Positions 1 to 64,000 of a DNA stretch of 64,000 bases are shown in pieces. How positions within the stretch are numbered: position 1 is the first letter of the stretch; each line of letters opens with the position of its first letter. Under the pieces are notes generated by a model. It was given only the letters and a program-made list of their open reading frames with translations. It was not told where the DNA came from and ran no database searches. The stretch is from Anadara kagoshimensis (Eukaryota; Mollusca; Bivalvia; Arcoida; Arcidae). The translations under genes and the position numbers were made by a program. The DNA lies in assembly GCA_021292105.1 (NCBI GenBank), contig CM037872.1:11930791-11994790 (forward strand). The letters run 5' to 3'.

Positions 1-199
1 TTAGTTTTTGAGAAATTTCAAATTTTAACTTGCAGGAAATTTAGACAATTAAAAGTATATTTCTGGCAATAATACGAAATTATTGCCTACTGAGTTGGTG
101 ATATCCTCGGGGCACCAGCCACCAGCAGAGATATCGGCTCAGGGGTTTTAATTACATATTATACCAGTTTTAATTTTACAGCACTAGACGGTCGTTTCA
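1..199 (-). mobile_element. Penelope-like element terminal segment with truncated hammerhead motif
   Basis: This stretch matches other copies in the window (about 40978-41210, 59210-59520, 59690-60010). Bases 175-199 hold the 3' half of a hammerhead-type motif on the minus strand (GAAAC, GUC, then the stem I strand TAGTGCT); the CTGATGAG half is missing because a different sequence begins at about 200. Hammerhead ribozymes are known from Penelope-like elements. Assignment to a PLE is by that motif and by association with PLE reverse-transcriptase fragments elsewhere in the window, so it is an inference. Confidence 0.6.
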
Positions 200-1072
200 T
201 AGTTGACGCCCCATAGTTCTATGTTTAATTCATTAAATAAAATACGCTCAGATACCCCTGAAAGGTAAGCACATCATGTAAAACTAGCCACACACGCCAA
301 GTGTGTAATGTGAATTAAGAAAAAAGGAACATGAATCTATGAGTCGTTGTTTTTTATCCAAGGTTTAATAAGAATACTCAAGGATATATTTTAACTGTTT
401 TGTCCCATTTTAATACCAATAATTGTATGTATATAACACAAACATGTTCGAATCACAATTCAGAATCAAAGTAAAAACTTTGAAACTGAAAAGTAAGGTT
501 AAATACGAAAATTTCCACCAGGGCAGTGATACCGGGTGCGGTATTTAATTACATTTTGCACTAGAAATATCAAAATGCATCATATATGCTCCTGATTGTT
601 ATAATGTCTGTGTTAACAAAATAATGCTCGGTATTTTTTGATATGTTGCTTGCAATTTTTTAATCTTGGTGGATGTAGCCTACTACACTGGACGTGCTTA
701 CCCTTTAAAACATTCTCAAGTCCAGGGACTTTTTCCGTTGTAACGTTGACTTTGACATCGGGGTTTAGATATAGACCAGAATGTTTAAAAATTGTTGTTT
801 TAACATTGACCGTTATGTCTTTTCGTTCGACTCTTGAGATTGTGGTTTGAATATACACCGATATGTTAATGTTTTATTCTTATCGTTTCTTTCAGCCATT
901 AAAAGTCAAGTAACGTTCTGAATTGAATTTATAGATAAAAAGTACTCCTGACAGCTACAAATCACGATTTTAAATTTAGTTAACCTTGTACAATCTAATT
1001 CCTTATCTTTAATTTTTGCTATATAACATAAAGTGCGGTAAGACGTATTTCTAGTTCTGAGTGTAAACGTCA
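200..1072 (+). other. 5' flank of C1qDC gene 1 (duplicated block)
   Basis: The block is collinear with 30056-31015 upstream of C1qDC gene 2: both begin with the motif TTGACGCCCCATAGTTCTAT, share a TTAAT-rich stretch and end in GTAAACGTCAATGATG at the start codon. The duplicated unit therefore included 5' flanking DNA. Older PLE 3' fragments lie inside it (about 255-365 in one orientation and 650-780 in the other). A TATATAA-like sequence sits at about 1019-1026, some 50 nt before the ATG; whether it is the core promoter is uncertain. No other gene is seen here. Confidence 0.6.
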
Positions 1073-1595
1073 ATGATGACACTTGCATTTGTCGTGCTAA
1101 CTTGCTTCCTACTTCGAAACTCCAATGCAAATTCAAAACATGATGAAACCATACAAGCTCTACTGGAACGGTTGCAAAAGTTAGAAGATTTAGATCAAGA
1201 ACGCCTGTTGCAAATTCATGTATTACAAGAGAAAGTCATTAGACAAGCAGAAACAATCGACAGACAGAAAGAAAACGATTTCAAGCTTGAAGAACGCATC
1301 TTAAAACTGGAACAACTAGACAAACAACGTCAAATAGAGATTCAGACCTTACAAGAAAATGTCATTACGCAAGAAGAAACAATTAATAAGCAAAAAGAAA
1401 ACAATTTAATGCAAGAAAAACGCATCTTCAAATTAGAACAAGCGAATCAACAACGTTTGATAGATATTCTTACCATACAAGAGAAATCCAAAAGCAAGGT
1501 TATGCAAAAAGAAAGCATCTTAGAAATGGAAACGGCCCCAAACTTATCTCGATGGAACGAATCTGATGCCGTTACTACCATCCGAAAACGAGCTG
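1073..1595 (+). CDS. C1qDC gene 1, exon 1: signal peptide and coiled coil
   Basis: First coding exon of a secreted C1q-domain protein. It opens MMTLAFVVLTCFLLRNSNA, a signal peptide of about 19 residues. Residues about 25-155 are a Leu/Glu/Gln/Lys-rich coiled coil built from a 42-residue repeat. The exon ends RKRAG at the donor G|GTATGT, where the frame stops six bases on (ATG TAG), which supports splicing. The intron is phase 1, and joining to 2921 restores the reading frame into the C1q domain. Two adjacent ATGs (1073, 1076) exist; the first is used here. The spliced product is 309 residues. In bivalves such C1qDC proteins act as secreted trimer/oligomer pattern-recognition lectins; the role here is inferred from family. 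Start and donor are conserved in the paralogue at 31016. Confidence 0.9.
1178..1541 (+). repeat. 42-residue (126-nt) coiled-coil repeat, about 2.9 copies
   Basis: Within exon 1 of C1qDC gene 1 the pattern K-L-E-x-L-D-x-[QE]-R ... LQE-x-V-I ... E-T-I ... QKEN ... E-[EK]-R-I recurs at residues 36-77, 78-119 and 120 onward, so the period is exactly 42 residues, or six heptads. The third copy is degenerate and about 37 residues. The paralogue at 31016 has only one such block. The repeat lengthens the coil without changing heptad phase. Confidence 0.85.
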
Positions 1596-1836
1596 GTATG
1601 TAGAAATAATTTTTGAAATTTAAATATAGCCTATAGTTGTTTAGTTTCAAAAGCTACATTTAAATGTTCTTGCCGATTTAAAAAAATTATAATCGCTGAT
1701 GCTTACATGTACCTGTACTTTTTTCTATTGCTTGCTCATTTCTTTTATTATGATGTACTTTATTTAATCTACTAGTTGTTTTTTAACTTCAGCAACAAAT
1801 ATTTTTTATACTAAACCAAATTCCTAAGTGATGCAT

Positions 1837-2079
1837 TCTTCATATTTAGACTTGTACCTCAATTTTGACGGTCATGAAAGACTGCATTGGAAACTGTATG
1901 GCAAACGTGATGACTTCAATTTGTTATTGTTAACTTTCCTTTTCTATGCAGCAATACAGTTGCTTCTGTCGGTATTTCTTTCCCAATTAATACGCTATAG
2001 TAGAACTCGTTCCCACTATGGAAACTTTATGCAACGAAGCAAGCTGCTTACAAATAAATTGTTGACCAAGGGATCATAA
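1837..2079 (+). pseudogene. Penelope-like reverse transcriptase fragment (C-terminal part of RT region)
   Basis: The frame reads SYLDLYLNFDG, KLYGKRDDFN, FLSQLIRYSR and KLLTNKLLTKG, a run characteristic of the region after the RT active site in Penelope-like elements (typical motifs: SYLDL, KLYDKRDDFNF, ISQLIRYSR). It lies in the intron of C1qDC gene 1 on the same strand and ends at a stop (2077-2079). The usual FPFICSNIP-like stretch is altered and the upstream RT core is absent, so it is a dead fragment. The equivalent introns of genes 2 and 3 lack it, so it arrived after the gene duplications. Confidence 0.8.
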
Positions 2080-2259
2080 CTTGAGAATAGGTAAATATTT
2101 TTATTCAATTTTTCTCAGTTAATTTTTCCCATGACATGCATTAAATTATTTTTTCAGAAGAAACATATTACATATTAATTTTGTAGTGTTCAAAGAGCAT
2201 ATATAAATTTACCCATAGTATGGGGATTCATTATTTTAATTTATTACATCTGACCTATA

Positions 2260-2440
2260 GTAAAATTTGTGTGGTGGGTGTAGCTAGTTAAATAGGAGAT
2301 GCTTACCCTTCTCTAGCACCCAGACTTACTTACCCGGGTTTTCACATGTTAAAACTAACTTGTCAGTTTCAAGCTTTTTACTTTGCTTCTTGATTGTGAT
2401 GCGGACATGGATTAGTATGTTTCTTTTTAAACAAAACGCT
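2260..2440 (+). mobile_element. Penelope-like element 3' UTR fragment
   Basis: It contains the dispersed signature of this window: GTGTAGCTAGTTAAAT, GCTTACCCTTC, ACTTGTCAGTTTC, TTTACTTTGCTTCT and CATGGATTAGTATG in that order. In other copies (24700-25050, 44590-44900) this signature follows the C-terminal PLE frame KxFYGRHH, so I take it as the 3' UTR of the PLE. It probably belongs with the RT fragment at 1837-2079. Confidence 0.65.
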
Positions 2441-2689
2441 TTGCATTCATTCACAGATGCATGTTAGACCTACTGTTTGTTTGTTTCCAGAACATAACTT
2501 AAGAATATGTTGGGTGTTTTTTTAAATTGGCCAGATTACATTGTCCTATGGCATGCATCTAGTAAACGTTTCCTATCAAATATATATTTAGTTCCAAAGA
2601 GACTCTAATCATTCGAGTTTTACTTGCCAAGCAGGATCAACCGCAATATTTTACTAAGTCAAATAACAACATTTTAATAAAAAAAAAAC

Positions 2690-2845
2690 ATACCAATCTT
2701 TTGCCCAAATCACAACCGCAAAGCCAAATATAATATTTGAAAACTGACATAAGTTTAAAAGGCGAACAGTCACAAGTAAAGTTTGGTACTGCAGAAGGAC
2801 AAGCATCTAATGCTTAGCTAGTTACAACCCCCATGTCTATATTGT
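2690..2845 (-). mobile_element. PLE 3' UTR fragment in C1q intron, shared by paralogues
   Basis: Reverse orientation of the PLE 3' signature (CCCAAATCACAA, AAAGCCAA, CTGACATAAG, AGAAGGACAAGCATCT, TTAGCTAGTTAC). Equivalent pieces sit at the same relative place, just before the C1q exon, in gene 2 (31960-32135) and gene 3 (37780-37935). The insertion therefore predates the C1q gene duplications. Confidence 0.65.
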
Positions 2846-2920
2846 TTTAAAATGTAGATTTTATTCAAATTCTTAGATAGTTGGTCCAATTGTAAAATTC
2901 TTTTATCCCTTTTCTTGTAG

Positions 2921-3327
2921 AAATAAACAGTGGTTTTACAACACCTGTTGCATTCAGCGCATGGTTATATAATGACATGGTGGATGTTTCAGACGGACAT
3001 CTTATCAAAATGACCGACATCAAACTAAATGAAGGAAATGATGCTTATGATGTTAATGATGGTATATTCTTATGTCCAAGATCAGGGTTATATCTGTTCC
3101 ACTGGAGTGCTATGGCTCCACCTGCAAAAGAGTTGTTCCTGAAGCTGATGGTAAATGGCGTATATCACGCAAGGATTTATGCCAATTCAAGTCCAAAGCA
3201 CCAATCATCCTCGAACTTAGCTCTTGTTCGATTGAACGCCGGTGACCACGTATTTGTAGAAAGTGCAGGTTCATCATCCTTCCATGGTGGTTACTGTTCA
3301 TTTTCTGGTGTGAGGTTGTCGGATTAA
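2921..3327 (+). CDS. C1qDC gene 1, exon 2: C1q globular domain
   Basis: Terminal exon encoding the globular C1q domain. The acceptor is a clean pyrimidine tract ending TTTCTTGTAG at 2920. Phase 1 joining gives EINSGFTTPVAFSAWL, the usual start of a C1q domain, and the exon ends CSFSGVRLSD followed by TAA, the usual C-terminal strand. The central signature GIFLCPRSGLYLFHWSAM matches the conserved C1q pattern (F-x-C/V-P-x-x-G-x-Y-x-F). Other conserved parts are LALVRLNAGDHVFVE near the end. The domain is about 135 residues, normal for the family. Three copies in this window have exactly the same exon length (407 nt). No collagen region is present, as is common in bivalve C1qDC proteins. Confidence 0.93.
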
Positions 3328-3329
3328 GA

Positions 3330-3335
3330 AATAAA
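3330..3335 (+). terminator. poly(A) signal of C1qDC gene 1
   Basis: AATAAA begins two bases after the stop codon (TAAGAAATAAA). The same arrangement occurs in all three C1q paralogues. A further AATAAA lies at about 3428, so actual usage is uncertain. Confidence 0.6.
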
Positions 3336-3602
3336 AGTTCATTTTGAAACTATGTAGTCCTTATTAATTTAAAATTATGCGAAACGAATTGATTATTTTA
3401 ATACATTTATAATTAGAGACATACAGAATAAAATTAGTTTCTATCCAACATGTAAAGTAGAACTTAGTTTTTCTTAGCAACACAATTTTTAAAAGTTCAT
3501 TTTGACATTATGTAGTGCTTATTAAATCAAAAGTATGTTGAAGGGTCATTTATAATTGTGTATATATATACACATAATTCACGGCTAAAGTAACAGGCAA
3601 CC

Positions 3603-3627
3603 ACTGTGGTAAATCACTTGGTACAGT
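3603..3627 (+). mobile_element. 5' piece of a tRNA-derived SINE, split by the LTR array
   Basis: CCACTGTGGTAAATCACTTG GTACAGT corresponds to the head of the SINE family in this window (CCACTGCAGTAGCTCAGTTG GTAGAGT, read from the minus-strand copy at 41500-41833). The rest of this SINE resumes at 23983 after the array. The last four bases (CAGT) and the first four after the array (GAGT) fit an imperfect 4-bp target duplication. Confidence 0.75.
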
Positions 3628-4053
3628 TGTAACAATATAACCAAATCGTTGATTGTGTAAACTGCTACTTTTATTCTAGATGTAAAACTATAAAGAGGTG
3701 TACAATATACTTTACTGATGATACAGAGTGGCTCTCCAACTCTCTCTCTCCAGCTAATGGGTAATCCCTATTAGTCTTGTCCAGAGGGTAGTCCCTATCT
3801 GACTCTCACATTCCAATACACCTCATATATATACCGAACATGTGCTGTATTAATTTTCTTTGGTCTTTGAAATTTGATAAGCTGGCCAAATTTGGTTTCA
3901 GCTTACCAGATCATCATTTCTCATTATCAGTACATGATGTGTTTATATAACTTCCCGGGATTGATTATAACATGTAAAGATAAGTAGAATTTAATGTCCC
4001 TACTATCTAAATAACCAAAATTCCAAAGCCATGTTTTCCCTAATATTGTTACA
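3628..4053 (-). repeat. LTR 1 (left outer end of array)
   Basis: It begins TGTAACAATATAACC and ends ATATTGTTACA, so it has 11-bp terminal inverted repeats with TG/CA ends (plus-strand reading). The left edge is the true genomic boundary: SINE sequence lies to its left. Confidence 0.85.
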
Positions 4054-5431
4054 CACGTGTCTTTCTTATTTGAAATATAAAATTGATTAATTTTAGATTT
4101 TTATTCCGAAAATTCCAAAGCCATATTTTCCTAAAAATAGTTTTACAACACATGTTCGTATATTCATATTTTTATATATATATCTCTGGGCGTAATACAT
4201 AAACCATGATGTGAAAGAAGCATTTTGTCCAAACCATTTGAATATATTGGACAATCTTACTTTAAAATAATTAAACTGAACTTTTTAAAATAAATAATTA
4301 CTTAAAAAAAACCATTAAAAAAAACCCACCAAAAAAAAACTATTTCAAACATAGAATCGATAGTTTGACAAAATCCAGAATTTAAAAAAAAAATATATAT
4401 ATATCATTTATACGTATGGAGTTAAAGTACTTTAAACTTGAAGTAAGGATTCTTGCATACCATAAATATTGACAAAATCAATAAAAATATTTCCAAAACA
4501 AAGTTTTTGTTAATTTTAAACACTGCCAAAACTATATCAAAAATACATTTTCAAAGGAAATTGAAGAAATTATCATTTTGTATGTTAAGAAGATAAAATG
4601 TAATTACAAATTTGACCAACAAAAATGACAGAATACTTAACGAAGAATATTTTTCCAAAAAAAAAACATAATATTTTAAATGTTCCTTTTGATATGAAAG
4701 AGCTCATTTGATCTATACCTTTCTGCAATTTCATTAACTGTTTTAACGAATCCATTTTGTAAGACCTCCCGTATATTGTATTCATTGTCACTTTTTCAGA
4801 AGGTTTTATTTTGCTTCTCTGAAATTGTTTTTTTGAATTCGTCCAAATGTTCCTTACAAAGTCATATATTTAGATCCATTCAGGTAGAAGTAGTTCAATA
4901 CTGATTTTTCAAGTGCTTCTTCTGAAATGTCGTAGTTATCATTGTTATGGTGTAGTTCCAATCTAGGGTTGTTTTCACAAATGCTAAGGGTTTCTCTGAA
5001 ATTTTCCAAATGGTTTTGGTTTTGCAATTTCACTTGTATTTAAAGCGTTTACAGTCTGACTGCTGTTAATTATATTGGATTTGTCCTTCAAAATTTCAAG
5101 TTCTTTCATTACTCTTTGGAATTTATCCTCCATGTTGGAAAGTTTAAATTTGAGTTCTTCCACTGTTTTGGTAAGATATTCCTGCTCCTTTCTTATGAGA
5201 TAGTTTGACAGTCTTCTCGAATCCCTCAATTTTTGTGATGGCGATTTTGTTTTCTTTTGGTCACAGCTTTTACCAAATGCCGTGTATGGCCACAGTTGAA
5301 ACATTTCCAAATAAACATCTTGCAAAAAACATTGGCTCGTGATCGTCTAGAAAACAAATGTTGTGCAATCCGTGGTAACAGAATGGCTCATCCTGGTCAC
5401 GGCACCAAATCAACGATTGTTAAAGTCTCTG
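4054..5431 (-). mobile_element. Internal region 1, with about 490-bp deletion
   Basis: Only 1378 bp, against about 1.86 kb elsewhere. At about 4171-4185 the sequence jumps from the segment before ACTACGAATAAG straight to CTCTGGGCGTAATAC; the other units have roughly 490 bp between these points. The gag-like ORF and primer site side is retained. Confidence 0.85.
4704..5318 (-). pseudogene. gag-like zinc-knuckle ORF, unit 1 (frameshifted)
   Basis: Copy of the ORF described at 22830-23444. Single-base indels break it into pieces, including a readable stretch at 4984-5325 that passes out of the knuckle frame (the CCHC residues are lost in this frame) and continues through the coiled coil to the NTSEIAKPK segment. 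It is either a decayed copy or affected by consensus errors. Confidence 0.75.
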
Positions 5432-5853
5432 TGTAACAATATAACCAAATCGTTGATTGTGTAAAATGCTACTTTTATTCTAGATGTAAAACTATAAAGA
5501 GGTGTACAATATACTTTACTGATGATACAGAGTGGCTCTCCAACTCTCTCTCCACTAATGGGTAATCCCTATTAGTCTTGTCCAGAGGGTAGTCTCTATC
5601 TGACTCTCACATTCCAATACACCTCATATATATCCGACATGTGCTGTATTAATTTTCTTTGGTCTTTGAAATTTGATAAGCTGGCCAAATTTGGTTTCAG
5701 CTTACCAGATCATCATTTCTCATTATCAGTACATGATGTGTTTATATAACTTCCCAGGATTGATTATAACATGTAAAGATAAGTAGAATTTAATGTCCCT
5801 ACTATCTAAATAACCAAAAATTTCCAAGCCATGTTTTCCCTAATATTGTTACA
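5432..5853 (-). repeat. LTR 2
   Basis: Same ends and internal order as LTR 10; 422 bp with a few short indels. Confidence 0.85.
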
Positions 5854-7684
5854 CACGTGTTCTTTCTTATTTGGAATATAAAATTGATTAATTTTAGATT
5901 TTATTCCGAAAATTCCAAAGCCATATTTTCCTAAAAATAGTTTTCAACACATGTTCGTATATTCATATTTTTAAACTACGAATAAGTATAATAAAAATTA
6001 TACAAACAAGTATATAAAATACTACAAATACCCAAAAAAGGAAATATACGCAAGAATATATAGGAAATATGAAAAAGTAAAATTGTACACATTTGATAAA
6101 TTGTAGTGACAAACTCAGAAGTAGTATAAACCTACACAATAACGGGTAATCTGGTAGACAGACATAATACACCCTGTTTACGTGTTTACATACTTCGCTC
6201 TACAAAAAATACACTGCTTTGCCAGTGGACGTTAAACGCGTCATACACTGGATGTATTTTCACATCAAACTCTTAAAACTTGTGTACACATATTAAATCA
6301 AACATATATCGCGATAAACCATTGCAAAATGAGGTGCATTACTACACAGATATTAATTCAAAATTAAACCAACATTTAATGAATAGGAAAAAATACTATT
6401 AAAAAAACACATCCTATGTTGTTCACCGTTTACTAGTAACCAAGTAGCTGCCATCTCTGGGACGTAATACATAAACCATGATGTGAAAGACATTTTGTCC
6501 AAACCATTTGAATATATTGACAATCTTACTTTAAAATAATTAAACTGAACTTTTTAAAATAAATAATTACTTAAAAAAAACCATTAAAAAAACCCACCAA
6601 AAAAAACTATTTCAACATAGAATCGTTAGTTTGACAAATCCAGAATTTAAAAAAAAAATATATATATCATTTATACGTATGGAGTTAAAGTACTTTAAAC
6701 TTGAAGTAAGGATATCTTGCATACCATAAATATTGACAAAAGTCAAATAAAATATTTCCAAAACAAAGTTTTTGTTAATCTTAACACTGCCAAAACTATA
6801 TCAAAAATACATTTTCAAAGGAAATTGAAGAAATTATCATTTTATGTTAAAGATAAAAATGTAATTACAATTTGACCAACAAAATGACAGAATACTTCAG
6901 AAGAATATTTTTCCAAAAGAAAAAAACATAATATTTAAATGTTCCTTTTTATATGAAAGAGCTCATTTTGATCTATACCTTTCTGCAATTTCATTAACTG
7001 TTTTAACGAATCCATTTTGTAAGACCTTCCCGTATATTGTATTCATTGTCACTTTTTCAGAAGGTTTTATTTTGCTTCTCTGAAATTGTTTTTGAATTCG
7101 TCCAAAATGTCCTCAAAAGTCATATATTTAGATCCATTCAGGTAGAAGTAGTTCAATACTGATTTTTCAAGTGCTTCTTCTGAATGTCGTAGTTATCATT
7201 GTTATGGTGTAGTTCCATCTAGGGTTGTTTTCACAATGCTAAGGGTTTCTCTGAAATTTTCCAAATGTTTTGGTTTTGCAATTTCACTTGTATTTAAAGC
7301 GTTTACAGTCTGACTGCTGTTAATTATATTGGATTTGTCCTTCAAAATTTCAAGTTCTTTCATTACTCTTTGGAATTTATCTCCATGTTGGAAAGTTTAA
7401 ATTTGAGTTCTTCCACTGTTTTGGTAAGATATTCCTGCTCCTTTCTTATGAGATAGTTTGACAGTCTTCTCGAATCCCTCAATTTTTGTGATGGCGATTT
7501 TGTTTTCTTTTGGTCACAGCTTTTACCAAATGCGTGTATGGCCACAGTTGAAACATTTCCAAATAAACACTCTGCAAACAATTGGCTCGTGATCGTCTAG
7601 AAAACAAATGTTGTGCAATCCGTGGTAACAGAATGGCTCATCCTGGTCACGGCCACAAACAAATCACGATTGTTAAAGTCTCTG
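5854..7684 (-). mobile_element. Internal region 2
   Basis: 1831 bp, some 30 bp shorter than the clean units because of many scattered 1-2 base losses, often in A/T runs. Confidence 0.85.
6963..7569 (-). pseudogene. gag-like ORF, unit 2 (frameshifted)
   Basis: Frame broken by several short deletions. The start-codon position reads CAC instead of CAT on the plus strand, so the ATG is lost as well. A fragment from SCDQKK to SNMEI is readable at 7363-7581. Confidence 0.75.
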
Positions 7685-8100
7685 TGTAACATATAACCAA
7701 ATCGTTGAATTGTGTAAAATGCTACTTTTATTCTGATGTAAAACTATAAAGAGTGTACAATATACTTTTACTGATGATACAGAGTGGCTCTCCACTCCTC
7801 TCCCAGCTAATGGGTAATCCCTATTAGTCTTGTCCAGAGGGTAGTCCTATCTGACTCTCACATTCCATACACCTCATATATATACCGAACATGTGCTGTA
7901 TTAATTTTCTTTGGTCTTTGAAATTTGATAAGCTGGCCAATTTTGTTTCAGCTTACCAGACATCATTTCTCATTATCAGTACATGATGTTTTTTTTACTT
8001 CCCAGGATTGATTATAACATGTAAAGATAAGTAGAATTTATGTCCCTACTATCTAAATAACCAAAAATTCCAAAGCCATGTTTTCCCTAATATTGTTACA
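7685..8100 (-). repeat. LTR 3
   Basis: 416 bp; the most indel-affected LTR of the array, with ends preserved. Confidence 0.85.
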
Positions 8101-9930
8101 CACGTGTCTTTCTATTGAAATATAAAATTGATTAATTTTAGATTTTATTCCGAAATTCCAAAAGCCATATTTTCCTAAAAATAGTTTTTACAACACTGTT
8201 CGTATATTCATATTTTTAAACTACGAATAAGTATAAATAAAAAGATTATACAAACAAGTATATAAAATACTACAAATACCAAAAAGGAAATATAACGCAA
8301 GAATATATAGGAAATATGAAAAAGTAAAATTGTACATTTGATATTGTAGTGACAAACTCAGAAGTAGTATAAAACCTACACAATAACGGGTAATCTGGTA
8401 GACAGACATAATACACCCTGTTTACGTGTTTACATACTTCGCTCTAAAAAAATACACTGCTTTGCCAGTGGACGTTAAACGCGTCATCACCTTGGATGTA
8501 TTTTCACATCAAACTCTTAAAAACTTGTGTACACATTTAAATCAAAACTATATCGCGATAACCATTGCAAAATGAGGTGCATTACTACACAGATATTAAT
8601 TCAAAATTAAACCAACATTTAATGAATAGGAAAAAATACTATTTAAAAAAACACAAATCCATTAATGTTGTTCACCGTTTACTAGTAACCAGTAGCTGCC
8701 TCTCTGGGACGTAATACATAAACCATGATGTGAAAGAAGCATTTTGTCCAAACCATTTGAATATATTGACAATCTTACTTTAAAATAATTAAACTGACTT
8801 TTAAAATAAATAATTACTTAAAAAAAACCATTAAAAAACCCACCAAAAAAAACTATTTCAAACATAGAATCGTTAGTTTGACAAATCCAGAATTTAAAAA
8901 AAAATATATATATCATTTATACGTATGGTTTAAAGTACTTTAAACTTGAAGTAGGATATCTTGCATACCAAAATATTGACAAAAAGTCAATAAAAATATT
9001 TCCAAAAACAAAGTTTTTTGTAATCTTAACAACTGCCAACTAATCCAAAAATACATTTTCAAAGAAATTGAAGAATTATCATCTTTTGTATGTTAAGAAG
9101 ATAAAAATGTAATTACAAATTTGACCACAAAATGACAGAATACTTACAGAAGAATATTTTTTCCAAGAAAAAAACTAAATATTTTAAATGTTCCTTTTGA
9201 TATGAAAAGAGCTCATTTTGATCTATACCTTTCTGCAATTTCATTAACTGTTTTAACGAATCCATTTTGTAAGACCTTCCCGTATATTGTATTCATTGTC
9301 ACTTTTTCAGAAGGTTTTATTTTGCTTCTCTGAAATTGTTTTTTGAATTCGTCCAAAATGTCCTCAAAGTCATATATTTAGATCCATTCAGGTAGAAGTA
9401 TTCATCTGATTTTTCAAGTGCTTCTTCTGAAATGTCGTAGTTTCATTGTTTGGTGTAGTTCCATCTAGGTTGTTTTTTCACAATGCTAAGGGTTTTCTCT
9501 GAAATTTTTCCAATGTTTTGGTTTTGCAATTTCACTTGTATTTAAGCGTTTACAGTCTGACTGCTGTTAATTATATTGGATTTGTCCTTCAAAATTTCAA
9601 GTTCTTTCATTATCTTTGGAATTTATCCTCCATGTTGGAAGTTTAAATTTGAGTTCTTCCACTGTTTTGGTAAGATATTCCTGCTCCTTTCTTATCGATA
9701 GTTTTACAGTCTTCTCGATCCCTCAATTTTTGTGATGGCGATTTTGTTTTCTTTTGGTCACAGCTTTTTACCAAATGCCGTGTATGGCCACAGTTTTGAA
9801 ACTTTCCCAAATAAACATCTTGCAAACAAATTGGCTCGTGATCGTCTAGAAAACAAATGTTGTGCAATCCGTGGTAACAGAATGGCTCATCCTGGTCACG
9901 GCACCAAATCAACGATTGTTAAAGTCTCTG
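8101..9930 (-). mobile_element. Internal region 3
   Basis: 1830 bp with numerous single-base indels relative to internal regions 8 and 9. Confidence 0.85.
9213..9818 (-). pseudogene. gag-like ORF, unit 3 (frameshifted)
   Basis: Broken by many indels. One combination of indels joins the upstream Cys/His-rich frame (WCRDQDEPFCYHGLHNIC) to the knuckle frame as NCGHTRHLVKSC, at 9643-9912, but then loses frame in the coiled coil. Confidence 0.75.
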
Positions 9931-10349
9931 TGTAACAATATAACCAAATCGTTGATTGTGTAAAATGCTACTTTTATTCTAGATGTAAAACTATAAAGAT
10001 GTGTACAATATACTTTACTGATGATACAGAGTGGCTCTCCAACTCTCTCTCCAGCTAATGGTAATCCCTATTAGTCTTGTCCAGAGGGTATCTCTATCTG
10101 ACTCTCACATTCCAATACACCTCATATATAGACCGAACATGTGCTGTATTAATTTTTCTTTGGTCTTTGAATTTGATAACTGGCCAATTTGGTTTCAGCT
10201 TACCAGATCATCATTTCTCATTATCAGTACATATGTGTTTTATATACTTCCCAGGATTGATTTATACATGTAAAGATAAGTAGAATTTAATGTCCCTACT
10301 ATCTAAATAACCAAAAATTCCAAGCCATGTTTTCCCTAATATTGTTACA
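9931..10349 (-). repeat. LTR 4
   Basis: 419 bp with short indels; TG/CA ends intact. Confidence 0.85.
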
Positions 10350-12192
10350 CACGTGTCTTTCTTATTTGAATATAAAATTGATTAATTTTAGATTTTATTC
10401 CGAAAATTCCAAAGCCATATTTTTCCTAAAATAGTTTTACAACACATGTTCGTTATATTCATATTTTTAAACTACGAATAAGTATAAATAAAAGATTATC
10501 AACAAGTATATAAAATACTACAAATCCAAAAAAAGGAAAATATACGCAGAATATATAGGAAATATGAAAAAGTAAAATTGTACACATTTGATAAATTGTA
10601 GTGACAAACTCAGAAGTAGTATACCTACACAATAACGGGTAATCTGTAGACAGACATAATACACCCTGTTTACGTGTTACTACCTCGCTCTACAAAAAAT
10701 ACACTGCTTTGCCCAGTGGACGTTAAACGCGTCATACACTGGATGTATTTTCACATCAAACTCTTAAAACTTGTGTACACATATTAAATCAAAACATATA
10801 TCGCGATAACCATTGCAAAATGAGGTGCATTACTACACAGATATTAATTCAAAATTAACCAACATTTAATGAATAGGAAAAAATACTATTTAAAAAAACA
10901 AAAATCCATTAATGTTGTTCACCGTTTACTAGTAACCAAGTAGCTGCCATCTCTGGGACGTAATACATAACCATGATGTGAAAGAAGCATTTTGTCCAAA
11001 CCATTTGAATATATTGGACAATCTTACTTTAAAATAATTAAACTGAACTTTTTAAAATAAATAATTACTTAAAAAAACCATTAAAAAAACCCCAAAAAAA
11101 ACTATTTCAAACATAGAATCGTTAGTTTGACAAAATCCAGAATTTAAAAAAAAATATATATAATCATTTATACGTATGGAGTTAAAGTACTTTAAACTTG
11201 AAGTAAGGATATCTTGCATACCATAAATATTGACAAAAAGTCAAATAAAAATATTTCCAAAAACAAAGTTTTTTGTTAATCTTAACACTGCCAAAACTAT
11301 ATCAAAAATACATTTTCAAAGGAAATTGAAGAAATTATCATTTTGTATGTTAAGAAGATAAAAGTAATTACAAATTTGACCAACAAAATGACAGAATACT
11401 TACAGAAGAATATTTTTCCAAAAGAAAAAAACATAATATTTTAAATGTTCCTTTTGATATAAAGAGCTCATTTTGATCTATACCTTTCTGCAATTTCATT
11501 AACTGTTTTAACGATCCATTTTGTAAGACCTTCCCGTATATTGTATTCATTGTCACTTTTTCAGAAGGTTTTATTTTGCTTCTCTGAAATTGTTTTTTTG
11601 AATTCGTCCAAAATGTCCTCAAAAGTCATATATTTAGATCCATTCAGGTAGAAGTAGTTCAATACTGATTTTTCAAGTGCTTCTTCTGAAATGTCGTAGT
11701 TATCATTGTTATGGTGTAGTTCCAATCTAGGGTTGTTTTCACAAATGCTAAGGGTTTCTCTGAAATTTTCCAATGTTTTGGTTTTGCAATTTCACTTGTA
11801 TTTAAAGCGTTTACAGTCTGACTGCTGTTAATTATATTGGATTTGTCCTTCAAAATTTCAAGTTCTTTCATTACTCTTTGGAATTTATCCTCCATGTTGG
11901 AAAGTTTAAATTTGAGTTCTTCCACTGTTTTGGTAAGATATTCCTGCTCCTTTCTTATGAGATAGTTTGACAGTCTTCTCGAATCCCTCAATTTTTGTGA
12001 TGGCGATTTTGTTTTCTTTTGGTCACAGCTTTTTACCAAATGCCGTGTATGGCCACAGTTGAAACATTTCCAAATAAACATCTTGCAAACAAATTGGCTC
12101 GTGATCGTCTAGAAAACAAATGTTGTGCAATCCGTGGTAACAGAATGGCTCATCCTGGTCACGGCACCAAATCACGATTGTTAAAGTCTCTG
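10350..12192 (-). mobile_element. Internal region 4
   Basis: 1843 bp. Primer site and gag-like ORF are in the same order as in the other units. Confidence 0.85.
11468..12081 (-). pseudogene. gag-like ORF, unit 4 (one or few frameshifts)
   Basis: From the ATG at 12079-12081 the frame is open through the knuckle and coiled coil to about residue 105 (NTSEIAKPKHWK), where a one-base loss changes frame; it ends at 11659 after 140 codons. The normal frame resumes in a second piece (11561-11773). Confidence 0.78.
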
Positions 12193-12613
12193 TGTAACAA
12201 TAACCAAATCGTTGATTGTGTAAAATGCTACTTTTATTCTAGATGTAAAACTATAAAGAGGTGTACAATATACTTTACTGATGATACAGAGTGGCTCTCC
12301 AACTCTCTCTCCAGCTAATGGGTAATCCTATTAGTCTTGTCCAGAGGGTAGTCTCTATCTGACTCTCACATTCCAATACACCTCATATATATACCGAACA
12401 TGTGCTGTATTAATTTTCTTTGGTCTTTGAAATTTGATAAGCTGGCCAAATTTGGTTTCAGCTTACCAGATCATCATTTCTCATTATCAGTACATGATGT
12501 GTTTATATAACTTCCCAGGATTGATTATAACATGTAAAGATAAGTAGAATTTAATGTCCCTACTATCTAAATAACCAAAATTCCAAAGCCATGTTTTCCC
12601 TAATATTGTTACA
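12193..12613 (-). repeat. LTR 5
   Basis: 421 bp; TG/CA ends intact. Confidence 0.85.
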
Positions 12614-14464
12614 CACGTGTCTTTCTTATTTGAAATATAAATGATTAATTTTAGATTTTTATTTCGAAAATTCCAAAGCCATATTTTTCCTAAAAAATAG
12701 TTTTTACAACACATGTTCGTATATTCATATTTTTAAACTACGAATAAGTATAAATAAAAAGATTATACAAACAAGTATATAAAATACTACAAATACCAAA
12801 AAAGGAAAATATACGCAAGAATATATAGGAAATATGAAAAAGTAAAATTGTACACATTTGATAAATTGTAGTGACAACTCAGAGTAGTATAAACCTACAC
12901 AATAACGGGTAATCTGGTAGACAGACATAATACACCCTGTTTACGTGTTACATACTTCGCTCTACAAAAAATACACTGCTTGGCCAGTGACGTTAAACGC
13001 GTCATACACTGGATGTATTTTTCACATCAAACTCTTAAAAACCTTGTGTACACATATTAAATCAAAACATATATCGCGATAACCATTGCAAAATGAGGTG
13101 CATTACTACACAGATATTAATTCAAAATTAAACCAACATTTAATGAATAGGAAAAAAATACTATTTAAAAAAACAACAAATCCATTAATGTTGTTCACCG
13201 TTTACTAGTAACCAAGTAGCTGCCATCTCTGGGACGTAATACATAAACCATGATGTGAAAGAAAGCATTTTGTCCAAACCTTTGAATATATGGACAATCT
13301 TACTTTAAAATAATTAAACTGAACTTTTAAATAAATAATTACTTAAAAAAACCATTAAAAAAAACCCACCAAAAAAAACTATTTCAAACATAGAATCGTT
13401 AGTTTGACAAAATCCAGAATTTAAAAAAAAAATATATATCATTTATACTATGGAGTTAAAGTACTTTAACTTGAAGTAAGGATATCTTGCATACCATAAA
13501 TATTGACAAAAAGTCAAATAAAAATATTTCCAAAAAACAAAGTTTTTGTTAATCTTAACACTGCCAAAACTATATCAAAAATACATTTTCAAAGGAAATT
13601 GAAGAAATTATCATTTTGTATGTTAAGAAGATAAAAATGTAATTACAAATTTGACCAACAAAAATGACAGAATACTTACAGAAGAATATTTTTCCAAAAG
13701 AAAAAAACATAATATTTTAAATGTTCCTTTTGATATGAAGAAGCTCATTTGATCTATACCTTTCTGCAATTTCATTAACTGTTTTAACGAATCCATTTTG
13801 TAAGACCTTCCCGTATATTGTATTCATTGTCACTTTTTCAGAAGGTTTTATTTTGCTTCTCTGAAATTGTTTTTTGAATTCGTCCAAAATGTCCTTAAAA
13901 GTCATATATTTAGATCCATTCAGGTAGAAGTAGTTCAATACTGATTTTTCAAGTGCTTCTTCTGAAATGTCGTAGTTATCATTGTTATGGTGTAGTTCCA
14001 ATCTAGGGTTGTTTTCACAAATGCTAAGGGTTTCTCTGAAATTTTTCAAATGTTTTGGTTTTGCAATTTCACTTGTATTTAAAGCGTTTACAGTCTGACT
14101 GCTGTTAATTATATTGGATTTGTCCTTCAAAATTTCAAGTTCTTTCATACTCTTTGGAATTATCCTCCATGTTGGAAAGTTTAAATTGAGTTCTTCCACT
14201 GTTTGGTAAGATATTCCTGCTCCTTTCTTATGAGATAGTTGACAGTCCTTCTCGAATCCCTCAATTTTTGTGATGGCGATTTTGTTTTCTTTTGGTCACA
14301 GCTTTTTACCAAATGCCGTGTATGGCCACAGTTGAAACATTTCCAAATAAACATCTTGCAAAACAAATTGGCTCGTGATCGTCTAGAAAACAAATGTTGT
14401 GCAATCCGTGGTAACAGAATGGCTCATCCTGGTCACGGCACCAAATCAACGATTGTTAAGTCTC
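12614..14464 (-). mobile_element. Internal region 5
   Basis: 1851 bp; fewer indels than units 2-3. Confidence 0.85.
13745..14354 (-). pseudogene. gag-like ORF, unit 5 (frameshifted)
   Basis: Two overlapping frames cover the ORF: knuckle and early coil in 14181-14393, and the remainder in 13717-14199. A one-base loss near the stop also extends the C-terminus to SNELLHIKRNI. Confidence 0.75.
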
Positions 14465-14887
14465 TGTAACAATATAACCAAATCGTTGATTGTGTAAAAT
14501 GCTACTTTTATTCTAGATGTAAAACTATAAGAGGTGTACAATATACTTTACTGATGATACAGAGTGGCTCTCCAACTCTCTCTCCAGCTAATGGGTAATC
14601 CCTATTAGTCTTGTCCAGAGGGTAGTCTCTATCTGACTCTCACATTCCAATACACCTCATATATATACCGAACATGTGCTGTATTAATTTTCTTTGGTCT
14701 TTGAAATTTGATAAGCTGGCCAAATTTGGTTTCAGCTTACCAGATCATCATTTCTCATATCAGTACATGATGTGTTTATATAACTTCCCAGGATTGATTA
14801 TAACATGTAAAGATAAGTAGAATTTAATGTCCCTACTATCTAAATAACCAAAAATTCCAAAGCCATGTTTTCCCTAATATTGTTACA
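14465..14887 (-). repeat. LTR 6
   Basis: 423 bp; the spacer before it has lost two bases (TCTCTGTAAC). Confidence 0.85.
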
Positions 14888-16711
14888 CACGTGTCTTTCT
14901 TATTTGAAATATAAAATTGATTAATTAAGATTTTATTCCGAAAATTCCAAAGCCATATTTTCCTAAAATATTTTTACAACACATGTTCGTATATTCATAT
15001 TTTTAAACTACGAATAAGTATAAATAAAAAGATTATACAAACAAGTATATAAAATACTACAAATACCAAAAAAAGGAAAATATACGCAAGAATATATAGG
15101 AAATATGAAAAAGTAAAATTGTACACATTTGATAAATTGTAGTGACAAACTCAGAAGTAGTATAAACCTACACAATAACGGGTAATCTGGTAGACAGACA
15201 TAATACACCTGTTTACGTGTTACATACTTCGCTCTACAAAAAAATACACTGCTTTGCCAGTGGACGTTAAACGCGTCATACACTGGATGTATTTTCACAT
15301 CAACTCTTAAAAACTTGTGTACACATATTAAAATCAAAACATATATCGCGATAACCATTGCAAAATGAGGTGCATTACTACACAGATATTAATTCAAAAT
15401 TAAACCAACATTTAATGAATAGAAAAAATACTATTTAAAAAAAACAACAAATCCATTAATGTTGTTCACCGTTTACTAGTAACCAAGTAGCTGCCATCTC
15501 TGGGACGTAATACATAAACCATTATGTACAAGAAGCATTTTGTCCAAACCATTTGAATATATTGGACAATCTTACTTTAAAATAATTAACTGAACTTTTT
15601 AAAATAAATAATACTTAAAAAAACCATTAAAAAACCCCCAAAAAAAACTATTTCAAACATAGAATCGTTAGTTTGACAAAATCCAGAATTTTAAAAATAT
15701 ATATATCATTTATACGTATGGAGTTAAAGTACTTTAACTTGAAGTAAGGATATCTTGCATACCATAAAATTGACAAAAGTCAAATAAAAATATTTCCAAA
15801 AACAGTTTTTTGGTTAATCTTAACACTGCCAAACTATATCAAAAATACTTTTCAAAGGAATTGAAGAAATTATCATTTTGTATGTTTAAGAATAAAATGT
15901 AATTACAAATTTGACCACAAAATGACAAATACTTACAGAAGAATATTTTTCCAAAAAGAAAAAAAACATAATATTTTAAATGTTCCTTTTGATATGAAAA
16001 GCTCATTTTGATCTATACCTTTCTGCAATTTCATTACTGTTTTTAACGAATCCATTTTGTAAGACCTTCCCGATATTGTATTCATTGTCACTTTTTCAGA
16101 AGGTTTATTTTGCTTCTCTGAAATTGTTTTTTGAATTCGTCCAAATGTCCTCAAAGTCATATATTTAGATCCATCAGGTAGAAGTAGTTCAATACTGATT
16201 TTTCAATGCTTCTTCTGAATGTCGTAGTTATCATTGTTATGGTGTAGTTCAATCTAGGGTTGTTTCACAATGCTAAGGTTTCTCTGAAATTTTCCAATGT
16301 TTTGGTTTTGCAATTTCACTTGTATTTAAAGCGTTTACAGTCTGACTGCTGTTAATTATATTGGATTTGTCCTTCAAAATTTCAAGTTCTTCATTACTCT
16401 TTGGAATTTATCCTCCATGTTGGAAAGTTTTAAATTTGAGTTTCTTCCACTGTTTTGGTAAGATATTCCTGCTCCTTTCTTATGAGATAGTTTGACAGTC
16501 TTCTCGAATCCCTCAATTTTTGTGATGGCGATTTTGTTTTCTTTTGGTCACAGCTTTTTACAAATGCCGTGTATGGCCACAGTTGAAATTTCCAAATAAC
16601 ATCTTGCAAAACAATTGGCTCGTGATCGTCTAGAAAACAATGTTGTGCAATCCGTGGTAACAGATGGCTCATCCTGGTCCGGCACCAAATCAACGATTGT
16701 TAAAGTCTCTG
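14888..16711 (-). mobile_element. Internal region 6
   Basis: 1824 bp. A one-base loss here opens a 116-codon hydrophobic minus-strand frame (15008-15358) that is only 66 codons and without ATG in the clean units; I do not treat it as a gene. Confidence 0.85.
16003..16602 (-). pseudogene. gag-like ORF, unit 6 (frameshifted)
   Basis: Multiple short deletions, including one within the knuckle segment, disrupt the frame. Confidence 0.75.
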
Positions 16712-17132
16712 TGTAACAATATACCAAATCGTTGATTGTGTAAAATGCTACTTTTATCTAGATGTAAACTATAAAGAGGTGTACAATATACTTTACTGAT
16801 GATACAGAGTGGCTCTCCACTCTCTCTCCAGCTAATGGGTAATCCCTATTAGTCTTGTCCAGAGGGTAGTCTCTATCTGACTCTCACATTCCAATACACC
16901 TCATATATATACCGAACATGTGCTGTATTAATTTTCTTTGGTCTTTGAAATTTGATAAGCTGGCCAAATTTGGTTTCAGCTTACCAGATCATCATTTCTC
17001 ATTATCAGTACATGATGTGTTTATATAACTTCCCAGGATTGATTATAACATGTAAAGATAAGTAGAATTTAATGTCCCTACTATCTAAATAACCAAAAAA
17101 TTCCAAGCCATGTTTTCCCTAATATTGTTACA
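16712..17132 (-). repeat. LTR 7
   Basis: 421 bp; TG/CA ends intact. Confidence 0.85.
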
Positions 17133-18981
17133 CACGTGTCTTTCTTATTTGAATATAAAATTGATTAATTTTAGATTTTATTCCGAAAATTCAAAGCCAT
17201 ATTTTCCTAAAAAGTTTTACAACACATGTTCGTATATTCATATTTTTAAACTACGAATAAGTATAAATAAAAAGATTATACAAACAAGTATATAAAATAC
17301 TACAAATACCAAAAAAGGAAAATATACGCAAGAATATATAGGAAATGAAAAAGTAAAATTGTACACATTTGATAAATTGTAGTGACAAACTCAGAAGTAG
17401 TATAAACCTACACAATAACGGGTAATCTGGTAGACAGACATAATACACCCTGTTTACGTGTTACATACTTCGCTCTACAAAAATACACTGCTTTGCCAGT
17501 GGACGTTAAACGCGTCATACACTGGATGTATTTTCACATCAAACTCTTAAAAACTTGTGTACACATATTAAATCAACATATATCGCGATAACCATTGCAA
17601 AATGAGGTGCATTACTACACAGATATTAATTCAAAATTAACCAACATTTAATGAATAGGAAAAATACTATTTAAAAAAACAACAAATCCATTAATGTTGT
17701 TCACCGTTTACTAGTAACCAAGTAGCTGCCATCTCTGGGACGTAATACATAAACCATGATGTGAAAGAAGCATTTTGTCCAAACCATTTTGAATATATTG
17801 GACAACCTTACTTTAAAATAATTAAACTGAACTTTTTAAAATAAATAATTACTTAAAAAAACCATTAAAAAAACCCACCAAAAAAAAACTATTTCAAACA
17901 TAGAATCGTTAGTTTGACAAAATCCAGAATTGTAAAAAAAAAATATATATATTTATACGTATGGAGTTAAAGTACTTTAAACTTGAAGTAAGGATATCTT
18001 GCATACCATAAATATTGACAAAAAGTCAAATAAAAATATTTCCAAAAACAAAGTTTTTGTTAATCTTAACACTGCCAAAACTATATCAAAAATACATTTT
18101 CAAAGGAAATTGAAGAAATTATCATTTTGTATGTTAAGAAGATAAAAATGTAATTACAAATTTGACCAACAAAAATGACAGAATACTTACAGAAGAATAT
18201 TTTTCCAAAAGAAAAAAACATAATATTTTAAATGTTCCTTTTGATATGAAAGAGCTCATTTTGATCTATACCTTTCTGCAATTTCATTAACTGTTTTAAA
18301 ATCCATTTTGTAAGACCTTCCCGTATATTGTATTCATTGTCACTTTTTCAGAAGGTTTTATTTTGCTTCTCTGAAATTGTTTTTTGAATTCGTCCAAAAT
18401 GTCCTCAAAAGTCATATATTTAGATCCATTCAGGTAGAAGTAGTTCAATACTGATTTTTAAGTGCTTCTTCTGAAATGTCGTAGTTATCATTGTTATGGT
18501 GTAGTTCCAATCTAGGGTTGTTTTCACAAATGCTAAGGGTTTCTCTGAAATTTTCCAAATGTTTTGGTTTTGCAATTTCACTTGTATTTAAAGCGTTTAC
18601 AGTCTGACTGCTGTTAATTATATTGGATTTGTCCTTCAAAATTTCAAGTTCTTTCATTACTCTTTGGAATTTATCCTCCATGTTGGAAAGTTTAAATTTG
18701 AGTTCTTCCACTGTTTTGGTAAGATATTCCTGCTCCTTTCTTATGAGATAGTTTGACAGTCTTCTCGAATCCCTCAATTTTTGTGATGGCGATTTTGTTT
18801 TCTTTTGGTCACAGCTTTTTACCAAATGCCGTGTATGGCCACAGTTGAAAACATTTCCAAATAAACATCTTGCAAAACAAATTGGCTCGTGATCGTCTAG
18901 AAAACAAATGTTGTGCAATCCGTGGTAACAGAATGGCTCATCCTGGTCACGGCACCAAATCAACGATTGTTAAAGTCTCTG
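17133..18981 (-). mobile_element. Internal region 7
   Basis: 1849 bp and much cleaner than units 1-6. It shares the variants CAACCTTAC and AATTGTAAA with internal region 9, not with region 8. Confidence 0.85.
18256..18868 (-). pseudogene. gag-like ORF, unit 7 (+1 and downstream frameshifts)
   Basis: An extra A just before the knuckle (TTGAAAACATTTCC against TTGAAACATTTCC elsewhere) fuses the upstream Cys/His-rich frame to the knuckle frame, giving an open frame at 18445-18963 with C-x-F-N-C style spacing altered (NVFNCGHTRHLVKSC). A one-base loss after SEEAL then ends it early (SEEALKNQY). The rest of the C-terminus is present out of frame. Confidence 0.75.
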
Positions 18982-19406
18982 TGTAACAATATAACCAAAT
19001 CGTTGATTGTGTAAAATGCTACTTTTATTCTAGATGTAAAACTATAAAGAGGTGTACAATATACTTTACTGATGATACAGAGTGGCTCTCCAACTCTCTC
19101 TCCAGCTAATGGGTAATCCCTATTAGTCTTGTCCAGAGGGTAGTCTCTATCTGACTCTCACATTCCAATACACCTCATATATATACCGAACATGTGCTGT
19201 ATTAATTTTCTTTGGTCTTTGAAATTTGATAAGCTGGCCAAATTTGGTTTCAGCTTACCAGATCATCATTTCTCATTATCAGTACATGATGTGTTTATAT
19301 AACTTCCCAGGATTGATTATAACATGTAAAGATAAGTAGAATTTAATGTCCCTACTATCTAAATAACCAAAAATTCCAAAGCCATGTTTTCCCTAATATT
19401 GTTACA
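18982..19406 (-). repeat. LTR 8
   Basis: 425 bp, clean copy. Confidence 0.88.
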
Positions 19407-21268
19407 CACGTGTCTTTCTTATTTGAAATATAAAATTGATTAATTTTAGATTTTATTCCGAAAATTCCAAAGCCATATTTTCCTAAAAATAGTTTTACAA
19501 CACATGTTCGTATATTCATATTTTTAAACTACGAATAAGTATAAATAAAAAGATTATACAAACAAGTATATAAAATACTACAAATACCAAAAAAAGGAAA
19601 ATATACGCAAGAATATATAGGAAATATGAAAAAGTAAAATTGTACACATTTGATAAATTGTAGTGACAAACTCAGAAGTAGTATAAACCTACACAATAAC
19701 GGGTAATCTGGTAGACAGACATAATACACCCTGTTTACGTGTTACATACTTCGCTCTACAAAAAATACACTGCTTTGCCAGTGGACGTTAAACGCGTCAT
19801 ACACTGGATGTATTTTCACATCAAACTCTTAAAAACTTGTGTACACATATTAAATCAAAACATATATCGCGATAACCATTGCAAAATGAGGTGCATTACT
19901 ACACAGATATTAATTCAAAATTAAACCAACATTTAATGAATAGGAAAAAATACTATTTAAAAAAAACAACAAATCCATTAATGTTGTTCACCGTTTACTA
20001 GTAACCAAGTAGCTGCCATCTCTGGGACGTAATACATAAACCATGATGTGAAAGAAGCATTTTGTCCAAACCATTTGAATATATTGGACAATCTTACTTT
20101 AAAATAATTAAACTGAACTTTTTAAAATAAATAATTACTTAAAAAAACCATTAAAAAAACCCACCAAAAAAAACTATTTCAAACATAGAATCGTTAGTTT
20201 GACAAAATCCAGAATGTTAAAAAAAAATATATATATCATTTATACGTATGGAGTTAAAGTACTTTAAACTTGAAGTAAGGATATCTTGCATACCATAAAT
20301 ATTGACAAAAAGTCAAATAAAAATATTTCCAAAAACAAAGTTTTTGTTAATCTTAACACTGCCAAAACTATATCAAAAATACATTTTCAAAGGAAATTGA
20401 AGAAATTATCATTTTGTATGTTAAGAAGATAAAAATGTAATTACAAATTTGACCAACAAAAATGACAGAATACTTACAGAAGAATATTTTTCCAAAGAAA
20501 AAACATAATATTTTAAATGTTCCTTTTGATATGAAAGAGCTCATTTTGATCTATACCTTTCTGCAATTTCATTAACTGTTTTAACGAATCCATTTTGTAA
20601 GACCTTCCCGTATATTGTATTCATTGTCACTTTTTCAGAAGGTTTTATTTTGCTTCTCTGAAATTGTTTTTTGAATTCGTCCAAAATGTCCTCAAAAGTC
20701 ATATATTTAGATCCATTCAGGTAGAAGTAGTTCAATACTGATTTTTCAAGTGCTTCTTCTGAAATGTCGTAGTTATCATTGTTATGGTGTAGTTCCAATC
20801 TAGGGTTGTTTTCACAAATGCTAAGGGTTTCTCTGAAATTTTCCAAATGTTTTGGTTTTGCAATTTCACTTGTATTTAAAGCGTTTACAGTCTGACTGCT
20901 GTTAATTATATTGGATTTGTCCTTCAAAATTTCAAGTTCTTTCATTACTCTTTGGAATTTATCCTCCATGTTGGAAAGTTTAAATTTGAGTTCTTCCACT
21001 GTTTTGGTAAGATATTCCTGCTCCTTTCTTATGAGATAGTTTGACAGTCTTCTCGAATCCCTCAATTTTTGTGATGGCGATTTTGTTTTCTTTTGGTCAC
21101 AGCTTTTTACCAAATGCCGTGTATGGCCACAGTTGAAACATTTCCAAATAAACATCTTGCAAAACAAATTGGCTCGTGATCGTCTAGAAAACAAATGTTG
21201 TGCAATCCGTGGTAACAGAATGGCTCATCCTGGTCACGGCACCAAATCAACGATTGTTAAAGTCTCTG
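19407..21268 (-). mobile_element. Internal region 8 (intact gag-like ORF)
   Basis: 1862 bp. It differs from region 9 by only a handful of substitutions and short A/T-run length changes. On the minus strand, downstream of the ORF, about 1.1 kb is AT-rich with no frame that has an ATG and recognisable features. A degenerate echo of the LTR edge (ATTCCAAAGCCATATTTTCC) lies about 60 bp inside. Confidence 0.88.
20541..21155 (-). CDS. gag-like zinc-knuckle ORF, unit 8 (intact, 204 codons)
   Basis: Identical in protein to the unit 9 copy; see 22830-23444 for the domain description. The start chosen is the first ATG (21153-21155); 13 more codons are open upstream but contain no ATG. The stop is TGA at 20541-20543. 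Confidence 0.75.
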   Translation of the reverse strand: MFIWKCFNCGHTRHLVKSCDQKKTKSPSQKLRDSRRLSNYLIRKEQEYLTKTVEELKFKLSNMEDKFQRVMKELEILKDKSNIINSSQTVNALNTSEIAKPKHLENFRETLSICENNPRLELHHNNDNYDISEEALEKSVLNYFYLNGSKYMTFEDILDEFKKQFQRSKIKPSEKVTMNTIYGKVLQNGFVKTVNEIAERYRSK

Positions 21269-21692
21269 TGTAACAATATAACCAAATCGTTGATTGTGTA
21301 AAATGCTACTTTTATTCTAGATGTAAAACTATAAAGAGGTGTACAATATACTTTACTGATGATACAGAGTGGCTCTCCAACTCTCTCTCCTCTAATGGGT
21401 AATCCCTATTAGTCTTGTCCAGAGGGTAGTCTCTATCTGACTCTCACATTCCAATACACCTCATATATATACCGAACATGTGCTGTATTAATTTTCTTTG
21501 GTCTTTGAAATTTGATAAGCTGGCCAAATTTGGTTTCAGCTTACCAGATCATCATTTCTCATTATCAGTACATGATGTGTTTATATAACTTCCCAGGATT
21601 GATTATAACATGTAAAGATAAGTAGAATTTAATGTCCCTACTATCTAAATAACCAAAAATTCCAAAGCCATGTTTTCCCTAATATTGTTACA
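21269..21692 (-). repeat. LTR 9
   Basis: 424 bp, clean. It has TCTCTCCTCTAATGG where most LTRs have TCTCTCCAGCTAATGG. Confidence 0.88.
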
Positions 21693-21698
21693 CACGTG

Positions 21699-21710
21699 TC
21701 TTTCTTATTT
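21699..21710 (-). other. Candidate polypurine tract of unit 9
   Basis: The minus strand reads AAATAAGAAAGA, ending a few bases from the LTR edge; CACGTG lies between it and the TG of the LTR. This is the position expected for the plus-strand primer of an LTR element, although the tract is short and not flush with the LTR. It is conserved in nearly all units. Confidence 0.45.
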
Positions 21711-22829
21711 GAAATATAAAATTGATTAATTTTAGATTTTATTCCGAAAATTCCAAAGCCATATTTTCCTAAAAATAGTTTTACAACACATGTTCGTATA
21801 TTTCATATTTTTAAACTACGAATAAGTATAAATAAAAAGATTATACAAACAAGTATATAAAATACTACAAATACCAAAAAAAGGAAAATATACGCAAGAA
21901 TATATAGGAAATATGAAAAAGTAAAATTGTACACATTTGATAAATTGTAGTGACAAACTCAGAAGTAGTATAAACCTACACAATAACGGGTAATCTGGTA
22001 GACAGACATAATACACCCTGTTTACGTGTTACATACTTCGCTCTACAAAAAATACACTGCTTTGCCAGTGGACGTTAAACGCGTCATACACTGGATGTAT
22101 TTTCACATCAAACTCTTAAAAACTTGTGTACACATATTAAATCAAAACATATATCGCGATAACCATTGCAAAATGAGGTGCATTACTACACAGATATTAA
22201 TTCAAAATTAAACCAACATTTAATGAATAGGAAAAAATACTATTTAAAAAAAACAACAAATCCATTAATGTTGTTCACCGTTTACTAGTAACCAAGTAGC
22301 TGCCATCTCTGGGACGTAATACATAAACCATGATGTGAAAGAAGCATTTTGTCCAAACCATTTGAATATATTGGACAACCTTACTTTAAAATAATTAAAC
22401 TGAACTTTTTAAAATAAATAATTACTTAAAAAAACCATTAAAAAAACCCACCAAAAAAAAACTATTTCAAACATAGAATCGTTAGTTTGACAAAATCCAG
22501 AATTGTAAAAAAAAAATATATATAATTTATACGTATGGAGTTAAAGTACTTTAAACTTGAAGTAAGGATATCTTGCATACCATAAATATTGACAAAAAGT
22601 CAAATAAAAATATTTCCAAAAACAAAGTTTTTGTTAATCTTAACACTGCCAAAACTATATCAAAAATACATTTTCAAAGGAAATTGAAGAAATTATCATT
22701 TTGTATGTTAAGAAGATAAAAATGTAATTACAAATTTGACCAACAAAAATGACAGAATACTTACAGAAGAATATTTTTCCAAAAGAAAAAAACATAATAT
22801 TTTAAATGTTCCTTTTGATATGAAAGAGC

Positions 22830-23444
22830 TCATTTTGATCTATACCTTTCTGCAATTTCATTAACTGTTTTAACGAATCCATTTTGTAAGACCTTCCCGT
22901 ATATTGTATTCATTGTCACTTTTTCAGAAGGTTTTATTTTGCTTCTCTGAAATTGTTTTTTGAATTCGTCCAAAATGTCCTCAAAAGTCATATATTTAGA
23001 TCCATTCAGGTAGAAGTAGTTCAATACTGATTTTTCAAGTGCTTCTTCTGAAATGTCGTAGTTATCATTGTTATGGTGTAGTTCCAATCTAGGGTTGTTT
23101 TCACAAATGCTAAGGGTTTCTCTGAAATTTTCCAAATGTTTTGGTTTTGCAATTTCACTTGTATTTAAAGCGTTTACAGTCTGACTGCTGTTAATTATAT
23201 TGGATTTGTCCTTCAAAATTTCAAGTTCTTTCATTACTCTTTGGAATTTATCCTCCATGTTGGAAAGTTTAAATTTGAGTTCTTCCACTGTTTTGGTAAG
23301 ATATTCCTGCTCCTTTCTTATGAGATAGTTTGACAGTCTTCTCGAATCCCTCAATTTTTGTGATGGCGATTTTGTTTTCTTTTGGTCACAGCTTTTTACC
23401 AAATGCCGTGTATGGCCACAGTTGAAACATTTCCAAATAAACAT
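22830..23444 (-). CDS. gag-like zinc-knuckle ORF, unit 9 (intact, 204 codons)
   Basis: The only substantial ORF of the element. Near the N-terminus is a perfect CCHC knuckle, CFNCGHTRHLVKSC (C6, C9, H14, C19; C-x2-C-x4-H-x4-C), the nucleic-acid-binding motif of retroelement Gag proteins. A Lys/Arg-rich stretch follows (QKKTKSPSQK). Residues about 35-90 look like a coiled coil (EQEYLTKTVEELKFKLSNME). An Asn/Ser linker leads to a C-terminal region (about 130-204) with FEDILDEFKK and NTIYGKVLQNGFVKTV, of a helical and possibly winged-helix look; I do not recognise a family. Unlike ordinary Gag the knuckle is N-terminal, and no capsid region is seen, so it may be a remnant or a captured gene. It lies about 110 nt after the LTR, downstream of the primer site, as gag does. 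Stop TGA at 22830-22832; the start is the first ATG. Confidence 0.75.
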   Translation of the reverse strand: MFIWKCFNCGHTRHLVKSCDQKKTKSPSQKLRDSRRLSNYLIRKEQEYLTKTVEELKFKLSNMEDKFQRVMKELEILKDKSNIINSSQTVNALNTSEIAKPKHLENFRETLSICENNPRLELHHNNDNYDISEEALEKSVLNYFYLNGSKYMTFEDILDEFKKQFQRSKIKPSEKVTMNTIYGKVLQNGFVKTVNEIAERYRSK

Positions 23445-23515
23445 CTTGCAAAACAAATTGGCTCGTGATCGTCTAGAAAACAAATGTTGTGCAATCCGTG
23501 GTAACAGAATGGCTC

Positions 23516-23533
23516 ATCCTGGTCACGGCACCA
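23516..23533 (-). other. Primer binding site complementary to tRNA-His 3' end (unit 9)
   Basis: The minus strand reads TGGTGCCGTGACCAGGAT. Its complement ends ...CACGGCACCA, which fits the acceptor (GCCGTGA pairing) and T-arm of an invertebrate tRNA-His plus CCA. The tRNA identity is from memory of tRNA-His sequences. It lies 24 nt inside the LTR, farther than the usual 0-5 nt. The site is present in essentially every unit, with small indels in some. Confidence 0.7.
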
Positions 23534-23599
23534 AATCAACGATTGTTAAAGTCTCTGTGTAACAATATAACCAAATCGTTGATTGTGTAAAATGCTACT

Positions 23600-23605
23600 T
23601 TTATT
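23600..23605 (-). terminator. LTR poly(A) signal
   Basis: AATAAA on the minus strand (AGAATAAAAGTAGC), in the downstream part of each LTR, as expected for the R region. Confidence 0.55.
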
Positions 23606-23753
23606 CTAGATGTAAAACTATAAAGAGGTGTACAATATACTTTACTGATGATACAGAGTGGCTCTCCAACTCTCTCTCCAGCTAATGGGTAATCCCTATT
23701 AGTCTTGTCCAGAGGGTAGTCTCTATCTGACTCTCACATTCCAATACACCTCA

Positions 23754-23761
23754 TATATATA
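23754..23761 (-). promoter_or_regulatory. TATA box within the LTR
   Basis: TATATATA on the minus strand, preserved in most LTR copies, upstream of the LTR's AATAAA and of the ORF. It is the likely promoter element of the retrotransposon. Confidence 0.55.
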
Positions 23762-23982
23762 CCGAACATGTGCTGTATTAATTTTCTTTGGTCTTTGAAA
23801 TTTGATACGCTGGCCAAATTTGGTTTCAGCTTACCAGATCATCATTTCTCATTATCAGTACATGATGTGTTTATATAACTTCCCAGGATTGATTATAACA
23901 TGTAAAGATAAGTAGAATTTAATGTCCCTACTATCTAAATAACCAAAAATTCCAAAGCCATGTTTTCCCTAATATTGTTACA

Positions 23983-24290
23983 GAGTGCTCACGCCGTAAG
24001 TGCGAGGTCGTGAATTCGATCCCCGGCTACGTCTGACCAAAGACTTGAAAGTGGGTCGTGACTGTTCTTTCGCAAAGCACTCTCCATTACGAAATGAAAG
24101 TCACGGTTCTTTTGGATGGGAACTTAAAATAAACGAGGTCCCGTGTAACGATGGGCTTTGCACGCTAAAGAACCTTGTTGTTTAATGCCATTAGAGCAAC
24201 GCACAAGCAAAATTGCTGCACATTCGCTTAAAGCTGGCGACGTCTCAATATAATTAAAATATTATTTCTGGGATGTTAAATTCCATTACT
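23983..24290 (+). mobile_element. 3' part of the SINE interrupted by the LTR array
   Basis: It continues the SINE broken at 3627: GAGTGCTCACGCCGTAAG, a B-box-like GAATTCGATCCCC, then the body shared with the other copies (GACTTGAAAGTGGGTCGTGA, TTCTTTCGCAAAGCAC, AAATAAACGAGGTCCCGTG, AGCAACGCAC, AAAGCTGGCGACGTCTC) to the tail GGGATGTTAAATTCCAT. Its A-box half is 20 kb away. Confidence 0.8.
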
Positions 24291-24699
24291 TATCTCAACT
24301 CTTAAGTAAAAGGAAGTTACAAGAAATAGAAATAAAGCCTCTGGCATGCCTTTCCATCGGGACTTTTTAGCTAAATGGTCTGAACATGGTTTATCTTATA
24401 GCAGATATAAGGAACAGATTGTTCTTGATAAAAGCCCATTAGATTAAAAACTTACATGTTACTTAAAATCACGTTCATGTAGCCACTGGATATGTAAAAT
24501 TCCTAGGTACACATGCGTGCATTTGGTACACTTAAAATGTTGCTTCAAAATTTAGTTCAAAATTGATTGGGAAAACCAAGAAGACCGGATGAAAGTAATA
24601 CCTGACTTAAAACAAAATATTTAAGGAATTTCGAATTTTGGTACTGATTAGTATGTTTGTTTTTGGCTAATCCATGTCCAAATCACATTTTAGAAACAA
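24291..24699 (+). other. Intergenic, with a block similar to 34200-34400
   Basis: No gene seen. About 24420-24650 resembles 34200-34400 in order (TACACATGCGTGCATTTGGT against ACCCGCGTACATTGATACAT; GATGAAAGTAATACCTGACT against GATGAAAGCAAAACCCGACT), so it is part of an older dispersed or segmental repeat. Confidence 0.4.
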
Positions 24700-25050
24700 A
24701 GTATAAACTTTTGGACATGACAAGTTAAGTTCGACACTTTCACCAGGGAAGTGAGACCGGGTGTTCGAGAAGGATAAGCGCCTCCTGTTCAGCTAGCTAA
24801 ACCAGTGAGGTATGTTATTAAAATCGTGAAAAGAACATGAAACTATCGGACAAATATATCCAGAGCAATCCTTGGCACAGAGAAATCAAACTTATCATCA
24901 ATACTGTGATGACGGCCATACAAATTTTTGAGGGTCTTGATAAGCCTAGGCTTGCAATATCCCTCGGTTAACAAACATTTGCAAGTTATTTGCAAGCATC
25001 CTGCTTCGTTGAACTGTCCCGTAGATGGTACAAGCTCTATCATAACGCAT
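24700..25050 (-). pseudogene. Penelope-like element C-terminus and 3' UTR fragment
   Basis: Minus-strand frame with KTLKNLYGRHHSIDD and SVPRIALDIF, resembling the C-terminal end of PLE proteins (KxFYGRHH ... SVSxxxxDIF). It is followed by the window's PLE 3' UTR signature in reverse (ACATGACAAGTTAAGTTCG, GAAGTGAGACCGGGTG, GATAAGCGCCTCCTGTTCAG, TAGCTAAACC). This copy ties the dispersed 3' UTR family to the PLE coding end. Confidence 0.75.
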
Positions 25051-26830
25051 TATCATGTTTGTCATATAATATAAGTCTAAATATGAAACAACACGTGAAT
25101 AATCAGTCTTATCTTTTATTTAAAACTGACTAAGATAGATGACATTCACATAGTCCCCAAAGGTCTAAATTCGTTTTGAGCCTGTATCGGTCTAAATTTT
25201 TGTTAAAAATTTATGCCAGAATATTACCAAAATATCTTTTGTTTTATATTAAGTAATATCAGTACTTGCATCATGTGTGTTTTTGTCAGCAAAATATACC
25301 CAGGATTATGATATATCGCCTTAAAGTTGGTTAAAAACGCAAAAAATGACAAAATGTGCATTTTTGTTGCACACATTTCACCAACTTAATATGTGCACAT
25401 TCGTTAACCACCACCATATTTTTAGTATTAAATGCTTTTTGGCATATTTTTCGATCTATATACAACTTTTTGTTGTTAACGACTGCGCACACCATTAATT
25501 TTAACAAAATGTGTGTGAAATTTTCAGGGCGACGCTTCTTTTTTCATGGTATCTCCTTCCTGCTTTTGGAGCACCTTTCTGTAAGTTACGTGAAGCGGGT
25601 TTTAAACTAGTGCCATAATGTGTACGAATATGATTCTTTCTGTCTTTTATTCGGTATAATTTAGGTGTTTTAGGAAATTGACCTAAAATGTTAGTTTGTT
25701 TCTCACAATGTGGAAATCAAATGATGATTCCGTGCAATGAGTCAGTGCCTTGGGCACGGTGAAAACATAAAATACAGTCAACGTTGAAATAAACCGGGAT
25801 TCGAAAGAAACAACTAATGCCGACATTATCCACAATTTAATAATTAACAGAATAACAAAAAAATATAGAAATTACAAAAAATACGGTCATTTATCAGTAT
25901 CAAAAATTATATTTTCACTTGAAACGCGCGTTGGCATTCAAACTTGATGGACGATGTTCGGACACGACCCATTTCATTAATTTTTGTTTTTGATAGGTGT
26001 AATTAATTAACCGTTCTCATCAATGTTCACAATTTTAGGTTATTTTATACCGACTTTTCTTTCTACCGCATATATACGCGTATGACATTCTGTAGACTCA
26101 TAGTATCAGCGCGCGGTGTCTAGTCAACTTGGCACAGTTCCGACTTTTGTCATCCCGTTCCATATTTTATGCCAACCTGTTCAAATTTTATGCAGTTGTT
26201 TAACTCCCCAAATTAAGTATAAACTAACCAACTCGTATTGATCAACTTATTTAAAATTTGTCAGTATTAAATCGTTTGATGTTTTAGTCACGCGGCTCGT
26301 AAACATTCAAAATGTACATATATAATTCAGCATTTCCTAAGATACAGACGCATATCATATAAATAAAGTATGAAAAGTTTTGGTTTTATTGGCCTAGTCG
26401 CACTATAATATACTCTTTCACGTCGGAAGCTAAAGCTCGTTATTAGCAAGGTTAGGAAAATATTTACTGTGCGAGAGTACTTTTAAATATCAAATATATT
26501 CGAATCAACCCCGACAGGGAATCAAATATATCCATATAAAATTCCCATTAGTTGAAGCTTGTTTGTATCCCGCATTGTTGCTGGTGTCCCCACTACTTTA
26601 AGAATATGATGGAGCTAAAATTGTTTCAATATCAACATTTGAACCATCTCTCTCTCTCAGAAAATACACGGCATTTAAACCACTTTAGCTTTTTTATCCA
26701 TCACAAAATATAAAACTATCGCTTGAGTAATTCTCGAGTTGATATTTCAATATTAGTATTTCAATTTAATATACATATCGTCTGGGCACTACGAGCGGGA
26801 CGATCGTTGTTTCACTGCTAATTTATTAAC

Positions 26831-26833
<3 letters not shown>

Positions 26834-26864
<31 letters not shown>

Positions 26865-26865
26865 C
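26834..26865. repeat. (AT)n microsatellite
   Basis: Nearly uninterrupted AT dinucleotide run following TATACATATATAT. Confidence 0.9.
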
Positions 26866-27003
26866 ATTTATTTTATTTTGTGCAATGAATATGCTGTCAA
26901 AGGTATTAATTTGCAATATTGCATATTTTATGTAATTCTTGTAAGATGATTGTAACAATACTATCTATGTAGTTTATATACAATGACGTATTATTATTAT
27001 TAT

Positions 27004-27174
27004 TAACCCGTGTCAGTGTACAGTCATTATAAGCCCATCATCGTTAGTTTGGCATAGTGTTTGTAAATATACAGGGAGTTTATATAATGCAAATAGGGAT
27101 CATATATAAAGGTTGGTTTGATAAATGAACGCATGCAGGCGTGAATATACGCATATAATAACACGGGTTAATAC
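27004..27174. repeat. Short inverted-repeat element (MITE-like)
   Basis: TTAACCCGTGT at about 27004-27014 and ACACGGGTTAA at about 27161-27171 form an 11-bp inverted pair about 150 bp apart, flanked by TA on both sides. Too little to assign a superfamily. Confidence 0.4.
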
Positions 27175-27354
27175 CTTTTTTGTGTTGGATAGATTAGCCG
27201 TGGTTATAAACACTGACAAAATATCGTATTTTTGTACTTTTGATAAAAGTCTAAAAGCAGACGTCTTATTTTGTCTATGATTGATTGAATTAGGGTTTAT
27301 TGTCAATTATATTTCACTTCTATCTATGCGTCGCTAGCTATATTTGAAGTGACA

Positions 27355-27460
27355 TTTGCATTGCGCTTAGGGCAGTGTGCAAGGATGATTCTTTAGCGTA
27401 TCACGCCACCGTGACACGGGGCATCAGGTTTAAGTTCCTCGTGATGGGTTGTATTTTTAA
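27355..27460 (-). mobile_element. Decayed fragment of the tRNA-derived SINE body
   Basis: TTGCGCTTAGGGCAG, GATTCTTTAGCGTATCACGC, CGTGACACGGGGCATC and TTTAAGTTCC match the SINE body in reverse, with heavy divergence and loss of both ends. Confidence 0.5.
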
Positions 27461-28484
27461 ATGCCAGTGTTTCTCGAAATAACAATCACTAAATACTTCA
27501 AAGTTTTTGCCATTACCGGTCGCAACCTCCCACATACGGAATGAGCTACCGTTGTGGTATCTGGAAATTAATTTAAATCGTTATGGACATTGAAAATTCT
27601 ACAGTTTAAATAGAATGATTATATCAATATTTATGTACACAGTCATTTTCGTTCCTTTACACCGTATCGATCAGTACCTTAATGAAGGAAGACACCAGTG
27701 TCCAGATAAACGTAATCTTCGCATAGCGAACTGACAGTTGAAATTGTTGTTTTGTTTTAAAATGGTAAGTGGCTGTTACTATAAAAACAGGTGTTGTATT
27801 TAAAAAGACCTTTTTATCAAAAGAAAGAATAAAAACTGATTGAAATGAATACATACTTGGTAATAGTGTTTAAACCCCATACTATGCCAATAAAAAGAAA
27901 AGTCAAACTTATTTGTTTACATGGAAGTAATATACATGTATTGCACCTGAATTGTTGCTATGAATACGTTTTATTTTTATCTAATAATGTTGTATTTTGT
28001 TTTTAAAGAAAAACTCATATCATAGAATTCTGAAATAATGGCTTATTTTTAGTACATGCCCTCTAAAATGATACAAAACCATGTGTGCGTTAAGGCATTG
28101 GAAAAATAAAACAAAGATGTTTCATAGTACCGAAACTAGTATTTAGTTCCCATGACATTAAATAAAAAATATTATTTTATCAAATAATGTATTTTTAGAT
28201 TGAGTAATAAGTTTAATTCTATTGATTCAATTTTAGATTGTTTCAAACTATTTTTTAAATAAATAAAACAATGATCATAAGTGTGCAAATGAGCACCAAA
28301 TTAAAATTTTACCTGAAATAAGAGGCTATTTTTGATTGGTTGCCATGGTAACCAACAAAAAAATTGTCTTAATAAAATACAATTTTGTGTTTCTATACTA
28401 CTAATATAATCATAAGAGTGAATTGGGGCCAAATCCGAGGTTAGGCCAAATATGCCCCTTCGTGAACCTAGTCCTTTAGGATTG

Positions 28485-29060
28485 TCAAGCGACTGAACGT
28501 ATTTTAGTTGAATATTTTGGCTTCTGTCTTCTCTCCAGATTTAACAAGGTTCTCCATAATTCTGTTTCATAAGAATAAAGAAACAAACTGGCAAGCAATG
28601 GTACACAGTTTGTACCCATTGGTATACCGATTGTTTGCTGAAAAACTATATTACCAAACACAACAAAAATTTTATCTATCAAAAACACCAATATTGTGAT
28701 AATGGTATCTTCAGTATATTTTTGTTTGATAGATATTTGTATCTTGGTTTACTGTTTTCGTAAAAGAATAACAAGTGAATAATTTCTTTAAGACGTTCGT
28801 TCAGTTTTGAATGAGGGATAGTTGTGTTGAATGAAAAAAAATATCAAATGTCTTGATCATTTTTACACGAGATAAAGTGTTAGAAACAAGATGTTAAAGT
28901 AATTTTTTAGACTTTTTAAGAATCCACATTTGGTTGATGCCAGATGTAGAATAGATTCTATCTGAAAAGGACTTAATACCATCTTTGAGGACGGCCAAAC
29001 TTTTGTGTTAGAGTTACTGATAATGATAAGATGAACCTACTTTGATAGAGGAAAGATAAT
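28485..29060 (-). pseudogene. Penelope-like reverse transcriptase core, decayed
   Basis: The minus strand has the highly characteristic PLE RT segment FLIDKIFVVFGN, VFQQTIGIPMGTNC, PLLASLFLYSYE (28485-28691). Further upstream on the same strand are TTIPHSKLNERLKEIIHLLF and RYKYLSN around 28760-28830, and SVTLTQK at about 29010, all in PLE order but interrupted by stops and frameshifts. The catalytic YxDD box, expected next, is missing because the element is truncated at about 28485. A non-functional relic. Confidence 0.85.
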
Positions 29061-29090
29061 GATAAGATGAACTTACTTTGATAGAGAAAA
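29019..29090 (+). repeat. 36-bp direct tandem duplication
   Basis: GATAATGATAAGATGAAC starts at 29019 and again at 29055; the two copies differ at two or three positions. It lies at the edge of the PLE relic. Confidence 0.85.
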
Positions 29091-29300
29091 GATAACTTGT
29101 TTATATTATTTAGAAGAAATCATAACGACAGCTCACGTAAGAATAATACATGTATGTACATTATTTACAATTCAATTCATATACAATCTATAATAGCGAC
29201 CTTTTTAATTTTGTATTTTGTATAATTTAGTGGTGCTTACCTATTGTTAATACAATATGCTCGCCATTGTTTTATGCTTAAATGCTAAATTCAAAGTAAA
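29085..29300 (+). repeat. Block duplicated at 34400-34600
   Basis: GATAACTTGTTTATATTATT, AAGAATAATACATGTATGTA, TATAATAGCGACC and TTACCTATTGTTAATACA match 34400-34600 in order. A short piece also recurs after C1q gene 3 (about 38445-38510: AGAATAATCTGTACATTGTA). Probably part of the duplicated C1q neighbourhood. Confidence 0.5.
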
Positions 29301-29419
29301 TTTTGAACTTTTTACTGATTGATACGTTTAAGATTTAGGTTGGTTATGTAACATGGACACAAAATATTTAATTACTGTTAAATACGACTGCACACTATGT
29401 AAGATCAATCGTGAGATCG

Positions 29420-29570
29420 CAGGTGAAATAGTTTGTGATTAACCTTCTGGTACACCCGACCTCAATTCCCTGGTTGACGTTTGTGTGCTTTATCAAATTT
29501 GTCAATTTCAAAGTTTTTACTTTTGCTTTAGAATTTGTTTTTGGGTATGGATTAGTATGATTGTTTTAAA
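29420..29570 (+). mobile_element. PLE 3' UTR fragment
   Basis: CTTCTGGTACACCCGACCTC, AATTCCCTGGTTGACG, TTTCAAAGTTTTTACTTTTG and GGTATGGATTAGTATG, in PLE order. Confidence 0.6.
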
Positions 29571-30055
29571 GAAAGATTTCAAACTATTCAGCGTGAGATT
29601 ACAAAAACCGCATCGGAGTTCTAAAATAGGACGCTCTCTTCTATTTTGTTATTAAATCAAAATAATAAAATAAAAAGAGAAAAAAATAATCATATAATTC
29701 AGTTTTAGTTATGTCACATACACGACGCTTCCTTCTATTTTGTTTCAAAATTAAAATGAAAAAAAAATGATTACATTATTTTCATACATTTGAATCTTTA
29801 ACTCAAAAAAACATTTTAGTATGATACATGTTCTTTACTTATAACGTATTTTTAAAAGACTGTTGTTTATTTGACACCATATCAATAAATGATGCAAAAT
29901 AAAAATATTTATTCCTAGCTCGACTTTTTATTAATTTTAGGAGTATATTACTTGAGCTGTCACAATATTCACAACAGGTTGTGAGTACCCGTTCTGAGTA
30001 CCCGATTTCACTTCTACAGGTAAAGTGATTAACAGATGTTAATTTATCCTAGTAG

Positions 30056-31015
30056 ATATAGTTGACGCCCCATAGTTCTATGTTTAATTCATTAATTAAA
30101 GTACGCTCGGATGCTTTTAAAAGGTAAGCACATCATTTAAAGCTATCCACACACGCCTAGTGTGTAATGTAAATTAGGAAACATACGAACATGGATCTAT
30201 AAATCGTTGATTTTTATCCAAGGTTTTATAAGAATGCAAAGATATTATCTGACTCAATTTAGTCCTATTTGAATATCAACAGATGTATGCATTCAAGTGT
30301 ATTCTACACTAGAAATAATAAAATACATCATTATATGAAAACTTTGAAACTAAAAGAGAAGGGAGACCGGGTGCGGTATTTATTTATATTTCACACTAGA
30401 AATATCAAAAACATCATATATACTACTGATAATTATAATGTCTCTGTGAGCAAAATTATTTACGTTATTTTTTTAAATCTCCAAGTTTCATGTTCCTTTC
30501 AATCTCAAATGTTCAACGTTGTAGATATAGCATACTACATAAGTCGTGCTTACCCTTTGGAAGAATTCTCCAACCCCTAGAGGAAGTTTACTTGGCTTAA
30601 GTTAACTTATTTTTACTTTAAAGTTTTAACTTTGAGTTTGGCATTGTGATTTGAATATAGACCAGAATGTTTGTGTTTGACTTATCTTTTGAAATTATGT
30701 CTTTACGTTGATCGGTAAGTTAACGTTTGACTTTATAAATTGTGGTTTGAACATAAACCGGTATGTTCGTACTTGATTCTTATCATTTTTATTTAGCAAA
30801 AAGGTCAAGAAAGACGTCCAGTATATAAACAAATTGATAAAAAGTAGTTCATAGTTCGGAACAGTTACAAATCACGATTTTAAATCTATTTTACTTAAAT
30901 ATATCTCGTTAAATCGAATTTCTTATCTTTTCGTTTAGCAATAAGTACAGTAAGACTTTTTTCAATTTAATTCATGATAAGCTGTATAAGAACTTAGTCC
31001 TGAGTGTAAACGTCA
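30056..31015 (+). other. 5' flank of C1qDC gene 2 (duplicated block)
   Basis: Collinear with 200-1072, including TTGACGCCCCATAGTTCTAT, the PLE-like pieces at about 30110-30200 and 30520-30590, and the GTAAACGTCAATGATG start context. Relative to gene 1 it has about 35 extra bases just before the start region (around 30958-30995). A TATAA-like GTATAAGAAC lies at about 30990. Confidence 0.6.
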
Positions 31016-31298
31016 ATGATGGCACTTGCATTCGTTGTGGTAACTTGTTTCCTGCTTCAGAACGCCAATGCCAATCCAACATCTGATGAAACGATACAAG
31101 CTCTATTGGAACGATTGGATAAGTTGGAAAAACTTAATCAACAACATCAGTTAGAGATTCAGACATTACAAGAAAAATCAATAAAACAGGAGGAAGTCAA
31201 TGGCATGCAAGAAAAACGCATCTTAGAAATCGAAACGACAATTAAAGTATCCCAATGGAACGAATCTGATTTCGCAACTTGCATACAAAAACGAGGTG
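31016..31298 (+). CDS. C1qDC gene 2, exon 1: signal peptide and short coiled coil
   Basis: It begins MMALAFVVVTCFLLQNANA, a signal peptide nearly identical to gene 1. The coiled coil is short (residues about 24-80: ETIQALLERLDKLEKLNQQH, then EIQTLQEKSIKQEE), one repeat block in place of gene 1's three. The exon ends QKRGG at donor G|GTATGT in phase 1. Spliced to 32220 it gives a 229-residue protein. Role as for gene 1; the shorter stalk predicts a more compact oligomer. Confidence 0.9.
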
Positions 31299-31959
31299 GT
31301 ATGTAGAACTAACTCGTTTTAGAAAGTTTTGGAATTAAAATAAAGGTTCGTTGTTCAGTGTGAAAAAATATATTTTAATGTTAGGTTAGTATTGGGTCAT
31401 TGTCACTATTTGTCACATGTTCATACTTAGATCAACTGCTTGCAAAATTTCGAAAATTTATAATTGGTGATCTTGCTATGTCGTTTTTATTGCTTGCTCG
31501 TTTCTTTTATTGGCTTTTTGGATGTACTTTCATCTACTAGTAGCTTTTTTGCAACTATAGTCACAATTACGTTTCATACATCACCGCATACCTTAGTGAT
31601 GTATTATACAAAACTCTTCGCGTTCATTCACGTATGTGTATTTGTCTGACTGTCCGTTTGTTTCCTGATGGTAACTTGAGAACAGGAATAGGTGAAAGGA
31701 TATGTTTTTTTCTTTCAATTAAGCCGTATTGTTTTTTCCTATTAAATGCATCCAGTTCACTTATGTGCATTCATACGTTGGTATTATTCTAATGTCACAT
31801 GTTATGTTTTATTTTATTTATCTAAAGCCATTGAATTATACAATTAAAGTGGGTTCACAAAATTATAAGACTTTAGTCATCTTGGATTTCCAAATCATCA
31901 AACTTGGATTGTTATTATTTTACCGAACAGTGAAATAATAATCTTTAAATAAAAAGCGA

Positions 31960-32135
31960 ACATACCACTCGATGCCCAAATCACAAACCCAAAAGCCAAG
32001 TTTAAACTTTGGATACTGACGAAATAGGTTTTACAGGTGACAATTCACAAGACAAATAAGATTGGGTTCTCCAGAAGGGTAAGAATCCACTGTTTAATTA
32101 TATAGACCCAACTCAGGTAAACACCTGTGTTGTTT
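31960..32135 (-). mobile_element. PLE 3' UTR fragment in C1q intron (orthologous to 2690-2845)
   Basis: GATGCCCAAATCACAAACCC, AAAAGCCAAGTTTAAACTTT, TTCTCCAGAAGGGTAAGAAT. Same place and orientation as in genes 1 and 3. Confidence 0.65.
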
Positions 32136-32219
32136 TATTTACATTTTGTCTAAATTATGAACATAATGGTGCAAGTTGGTCCTATTGTAACGTTTGTTTT
32201 ATGTATCTTTTTCTTCTAG

Positions 32220-32626
32220 AAATAAACAGTGGCTTTACAACACCTGTGGCATTCAGTGCATGGCTACCTAATGAAATAGTCGATGTTCCACCCGGTCATC
32301 TTATCAAAATGACCGACATCAAACATAATGAAGGGAATGGTTATAATGTTAATGATGGTATATTCTTTTGTCCAAAATCAGGATTATATCTGTTCCACTG
32401 GAGTGCTATGGCTCCACCTGGAAAATCAGCGTACCTAAACCTAATGGTCAACGGTGTTGGCTACGCAGACATTTACGCCTATTCACAACCAGATTACCAA
32501 ACATCTTCCAACTTAGCTCTTGTTCGATTGAACGTCGGTGATCACGTATTTGTAGAAAGTGTATATATGACATCCTCGTTCCATGCCAGTTATTGTTCAT
32601 TTTCTGGTGTGAGGTTGTCGGATTAA
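32220..32626 (+). CDS. C1qDC gene 2, exon 2: C1q globular domain
   Basis: Acceptor TTTTTCTTCTAG at 32219; phase 1 join gives EINSGFTTPVAFSAWLPNEI. Conserved C1q motifs GIFFCPKSGLYLFHWSAM and LALVRLNVGDHVFVES are present, with terminal CSFSGVRLSD and TAA. The exon is 407 nt, the same length as its paralogues, and intact. Differences from gene 1 cluster in the 45 residues between the two core motifs (SAYLNLMVNGVGYADIYAYS against ELFLKLMVNGVYHARIYANS), where family members tend to vary in ligand-facing loops. Confidence 0.93.
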
Positions 32627-32628
32627 GA

Positions 32629-32634
32629 AATAAA
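32629..32634 (+). terminator. poly(A) signal of C1qDC gene 2
   Basis: AATAAA two bases after the stop, as in the paralogues. Confidence 0.6.
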
Positions 32635-32829
32635 TGATTATTTTGACTTTATGTTGTGGTTCTTATTTTTAAAGTATGCAAAAAATGATTGTTTTTATTC
32701 ATTTATAAGTGTAGCCATATAAAACATGCAGCTAACCAACATCTAAAGCAAGAGTTAGTTTTTCCTAGCAATGTAATTTTCAAAAGTTCATTTTGATATT
32801 ATATAATTGTGCTTACTTAACATATTATT

Positions 32830-33005
32830 CCAGTTTTTATTTACAACATTAGGCTGCTGTTTCGGAATGCAATTCATTATCATTAGTGCTTAGATAATAA
32901 TAGTGAAACCAATTATTTCCAAGATGTTGAAAAGATAACCAAATGACCAAAATATATTTTACCAAATTAAGCTAAGGAAATACTTTGCATGAGGGAATAT
33001 ATCTT
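32830..33005 (-). mobile_element. PLE terminal segment with decayed hammerhead motif
   Basis: Same family as 40978-41210 (GACCAAAATATATTTTACCA, AAGCTAAGGAAATACTTTGC). The hammerhead region at 32846-32890 keeps stem I strand AGCACTA and GAAAC on the minus strand, but the CTGATGAG core is mutated, so it should not cleave. Confidence 0.6.
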
Positions 33006-33280
33006 AGTTTTGAGGAAAAAGTTGACCTCCTAAATAGGAGATGGTTACTACCCGACCCTATTTCCCCGGTGATTCGGACAAGGATTAGTATGCTTGTTTT
33101 GATTTTATAAATTTATAATTCTAAAAAAAATGTCGCTAACTCACATCTAAAGTAAGAGGAAGGGCCAATAAATTTATATACTAGTAATGGTTTTGAAGTT
33201 CACGTGTCTAACCTAACTTGTCAGTTTTTACTTTGCTTCTGCATTGTGATTCGGACATGGATTAGTATGTTTGTTTTTGT
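33006..33280 (+). mobile_element. PLE 3' UTR fragments, two pieces
   Basis: AAATAGGAGATGGTTACTAC then GATTCGGACAAGGATTAGTA (33030-33100), followed by a second piece with CACGTGTCTAACCTAACTTG, TTTTTACTTTGCTTCTGCAT and CATGGATTAGTATG (33198-33275). Confidence 0.6.
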
Positions 33281-35010
33281 TTGATACACCTTTACATAGA
33301 ACACATGTTAGCTAAGTGTCTTGCTTAGCACTTGAGCATAAAGCAATTTCCACAGGCAGATGCAAGTGTGGCAAAGTTTGTCGATTGGTGGTTGTTATTG
33401 GGATGGCTTGGACCTTCATTAGGATTTTAACCACACCACCGATATAATTTAGTGTCCGTCCAGTCAGTGATTTTATTATCAGTGGCACAATAATATGGTT
33501 GTGATCTCTTGTCTTGTTTCATTGCTATTGTATTGATTCATGTTTCTGGTTTCATCACATTTTTAAAAATTCTTATTACTTTCTACTATTGAAATAATAT
33601 ATAACAGAAGATTTTTGTACTTAATGTTGAGAGGAAACCGGTTTGGGCCAACAGAGATCTTTGGGATCCGGAATGGATTGTATATGTCAACCTCATCTGT
33701 GTACCAGATGTCTTTATATTAGCACAAAATATGAAAAGTTGAAGAAAGAAAAAATCATCTGGAAAACATGTACTTGGCAACAGCGAGCTTAACCATTAAC
33801 GTGAAATTTTACTTATTCATTATATCTTATGGTCTAATAAAAATGTAAAAAGGCTCTTGCATATTTATCTCATGTGTGTTTATTTGTGTTTTAGATATAG
33901 TTCAACTAAACATGACTAAATAAACTTAACACTGCACAGCAATTCCTAGTTTTTTTAAATATGCTTGGAACTATATTGTATAAAAATGCAATTGACCAAT
34001 GTTTTATTTTGTAATTGATCCTAATTAAAATTTTATAAATACATAATATTTAACCAATGCTCTTTAACTTACTTTATTTTAGAAGACTCAATAATAAAAT
34101 TGTGTATTGTAATAAAGAACCATATTTTCCTTTTTGGCGACATGAAGATTTGTTCCAATGTTAAAACTTCTTATAATATATCTGAACTGCAACTTTAAGG
34201 GATATAAAAGCACGGTAGACTGAAAACCTAATTTTATCGAAAGTCACTAGAAAGCAATCTACAAGTAACCCAACGAATATGAAAAGTTTTTAGGTATACC
34301 CGCGTACATTGATACATTTAAAAATTGTGAACACCTGGAAGCCCTGATGAAAGCAAAACCCGACTTTAAACAATATATTTGCAGAATTTAAATACCAGTT
34401 CAACGAAAGATAACTCGTTTATGTCATCTAGATGAAACCATAACTAGAACTAAAGTAAGAATAATCTGTACACTACAAACGATTTAACGCATATATGATG
34501 TATAATAGCGACGTTATTAGAAGGTTTTATCTAATTCAGCTGTTCCTACCTATTTTAGTACATTCTGTAACACTATTTTGTATGATAAAGTGCTTCATTC
34601 TGAAGTCACAAATACAAACACAACAACGGCATTCTAAATCACATCGCATTCCTATTTTTATGAAATCGAAATAATAAAAAATAATATTATAACATGACTC
34701 GAGTTTTCCTTCATATGAAACATGAAGAGAGCCATACGTAGTATACCAAACGATATATCCATGGCTGTTCCGTTTTAATGAGATACTCCCTTACTTATCT
34801 TACGACGTCATACTATGTAAAGCGAACAATGTGACGTAATTTTCACTCACAAAATCATATATTTCTTACGAGATAATCTCAACAGTCGATTCGTTTCAGT
34901 GAACCGTTTTTGCAATTAACAATAGTAAAATGTACTACCGAAGAAGGAATTCGCAATGTTGATTTCAATATTTTATTCAAGTCATGTAAGAATTGACATG
35001 ATAAACATTC
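33281..35010. other. Non-coding stretch between C1q genes 2 and 3
   Basis: No gene recognised. 34200-34600 carries blocks shared with 24420-24650 and 29085-29300. The remainder shows nothing I can name. Confidence 0.4.
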
Positions 35011-35128
35011 ATCGTCGAATAATACACGGGCCGTCGTTAACATGAAGCGAGTATATCAGTCGGTGGCAAAGCCGCCTCATAATTTAATCTGCCGCATGTG
35101 AACCCCGGCCCGTGTATTATTCGACGAT
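35011..35128. repeat. Hairpin with 22-bp perfect arms
   Basis: The arm ATCGTCGAATAATACACGGG plus CC (35011-35032) is repeated in reverse complement at 35107-35128, with a 74-bp loop. Likely the remains of a palindromic transposable element. Confidence 0.85.
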
Positions 35129-36235
35129 ATACCACGGGTTAATGTTGTTTATTTCTTAATTAATAAATTATAAATTTAATCATACATTTAGTTTGCGTTT
35201 TGTATGAGGTAACACACACGACGTCTGCTTCTGTATTGGTACGAAATCATAAAAAAATTATTAAAGCCTTTTAATACATTTCATTTCTGTCGCTTGAATC
35301 CTCAACTCGAACTACATATTTAAGTATGATATAAGTTGTCTACTGTATTTTCTAAAATTGAGTATACATGGTTTTTATTATATACTTCTTTTAATTGAAA
35401 ATGTTTTCATTTACTATCAATAAAATGCATTGACCTAACAGAATTATATTTTTAATTAAAAACATCATTGTTCAGGTTTTCTGTTTATAAAGAAATTTTG
35501 CGAAAATTTTGGAAATTTCATCAAGTTTATACACCAATCGGGCCTCATTCAAAGTAAAATCAAGGTATTTAGGGTCAGGTAGGTGATTGTTTGGTTTTTT
35601 CCAGGTGTTGACACCATGAATATTTTAATTATGACATAACATTTATAGTTGTTTGGGGTAAGAAAGTACAGAAGGGATAAATTTGACATAGTTATATTTA
35701 TTGTTTTGTTAAAAAGTTAAAAAAGTGCTCTGTGTACAGAATTAAATTCATTTTTAGATGAAAGAAAACTATTTTTCCTAATAGGTCAGTATATTTTGTA
35801 TCAAGTTTTGACAATTTTCTGCAAGTTTGTTGGAAAATACGATTTTATTCTTGCATTTTCCATGTGCACTGAATTTGTCGAAATACAGTTACTGTTCATT
35901 GACGCTCCATGTTTCTTTAAAAGAGTATTGTTTAATTGACATCATCACACATTATACATGATGGAACATGAAATAAACCGTTTTTCCCAGCTCGACTTTA
36001 TTCATTCAATGTAGGAGGTACCAAATCTACTCCTTCCACAATCACAGCACGATATCGCCTGTGTACGCAAAAATCAATTGGCATATTCATGACGTATTCA
36101 AGCATTTAATTCGAGTCTACGTCGTGTTTACGCTGCATACATTTTACATTAAATAGTTTATTATAAGTTAAGATTATTTTGCGTAAACATATACATCTGT
36201 TTATGTAATGCTTTACACACGAGCATATGTGATGT

Positions 36236-36570
36236 CTTTATTTCTATAGAAAATCAAATGAAATTTGATAATGTTTGATAATGTTCACTAAGTTGTACTT
36301 TTTTGCACTATGGGGACTTTACATGGCGAAAATAGCGATGTTTGCACCGGAAGTGATGTCCATGGTGACGTTTTGCATCATATGTGCAACAGGATCAGCC
36401 ATTTGCTTGGCTTTTTAGCATGTTAAATCCCTGTAGTGCCTACGCTTCACTCTGTGCAGGAATATTTTAGGCTAATCGTCGATGCGCATACAGATTCCCT
36501 GTAACGACCGGGTACAAATAAGTAAAAAAAATCAATCTTTATTCAAATTGATTTGATTTTTAATAGTTGT
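36236..36570. mobile_element. Decayed copy of the terminal-inverted-repeat element of 48369-48841
   Basis: Shares ACCGGAAGTGATGTCC, TGGTGACGTTTTGC, CATGTTAAATCCC, GATGCGCATACAGATT and CGGGTACAAATAAG in the same order as 48369-48841. The outer inverted repeats are largely gone. Confidence 0.75.
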
Positions 36571-36800
36571 AAATAGTTATTACCTGTTACAAACAGACTG
36601 ACTTGAACAGTAAAACATAAAAAGGATCATTGAAGTTCCTACCTCGTGCCCCTTGTGTAAATTAAAGACTAAATGTATCTTCGGATATCTAAGTTCTTAT
36701 CTTTTCTATCAGTAATAAGTATAGTAAGACATCTTGCATTAAACCAATTGATAAGAAAGTAATTTGAATATACAAATCAAAGTTTTCAACATATTTTTAA

Positions 36801-37133
36801 ATGAAAACATCAACGATGGCACTTGCGTTTATTGTGCTGACTTGCTTCCTAATTCAGAACTCCAATGCATATAAATCATCTGATGACACGATGCAAGCTT
36901 TACTGGAAAGATTGCAAAAGTTAGAAGAATTGGATCAAGAACGCCAGTTACAAATTCATGTATATCAAGAGAAAGTAATTAGCTAAGAAGAAACAATCAA
37001 CAGGGGGAAACAATCAACAGAGTGAAAAAGAACAATTTAATGCAAGAAGAACGCATCTTAAAACTGGAAACGACCTTAAAAGTTTCTGATAGGAACGATT
37101 CTAATGTTAACACTTCCATCCGAAAACGAGCTG
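36801..37133 (+). pseudogene. C1qDC gene 3, exon 1, broken
   Basis: It starts MKTSTMALAFIVLTCFLIQN, a signal peptide homologous to genes 1 and 2, then a coiled coil (MQALLERLQKLEELDQERQL). A stop (TAA, 36984-36986) replaces the QA-preceding codons of gene 1 (ISC: ATTAGCTAAG against ATTAGACAAG). Just after it, a local duplication of GAAACAATCAACAG has shifted the frame. Downstream homology continues (NLMQEERILKLETTLKVS, SIRKRAG) to a donor G|GTATGT at 37133. Two independent lesions make an intact full-length product unlikely unless an unrecognised exon is used. Confidence 0.8.
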
Positions 37134-37779
37134 GTATGTATAAGTAATTCGTTTTAGAGTTAAAAAAAAACAAGATAAGATATAGCCTATAGCTTCGCAG
37201 TTATTGCTTTGTACAACTTCAGTTACAAAAACGTTTTATACACCACCGCTTATCTCATGATGCATTATACAAAACGCTTCGCGTTCATTCACAGATGTAA
37301 ATTTGTTCCACTGTTAGTTTGTTTCCAGATCATAAATTGAGAATAGATAAAACATGTTTTTGCTCAGTTATTTTGTCCTAGACGTGGATCCGGTCAAGTT
37401 TTCAGAACAAACACATATTTAGTTTCCAGAGAGCAAACATTACCTTTTCAACAGATGGCGGATTATCATTTCATGTATTACATCTGACCTGAATTACCTA
37501 TAATATAATTTGAGTATATCCATTTGAAAAAATAAATATTAATATATTTTACTTTGCTTGATTTTGGTACATTCATACGCTGGCATCATTTTAAAATCAC
37601 ATGTTATGTAATATTTTATTTATCTAGTATGATTGAATTGTATAATTAAAATGATTTCGCAAAATAATAGTACTGTAACAATCCGAGGTTTAAAATTCCA
37701 GCGGAACCAAGCGAAACTTGGATTGTTGATTTCACTAAACAGTGAAATAACAATCTTTTAATCTAAAGGAATCATTCGA

Positions 37780-37935
37780 ATCGATGTTAAAATCACAACC
37801 CCAAAAGCCAACTAAAAACTTTGAAAACTAATGAAATGAGGTTTACAGGTGAACATTAACAAGGGAAGTGAAGCTGGGTGTTCCAGAATAGTAAACATCT
37901 ACTGTTTAGCTAGCTATATCCACCAGGTGTATATT
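37780..37935 (-). mobile_element. PLE 3' UTR fragment in C1q intron (orthologous to 2690-2845)
   Basis: ATCACAACCCCAAAAGCCAA, AGGGAAGTGAAGCTGGGTG, CAGAATAGTAAACATCTACT, TTTAGCTAGCTATATCCACC; same location before the C1q exon as in the paralogues. Confidence 0.65.
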
Positions 37936-38023
37936 GTTTTAAATGGTTTATTTAAATTCTCAGGGATATAAAGAGTGCAAGTTGGTACCATTGTAATATT
38001 ATTTTTTTCTTTTTTTCTTCAAG

Positions 38024-38430
38024 AAATAAACGATGGGGTGCCGACATCCGTTTCATTCAGCGCATGGCCAATTTATGACATTGTGGACGTCCCAGACGGT
38101 CATCTTATCAAAATGACCGACATCAAACTTAATGAAGGAAATGGTTATAATGTTAATGATGGTATATTCTTTTGTCCAAGATCAGGATTATATCTGTTCC
38201 AATGGATTGCTATGGCTTCACCTACAAAAGAATTGCGTCTAAAGCTGATGGTAAATTGTGTTTTTCATTCAAGGATTTACGCTTTTTTACAACCAAGTTA
38301 CCAAATGTCTTCGAATTCAGCTCTTGTTCGATTAAATGCCGGTGACCACGTATTTGTAGAAAGTGGATATGGAACATCCTCATTCCATGCCGATTACTGT
38401 TCATTTTTTGGTGTATGGTTTTCGGATTAA
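38024..38430 (+). CDS. C1qDC gene 3, exon 2: intact C1q domain
   Basis: Acceptor with a long pyrimidine tract ending CTTCAAG at 38023. The phase 1 frame reads EINDGVPTSVSFSAWPIYDI, then GIFFCPRSGLYLFQWIAMAS, LALV-like SALVRLNAGDHVFVES and terminal CSFFGVWFSD before TAA. Length is 407 nt as in genes 1 and 2. Normally conserved positions have changed (FHWSAM to FQWIAM; SGVRLSD to FGVWFSD; MVNGV to MVNCV), consistent with relaxed constraint after loss of exon 1, although the frame itself is still open. It may therefore be part of a recent pseudogene. Confidence 0.75.
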
Positions 38431-38432
38431 GA

Positions 38433-38438
38433 AATAAA
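38433..38438 (+). terminator. poly(A) signal of C1qDC gene 3
   Basis: AATAAA two bases after the stop; conserved arrangement. Confidence 0.5.
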
Positions 38439-38553
38439 TTCTGCTCAAGTTAGAATAATCTGTACATTGTAATTTATATAATGCATATATATTGAATAAC
38501 TTCGACGTTTTGGGGCTGAATTGTATATTTCAGCAATAATACACTCTTGATAA

Positions 38554-38597
38554 TTTAGAAATCTACTACATTGTTCCTTTTGTAGTAGATTTCTAAA
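38554..38597. repeat. Perfect 17-bp hairpin
   Basis: TTTAGAAATCTACTACA and its reverse complement flank a 10-bp loop. It sits directly left of a larger inverted-repeat element. Confidence 0.8.
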
Positions 38598-38610
38598 ATT
38601 TTTTTTACCA

Positions 38611-38998
38611 GAAATACTAGGTTTTTAAAAACTCGACAATTTACGGTTGAGTTTTTCCTTTTGAAAATGCGTGTAACAGGCGTGATATTTATATTCCTAT
38701 GCCACTAATAATCAAAATACAAGTCATAAAAATGCTCGGTCACACAATACTGTTCTATTTGAACTGAGGTGAATATAGTTTGCTTTGAACAATGCTGAAC
38801 TATTCACAGCCTAATATGCCTCCTCAATAATCTAGTAATATAGAAACGTGGCTTTTTTAAAAAAAAATCTTACCTTGGATCTTTGGTAGCCTTAAAATAT
38901 AAACTAGCACGACTGGTACACGCATTTTTAAAATGAAAATAAATCATAGAAAACCCCAACCGTTAATTGTCGAGTTTTCAAAAAACCTCATATTTCTT
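38611..38998. mobile_element. Inverted-repeat (MITE-like) element, about 390 bp
   Basis: The left arm 38611-38656 (GAAATACTAGGTTTTTAAAA, ACTCGACAATTTACGGTTGA) is matched in reverse complement by 38949-38998 (CAACCGTTAATTGTCGAGTT, AAAAACCTCATATTTC). No ORF lies inside. Target duplication not clear. Confidence 0.65.
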
Positions 38999-39648
38999 TA
39001 ACTAACTCTGGCCCCTGTGCACTGCTCTATGGCGTTGAATATATTAATATCTTTTCATTTTTTTTTAAATTAATTCGTTACACAAAGTGAAAATCATCTT
39101 TCCCCGACACGTGTATTTTTGCACAATTTCCATAAAATATGCAACAAATATTTTTAAAATTCTTAAATTATCAATTCCTGCTTTATTTTTGTTTATAAAT
39201 CTTCACACTTGTGTAGGTAATTTCATAATTATACCCCTCTTTCACGTTTTTCAACCAAATGGGTTTCACTTAAATTTTCCTACTTAGATGACCTTTAAGT
39301 CGAGTAATCAACATTGAAAAATGTCACGGGGTCATTTGGAAACGAATAACCCGTGTAACGACAGACTTGGCACGTTAATAATCGATTCGTCTTTCCTATT
39401 GCTCTGAGTGCATTGCAATTATTTTTTAATTTTTTAGCACTTCAACTATAGTTTGTGTCGTCTTGATATAAGTGCTCTAGTATTCATCGGAGAAAAATAC
39501 TCAAGAACACAAGTATCAGCTGTCAGCCTGATATGATTAGATGGTACTCGCAACACACTACTGCAAGTGATTACATAGAGTTATGCCGCTTACTATGGCT
39601 AAAAGAAAAATAGATGTGTATCTGTCTGCTCTGCTATTGATTATAAGA
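38999..39648. other. Intergenic stretch
   Basis: No gene seen. 39087-39287 is an open frame of hydrophobic AT-rich codons without family features, which I do not accept. Confidence 0.4.
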
Positions 39649-39991
39649 GTTGAGTTGAGTAGTGGTTTTCACGTGCCAGTCAAGATTATTTCGCTTATAT
39701 ATAGAAGTCACAAGCTATAGGCGAAGGTGCAGAAATTTTGCATGTGCGTTGCGCTGATTATAGCATTATACAGCAGGGTTTTTTCGCGTGCCAAGACAAC
39801 GCGACACGGGACCTCGTTTAAGTTCCCATCCGAAAGAACCGTGACTTTCATTTCGTAATGCAGAGTGCTTGGCGAAAGACCAGGCATCACCCACTTTCAC
39901 TTTCATTTCTTGGGTCAGTCCCGGCCGGGATCGAACCCACAATTTCCGACTTACGGAGCGGGCACTCTAGTAACTAAGCTACCACAGTGAT
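39649..39991 (-). mobile_element. Full-length tRNA-derived SINE with 15-bp target duplication
   Basis: CTATTGATTATAAGA occurs at 39634-39648 and again at 39992-40006, bracketing the element exactly. On the minus strand it begins with a tRNA-like head (CACTGTGGTAGCTTAGTTAC, A box; GGGTTCGATCCC-like B box) and continues to the tail GACTGGCACGTG. This is the best-defined insertion of the family. Confidence 0.9.
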
Positions 39992-40006
39992 CTATTGATT
40001 ATAAGA

Positions 40007-40977
40007 AGTACACGACATCTTTAATTAGTTGTTTTAGCATATATACTGATAACTTTGGAAGACTAAGAGAATTTAGTTGCTTTGTCTGGAACTATTCTTT
40101 TTATTGATGATTAGACAACGACCAAATGAAGCGGAAACTAAACTTTTGAAAATATTTCGTATGTGTAGAATTTTTAAAAATATTTTTGAAAACCATGTCA
40201 GCACGAAATAAAAAATGTAATATAAGTTCAGATGTACATTTTGTAAAATTGAAAAACAACCGTTTCCAAATATTCCTTTTACTGTAAAACTTATTTTCGC
40301 GTGCGATTTATTCTCGTTATTTTTGCGAGTTCGAAAAAATCGCGAAAAAGCACACTTAGCGTGAATGGGTTTATTTGTTCACAGTCTAAGAATAACGACA
40401 ATGTTTTTACTAGCCTTTAATTGTGCGCCGATCTGCTGAAAATACCAAGCGGTAAAACACGACTTCACTTCCTCCTTGATCTGAGCAATGCTAGAAAGAT
40501 CTAAGGACTGTAACTGTCCTGTACAACCTCCTGTGGTGAATTTTATCTTGATCCAAACATTTGTAACAAGTCGAAAGGCTAGATTCTAATATGTCTAATT
40601 TTTAATCGTTTTAGTCACGTAACTCTCAGTTCAAATTTTGGTACGTGATCGGAAATGGTAGTAGGTCTAGAAAATTTAGATATACTATTAAATGATCAAA
40701 TCTTTTAGACAATAAATATATTTTTTCATTTAATTTAACTAAAAAGGGACCAATATATACAAAAATTACGAGAACTACGTCTTGAAAGTGATGGTTGGTT
40801 CACAGCTGTATTCACGTTCATATAAAAGGCCTGTTCGAATCGGTGTAAGATGCGATTCTGTCAGTTGAAAAAAGTGGCAGCTGTTGCTCCTTTTGTGGGG
40901 GTTGGTTCACAGCTGTCGGCCGACATTCGTGCTTTAGACAAAAATTATGAAATTATTAGGACAAATGATGGATTTTA
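40007..40977. other. Intergenic stretch
   Basis: No gene seen. 40280-40375 has a run of TTTTCGCG-type words (CGTGCGATTTATTCTCG, TCGCGAAAAAGC) reminiscent of a short DNA-transposon-derived repeat; a related CGCGAAAA-rich stretch is at 49750-49900. Confidence 0.35.
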
Positions 40978-41210
40978 TTAATTACATATTATACCAGTTT
41001 CAATTTTACAGCACTACACGGCCGTTTCGGAATACAATTCCTCATCAGTAGTGCTTGGACCAAAATTATGAAACAAAAATTATTTTGAAGATGGTGAAAA
41101 GCTACCCAAAGGACCAAAATATATTTTACCAAATTAAGCTAAGGAAATACTTTGCATGAGGGAGTATTCCTTAGTTTTTGAGAAATTTCAATTGATTTCA
41201 ATTAATTGAT
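40978..41210 (-). mobile_element. PLE terminal segment with hammerhead motif
   Basis: Well-preserved copy of the family seen at 1-199, 57150-57270 and 59210-59520. It contains a hammerhead motif (41010-41055) and the flank ACCAAAATATATTTTACCAA, AAGCTAAGGAAATACTTTGC. Confidence 0.7.
41010..41055 (-). ncRNA. Hammerhead ribozyme motif (PLE type), copy 1
   Basis: Minus strand in order: stem I AGCACTA; core CTGATGAG; stem II GGAAT-TGT-ATTCC; core GAAAC; minimal stem III with GGCC loop; triplet GTG; stem I TAGTGCT, fully paired over 7 bp. All core bases are present except the cleavage triplet, which reads GTG where NUH (GTC in related copies) is needed, so self-cleavage is expected to be lost. Confidence 0.8.
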
Positions 41211-41499
41211 TTCTAAAATTATATTCATTTCTGGACACATTCATATGAAAAGACCTGTCCGAAATCGGTGTGGGATGAAATTCTGTCAGTTGAGAATGTA
41301 GCAGGTGTTGCTTTTTGTGTTTTGTTTTTCATATTATGATTATCTCGCTCGCTTCTTTACACGGGATCGCGCATTAGATATTGATTGACATTCATTTTTA
41401 ATGTAGGGAAATTGAAAAAAAGAAAAAAGTGGAATAATCATTAACGTAAACTAGGACAATGTGCAAAATGTTTTCCCTCTTAAAAATTCCTGGAAATTG

Positions 41500-41833
41500 A
41501 GTTGGGTAATGGTGTTTAACGTCCCAGTTAAGAATATTTTACTTATATCGAGACGTCGCCATCTATAGGCGAAGGTGCAGAAAGTTTTTGCCTGTGCGTT
41601 GCGCTGATGGCATAATACAGCAGGGTTCTTTAGCGTGCAAAGCCCACCACGGGACCTCTTTTATTTAAAGTTCCCATCCGAAAGGACCGTGACTTTTATT
41701 TCGTGATGCCGAGTGCTTGGCGAAAGAACAGTCACAACCCACTTTCAAGTCTTGGGTCAGACCCGGCCGGGGATCGAACCCACGAACTCCCACTTACGGA
41801 GCGAACACTCTACCAACTGAGCTACTGCAGTGG
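41500..41833 (-). mobile_element. Full-length tRNA-derived SINE with 12-bp target duplication
   Basis: TCCTGGAAATTG at 41488-41499 and 41834-41845 brackets the element. The minus-strand head CCACTGCAGTAGCTCAGTTG carries the A box and GGTTCGATCCCCGG the B box; the body is as in the other copies. The tail is CTGGGACGTTAAACACCATT. Confidence 0.92.
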
Positions 41834-42349
41834 TCCTGGAAATTGTCCAAAGCTGTAGGTCATACACGATTATCTGTTTTATTAGGCTAGAATATCAACT
41901 GTTTTGCAATAACTAATGGCAATTAAAATCTTTGTTAAAATAATGGCTTCATTTAACATTCAAATCTTTATTAAATAAAATTATTTCCTATGGGAATTTG
42001 ACACACAACAGAAAATTATATGTCTTTTTTTAGAAGAAAAACAGAAATATTGTCCCCACAGACCCAAGTTATTAACTAGGAATTAAAATCTCTTGCTATA
42101 AGGTGACCAGGTCAGTTACAGTGGGTGAAACAATTTATTCTGTAACGTTTGTACATTTTTTAACAGATAGACTTTTTTCAGCAAAAGTACCATTGCGCAG
42201 ATCAATATTAATCTTGTTAATTTAGACTGTCTTTAAAATGACAAGAATCAAGTTTATGTATCTACCTTCAGTCCAAAGGATGGTTTATATATATTGAGTA
42301 AGGAATAAAGTAAAAGTCAAGGTTCTTTCACTATCAAACATACAGTTAA

Positions 42350-42545
42350 GGCCAATGTGTTTAACACTTTAGTGCCGAATCGGCAACTCATCTCGGCTGC
42401 ACGGAATTAACGTCTCGGTCCCTAGTTATCTATACTCGGTACCTTTTCAGCAGCTGATGTCCACAGCTCGGCAACTTTTCAGCTGCTCGGCACCTTTTCG
42501 GTCACTCGACCCGACTGCAGTCTACGTATAACGTCATATTTTGGA
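42350..42545 (+). repeat. Dispersed repeat 'R4' copy
   Basis: Contains TTTAACACTTTAGTGCCGAA, TCGGCAACTC and several CTCGGCAxCTTTTC words. Related material, with TTAACAC, GTGCCGAAT and a closing AACTTT...GACAGG...TGTACT segment, lies at 45880-46100, 61740-61950, 62630-62850 and 63785-63945. Class unknown. Confidence 0.5.
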
Positions 42546-42784
42546 GAAAAAATCGTGAAATTTTGGAGTTAATAAAAGAGATATTAATAGGGCAATATTA
42601 TTAACAGAGGAGATATTATTCGTATATATCAAATGTGTCAGTGAACGCCGAAAAGGTGTTGAAAGTCTTGTATTGAAGCCAGGTATCGGATGATGGCAGC
42701 GGATTAACAGATAAGGGTTACTACACCTGATGTTTACCTGTTTAGGTGCATCTAAGGACTAAAATATGTTTCAACTGCGATGAT

Positions 42785-43030
42785 CTTAGGCCAAAACTTT
42801 GGAACTGACAAGTCAGGTTAGACACATGAACTGCCACAAGGGAAGTGAGGCCGTATGCTCCGGAAGGGTCAGACCATCCTGTTTAGCTAGTTACACTCGT
42901 CACGTGTGTAATCAAAATTGTGTGAAAAAGGCATGGAGCTATGGACTTCAAATATATATTCAGGGCAATCCTGGACACTTATTAACAATGCTGTGATGAC
43001 GGCCATAAATCGTTTTGGGGACCTTGATAT
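42785..43030 (-). mobile_element. PLE 3' end fragment
   Basis: GAACTGACAAGTCAGGTTAG, GAAGTGAGGCCGTATGCTCC, CACGTGTGTAATCAAAATTG and GATGACGGCCATAAATCG, in order; reverse-oriented PLE C-terminus and 3' UTR. Confidence 0.7.
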
Positions 43031-44589
43031 TATAATATTTTATTTAATTTATATGAAAAACTAATGGGTATCTTTTACAGTTACATCTTATGAAATTTGA
43101 ATGAAAATCCAAATCTGCTGAGTAGAGACAAACGGAAGTTATTTTTTGTATTAAGCATTATTTCCTTATTCTGTAAAATTGGAGAAAAAACTACAATTGT
43201 TTTTTATTAAGTCCATGCCACTCAATCTATTTGTTTGATGTTATCATGCGTATTTGTTAGTGTTTATATATCTTTTTTGAAGTAAATTCGAAGAACACAC
43301 TTACATCTGAGTTCATTTTCAATTATTTTTTAGATGGAATTTATTTGTGTCTTAAATAAATTCATCATCTAAAAAGCAGTGCTAAATTGTTCAATGTATT
43401 GTATTCGGTAAATTTGCTGAAATACATTTTATACTCTTTTTTCTCTAATTTCAACATATCAAAATATTTTGATATCAGACCAAGTATTACTGAGGAATAG
43501 ATTTCCGAAACGAAAAAATGCTGCAAAATTGAAACATGTTAAGTAATTATTATAACGGAATTTGATAAAGTAGTAAAATCCCAATTCCATATCATTTTCG
43601 TGTGTGAGTGGGGCGTTAGGTCGTCAACGGTCTTTGGATAAATGAAGTACTTGTTCCTACGTCAAACCTATATTTTGGTTCTCTCTACCAATGGTTTTTC
43701 TTAAACGTCTCTTTTGATTACATCGTCAGAGGCCGTCAACACAGACGTTCGTTTCTCTCTGTCTTGGGACAAATGTTGTACTTCTCCATACCATACGTTC
43801 AACCTTTGTCTTCTTCATGTCTCTTTTGGTTACATTTTGCCTTTTAGTGTCAACATCGATCGCATACCTACTATTGCCCTATACAGTTGCTTTTTCTTTC
43901 TTTGAATTGCTAAAGTAGTTAAATGCACGCTGTACTTTTAACACTGATTATCACGCGTCCATCATTTGTAACATTTATTAATTCTATTTGAAGGGCATCG
44001 ATTGTTTTTTATCCTTATATAGACAGTCTTACTTCAAAGCCATGACAAAAATCGTCCAGTAAAGTGTATTCTATAGATATCGGAAATGAATATGTCAGCA
44101 GGACTCAAATGACAGAAATGTTAATTGAGTGCGTTTGAAATTCCCATAAAGATTTTCTTTTCGGCATCAACGCATTTTACCGGAACGGGAAATGACAAAC
44201 AGCGTGGGTTGTAGATTTACTGCAAAAGGATATCCATATTAATCAATTGTCAAGGAATTAGCAATAATCTTGTTCTATTTAGAAAATTAATTTGGTTATA
44301 GATAATTTCTTTGTTAACTTTGCTTTGGAATGTGATTTGTAAATAAATATGTTTGTTGATTTTAGATAATTCGTAAAAAACAATTAACAATACATTTAGA
44401 AATAAGAGAAATCTTTATGTTTACTTATTGATTAAGTATTAACTTGATGTTTATCATACATCGCTTATTTTGTTATATTTTCTATCGATCAAACAGAAGC
44501 CTAGATTTTTCATGTTCTGTAAAATTGATCAGAATACCGAAAGACGGGTAAAAACTATACAGACTGCGATATTATTTAAACATTTGAAC
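43031..44589. other. Non-coding stretch
   Basis: I see no gene or clear repeat here. Open frames are short and AT-rich. 43590-43880 has lower AT content than its surroundings (43714-43905 is an open frame of 63 codons) but no recognisable motif. Confidence 0.4.
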
Positions 44590-44900
44590 TTCAAACAAAA
44601 AGTGAGACCGAGTTTTCCTGAAGGGCAAGGACCTCTTGTCTAAATAGCTAGAACAGCCACATTTAAAATCAAAGAACATGAATATGGGTGACGTCAAATA
44701 TATTCAGATGATTTTGGACAGACACATCATACTAATCAATATTTTGATGACGACCATAAAACTTTTCAGGCCCCTGATAAGCCTAGACCCGCAATATTCC
44801 TTGGCCAACAAATGATTTGTAAGTTGTAAGCAGCTTATTCCGTCGTATAAAGTTCTCGTAGTGAGAACATGTTAAATGCCCGGCGCGCGAAGCAGCATAA
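44590..44900 (-). pseudogene. Penelope-like element C-terminus and 3' UTR
   Basis: Reverse strand shows KFYGRHQNID, as in PLE C-terminal ends, with an in-frame stop, joined to the reverse 3' UTR signature (AAGTGAGACCGAGTTTTCC, AGGGCAAGGACCTCTTGT, TAGCTAGAACAGCC). Confidence 0.7.
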
Positions 44901-44949
44901 TTTTACAAAGAAGGAAATCTTCTTAATACAACTAAACATTATTCCAAGA

Positions 44950-45790
44950 AATATATAGGTTTGTAATAACTATAAAACTTCGTTTGGTAAATTAATTTGA
45001 AATGTTGTTATAAATGTATATTAAGTTAATTCTGAAAAAAACAGTTTTAATCTGATCATAAAATTATGAAGCTTTTACATTTATTTAGAGTTTCAATATT
45101 TTTTAAGAATTAGTTTTGGTGCAACGGATTACCCCCAGGCGTATGATTAATTGTGAATAAGCATAACAATTCATGTAGTACATTTAATTTTAAAAGTTTT
45201 AATAAATAATCAATTTATTCCGATTCAATCCTTAGTCTTTAATAGTTAATTCTAAAATTTGAATTTTATCTTAAAATTTAGGACTCCTTACATCTCAATG
45301 GGGCTTCAGTAAATTGTTTTTAAATTAAGTATCGGTGCATATGTTTTTCTCCAAACGTTAAGTACGGTTAAGTTTTAGTGAGCAATAACAGTTCATTTAG
45401 TCGACGTAATTTCAAGTTTTAATAAATAATCAATTTATTTCGAGAAAGATTTTAAGTTAATCAAATATATTTATTAGTTAATTCTAAAATTTGAATTTAA
45501 GCAAAATATTTAGGAGCCGTTACATCTCAACGAAGCTTCAATGTTTTAGAGATTAACTATTGATCCAAAGGTTTTCCTACATGCGTTAAGTACGATAAAT
45601 GCTAGGTAAGCATAACAATTCATGTAGCAACTAAATTTCAAAAGTTTTAATAAGTTAATTCTGATACAGTTTTTAAGATAATAAATAATATTTACAAGTT
45701 AATTCTGAAATTTGAATTTCACTATAAAATTTAGGAGCCTTACATTTCAATAGACCTGTGATATTATAAAAACTAATAACTATTTATGCA
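44950..45790 (+). repeat. Diverged tandem repeat, about 225-bp period, 3 clear copies plus a partial
   Basis: The block CATAACAATTCATGTAG, AAAAGTTTTAATAA, AGTTAATTCTAAAATTTGAA, AAATTTAGGAGCC-TTACAT-TCAA recurs from about 45160, 45383 and 45607; a weaker earlier copy starts near 44950. Copies are strongly diverged, so the array is old. No ORF. Confidence 0.75.
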
Positions 45791-45879
45791 TTTGCAAAAG
45801 TTTTATTCTGGAATTTGGTACAAATTTAATCTACTTTATTAGGTTATCTTACCAAAGAGTACATAACTACAATCATACA

Positions 45880-46110
45880 GACATGTCTAAAGTTTAACAC
45901 TGAAATAACGAAAAGGAGTCGTGTTCGGTTGCAGAGTATAAAGACAATAAATGGCCGAAAAGGTAAAAAGAACTTGGATAGATAGAATCTAAAAAAGAAT
46001 TGCTGAGATGTAGCTTCCAATATGCAAAAGACTGACGATAAGGCATCAACTCATTGACTAGTGTTAAACTTTTATAGGCCTGTACTATAATTTTCGATGT
46101 TAGTGGATTA
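45880..46110 (-). repeat. R4 copy
   Basis: Shares AGTTTAACACTGAAATAACG, GGCCGAAAAGG, GCTGAGATGTAGCTTCCAAT and GTTAAACTTTTATAGGCCTG with 61740-61940. A 73-codon open frame here is incidental. Confidence 0.5.
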
Positions 46111-46427
46111 AACATATTTTCAGAAAATAATGATTTCTATAATATTAAATATGATTAAATTAATGGAACGGATTAAATATCGTAATGACACAGCATTTCA
46201 TGTTCGTTCTTGGTCTAATTTTTCATTTGTGTTTACAAAGTCGTATAGGATTTTAAATGAGGATCCAACGAAGCAATGATGTATAGCTCAGTCGGAATTT
46301 TTTGACAAAACTGCGATGAAATGATTGACAAGATTAAAGAACAAACTAAAATCAAATAATCGCTGTAATAACCACGTATAATGTTATTTAGATAACTTAT
46401 TGTAATAATAAATACCATATGGTAGGT

Positions 46428-46765
46428 AGAGCAAGGAAGCAAGCCGCTTACAAATTAAATTTTTCACACAAAGGATATTAAATAGGCTTATCAAGGCACT
46501 CCAAGGTGTTTTTTTACCGTCATCACAATATTGTTGTTTTTTATTCCCAAATTACTTTTGATATATTTGTCGCCCCCTAGTTCCACGTTCTTTTCATTCT
46601 CAACTTTGATTATAAATGTGGCTGCTCTAGCTATCTGAAATGGGTCCTTGTCCCTCTTGAACACCCGGTCTCACTTTCCTTGTGGAAGTTGACATTTTTA
46701 ACTAATTTGGTAATTTCCACGTTTTTTACCTTTATTTTAGTATCTTGATTTAGACTCTGTATACC
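46428..46765 (+). mobile_element. PLE C-terminus and 3' UTR fragment
   Basis: AAGCAAGCCGCTTACAAATTA corresponds to the SKLLTNKLLTKG end of the PLE frame. Then come ATAGGCTTATCAAGGCACTC, CGCCCCCTAGTTCCACGTTC, TTTTCATTCTCAACTTTGAT and TGGAAGTTGACATTTTTAAC, in PLE order. Confidence 0.65.
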
Positions 46766-46773
46766 AATTTCCC

Positions 46774-46935
46774 GTGTATTTGACGTCCCATAGTTTCATG
46801 TTCCTTTCATTTTCAATTCGGTAAGCTTGCTCTACAGAAGGTACTTACCCTTCCGAAACGTCCGGCCTCACTTCTTTACTTCAGCAGTTTCAAATTATTT
46901 ACTTTGGGATTTTGGTTTGGGTATGGATTCATGTC
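46774..46935 (+). mobile_element. Second PLE 3' UTR fragment in tandem
   Basis: It repeats TTTGACGTCCCATAGTTTCA, TTCCTTTCATTTTCAATT and ACTTACCCTTCCG directly after the copy ending at 46765, in the same orientation. Confidence 0.65.
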
Positions 46936-47214
46936 TTTTGTTCTTGTATGTTATCATGCTATCAAATTATTTTATTCAAACTAAGGATTTAATGTCGAAT
47001 CGGCGGCTCATGGCGGCCCTATATCTTGTTTTTTTTGACAAATGTTATTAATCTCTTAGCACACCTACTGTCATTCGGCAGCCCGAGCTACTACACAAAT
47101 GCTCCAGAAGGGTAAGTACCTACTGTTGTCATATCCTTGCGTCTACAATTTGTTTATAAGTAGCTAGCTTGCTTCTTTGTATAACTTATTCATTGGGAAA
47201 TAAAAAAAACCCAT

Positions 47215-47335
47215 ATTAATCCATGTCCAAATCAGAGTCAAGAACAAAGTAAAAAGCTTTGAAACTGATAAGTTAGGTTAACACGTGAAATTCCACCAGG
47301 GAAGTGAGGACGGGTGCTCGGGAAGGACGAGAAGG
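47215..47335 (-). mobile_element. PLE 3' UTR fragment
   Basis: TTAATCCATGTCCAAATCAG, AAAAGCTTTGAAACTGATAA, CCACCAGGGAAGTGAGGACG and GGGAAGGACGAG; reverse orientation. Confidence 0.65.
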
Positions 47336-48366
47336 TTGCAAGTTTCAACTACAATCTGAATGAATCCATGCACACATTTATTTATTATCATAGCCATCTT
47401 CTAAGGCTACTGTGTGCTTTACAAAAACTTGACATAAATACAAATGTCTTCGTTTAAATAAGACATTATATAGCTAACTTGTGTATAGACGAATGTACCA
47501 CATTTTTATATAAATTTTAATTTTATGTTGTGTTTATTGATGGTCTTGATCTATTTCTGATCATATATTTCATAATCACCGACTTTGCGTTTGTAATGCC
47601 GTCGCTGAATTGTTGTTAGTGAAATTCATTGAAATAGATTTAAAACAAACATATTTCACCGGTACATAACCAATTAACGTAGATGTTAAGTGGGCAATAT
47701 CAACCGTAATACAGTCAATTTGTGCAGGACGTCATTTCTGTCAAGGTATCGTGACATCATGTTTCCATGACCTAATACAAAACGCGGTAAATCGGTTGAT
47801 CTCTTTCAGCGCTATTTTAGTTAAATGATACATTGACCGTCATTCAGTTATATGTTTCGTTTTCTTGTTGTTTATTACATTGTGCATGTTCTTAAGGTAT
47901 TGATCCTTTCTCAATCATAAGGCATCAATAGCCAAAACGTCTCAAGCGTGCTCTAACGGACATCAGTGCATCTCGCCTTATCCCGCTCGAGGCAAATCCC
48001 ATTAAAGAAACTTTGTCAGTTCGCTTGCTGTCACGTTCATTTTCTCCGGAAAGTAGATTCTCCTAGCATCGCTAAACTAAGTGTCAAGATATAAGTCGAA
48101 CTTTTTATTATATTAACATTGTTGTTTGGTCTTTGTATTGTAAGAAATACACTACTGTTTAAATTTGCTGTTAGCAAAACTCTAAAAATCCTCTAAAACG
48201 AAGGTTTACTACCTCATATAGAACAATTTGGTTAAATATATTTTGATTCTTTCAAATATTTTTCAACTCCTTGGGAAAAATTTATTGTTTTACATTTTTC
48301 GTCCAAGCACTGATTAGTATTTGTACTCCAAAATTGCTGTTTAGTGTTTTAAGATAAAATTAACAC
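47336..48366. other. Non-coding stretch
   Basis: No gene or repeat recognised. Confidence 0.4.
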
Positions 48367-48368
48367 TA

Positions 48369-48841
48369 CTGTAGGAACCACTGTGGCTGTGACAGTGAAA
48401 TTCTCTTTATATCCATAGAAAATCAAATAAATTCGAATAAAGTTTAATATTTTTCACTTGTACCTAGTCGTAACAGGAAATCTGTATGCGCATCCGCGAT
48501 TGTCATAAAGTATGTCTGTAAAAAGGAAAATGTTGGCAGTATGGGGATTTTGCACATGCGAAAATGACGATGTTTACACCGGAAGTGATGTCCTTGGTGA
48601 CGTTTTACGTCATATGCGCAACAGAAGCCGCCATTTGCATGGTTTTCAACATGTTAAATCCCCATAGCACCAACGTTTTTCCCTATGCAGATATATTTTG
48701 GACTAATTGCGGATGCGCATACAGATTTCCTGTTACGACTAGGTACAAGTAAGTGAAAAATATCGATCTTTATTCAAATTTATTTGTTTTTCTATGGATA
48801 TAAAGAGAATTTCACTGTCACAGCCACAGTGGTTCCTACAG
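48369..48841. mobile_element. Terminal-inverted-repeat DNA element, 473 bp
   Basis: The left arm starts CTGTAGGAACCACTGTGGCT and continues with GTGACAGTGAAATTCTCTTT, ATATCCATAGAAAA; the right arm is its reverse complement to the last base (…AGCCACAGTGGTTCCTACAG). Similarity continues inward to TACCTAGTCGTAACAGGAAA / CCTGTTACGACTAGGTAC and GCGCATCCGC / GCGGATGCGC, so each arm is about 130 bp or more. TA flanks both ends (48367-48368, 48842-48843). No transposase is inside, so it is non-autonomous. The TA target would fit Tc1/mariner-like mobilisation, but that is inference. Confidence 0.88.
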
Positions 48842-48922
48842 TAGTAGAGTATGTAATTTCATATCGGTTACATTTAAATGAAATATTCCTATTTCTTTCT
48901 TTGGTGCGTTTTGTGTTTAAAT

Positions 48923-49047
48923 CACTACGGTAGCTCAGTTGGTAGAGTGTTCGCTTGGTATGTGGGAAGTCGAGGGTTCGAACCTCGGTGTGAGGCTAGC
49001 CAAGATTGGAAAATTGGCAGTGACTGTTCTTTAGCCAAGCAAAGTAA
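48923..49047 (+). mobile_element. tRNA-derived SINE head, 3' truncated
   Basis: CTACGGTAGCTCAGTTGGTA (A box), GGTTCGAACCTCGG (B box) and the body to TTCTTTAGCCAAGCAAAG, after which the sequence diverges. It could be mistaken for a tRNA gene, but it continues into SINE body sequence. Confidence 0.8.
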
Positions 49048-49139
49048 TCAGTAAGCCATTAAGTAATCTACGATAGATTTTTATAAATAGACAATCTGTC
49101 TCATCATATTGTGCATTTGATGTAAAGCAATGCAAAATA

Positions 49140-49265
49140 TGTCGGACATACATATTAGATGCTAACCCTTCCTGAGCACCTGGCATCACTTCCCTGGTGG
49201 ACAATCACCTGTTTAAATTTGCCTGTTATTATAATTTATAATTTTCTTTGTGGTTGTGACTTGTA
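49140..49265 (+). mobile_element. PLE 3' UTR fragment
   Basis: TAGATGCTAACCCTTCCTGA, GCACCTGGCATCACTTCCCT and TTTAAATTTGCCTGTTA in PLE order, diverged. Confidence 0.55.
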
Positions 49266-49549
49266 TTTTTGTTTTTGATCAAGTAGATTCCCCAGAAAAT
49301 GTAATGAAATCGTGAATTTGCAGTTTGCTTCCAATAATAAAAAACAAATACACAAAACACGCTTAAGATATCGAAAATTTATTTCTTATATGATAGAAAC
49401 TGCATTTTAGATTTGACTTTGTATTGTTGTATAGATTTTACATAATTCTGTTTTCATACATATTAGTCGAATGTTCTCATTCTAGGCGAAATGTTTGTCT
49501 GCATTTATAGAATAAATAATTGCATTGAAAATTAATATATACATGTATA

Positions 49550-49690
49550 TATATTTGGCCCTGTGGTATCTTTTCAAATTTTGATAACAATTTTTGTTTT
49601 ATAATTTTAGTCAAAGCACTACTAATAAAGGAATTGTATACCAAAATGGACGTCTAGTGCTGTAAAATTAAAACTGGTATAATATATATA
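49550..49690 (+). mobile_element. PLE terminal segment with decayed hammerhead
   Basis: Opposite orientation to the copy at 40978. The hammerhead span 49615-49661 has both stem I strands (AGCACTA, TAGTGCT) and the GTC triplet, but the cores read CTAATAAAG and AAAAT instead of CTGATGAG and GAAAC, so no activity is expected. Confidence 0.65.
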
Positions 49691-50407
49691 TATATATAGC
49701 TTCTATTTTGCTGTGGTTTTATTTTTTCGCTATACTGTCGTTCCAGTGTATTCCCGCGAATATAAAACCACCGTGAAAATACAGCATTTTTTGGCATTCA
49801 GTAATGCTGCTTGAGACGACCGCGAAAATTTGACATCGCGAAAACAACAGCCATCATAAAACCGTCAAAATTTGACACAGTGAAAACAAGCACTATACAG
49901 TATTTTAATTATTCGATATTTTAAGTAGAATCCTTTTAAGTAGTTACGCTGAGATCCATTAATAGCTACTGGATTTACATTTGTAACTTATAATAATCAT
50001 GAAAAATTACTTTCATAAAATTGAAATATAGCAGATTTTGCAGTATTTGTAAGTAAAATGATGATTTCATGAACACCCGGTCTCAATGTTAGTTCGTCAT
50101 CGTGTATTTATGTTGATCCAATAATATATGCCTTGATAGTATTCTTTATTAGTTCAAGTCTGGACGGTTGTGTGAACTGCATTGTGTATGATATTGAAAC
50201 AACAATGACACAAATGTATTGAACAAACATGAAGGAATATATTAAATGTTGCCGTTGCAATAACATGTTGCTTCTATTTTCATATTTCAAAGTAACTAGG
50301 ATTTCAATTCTACTTAATTTACATCGACGGTATTTAGTATTTCTGAAACTAAATTTTGGTGGTTTGCAAAACTTGCACCAGAAATATATTCCTCATAATA
50401 TCGAAAT
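49691..50407. other. Intergenic stretch
   Basis: 49735-49905 is a CGCGAAAA / GTGAAAAT-rich repeat-like stretch. Short open frames at 50108-50417 on both strands overlap each other and show no family features. Confidence 0.35.
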
Positions 50408-50578
50408 AACTATTTAAAATGCTGGACAAAATCGTCAGGTATTTGATAAAAAAGGAAAGGATATGCTGTTAATGTAAAATGTTGTGTCAGAAAGAACTAC
50501 TTAAAATGCTGAACAAAATCGTCAGCTATATGATAACAAAGGATATGCCGTTAATGTACATCGTTTGTGTCAAAATAA
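50408..50578 (+). repeat. 87-bp tandem duplication
   Basis: AACTATTTAAAATGCTGGAC starts at 50408 and AACTACTTAAAATGCTGAAC at 50495. The copies share ACAAAATCGTCAG, TATTTGATAA / TATATGATAA, and GGATATGC-GTTAATGTA. It lies downstream of the peptide gene at 50790. Confidence 0.85.
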
Positions 50579-50789
50579 TAAACGAACTGCCTCAAACCGT
50601 AATTCATCAATTTCCAATTCAGTGGAAGGAGAACGAATTGTAAACATATACACAATAACTCATGGTAGGAAAATAATTCTTGAAGTTTAAAAATATAATT
50701 TTGAAACAACAAAAGAGTAACACTGGAAATATCGGGGGAACTGTTGATTCAAATGCATGATCAATTATTTGTAACTGCACATTATTTGT

Positions 50790-51149
50790 TCAAGGTGTGC
50801 GTTTAATTCCGAAAACCTTCCAATTCTGCAGATTATTACCGAAAGGATTATAACTTCCAAATGCTCTTGAGCCAGATCCCATTTCTCTTTTGATCTGAGG
50901 TTGTCCAAATAGGTCTTGCCAATTCATCAATTTGTTGTAATCAGCAGCGAATCCATTAGGATTACCGCCGAATCCAGCCCGTTTGCGCCATTTTTGATAT
51001 AACGCTTTCCATCTTGAAAAATCGTCGCTGGATTTGTCCAATGAAGGACGATCACTGTCTGCGCCGAATCTTTTATCGTCTGCAATAACGGATGCTAATA
51101 CAATAACTGAGATGCATAGAATTACGTGTGGTAGGTATCTGGTTTCCAT
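50790..51149 (-). CDS. Secreted neuropeptide-like precursor, 119 residues
   Basis: A complete small precursor. Residues 1-23 are a signal peptide (METRYLPHVILCISVIVLAS VIA). The rest is partitioned by basic sites: DDKR (about 26-27), KWRKR (55-57), QIKR (87-88) and GIKR (116-117), leaving three peptides of about 27-30 residues and a TP tail. The peptides share an aromatic pattern near their C-termini: RWKALYQKW, NWQDLFGQ and NWKVFGI. The first peptide is acidic/Ser-rich, the others are Gly/Asn/Phe-rich. None ends in Gly before the basic site, so no amidation is predicted. I do not recognise a named neuropeptide family. A 3' splice site (TATTTTATTTCAG) lies 6 nt before the ATG, suggesting a 5' UTR intron. 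The stop is TGA. Confidence 0.8.
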   Translation of the reverse strand: METRYLPHVILCISVIVLASVIADDKRFGADSDRPSLDKSSDDFSRWKALYQKWRKRAGFGGNPNGFAADYNKLMNWQDLFGQPQIKREMGSGSRAFGSYNPFGNNLQNWKVFGIKRTP

Positions 51150-51168
51150 CGTTCTCTGAAATAAAATA
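51150..51168 (-). other. Candidate 3' splice site just upstream of the peptide-precursor ATG
   Basis: The minus strand reads a T-rich tract ending TTTATTTCAG, then AGAACG and ATG. This supports an upstream non-coding exon and decides in favour of this ATG as the start. The 5' exon could not be located. Confidence 0.5.
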
Positions 51169-51789
51169 AATATATGTAGACATTAATTTGAGTAGGCACA
51201 CGTATGTATTTTAGGTAACATCCCAATATGCTGAATTCGACACTCAACGTCGACGCCTTGTGACAAAACACGCAAGTTATTGCACCCAGCAGGTGTTTAT
51301 TATTAGGAAATTATAAAGAATTATATCGCTGCGTGTGATTTTCTAGCCATGTTTTATGTAACCATTATGCATCATTGTCGCATTTTACCCAACTGACGTC
51401 ATTGGCGTTGATTTTATACTACAGCCTTTATAAAACAATTACATTTTCATGAGCAAAGTAAAATTGAGAAAATAAATGAACATGAGATGCCAAATAGATC
51501 CAGAAAATGAATGACTGCGTCCGAATTTATGTCTGATTACATATATTAATTAAGTTATTAGATGGGTCAATTTCTTGTGGTAATGAATTTAAGCTTTGTG
51601 TGGATACTGATATAATGATGTTTGCAGTAACTAGATTTCGAAAAAAGACAATGCTGTAGTGGAGAAACATTGTTTTACGCATCAGCCAAGATTTTAAACC
51701 GATATCAAGATGTTAGTTCAGGGATATGGGAGGAAACTAGTGCCCGGCAAAAACGCGCAAAGGAAATTTCTCACAACGATTTGTTCGAA
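51169..51789. other. Intergenic stretch
   Basis: No gene or repeat recognised. The 5' UTR exon and promoter of the minus-strand peptide gene may lie here or farther right. Confidence 0.35.
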
Positions 51790-51870
51790 ATTGGATTCGA
51801 ACCTGGATGGAAAGAGGCAGAGTGATCCGTAAATCTGACCTTGAGACCATTGGAGCACTCGTGCCCGCAA
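51790..51870 (-). mobile_element. tRNA-derived SINE head of a second family
   Basis: Minus strand: A-box-like TGGTCTCAAGG (51839-51849) and perfect B box GGTTCGAATCC (51793-51803), spaced as in a tRNA, preceded by CGGGCACGAGTGCTCCAA. The acceptor stem does not close and the sequence differs from the main SINE family, so I call it a tRNA-like SINE head, not a tRNA gene. Confidence 0.6.
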
Positions 51871-52760
51871 AACTGAATTCGAAGCATTGACATTTCTGTA
51901 TACTGTAAACGTATTTAATTTTGCATGTGTTTTCCTCAGTGTAAAACAGTTAGACATATCCGCGTTGTTAAATGTTCGCGTTTTTTAAATATGCACTATG
52001 TCACAAACGCACAATATAATTATCGCTCAGTATCAATTTTCGCGCGAAACAAACGACAGCACAATAAGCAAATATTAGTACATTGCGAAATGAATACGTT
52101 TACATATTGTGTGTATGTATAATGCAATTATGTCGACTCCTAAAACAAGCAAAATCGATAAGGTAGATTGATTGAAAAGTTAATCATCGTCAGGTACTAT
52201 GATATCATTCATAATTTAATCAGAAATATCTGAAAATAGGTCTTCTGGAGAATGATCCATACTATTATATCTTTCACTTAGTCTCTGTTTACCAAAAATA
52301 TAAAATTACATTTGACCTCAATTTGATAGATTGAAAACCCATCTGGTCTTAAGCTAAATTTGATATACGACAGTGTATATTCTAATAAAAAAGCAATTAT
52401 ATCCTACTATTGGGTGGTAATTATTTTACCAAGTAAATCAATGTTAAGGAAAACGGTGAATCAGGTTGAAGTATTTTGCAGAAGTGTAACAAAAAAAGGA
52501 AGGGCTGATCCTTCTTAACCACGCATTTACTTTAAAAGTTTAACTTTAAAATAACGAAAGAACAAAGGTAAAATTTGATTGCCGATTTTCTTGTCAAGCA
52601 ATGATAGTTACGACATTCGTTTTAACGAAATAAACATAACCAAATTAAAAGAACACCGAGGCATGTTCAAACACAGTCTAAAAAAGTAAGAACTTGGTTC
52701 AATATGTGAATGGGTATTCCGGTGGAAGGATAAACAACTCTTAATTACCTAGCTAGACTC
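51871..52760. other. Non-coding stretch
   Basis: Nothing recognised; an open frame at 51925-52122 has no features to support it. Confidence 0.35.
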
Positions 52761-52764
52761 GTTT

Positions 52765-52915
52765 TCTGTATAAAAAACAAACATACTAATCTGTTCAAAT
52801 CACAATCCAGATTCAAAGTAAAAAACTTTAAAACTGGCAAGTTAGGTTAAACACGTTTAACCAGGGAAGTGAGGCCGGGTGCTCCCGAAAAATAAACACC
52901 TTCTGGCTAGCTTCA
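52765..52915 (-). mobile_element. PLE 3' UTR fragment
   Basis: ACATACTAATCTGTTCAAAT, AAAACTGGCAAGTTAGGTTA and AGGGAAGTGAGGCCGGGTGC; reverse orientation and well preserved. Confidence 0.7.
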
Positions 52916-53695
52916 TATATCATTTATATAATGTTAATCCCTCTGTCGTCTTGTCTCCATCACAAGTTCACTATATTTTAACAGAGCATTTTTGAGGTAG
53001 AGAGGAGTTACAAATTTGTTCTGCTGGTAATGAGCCTGAAATAGTCATTTAACCTTGATCATACTTGCTCAGAACACAAGTATATAAGGATTTCATTTCT
53101 ATTTCCAATTAATCATTAATAAATTTAAGTTTTCATCGTATTATGATGATTCAGTATGAAATCGAAATCCAATGAATGGCACAAATATTTGATATATACA
53201 AGTGTTATCAAGTTCCTTTTTAATAAGGCTTGTTTTGTTTTATTTTAAATGTTTTATGTATGTATGAGCTAATGCCTGTGAAATAAGTCGGATATTTTAG
53301 GATTATCCATTAGTACTCTTACACTCTTAGTACTTAGTTTCTTCAACTAGGTTCAAATTCGACGTCTGTCTGTCGAACATTCCGTATTCTTGCACCATCC
53401 AAGACCCGGTCGCTTCGATAAAAGAAAAGGAATTTTGACTGGAGTTCAGATAATTCTTCCACTGAACTACAATAGTACTATCACCAACAGTACATTCGTA
53501 ATATTATAATCAACGGTAAGTGAATGGGAATCCACTTGAATGTAAAATCACAATGGCGCCTGATCCATTTTGCGCATGAACGTAAATGGTCTTATTTTAG
53601 AACTTAAAGTCAAAGCAGCTTTAAGATTAAATAATACAATGCCTATGTTTATCAATGTTGACAATATTTCAGAATTATCAAAAATGCAATTGACT
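52916..53695. other. Non-coding stretch
   Basis: No gene seen. 53340-53480 has tRNA-SINE-like words (ATTCGACGTCTG, CAAGACCCGGTC) too weak to call. Confidence 0.3.
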
Positions 53696-53850
53696 TCCAT
53701 TAATTCCACGTTCTTTTCTGTCATAATTTTGATTTCACATGTGGCGGGCATAGCTAGCTAAACAGGATGCCGCCATTTCTCTTCCGGGTCATCCGGTTTA
53801 AGCCCAATGGTCGAAGTTCAGTGTTTAATTTCCAATTTTTAAAGTTCTTG
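53696..53850 (+). mobile_element. PLE 3' UTR fragment
   Basis: TCCATTAATTCCACGTTCTT, TTTGATTTCACATGTGGCGG, GCATAGCTAGCTAAACAGGA and CTTCCGGGTCATCC, in PLE order. Confidence 0.65.
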
Positions 53851-53867
53851 CTTTCATTTTATGTAAT

Positions 53868-54070
53868 GATTTGAAAATTGTCTGGTATGTTGGTGTTCTG
53901 TACCTTAAGGACCAAAAGAAAATATACTTTGTGATTTGAAAATTGTCTGGTATGTTCGGGTTCTGTTCCTTAAGGACCAAAAGAACAAATACCTTGCGAT
54001 TTTAAAATTGTCTGGTATGTTCGTGTTCTGTTCCTTAAGAATCAATGAAAAAATACCTTCGCGAAATTAA
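53868..54070 (+). repeat. 65-bp minisatellite, three copies
   Basis: Copies start at 53868, 53933 and 53998, each with TGAAAATTGTCTGGTATGTT (or TTAAAA...), GTTCTG-ACCTTAAG and ACCAAAAGAA; a fourth begins at 54063 and breaks off. Confidence 0.9.
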
Positions 54071-54315
54071 AAATTGTTTTTACGTGTTATTAGAATTACT
54101 GGAGGATAATTATTATATCTATTTGTAGAGGCATTATCTATTTATGCTTTGTTGTTTTGTTCATATGATGTAAAACTAAAGACGTAACATGTTTGAAAAA
54201 TAATGTTAGTTTAACAATTAATCCTTATTATTTCCTCTTTTTCATGTCATCATCGTGAAAATGACAGATAAGTGAAGATAATTATCAGGAAATTATGGAT
54301 TTGAATTACTTTGTG

Positions 54316-54970
54316 ATAATAGGAATGTTTACACTCGCTGGGATTCGGAAAGAAATAACAAATTTAGATATTATTTTAAATAATCGTTCATATACCTGTT
54401 GTTGTCCCAGATGATAAAGAAACAACATTATTCATCTACGTTGAATGTCTTATTAAGAAGCTTGGTTTAGATAGTATATCAGATAACCCTACATTTGTCT
54501 GATAATAGGAATGTTTACACTAGCTGGGATTCGGCAACAAATAACAAATTTAGATATTAATTTTATATTATCGTTCATGTACCCAACAAACATGTTGTTC
54601 TACCAACTGATAAAGCTTTCAACAACATTTTTCCCGTTTGTGAGAGATTTTACCTTGAATGTCTTATTAAGGAGCTTGGTTTAGATAGTATATTAGATAA
54701 CCCTACATATTCTAGAACTAATTTTACCAACGATGAAGTTCTTTCTAACCATAGGAAAGTTCTCGAGTCTTTTGGTATCAATCTTAAAGACGAATAACTT
54801 GACCATCCCAACTTGTAATGGATTCCTAAACTTCATAAAAATCCATACAAGGAAATATTTATAGCAATCTAAATGTACTACTAAATCATTATCAGTAACT
54901 CTAACACAAATTTTGACAGTTGTCAAAGATGGTCTTCAGTCTTATTCAGAAAAAGTCTATTCTTTAAGGA
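54316..54970 (+). pseudogene. Penelope-like element, N-terminal part, decayed with an internal duplication
   Basis: The plus-strand frame at about 54594-54790 reads LPTDKAFNNI, CERFYLECLIKELGLDSI, NPTYSRTNF, VLSNHRKVLESFGINLKDE, which is the region preceding the RT core in PLE proteins; WIPKLHKNPYK follows after stops (54820-54850). The segment beginning GATAATAGGAATGTTTACAC is present twice (54316-54502 and 54503-54716), each with the ECLIK-LGLDSI block. Stops and frameshifts rule out function. Confidence 0.8.
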
Positions 54971-55034
54971 TCAAAAGACCTTATTTTGACTCGGACTATC
55001 TACCAACTTCAGTGAGATCAATTTCTATTAAAAT

Positions 55035-55190
55035 AAATTTGATATTTTGGTCCTTTGGGTAGCTTTTCAACATCTTCAAAATAATTTTGGTTTCATAATT
55101 TTGGTCCAAGCACTACTGATGAGGAATTGTATTCCAAAACGGTCGCCTAGTGCTGTAAAATTAAAACTGGTATAATATGTAATATAATCT
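55035..55190 (+). mobile_element. PLE terminal segment with hammerhead motif (plus orientation)
   Basis: TTTTGGTCCTTTGGGTAGCT, then AATTTTGGTTTCATAATTTT, then the hammerhead span, and the tail TGTAAAATTAAAACTGGTAT. Confidence 0.7.
55109..55154 (+). ncRNA. Hammerhead ribozyme motif, copy 2
   Basis: AGCACTA, CTGATGAG, stem II GGAAT-TGT-ATTCC, AAAAC (normally GAAAC), GGTC loop, GCC (normally GTC), TAGTGCT. Stem I is perfect, but two essential positions are mutated, so it should be inactive. Confidence 0.75.
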
Positions 55191-56211
55191 GTCACAACTC
55201 CTTATTTACGACCTAAATCATCAGTGAGGTTTACTCTTATTAACATAACAAGTATCTTGAATCGCTGGTATTCTAGAAAACAATTCAGACATAAATATTA
55301 TATGATCTTTCAAAAGTATTAATTTTGACTTGGACTATCCACAGACTTCACTTTTATTAAACCATTGAGGTAGGAGACGTGGAGTAGACATGATATTGGT
55401 ACAGACGGCCAGACAGACATACAAAATGATCGTAATAAATACCCTAAATTTCATTTATATATGTTGAATGAAAAACAAACGTTCCAATCCATGTCCGAAC
55501 CACAATCCCAAAGCAAAGTAAAAACTTTGAAACTAGTAATTTAGGTTATTTAATCAAACTCAAACATAACCGTACATTTACAAACCACAATCTAGAACTA
55601 TAGAACAAGAGAAGCTGTCAAAAGTTACATTTCAAGATATTATTTTTTCTTTATGAAGAATTACTTTTCGGTACTTGTGAATACATCTTAATTGTCTTTC
55701 ATTTGACAGAAAATTTGTTCATTCAGGCAACAGAAATCTTCACAAAATCGAACGTCTAAATAAAGCGATAAAATAATTTGATCATTTAAATTCTGACTGA
55801 GGACTTGATTTAATTGTCAATCTATGCTCTGTAATTTATAGGGACTATATTTTCATCACGGCTTTTGTTGCAAATACAATTGCATTAATGACTAAATTTG
55901 TATTTTAAGCATCTTAATGCAACCATTAATAGTGGTTTTGATGTAACACTTAAGTGATATATTTTTACTGCCTATTTATAATTCAACTGACATTCGAGTA
56001 ACGTGTGCTCTTGCATTTTAACAGAACAGATGAAATAAACCTTAACATAAAGTTATTTCTTGCACACACGATAATGCACTCAATACAAACGATCTTAATT
56101 GATTTTTTGTCAGTTAAATAATGTGCCTTTTCTAAATTTCTTTTCAAAATCTAACAACCTTTTGTTAATTTAATACCAATCAAGTTCCATCATTTTCATA
56201 TTTTCTTCGAT
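55191..56211. other. Non-coding stretch with a PLE 3' piece
   Basis: 55475-55560 carries AATCCATGTCCGAACCACAA, AAAACTTTGAAACTAGTAA, a reverse PLE 3' UTR piece. No gene elsewhere in the stretch. Confidence 0.4.
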
Positions 56212-56221
56212 TCATTCTCAA

Positions 56222-56520
56222 CTTTCAGTTGGTAGAGTGCTCCGTCCATAAGTGGGGGGGTGTCATGGATTCGAACCCAAGATTTGAAAGTAAGTAGTGA
56301 CTGTTCTTTCACAAAGCACGGTTATTTTGTTTGGTTGGGAACTTAAAATAAACGAAATCCCGCGTCACTGTAGGCGTATCACAGTAAAAAAAACCTGCTG
56401 TATAATGTTTTTAGCGCAACGCATAGGCAGAATTTCTGCATCTTAGTCTAAAGCTAGCGACGTGTCCATATAAGAGAAATATTCTTGACTAGGACGTCAA
56501 ACGCCATAACTTAATTGTAC
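56222..56520 (+). mobile_element. tRNA-derived SINE inserted into a PLE 3' UTR, 10-bp target duplication
   Basis: TCATTCTCAA at 56212-56221 and 56521-56530 brackets the element and is itself part of the PLE 3' UTR (TCATTCTCAATTTTGATT). The SINE has AGTTGGTAGAGTGC (A box), GATTCGAACCC (B box), the standard body, and tail CTAGGACGTCAAACGCC. The 5' end of the head is slightly eroded. Confidence 0.85.
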
Positions 56521-56705
56521 TCATTCTCAATTTTGATTATACACTTGACGGGTGTAGTTAGCTAAACAGGTGCTTACCCTTCCGGTACATCTGGTCTCAA
56601 TTCCCCGGTGAAACTGCGCGTGTATAACTTAATTTGTCAGTTTGAAAGTTTGTACTTTGCTTTGGTTTGGACATGGATTGGTATATACTTTTTTTCTATT
56701 TTGTT
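56521..56705 (+). mobile_element. PLE 3' UTR fragment (right part of the SINE target)
   Basis: TTTTGATTATACACTTGACG, GGTGCTTACCCTTCCGGTAC, AATTCCCCGGTGAAACTG and CATGGATTGGTATA continue the PLE 3' UTR interrupted by the SINE. Confidence 0.7.
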
Positions 56706-57149
56706 AAACCAAGCAACATATACACTTAATATTACAATACATGTATATCATTTGAAATTTGTATATCATTCGCATCGCCTTTGATCTACAAAATAAATTT
56801 TTTAGATATACCAATATTTCCATTATCGTCGGAACATGTATAGATATCTTTCCGATTTCTGATGTGCTTGTGTCTTTTGACTTTAGTATATTCAGAAAAA
56901 CCCTAAGGATACTTAACCTATTGGCTTGGTCACTATACCTCTCCAGACAACACTATACGAGAACAGTACTAGTTTCCTCGAGAGAGGTCCATAATAGATC
57001 ATAAGCCATGTTTAGTTTGCAATATATATTGTAATTGTTCATAATGGTTAAGCACAAAACACTTGTCAAAATCAAAGCATTTACCAAAACGTAACCCTGT
57101 AATTCAGCAGACATGTCCGATATTAATTTTTATAAAGATACCGATTTAT

Positions 57150-57270
57150 TGATATAAATTGCATATTATACCAGTTTTAATTTTACAGCACTTGACCGTC
57201 GTTTTGGAATACAATTCCTCATCAGAAGCGCTTGGACCAAAATTGTGAAGCCAAACTTTTTCAAGATTTT
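57150..57270 (-). mobile_element. PLE terminal segment with hammerhead motif
   Basis: ATTATACCAGTTTTAATTTT then the hammerhead span 57187-57232, then TGGACCAAAATTGTGAA; truncated afterwards. Confidence 0.7.
57187..57232 (-). ncRNA. Hammerhead ribozyme motif, copy 3
   Basis: Minus strand: AGCGCTT, CTGATGAG, GGAAT-TGT-ATTCC, AAAAC, GACGGTC, AAGTGCT. Stem I remains paired despite changed bases (T-A replaces A-T; a G-U pair), which suggests some co-variation. The triplet is GTC, but GAAAC has become AAAAC, so activity is doubtful. Confidence 0.75.
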
Positions 57271-57329
57271 AAATTTATGTCACTATCCAAAACAAAATAA
57301 AAATGTTGAAAAAGGTCTTAGTTTTATCG

Positions 57330-57490
57330 GGGATGTGAGGTCGGGTCCCTCGTTAGGGTAACCATCTCCTGTTAAGCTAGCTAAACCGCCATGTGTTGAG
57401 TCGAAATTGAGAATGAAAGAAACTTGGAACTATGGGACGTCAAATATATTCAGATTATTTTGTAAATAGATACATCATATTAATGATATA
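57330..57490 (-). mobile_element. PLE 3' UTR fragment
   Basis: ATGTGAGGTCGGGTCCCTCG, TTAAGCTAGCTAAACCGCCA, AACTTGGAACTATGGGACGT; reverse orientation. Confidence 0.65.
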
Positions 57491-57564
57491 ACTATGGGAA
57501 GACAATTTTGTTCAAGAGTAAAATTAAGGCGACATTACCAATTTCCAGAGAAAACAGACTTTCA

Positions 57565-57735
57565 AAATTCCTCAGTAGAGGGGGTGTCAAGCTAGCTATA
57601 CAAGAGGTGCTTAAATTTCCGGAGTATTTTCCGTAGTAACCGGTCTCACTTTCCTGGTGGAAGTGAACTCATTTAACTTATGGGTTACATAATTTTTACT
57701 TTGCCTTGGGAGTGTGATTTTGGACCTGTGGTGGA
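57565..57735 (+). mobile_element. PLE 3' UTR fragment
   Basis: GTCAAGCTAGCTATACAAGA, CCGGTCTCACTTTCCTGGTG and TTTTTACTTTGCCTTGGGAG; forward orientation, close to two reverse copies. Confidence 0.65.
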
Positions 57736-57779
57736 ATATTTGCTTTTAATTTATTAACAAGTGATATACCCGTTTGGAA

Positions 57780-58165
57780 TCAAAACCATGTCTAAATCGC
57801 AATCCAGAAGCAAAAGTAAAAACTTAAGAACCGACGAGTTAGGTTAGACATGTGCACTATTACCAGGGAAATGAGGACTGGTTCTCCGGAAGGGTGAGTA
57901 ATGGTGTTTAACGTCCCATCAAGAATATTTCACTTATATAGAGACATCGCCAGCCAGCTATAGGCAAAAGTGCAGAAATTTTCCCTGGCGTTGCGCTGAT
58001 GGCATTATACAGCAGGGTTCTTTAGCGTCTCCGGAAGGGTACGCACTTCCTGTTTAGTTAGCTACACCAGCCACGTGTATAATCAAATTGTGTGAAAGGA
58101 ACATGGAACTATGGGACGTCAAATACTGGTATATCCAGGGTAATTCTAGACAAAGAAGAGGCATC
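57780..58165 (-). mobile_element. PLE 3' UTR interrupted by a SINE fragment
   Basis: Left part 57780-57895 (AGAACCGACGAGTTAGGTTA, AGGGAAATGAGGACTGG) resumes at 58028-58165 (CCGGAAGGGTACGCACTTCC, GTTTAGTTAGCTACACC, GGAACTATGGGACGTCAAAT). The interruption is the SINE piece below. Confidence 0.75.
57896..58027 (-). mobile_element. 5'-truncated SINE with 13-bp target duplication
   Basis: TCTCCGGAAGGGT at 57883-57895 and 58028-58040 brackets 132 bp of SINE tail and body (TAATGGTGTTTAACGTCCCA to AGCAGGGTTCTTTAGCG in plus reading). The tRNA-like head is absent. Exact target duplication shows it arrived already truncated. Confidence 0.9.
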
Positions 58166-59025
58166 AAACTTATCAACCATTTTTTGCAGCGTTGGTTTTA
58201 AATTGTGCTTTTAGATACTTCACACCTCACAGGATGAAACAATATCTATGTAGTAGTATGCGTTCTTTTTCAAATATTAATAATTCGATTGTTCCTTATA
58301 TTTCCCAATGTGATAAAACCACTTTATAATCGTTGTCATTAGCCTTTTCTGGTTCATCCTGTGTCGGCATTTTAAAGACGTCCTTAGTGCACGCTTGTAA
58401 AAGGCAGACCATAAATCACACTTGCACTTCACAAGCATATACGAAATTGTTCATATATTAATCCATAGATATTAATAAAGTAATTTTCGTCGCGATTAGC
58501 TGAAAAATTGCTGGTGCAACGTTAAGCAACATAAAACCAATACAACATCTCTAAGTATGAAGCAACTTCTATGTAGTATTTCAAATATTAATAATTTGTT
58601 TCTGATATTTCCCCATGTGGTTTATTTGTATAAAATATTCATTTATTTTTTTCCTTGAATTTGTGTCCTGCTGACTTTATTGCTTACTTATTTTCAACTT
58701 CATACAAGTATCAAATGACAATTATAGGGTAGACATCAAATGATAGTTATTTGTGAATATTTAATTATCAATACATTTTCGACACCTTCCCAGAACATGA
58801 AATGATGATATGTTTGGCAATGGTTTGTAATGTTGTTTGCGATATCAATTATATTGCATATGTTAATGCTAGTAAATTATAAATAAATTTATACAAATAA
58901 AGATATCTTGTTACTTAATAAAAACAAACCAACCAATCTAACTCCAAACCAAAATTTGAGGCATTATGAATTTGCTCTTTTTGTTATTTTTATTATAAAT
59001 AATCAAAAACAAACATAATAATTCA
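58166..59025. other. Non-coding stretch
   Basis: No gene seen. GATGAAACAATATCTATGTA (58213) and GTATGAAGCAACTTCTATGT (58555) mark a weak internal repeat about 340 bp apart, each followed by CAAATATTAATAAT. Confidence 0.4.
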
Positions 59026-59210
59026 TTTCCGAATCAAAATCCAGAAGCAAAGTAAAAACTTTGGAACTGACAAGTTAGGTAAGACAGGTGAACTTCCACC
59101 AGGGAAGTGAGGCCGGATGCTCCGGAAGGGTAAGCACCTCCTGTTTAGCTAGCTATACCTGCTACATGTGTAATCAAAATTGTGTGAAAGGAACATGGAA
59201 CTACAAGACG
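59026..59210 (-). mobile_element. PLE 3' UTR fragment, well preserved
   Basis: GGAACTGACAAGTTAGGTAA, ACTTCCACCAGGGAAGTGAG, GGTAAGCACCTCCTGTTTAG, ATGTGTAATCAAAATTGTGT, GGAACATGGAACTACAAGAC; one of the cleanest copies. Confidence 0.75.
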
Positions 59211-59520
59211 TTAAGTTTTAAATTTACAGCACTACACGACCGTTTCAGAATACAGTTCCTCATCAGTATTGCTTGGACCAAAATTGTGAAATCAAAATTT
59301 ATTGAAAGGTGTTGAAAAGAATCCCAAAGGACATAAATATAATTTACTAAATTTAGCTTAGGAAATACTAGCATTAGAGAGTATACCTTAATTTTTATGG
59401 AATTTCAGATTATAACTAGCAGCAAATTTCGACAATTATGGGTGTCTGACAATAATACACAATTATTGCCTATTGAGTTTGTGATATTCTCAGAAAAAAA
59501 AACACCAGTAAGATAAAAGC
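59211..59520 (-). mobile_element. PLE terminal segment with hammerhead, directly joined to the 3' UTR copy
   Basis: Follows the fragment ending at about 59210, in the same orientation: hammerhead span 59228-59273, then TAGCTTAGGAAATACTAGCA and ACAATTATTGCCTATTGAG. The junction places the ribozyme segment next to the PLE 3' UTR. Confidence 0.7.
59228..59273 (-). ncRNA. Hammerhead ribozyme motif, copy 4
   Basis: Minus strand: AGCAATA, CTGATGAG, stem II GGAAC-TGT-ATTCT, GAAAC, GGTC loop, GTG triplet, TAGTGCT. Core intact but triplet GTG and one stem I mismatch argue against cleavage. Confidence 0.75.
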
Positions 59521-59689
59521 TCAGTGGTATAAACAAATTAAAAATAAATATCAAATAAATAAATCAATAAATACAAATAAAGGTATCGTGTTACTCAATA
59601 GAACAAACATAAAAAACAAACAAACCAATCTAACTCCAAACCAAAATTTTGGGCAGTATGGAACAATTTGCTTTTTTTGTATTTTTTTT

Positions 59690-60010
59690 TTATAATTAAG
59701 TTTTACATCACTAGACTGTCGTTTCGGAATACAGTTCCTCATCAGTATGTCTGGACCAAAATTATAAAACCAAAACTTATTGCAAAAGTTGAAAGTACCC
59801 TAAAGGGCCAAAGTATATTTACCTAATTTAGCGGCTTAAGAAATACTTTGCACGAGGGTGTATACCATAGATTTTGAGTAATTTCAGATTTTCACTAGCA
59901 GTAAATTTAGATAAGTATAGTACATTTCTGACAAAAACACACAATTATTGAGTTTGTGATATCCTCAGGGAAAACACCCACCAGTAAGATACAAGCTCAG
60001 TGGCATAAAA
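59690..60010 (-). mobile_element. PLE terminal segment with hammerhead motif, second copy in a row
   Basis: Parallel to 59211-59520 at about 480 bp spacing, with matching flanks (AATACAAATAAAGGTATCGT, ACAAACCAATCTAACTCC before each or after each). The two may be a local duplication. Confidence 0.7.
59707..59752 (-). ncRNA. Hammerhead ribozyme motif, copy 5
   Basis: Minus strand: AGACATA, CTGATGAG, GGAAC-TGT-ATTCC, GAAAC, GACA loop, GTC triplet, TAGTGAT. It is the only copy with both cores and a permitted triplet, but stem I pairs at only three of seven positions, so cleavage, if any, would be weak. Confidence 0.75.
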
Positions 60011-60204
60011 AAATTAAAAATAAATATAACAATAAATACAAATAAAGGTATCGTGTTACTAAAAAAACAAACATACAAAACAAACCAACCTATCTTATTC
60101 TCAAACAAAATCTAAGCCTGTATGGAACAATTCGTTTTGTGTTACTTTGAATTGTGATTCAGACATGGATTAATATATACATGTATGTTTTTGATATCAA
60201 AATG

Positions 60205-60245
60205 TTGATAAAAATAAAATAAAATGAAATAAAATAAAATAATAA
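60205..60245. repeat. (AAAAT)n-like microsatellite
   Basis: AATAAAATAAAATGAAATAA run continuing into ATAATAATAAT. Confidence 0.8.
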
Positions 60246-60417
60246 TAATTTGATAAATTAATAATTATAATAAATACGAACAAGTATATGTTATATGTTT
60301 TTTTCATCTTCCAGGCCAGTTGTTTTCTGCTTATTAAATTCATTAAATTAAAAAAACCAAACATATTAAATCTGTTTTGACAACTAGATAAATTCCAGAC
60401 GTTAACCGGTGATCCCT

Positions 60418-60609
60418 ATGAACAAGACTGTTATTTCGTTTCTAATCATAGGATTGCAATTTTCTTCGACAGACGAAGCCCGTAGCAGCAAATCTAAAAG
60501 TGCAGCTTACAGTGTGGTAAATAGGAAAAAAGATCATATTTTAATAAACCACAGAACGAAAACGGCAAAAAATCATTTTCCCGAAAACGTATCGTCAACA
60601 TTAAATTAA
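60418..60609 (+). CDS. Possible small secreted peptide, 63 residues
   Basis: From the ATG at 60418 the frame reads MNKTVISFLIIGLQFSSTDE, plausible as a short signal peptide, followed by a Ser/Lys/Asn-rich tail (ARSSKSKSAAYSVVNRKKDH). No family recognised and no homologue in the window. GTAAAT at about 60518 could be a splice donor, in which case this would be a first exon. It lies in repeat-rich DNA. Weak call, listed because the N-terminus looks like a signal peptide. Confidence 0.25.
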   Translation: MNKTVISFLIIGLQFSSTDEARSSKSKSAAYSVVNRKKDHILINHRTKTAKNHFPENVSSTLN

Positions 60610-60889
60610 TACTTTATATTCAATTATACTGCGTTTACAGATATCTACTGACTTTTAATGATTTGCATGTCTTAGAAACTGAATGAAATTTTAGCAAAAA
60701 AGTAGTGGGGCCAGTACCCCCTTTTTCCTACACCCTGCATACGATTACAAGTTTCGAGATAGGTGTATAGAAGAAAACTCTACCATCTCAGATCTACTGT
60801 GGAATCATTTATTTTCATGGAAATCGAATTTTCTGGGTTTTTTTTTCGCTGACCCGATGACCCATGAATTTACAAATCAAGAAATAGTA

Positions 60890-61095
60890 ATTAATCAAAA
60901 ACAAGCATACTATTTGATGTCCGAATCACAACCCAGAAGCAAAATAAAAACTTTGGAACTGACAAATTAGTTAGACACGAACTTCCACCAGGAATTGAGG
61001 CCGGGTGCTCCGGAAGGGTAAGCACCTCCTGTTTAGCTAGATACACCCGCCACGTGTGTAATCAAAATTGTGTGAAAGGAACATTTAACTAAGGA
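60890..61095 (-). mobile_element. PLE 3' UTR fragment
   Basis: GATGTCCGAATCACAACCCA, GAAGCAAAATAAAAACTTTG, GGCCGGGTGCTCCGGAAGGG, TACACCCGCCACGTGTGTAA, CAAAATTGTGTGAAAGGAAC. Confidence 0.75.
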
Positions 61096-61604
61096 ACTAT
61101 GTTACACGTATATCTAACCCGGCTACCTTTATTACGATTTTATAACAACACGATTTTTTTCTGAATATCACCAAATTTTGTCAACACAAAAATGGTTTAA
61201 TCAGTATTATTTTAGATGCAAATACTTGTATGACCAATTCCACCAAACTTCAACCAACTGACTAAACAAATGTAGCATTTTGATGTATTATATAGCAATA
61301 TATGCTTCGCATAGAAATTAAACGTTAAATGCCGAGGTGTATATACCGATATTTGCACGCTAACTTACAGTCCGATGTTTCCCGAATCAATTTTTTCATA
61401 TTGCACGCTTTGTTACATGACGCTGTCGTTTATGACTTCATACGATTGTTGTCGACGTCATCGCTGTGTTGTTTTTCATATTGCACTAGTTCTTATATAC
61501 CCATTTACAAGAACTAGCGTAATATTTGTGTATTGTACAACAAAACGGTATTTACATGAAATACTTGACGGAAGTAAACGCAATTTATTTTGCTATATAA
61601 TAAA

Positions 61605-61709
61605 AGGGTTATTGAACTGATATTGTGAAATATTGTCCCTCGTTGACTTGACATTTGCACGAGCTTGTCAACTCGGGACAATATTTCACAATATCAGTTT
61701 AATAACCCT
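61605..61709. repeat. Long near-perfect hairpin (35-bp arms)
   Basis: Arms 61605-61639 and 61675-61709 are reverse complements with one mismatch (AGGGTTATT-AACTGATATT, GTGAAATATTGTCCC). A second, inner inverted pair (GTTGAC / GTCAAC) lies in the 35-bp loop. A 95%+ paired structure of about 105 nt; probably a foldback element. Confidence 0.9.
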
Positions 61710-61734
61710 ATAATATTACAGAATTATTTATTAT

Positions 61735-62330
61735 TCTTACAGACCTGTCGAAAGTTTAAACACAGAGATAACTAAAACGCGTCAAAAGTCGACTTCCGAG
61801 AGGCCGAGATGTAGGTAGCTTATGGCCGAAATGAAATGTTATGAAATATATTGCTGTCGAGAGAAAGGTCGAGATAGGCTGCCGATACGGTACTTATCCG
61901 TTAGCTTCGTGCTAAACTTTCAGCAGGCCTGTACTGTTAATCAGCAGGCTACCAACAATAATACTAAAATGATGTTGCTTGTTGTTGGTCGGTTATTGGC
62001 CATAATGACACATAAATACCGTTGGAATGTAATCAATTGGTAAAAAAACAACATATATTTTATGTCTTTTGACATTACCATGTCTCGGTTATCTGTTTTT
62101 GTGTCAGTTATGGAAATCTACAAATACAGTTACTCTGTTGTAAAACCGCTATTGTTTGATTTATTAATTAATATTAATTACAAAATGTGTAACAAGTTAT
62201 ACTTATTGACTTGTAGACCCATAAAACACTGGATATTGACAAATTGTGTTGTTAGCATATTGACCTGTCTTGTTTTTCGCTGCATTAGACGAACATTAAA
62301 CAAATACTCGGTCGATTATTGATGATTATA
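61735..62330 (+). repeat. R4 copy followed by direct-repeat block A
   Basis: 61735-61950 matches 45880-46110 (GACCTGTCGAAAGTTTAAAC, GGCCGAGATGTAGGTAGCTT). 62080-62310 (TCTGTTTTTGTGTCAGTTAT, GGAAATCTACAAAT, GTAACAAGTTATAC, CCCATAAAACACTGGATATT, GTGTTGTTAGCATATTGACC) is repeated at 62520-62945. Open frames across it (61822-62043, 62062-62322) are unsupported. Confidence 0.65.
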
Positions 62331-62519
62331 TACATCGTATGGAGCAGCGATTATTTGTCCACAGACCCAAATATATTATTTTCCTATTATTAATTAAAAT
62401 TCAAGATTGCATGGTGTCTACATATACAGTCATGTCAAAATTTTAACGGTTAATTAATGAATTTGTGCCGAATTGTCAGTTCATATTGGCCCAGCGTTAA
62501 GTATATCTCAACATCTTTG

Positions 62520-62945
62520 ATGTCTTTTGGCATGTCTGTTATCCGTTTTTTGCCAGTTCTGGAAATCTACAAATTAATATTAATTACCCATTAATCATTA
62601 GAATGCGTAACAAGTTATACAGAACATAGCTGCTGGAAGTTTAACACCCAGCCAACGAATTAGTGCCGAATTAACAGGTGATCTCTGTCACTTATTATCT
62701 ATATCTTAGCAAATAGTATCTTCATCTCTGCAACTTCTTGGTAACTAACCATCCACTATATCTCAGCCACTCGGCAGCCAAGCTACGGGCGTCTTTCGTT
62801 AACTCAGTGTTAAACTTTCGACAGTTCTGTTCTGTACTTATTGGATTCGCGAACCCATAAAACACTTGGATATTGACAAGTTGTGTTGTTAGCGTATTGA
62901 CCTGTCTCGTTTTTTTCGATGCAAGTCGTGTTAAACACATAACTC
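62520..62945 (+). repeat. Direct-repeat block B with an R4 piece inside
   Basis: It repeats the block A landmarks in the same order (TCTGGAAATCTACAAATTAA, GTAACAAGTTATAC, CCCATAAAACACTTGGATAT, GTGTTGTTAGCGTATTGACC), but with about 200 bp of R4-like sequence between (62630-62850: TTAACACCCAGCC, AGTGCCGAATTAACAG, GTTAAACTTTCGACAGTTCT). So block A and R4 are parts of one composite repeat. Confidence 0.65.
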
Positions 62946-63214
62946 TTCCATCAGCAATTTTTCATTTTTCTGCTATTCGCGACTAGAACTATTTTATTAA
63001 TCTCTATAGATTAATCTATGAACAATTTTGTTTATGCATGTGAGGTGCGAGTGTGTTGTATGGTCTGCATTGTACTAGCGTGCACTCAGGGTGACTTTAA
63101 CGTGCTAGCTCACAGAGCCAGTACGCCGCATACAAGCGTGTCACTCCCTAGTCACATAATAGTGACACCGGGTGTGAACCAGTAAAGGACAACGGCAAGA
63201 AAAATTCACTTTCC

Positions 63215-63305
63215 AACATGTGGTTTTAGCGGGACTCAAACTCATAGCAGTGAGAGACCCTGGATTTGTAGACTGACGTCTTTTTCATTAGGCCACTGTG
63301 GCATC
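63215..63305 (-). mobile_element. tRNA-derived SINE head of a third type
   Basis: Minus strand: CCACAGTGGCCTAATGAAAA (A-box-like), GACGTCAGTCTACAAATCCA, then GAGTTTGAGTCCCGC (B-box-like). tRNA-like spacing without a closed acceptor stem. Confidence 0.55.
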
Positions 63306-63424
63306 TGAATCTATATACAATGGAATGAAGTCAAATGTAAACTTACTTTAAAAACGACGAAAGAAATAGTTTTCAAAAGAAAAACAACAACCAATGCAAC
63401 TTAGAGTTTCATTGATTCAATGTT

Positions 63425-63655
63425 GTTATATGTCTAAATCAAGAACATTTCACTCATATCGAGACATCACCAGCTAAAGCTGAAGTGACAAAAAATTTAA
63501 CCTTTGCAGTCCGTTCAGAGCAATGTACACGAAGGGTTCTTTTACGTGCCACAGCTTACTTTTATTTCTAAGTGACAAGTGCATGGCTAAAGAACAATCA
63601 CTACCTATTTTCAAGGTTTGGTCAGACCCGGACGAGGATCGATCGAACGACCAAT
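63425..63655 (-). mobile_element. tRNA-derived SINE, diverged copy
   Basis: Reverse of the main family body: CATATCGAGACATCACCAGC, AGGGTTCTTTTACGTGCCAC, GGCTAAAGAACAATCACTAC, GTCAGACCCGGACGAGGATC; the head beyond the B box is missing and the target site cannot be identified. Confidence 0.7.
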
Positions 63656-63784
63656 GAAGTCAAGAGAATAACACAATACAAGTCAATATGAGAAATATGA
63701 ACAGTGTACCAATCTCTGGTTTGGATTGGCTATCTTTTCATTCCACAAAAGTAGGACTTTATTTGACATTTTTGGAATGTAGCG

Positions 63785-63945
63785 CACTCAAGTCCGTGTA
63801 GATTGGGAACTAGCTGGGTGTTGAACTTTTGAAAGGTCTGTTCTATACAGGCATGATATCAGCGACTTAAAATGAACACTGAATTTTAGACCCGGCCGCT
63901 GAGTTCGTTAATCGACTGTTAAACTTTCGACAGGTATGTACTATT
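63785..63945 (+). repeat. R4 copy, partial
   Basis: GGGTGTTGAACTTTTGAAAG, GTCTGTTCTATACAGGCATG, then again GTTAAACTTTCGACAGGTAT; two R4 ends side by side. Confidence 0.45.
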
Positions 63946-64000
63946 TTTGCATGCTATTAGCGACACCTGATTATTAACATCAGATTATAGCATCTCCTCT

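Follow-up and report, generated by a model that had tools for sequence, protein, structure and literature searches.

Tandem arrays of LTR retrotransposons have already been published, in plants as well as in animals. According to its published description, biv-TRIM forms arrays with shared LTRs, written as TDRx_I(x-1) and reaching TDR58_I57 in Ruditapes philippinarum, and it also occurs in the form of solo repeats and single elements (Satovic et al. 2019, PMC6934838). Plant TA-TRIMs of the forms L3I2, L5I4 etc. were reported inside one target duplication and confirmed by PCR and sequencing, the forms named in that report having up to five LTRs (Gao et al. 2016, PMC4717578). Long arrays of Cassandra (PMC7215508) and arrays of maize Wukong (PMC4528315) are described with an LTR-internal-LTR-internal order, and for both the respective reports propose unequal crossing over. 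A different route is given for plant Ogre, where satellites arise from tandem repeats within the elements (PMC7004042). The initial annotation of the present locus, stating that LTR elements normally sit singly, overlooked such arrays (TA-TRIMs, Cassandra, biv-TRIM).

The array reported here, located in a window of 64,000 nucleotides (the whole stretch of DNA that was analysed), is unusually well polarised, with the two original LTRs and their recombinant offspring still distinguishable. From the sequence, we consider it likely that one aged insertion was amplified to the nine assembled units by exchange between LTRs.

Layout of the array and its insertion site

Ten LTRs and nine internal regions alternate in a single orientation between 3628 and 23982, with internal regions filling every gap, which agrees with the initial annotation of an array free of foreign DNA. 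Internal regions 2-9 have a length of 1824-1865 bp, internal region 1 of 1378 bp, and the LTR of about 425 bp, giving an element of 2.27 kb with its sense on the minus strand. The array and its flanks comprise the following features:

3589..3597, plus strand: SINE's own target-site duplication, left copy AGTAACAGG (8/9 match to AGTAAAAGG)
3600..3627, plus strand: interrupted SINE, 5' part (tRNA-type by eye)
3624..3627, plus strand: element's 4-bp target-site duplication, left copy CAGT
3628..4053, minus strand: LTR 1 (outer left; 3' LTR in element sense)
4054..5431, minus strand: internal region 1, with a private deletion of ~490 bp near 4175-4181
5432..5853, minus strand: LTR 2
5854..7684, minus strand: internal region 2
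7685..8100, minus strand: LTR 3
8101..9930, minus strand: internal region 3
9931..10349, minus strand: LTR 4
10350..12192, minus strand: internal region 4
12193..12613, minus strand: LTR 5
12614..14464, minus strand: internal region 5
14465..14887, minus strand: LTR 6
14888..16711, minus strand: internal region 6
16712..17132, minus strand: LTR 7
17133..18981, minus strand: internal region 7
18982..19406, minus strand: LTR 8
19407..21268, minus strand: internal region 8
21269..21692, minus strand: LTR 9
21693..23557, minus strand: internal region 9
23558..23982, minus strand: LTR 10 (outer right; 5' LTR in element sense)
23983..23986, plus strand: element's 4-bp target-site duplication, right copy GAGT (one mismatch to CAGT)
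23983..24304, plus strand: interrupted SINE, remainder
24305..24313, plus strand: SINE's own target-site duplication, right copy AGTAAAAGG, outside the array

The self-comparison asked for in the initial annotation was carried out by BLAST and gave a continuous off-diagonal from 4182 onward at each shift of one to eight units, with 3628-4174 aligning in separate pieces because unit 1 carries the deletion. The output of Tandem Repeats Finder, in which the longest reported period was 500, did not contain the array. The locus shows the LnIn-1 structure of a tandem LTR-retrotransposon array, and the target duplication outside it carries one mismatch.

Joining the flanks minus one 4-bp copy produced an alignment that was gap-free at the junction against two other SINE copies of the window, confirming that the array ends abut two halves of one SINE. 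In register, the left 28 flank bases matched the SINE 5' ends near 41497-41811 and 39644-39974 at 22/28 and 20/28 positions, respectively, and only 2 of the 63,821 plus-strand 28-mers of the window reached 22 matches (the site itself included). The left flank has one occurrence in the assembly, plus a 74% match to a neighbouring paralogue. Flanks not belonging to a single SINE had been named as evidence against the initial reading; the joined flanks form a single SINE inside its own 9-bp duplication (8/9). Target duplications were further inspected for 22 insertions of the family, i.e., 25 loci minus L016, L029 and L031, which are rearranged or truncated. Exact duplications of 4 bp were present in 14 (12 when L015 and L026, copies of another locus, are uncounted) and of 5 bp in one, and seven had no exact duplication, three of them showing one mismatch in 4; for L022 and L026 the right end was shifted two bases past an altered LTR end.

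LTR haplotypes and the history of the array

A total of 33 columns carry bases that all array copies share and that the compared dispersed copies lack. Six of these columns lie in the LTR, where the comparison used 15 close dispersed LTRs, and 27 in the internal region, where it used four dispersed elements (one a copy of another). They mark one founder. Of 25 other loci, inspected with about 2-5 kb on either side, none holds more than two head-to-tail LTRs, and no second array was found among the 43 LTR matches listed (40 of 72 candidates scored). Satellite DNA forms homogeneous arrays of great length, in many cases at numerous loci or within heterochromatin. With one 20-kb locus and no second array among the matches scored, speaking of a satellite DNA being born, as the initial annotation did, goes too far.

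The LTR alleles were polarised with 31 dispersed LTRs (33 matches outside the array minus two partial L016 pieces). LTR1 has kept the ancestral base at 3794 (C) and at 3957 (G), and has a derived A at 3880 and a private C at 3662. LTR10 has kept the ancestral C at 23808 and shows derived bases at 23722 (T) and 23885 (A). At site 3794, all 31 dispersed LTRs and LTR1 have C, LTRs 2 and 4-10 have T, and LTR3 has an ambiguous C beside a gap. At site 3880, the dispersed LTRs have C (29/31) or T (2) and never A, LTR10 has C, LTRs 1-3 and 5-9 have A, and LTR4 has a gap. At site 3957, G is found in 29 of the 31 dispersed LTRs (one A, one gap) and in LTR1, and A in LTRs 2-10. The inner LTRs unite derived bases from both outer LTRs, and the outer LTRs retain ancestral bases lost inside, a pattern expected from exchange of LTRs within a single aged insertion, apart from one additional conversion patch. 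Taking the dispersed copies as the ancestor, the site pairs 3794/3880 and 3880/3957 each display every one of the four possible allele combinations, which commonly indicates recombination; both this argument and the LTR10 allele depend on the single base 23808. The informative sites are few, three in the LTR and one between clean units; units 7 and 9 share a derived C that unit 8 does not have, a pattern expected from later exchange or conversion.

Isolated clean differences from LTR8 amounted to 4 in 777 callable bases for the outer LTRs and to 1 in 2444 for the seven other inner LTRs (Fisher p = 0.014, with small counts and a test picked post hoc), suggesting that the inner LTRs' common ancestor is more recent than the one shared with the outer LTRs. 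Between internal regions, 0-6 clean substitutions per 685-1780 callable bases (0-0.6%) were counted. Clean counts exclude columns within 6 of a gap, and those for internal regions and for outer versus inner LTRs also exclude columns within 6 of another mismatch. Long self-alignments are ~96% identical, the shortfall consisting mostly of 1-bp indels, which in the inner units are mostly deletions and of which 85 out of 152 lie in homopolymers of at least 3, making up 32% of the bases. Such 1-bp indels are probably consensus errors. A true unit divergence of 4% was rejected, the excess being mostly 1-bp deletions and mismatches beside them. The recent expansion proposed in the initial annotation is borne out by the few clean substitutions rather than by the noisy overall identity.

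Regarding the history of the locus, a SINE would have inserted first, and a single small, non-autonomous LTR retrotransposon would then have entered it, producing the 4-bp target duplication. The two founder LTRs would have aged and gained different substitutions. Recombination of the left LTR on one chromatid or homologue with the right LTR on its partner would later give LTR-internal-LTR-internal-LTR, with a middle LTR recombinant of the two original ones. Further rounds between the now similar inner LTRs might have led to nine units, leaving the outermost LTRs as founder relics. A simple crossover (LTR10-type left, LTR1-type right) fails at 3957, where the inner allele calls for a patch of conversion or for recurrent change, and a short conversion patch is the step proposed here; we infer this patch at one site, the chromatid-level step and the number of rounds. 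Growth from one insertion, as claimed initially, is supported by the split SINE, the 4-bp duplication (one mismatch), the 33 array-only columns and the mixed inner LTRs.

Alternatively, the element's own cDNA or a one-LTR circle could have recombined into the resident copy, adding whole units at an LTR. This route predicts outer flanks and an inner-LTR polarity that do not differ from those under chromatid exchange: in element sense, the 3' end of the inner LTRs would derive from LTR10 and their U3 from LTR1, fitting 3662, 3794 and 3880. The conserved ORF, moreover, indicates that the family was mobile. Nevertheless, we regard it as rather unlikely, since it requires a helper element and since the 25 other loci, where cDNA or circles could recombine too, all lack more than two LTRs head to tail; in addition, a U3 wholly from LTR1 predicts G at 3957 where the inner LTRs have A, although the crossover also needs a patch there. 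It is improbable that the unit number is an assembly artefact, noisy long reads having caused one or a few real units to be duplicated or wrongly joined: despite many 1-bp indels in the inner units, as in a poorly polished long-read consensus, and an ORF that is broken or without a recognised start context in 7/9 units, the three LTR haplotypes sit where a real array predicts them, unit 1 has its private 490-bp deletion, and a clean derived base tells units 7, 8 and 9 apart, an order less easily produced by an artefact than an altered unit count. A concatemer built before integration and inserted in one step, in keeping with a single target duplication around the whole array and nearly identical units, is very improbable, as it predicts equally old LTRs, yet fewer differences from LTR8 separate it from the other inner LTRs (1/2444) than from the outer ones (4/777), and the outer LTRs each hold ancestral bases absent from the inner LTRs, which a concatemer of differing cDNAs would mimic only if the odd LTRs chanced to sit at the ends. 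Amplification of one insertion by LTR-LTR exchange predicts constant outer LTRs and an inner unit number varying between individuals.

The element and its zinc-knuckle ORF

The LTR termini TGTAACAATAT...ATATTGTTACA (TG...CA) are exact within the array for 7 of 10 starts and all 10 ends. On the sense strand of LTR10, pattern matches to promoter and polyA signals follow the order of an LTR, with TATATAA at 106, TATATAT at 222 and AATAAA at 378; its opposite strand contains TATA-like stretches and no AATAAA. The internal features are:

20541..21155, minus strand: 204-aa zinc-knuckle ORF, open in unit 8 (stop codon included)
22830..23444, minus strand: 204-aa zinc-knuckle ORF, open in unit 9 (stop codon included)
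23522..23533, minus strand: putative primer-binding site TGGTGCCGTGAC, 24 nt past the 5' LTR

The putative primer-binding site would pair with animal tRNA-His at the 3' end of the latter; it is altered in the dispersed copies L009, L014 and L015 and missing from L017. The side before the 3' LTR is weakly purine-rich. Rfam at gathering score returned nothing in the window. In units 8 and 9, the zinc-knuckle ORF is the sole ORF of at least 100 aa on both strands, with no long pol-like ORF, and a Pfam profile scan of this ORF found no pol domain. The element thus appears to be a small non-autonomous LTR retrotransposon. Assignment to the TRIM class (under about 1-1.5 kb, no protein) was rejected in view of the 2.27 kb and the conserved ORF, and so was membership in biv-TRIM, the array being without its conserved inner segment and 200-bp repeats. 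The biv-TRIM segment TGATCCCAAAGGAC was not found in the array at ≤2 mismatches and had two matches in the rest of the window.

With a dN/dS of about 0.26, the zinc-knuckle ORF is by this measure under purifying selection; in seven of the nine units it is broken or its start context was not found. Zinc-knuckle ORFs appear to form a family dispersed over the same genome. The CCHC pattern is present and the zinc knuckle lies at the N-terminus; Pfam zf-CCHC remained below cut-off (P0003, E 0.0053, 17.2 vs 20.8 bits needed; best 0.04 in three of four members). Outside the knuckle, no Pfam family exceeded the cut-off, and no capsid domain was matched by sequence or fold among the matches listed. 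A single-sequence protein search revealed no relative among 134 candidates, and a profile search one, P0003, a protein of 219 aa whose contig is no longer than 1742 bp. In PDB sequences, HIV nucleocapsid was matched weakly at the knuckle (best E 0.052), and polyubiquitin chains were matched with a best E of 1.1e-10. The latter value sums the repeats of a whole chain, no single stretch passing, and the ubiquitin match is taken here as probably due to chance. The AlphaFold model of the unit 9 ORF, built from two sequences, is of low confidence (pLDDT 67.6, pTM 0.37), and with it Foldseek found no match at E ≤0.001; its best match, the DEK C-terminal domain (E 1.1), may be taken only as a lead.

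Comparison with described tandem LTR arrays

TR-GAG elements of plants are small non-autonomous LTR elements that keep only a gag-like ORF. The present element differs from them in its N-terminal zinc knuckle and its animal host, and the remaining ORF is without a Pfam family above cut-off. That the host is a bivalve is suggested by C1q genes and, by eye, by the type of the SINE. An origin of tandem repeats from transposons is usually inferred from arrays which are too old or too homogenised, so that the start has been erased, whereas here the order of events (SINE, insertion, LTR ageing, recombination, expansion) would be readable from a few polarised bases. It is possible, though doubtful, that we see both a previously undescribed group of small LTR elements in animals and a transposon beginning to turn into a satellite, its past recombination still legible. 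On this tentative joint reading, the sole protein might carry its zinc knuckle at the N-terminus and a helical domain at the C-terminus, together with a coiled coil. Just as tentatively, the locus might keep, within one genome, both LTRs of the founder alongside the recombinant derived from them and the expanded units.

Among the described systems, TA-TRIMs resemble the array in their tandem LTR/internal structure and single flanking target duplication, but as reported they come from plants, encode no proteins and, as that paper defines them, stay below 1.5 kb (PMC4717578). Cassandra differs in being a plant element described as having no gag/pol and a 5S domain in its LTRs (PMC7215508), and Wukong in being a plant TRIM (PMC4528315). 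biv-TRIM shares the LTR/internal alternation and the shared LTRs, and its account gives repeats of 202-218 bp, an inner domain of 77-80 bp and no clear primer site (PMC6934838), in contrast to the LTR of about 425 bp, the inner region of 1.85 kb, the conserved ORF and the primer-site-like stretch of the present array.

Array structure and insertion site

Positions 3628-23982 hold ten LTRs and nine internal regions (units 1-9, left to right) in strict alternation and a single orientation, as the initial annotation had claimed. The LTRs are 416-426 bp long, starting with TGTAACAATAT (exact in seven of ten) and ending with ATATTGTTACA (exact in all ten), and internal regions 2-9 measure 1824-1865 bp; internal region 1 has 1378 bp and its own deletion of ~490 bp at 4175-4181. 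Judged from its signals, the sense of the element is the minus strand, since there the LTR carries TATA and AATAAA in this order, followed by a primer-site-like stretch and then an ORF. On the minus strand of LTR10, TATA-like stretches at LTR positions 106 and 222 precede AATAAA at 378, and a search of its opposite strand found no AATAAA. The primer-site-like TGGTGCCGTGAC is located 24 nt past the 5' LTR and presumably matches animal tRNA-His. By eye, AATCAACGATT and AATCGTTGATT form an inverted repeat of 11 bp across the leader/LTR junction (about 23534-23590).

Features in and around the array
1067-1600 and 31010-31303: frames upstream of C1q exons, coiled-coil-like in appearance (by eye)
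2896-3324 (+): C1q-domain exon, ~300 bp before the array start
22830-23444 (-): ORF of 204 aa in unit 9
32060-32623 (+): C1q-domain exon, second paralogue
37972-38427 (+): C1q-domain exon, third paralogue (Pfam C1q for the three, E 7.5e-18 to 2.4e-15)
50793-51182 (-): open frame whose start is signal-like and which has several dibasic KR sites, neuropeptide-precursor-like by eye; no match in a Pfam search

The 28 bp left of the array match a SINE 5' end in register (22/28 and 20/28 against two further SINE copies of the window); the same SINE carries on in the right flank. Joined minus one 4-bp copy, the flanks align without gaps to SINE copies across the junction, which bears out the claim that they are two halves of one SINE. 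AGTAACAGG and AGTAAAAGG, alike at eight of nine positions, bracket the SINE outside and are its own target duplication. The target duplication of the array element is CAGT/GAGT; among 22 family insertions tested, an exact 4-bp duplication was found in 14 (12 if the copies L015 and L026 are set aside), an exact 5-bp one in one and no exact one in seven. One insertion into one SINE is thus well supported by the continuous joined flanks, the SINE's own duplication and the 4-bp duplication habit of the family. Elsewhere in the assembly the left flank has just one match, at 74%, to a neighbouring paralogue.

Dispersed family members and the zinc-knuckle ORF

Genome searches covered the window's own assembly, 36 contigs totalling 1.115 Gb. 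At least 43 matches came from the LTR search, which scored 40 of 72 candidates; ten are in the array, and those outside, at least 33, lie at no fewer than 25 loci, each inspected with some kb of flank. Among the 25 loci listed, 19 have a single LTR or LTR fragment, L013 is an LTR pair with a 69-bp remnant, L016 is a rearranged cluster of family sequence, and four (L009, L014, L015 and L017) are LTR-internal-LTR elements, the single copies that the initial annotation had suggested seeking elsewhere in the genome. L015 is a 98% copy of L014, flanks included, and L009 (3822-4231 and 5052-7750) has a third family LTR in opposite orientation, ~0.8 kb from the full element. More than two head-to-tail LTRs were found at none of these 25 loci. 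The internal-region search (1248-bp query, all candidates scored) gave 15 matches. Nine belong to the array, four are the elements just named (83-92% identity) and the remaining two are short pieces, which places 9 of the 13 full internal copies found in the assembly in the array. Several loci are paired, with a common solo LTR or element, flanks ~78-98% alike by piece and a spacing of 0.1-1.4 Mb; they are either segmental duplications or haplotypes placed side by side in the assembly.

Paired family loci (contig; positions; loci)
C6; 24.19 and 24.29 Mb; L014, L015
C5; 63.2 and 64.6 Mb; L026, L022
C4; 31.44 and 31.54 Mb; L033, L032
C19; 9.86 and 10.88 Mb; L021, L020, inverted

The 204-aa ORF, which carries a CX2CX4HX4C knuckle and lies downstream of the primer-site-like stretch in element sense, is open in the assembled sequence of units 8 and 9 and ends early in five units; its start context was not found in two of the nine. 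Comparing unit 9 with L009 and L014 gave dN 0.03 and dS 0.10-0.12 (ratios 0.27 and 0.26), with nonsynonymous change rarer than 3' non-coding change (p = 0.003 and 0.001); the ratio between L009 and L014 was 0.40. The low dN/dS together with the scarce nonsynonymous change shows that the ORF was under purifying selection during family spread.

Beyond the array and its close copies, a translated search of the assembly found 18 more distant matches (E 9.8e-11 to 0.005); for 11, the reading frame stays open over at least 200 aa. At the distant locus L043 (C9:63091300-63093300) the ORF is 28% identical in the alignment, best at the N-terminus, and comes after AATAAA and a TTTGGTGGCCGCGAC stretch, as behind an LTR; together with the other distant matches, L043 belongs to a broader group of zinc-knuckle ORFs whose N-terminus is strongly conserved. 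A profile search recovered one relative elsewhere, the unnamed 219-aa protein P0003 (35% identity over nearly the whole length), and Pfam gave nothing above family cut-off for the ORF protein. Structure prediction gave a low-confidence model of it, with one long helix and a C-terminal portion that is also helical. Most likely, the putative protein would bind nucleic acid for packaging by another element's machinery.

Growth of the array

Counting clean substitutions (more than 6 columns from a gap or another mismatch), units 7 and 9 differ by none in 1655 callable bases and units 8 and 9 by two in 1780; the highest count, six, was reached by units 5 and 9 (1425 bases) and by units 2 and 5 (1072 bases). 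Raw unit alignments contain many differences, the remainder being indels and mismatches adjoining them. Most indels are one base long and most are deletions (unit 6, set against unit 9, has 36 deletions and five insertions). Of 152 one-base events in units 2-8, 85 fall within homopolymers of at least three, which occupy 32% of the sequence. So low a substitution count next to so many indels would be unexpected if the units had decayed naturally; consensus error is the probable source.

At six LTR columns, all called array LTRs agree on a base that is absent from 15 close dispersed LTRs, and 27 of 1695 internal columns compared show an array-fixed base absent from the four dispersed elements, making independent insertions a very unlikely source of the units. 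Growth from one insertion, as initially proposed, is well supported by these array-only alleles and the single split SINE. Three LTR sites with an outer/inner difference were polarised, taking 31 dispersed LTRs (the 33 outside minus two partial L016 pieces) as ancestor.

Sites separating outer LTRs (LTR1, left; LTR10, right) from inner LTRs 2-9 (window positions; dispersed LTRs; array LTRs)
Site 1; 3794 / 23722; C 31/31; LTR1 C, LTRs 2 and 4-10 T, LTR3 an uncertain C adjoining a gap
Site 2; 3880 / 23808; C 29/31, T 2, A none; LTR10 C, rest A, LTR4 gap
Site 3; 3957 / 23885; G 29/31, A 1, gap 1; LTR1 G, nine others A

By these dispersed bases, LTR1 is ancestral at sites 1 and 3 and LTR10 at site 2, with inner LTRs derived at every readable site. 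LTR1 also has a private C at 3662. When the dispersed copies stand in for the ancestor, all four combinations occur at sites 1+2 and at sites 2+3, as recombination of two original LTRs would leave, a pattern that hinges on the single LTR10 base at 23808. A single crossover predicts inner LTRs of LTR10 type on the left and LTR1 type on the right, which was found at 3662, 3794 and 3880 and failed at 3957, so that a crossover model must add a conversion patch or recurrent change. Compared with LTR8, the outer LTRs have four isolated clean differences in 777 callable bases and the seven other inner LTRs one in 2444 (p = 0.014, post hoc), implying that common ancestry is more recent among the inner LTRs than between them and the outer two.

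The expansion is best read as LTR exchange: exchange between misaligned chromatids or homologues, plus one patch, would account for the array record, and the repeated unequal LTR-LTR exchange of the initial annotation fits with this addition. A derived base found in units 7 and 9 but in no other unit, unit 8 included, and in none of the four dispersed elements hints at a later exchange or conversion. The main rival to LTR exchange is recombination by homology with a cDNA or circle of the element itself, for which the predicted pattern is nearly identical. The unit number may be an assembly error, which would leave the ordered LTR haplotypes unexplained, and integration of a ready-made concatemer is disfavoured by the unequal apparent age of outer and inner LTRs.

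Relation to known array-forming elements

A literature search by title and abstract opening found no description of the array element, which does not in itself prove absence. Its identity as a TRIM is ruled out, since it is too long and coding, and identity with biv-TRIM was rejected. The array may be a satellite at its beginning, as the initial annotation suggested. TA-TRIMs, which take L3I2 and L5I4 forms with one target duplication, are common in plants (PMC4717578), Cassandra and Wukong likewise form arrays (PMC7215508, PMC4528315), and in bivalves biv-TRIM builds arrays of TDRx_I(x-1) type, the largest being TDR58_I57 (PMC6934838). The array form of the present element is the published LTR/internal type of TA-TRIMs, Cassandra, Wukong and biv-TRIM.
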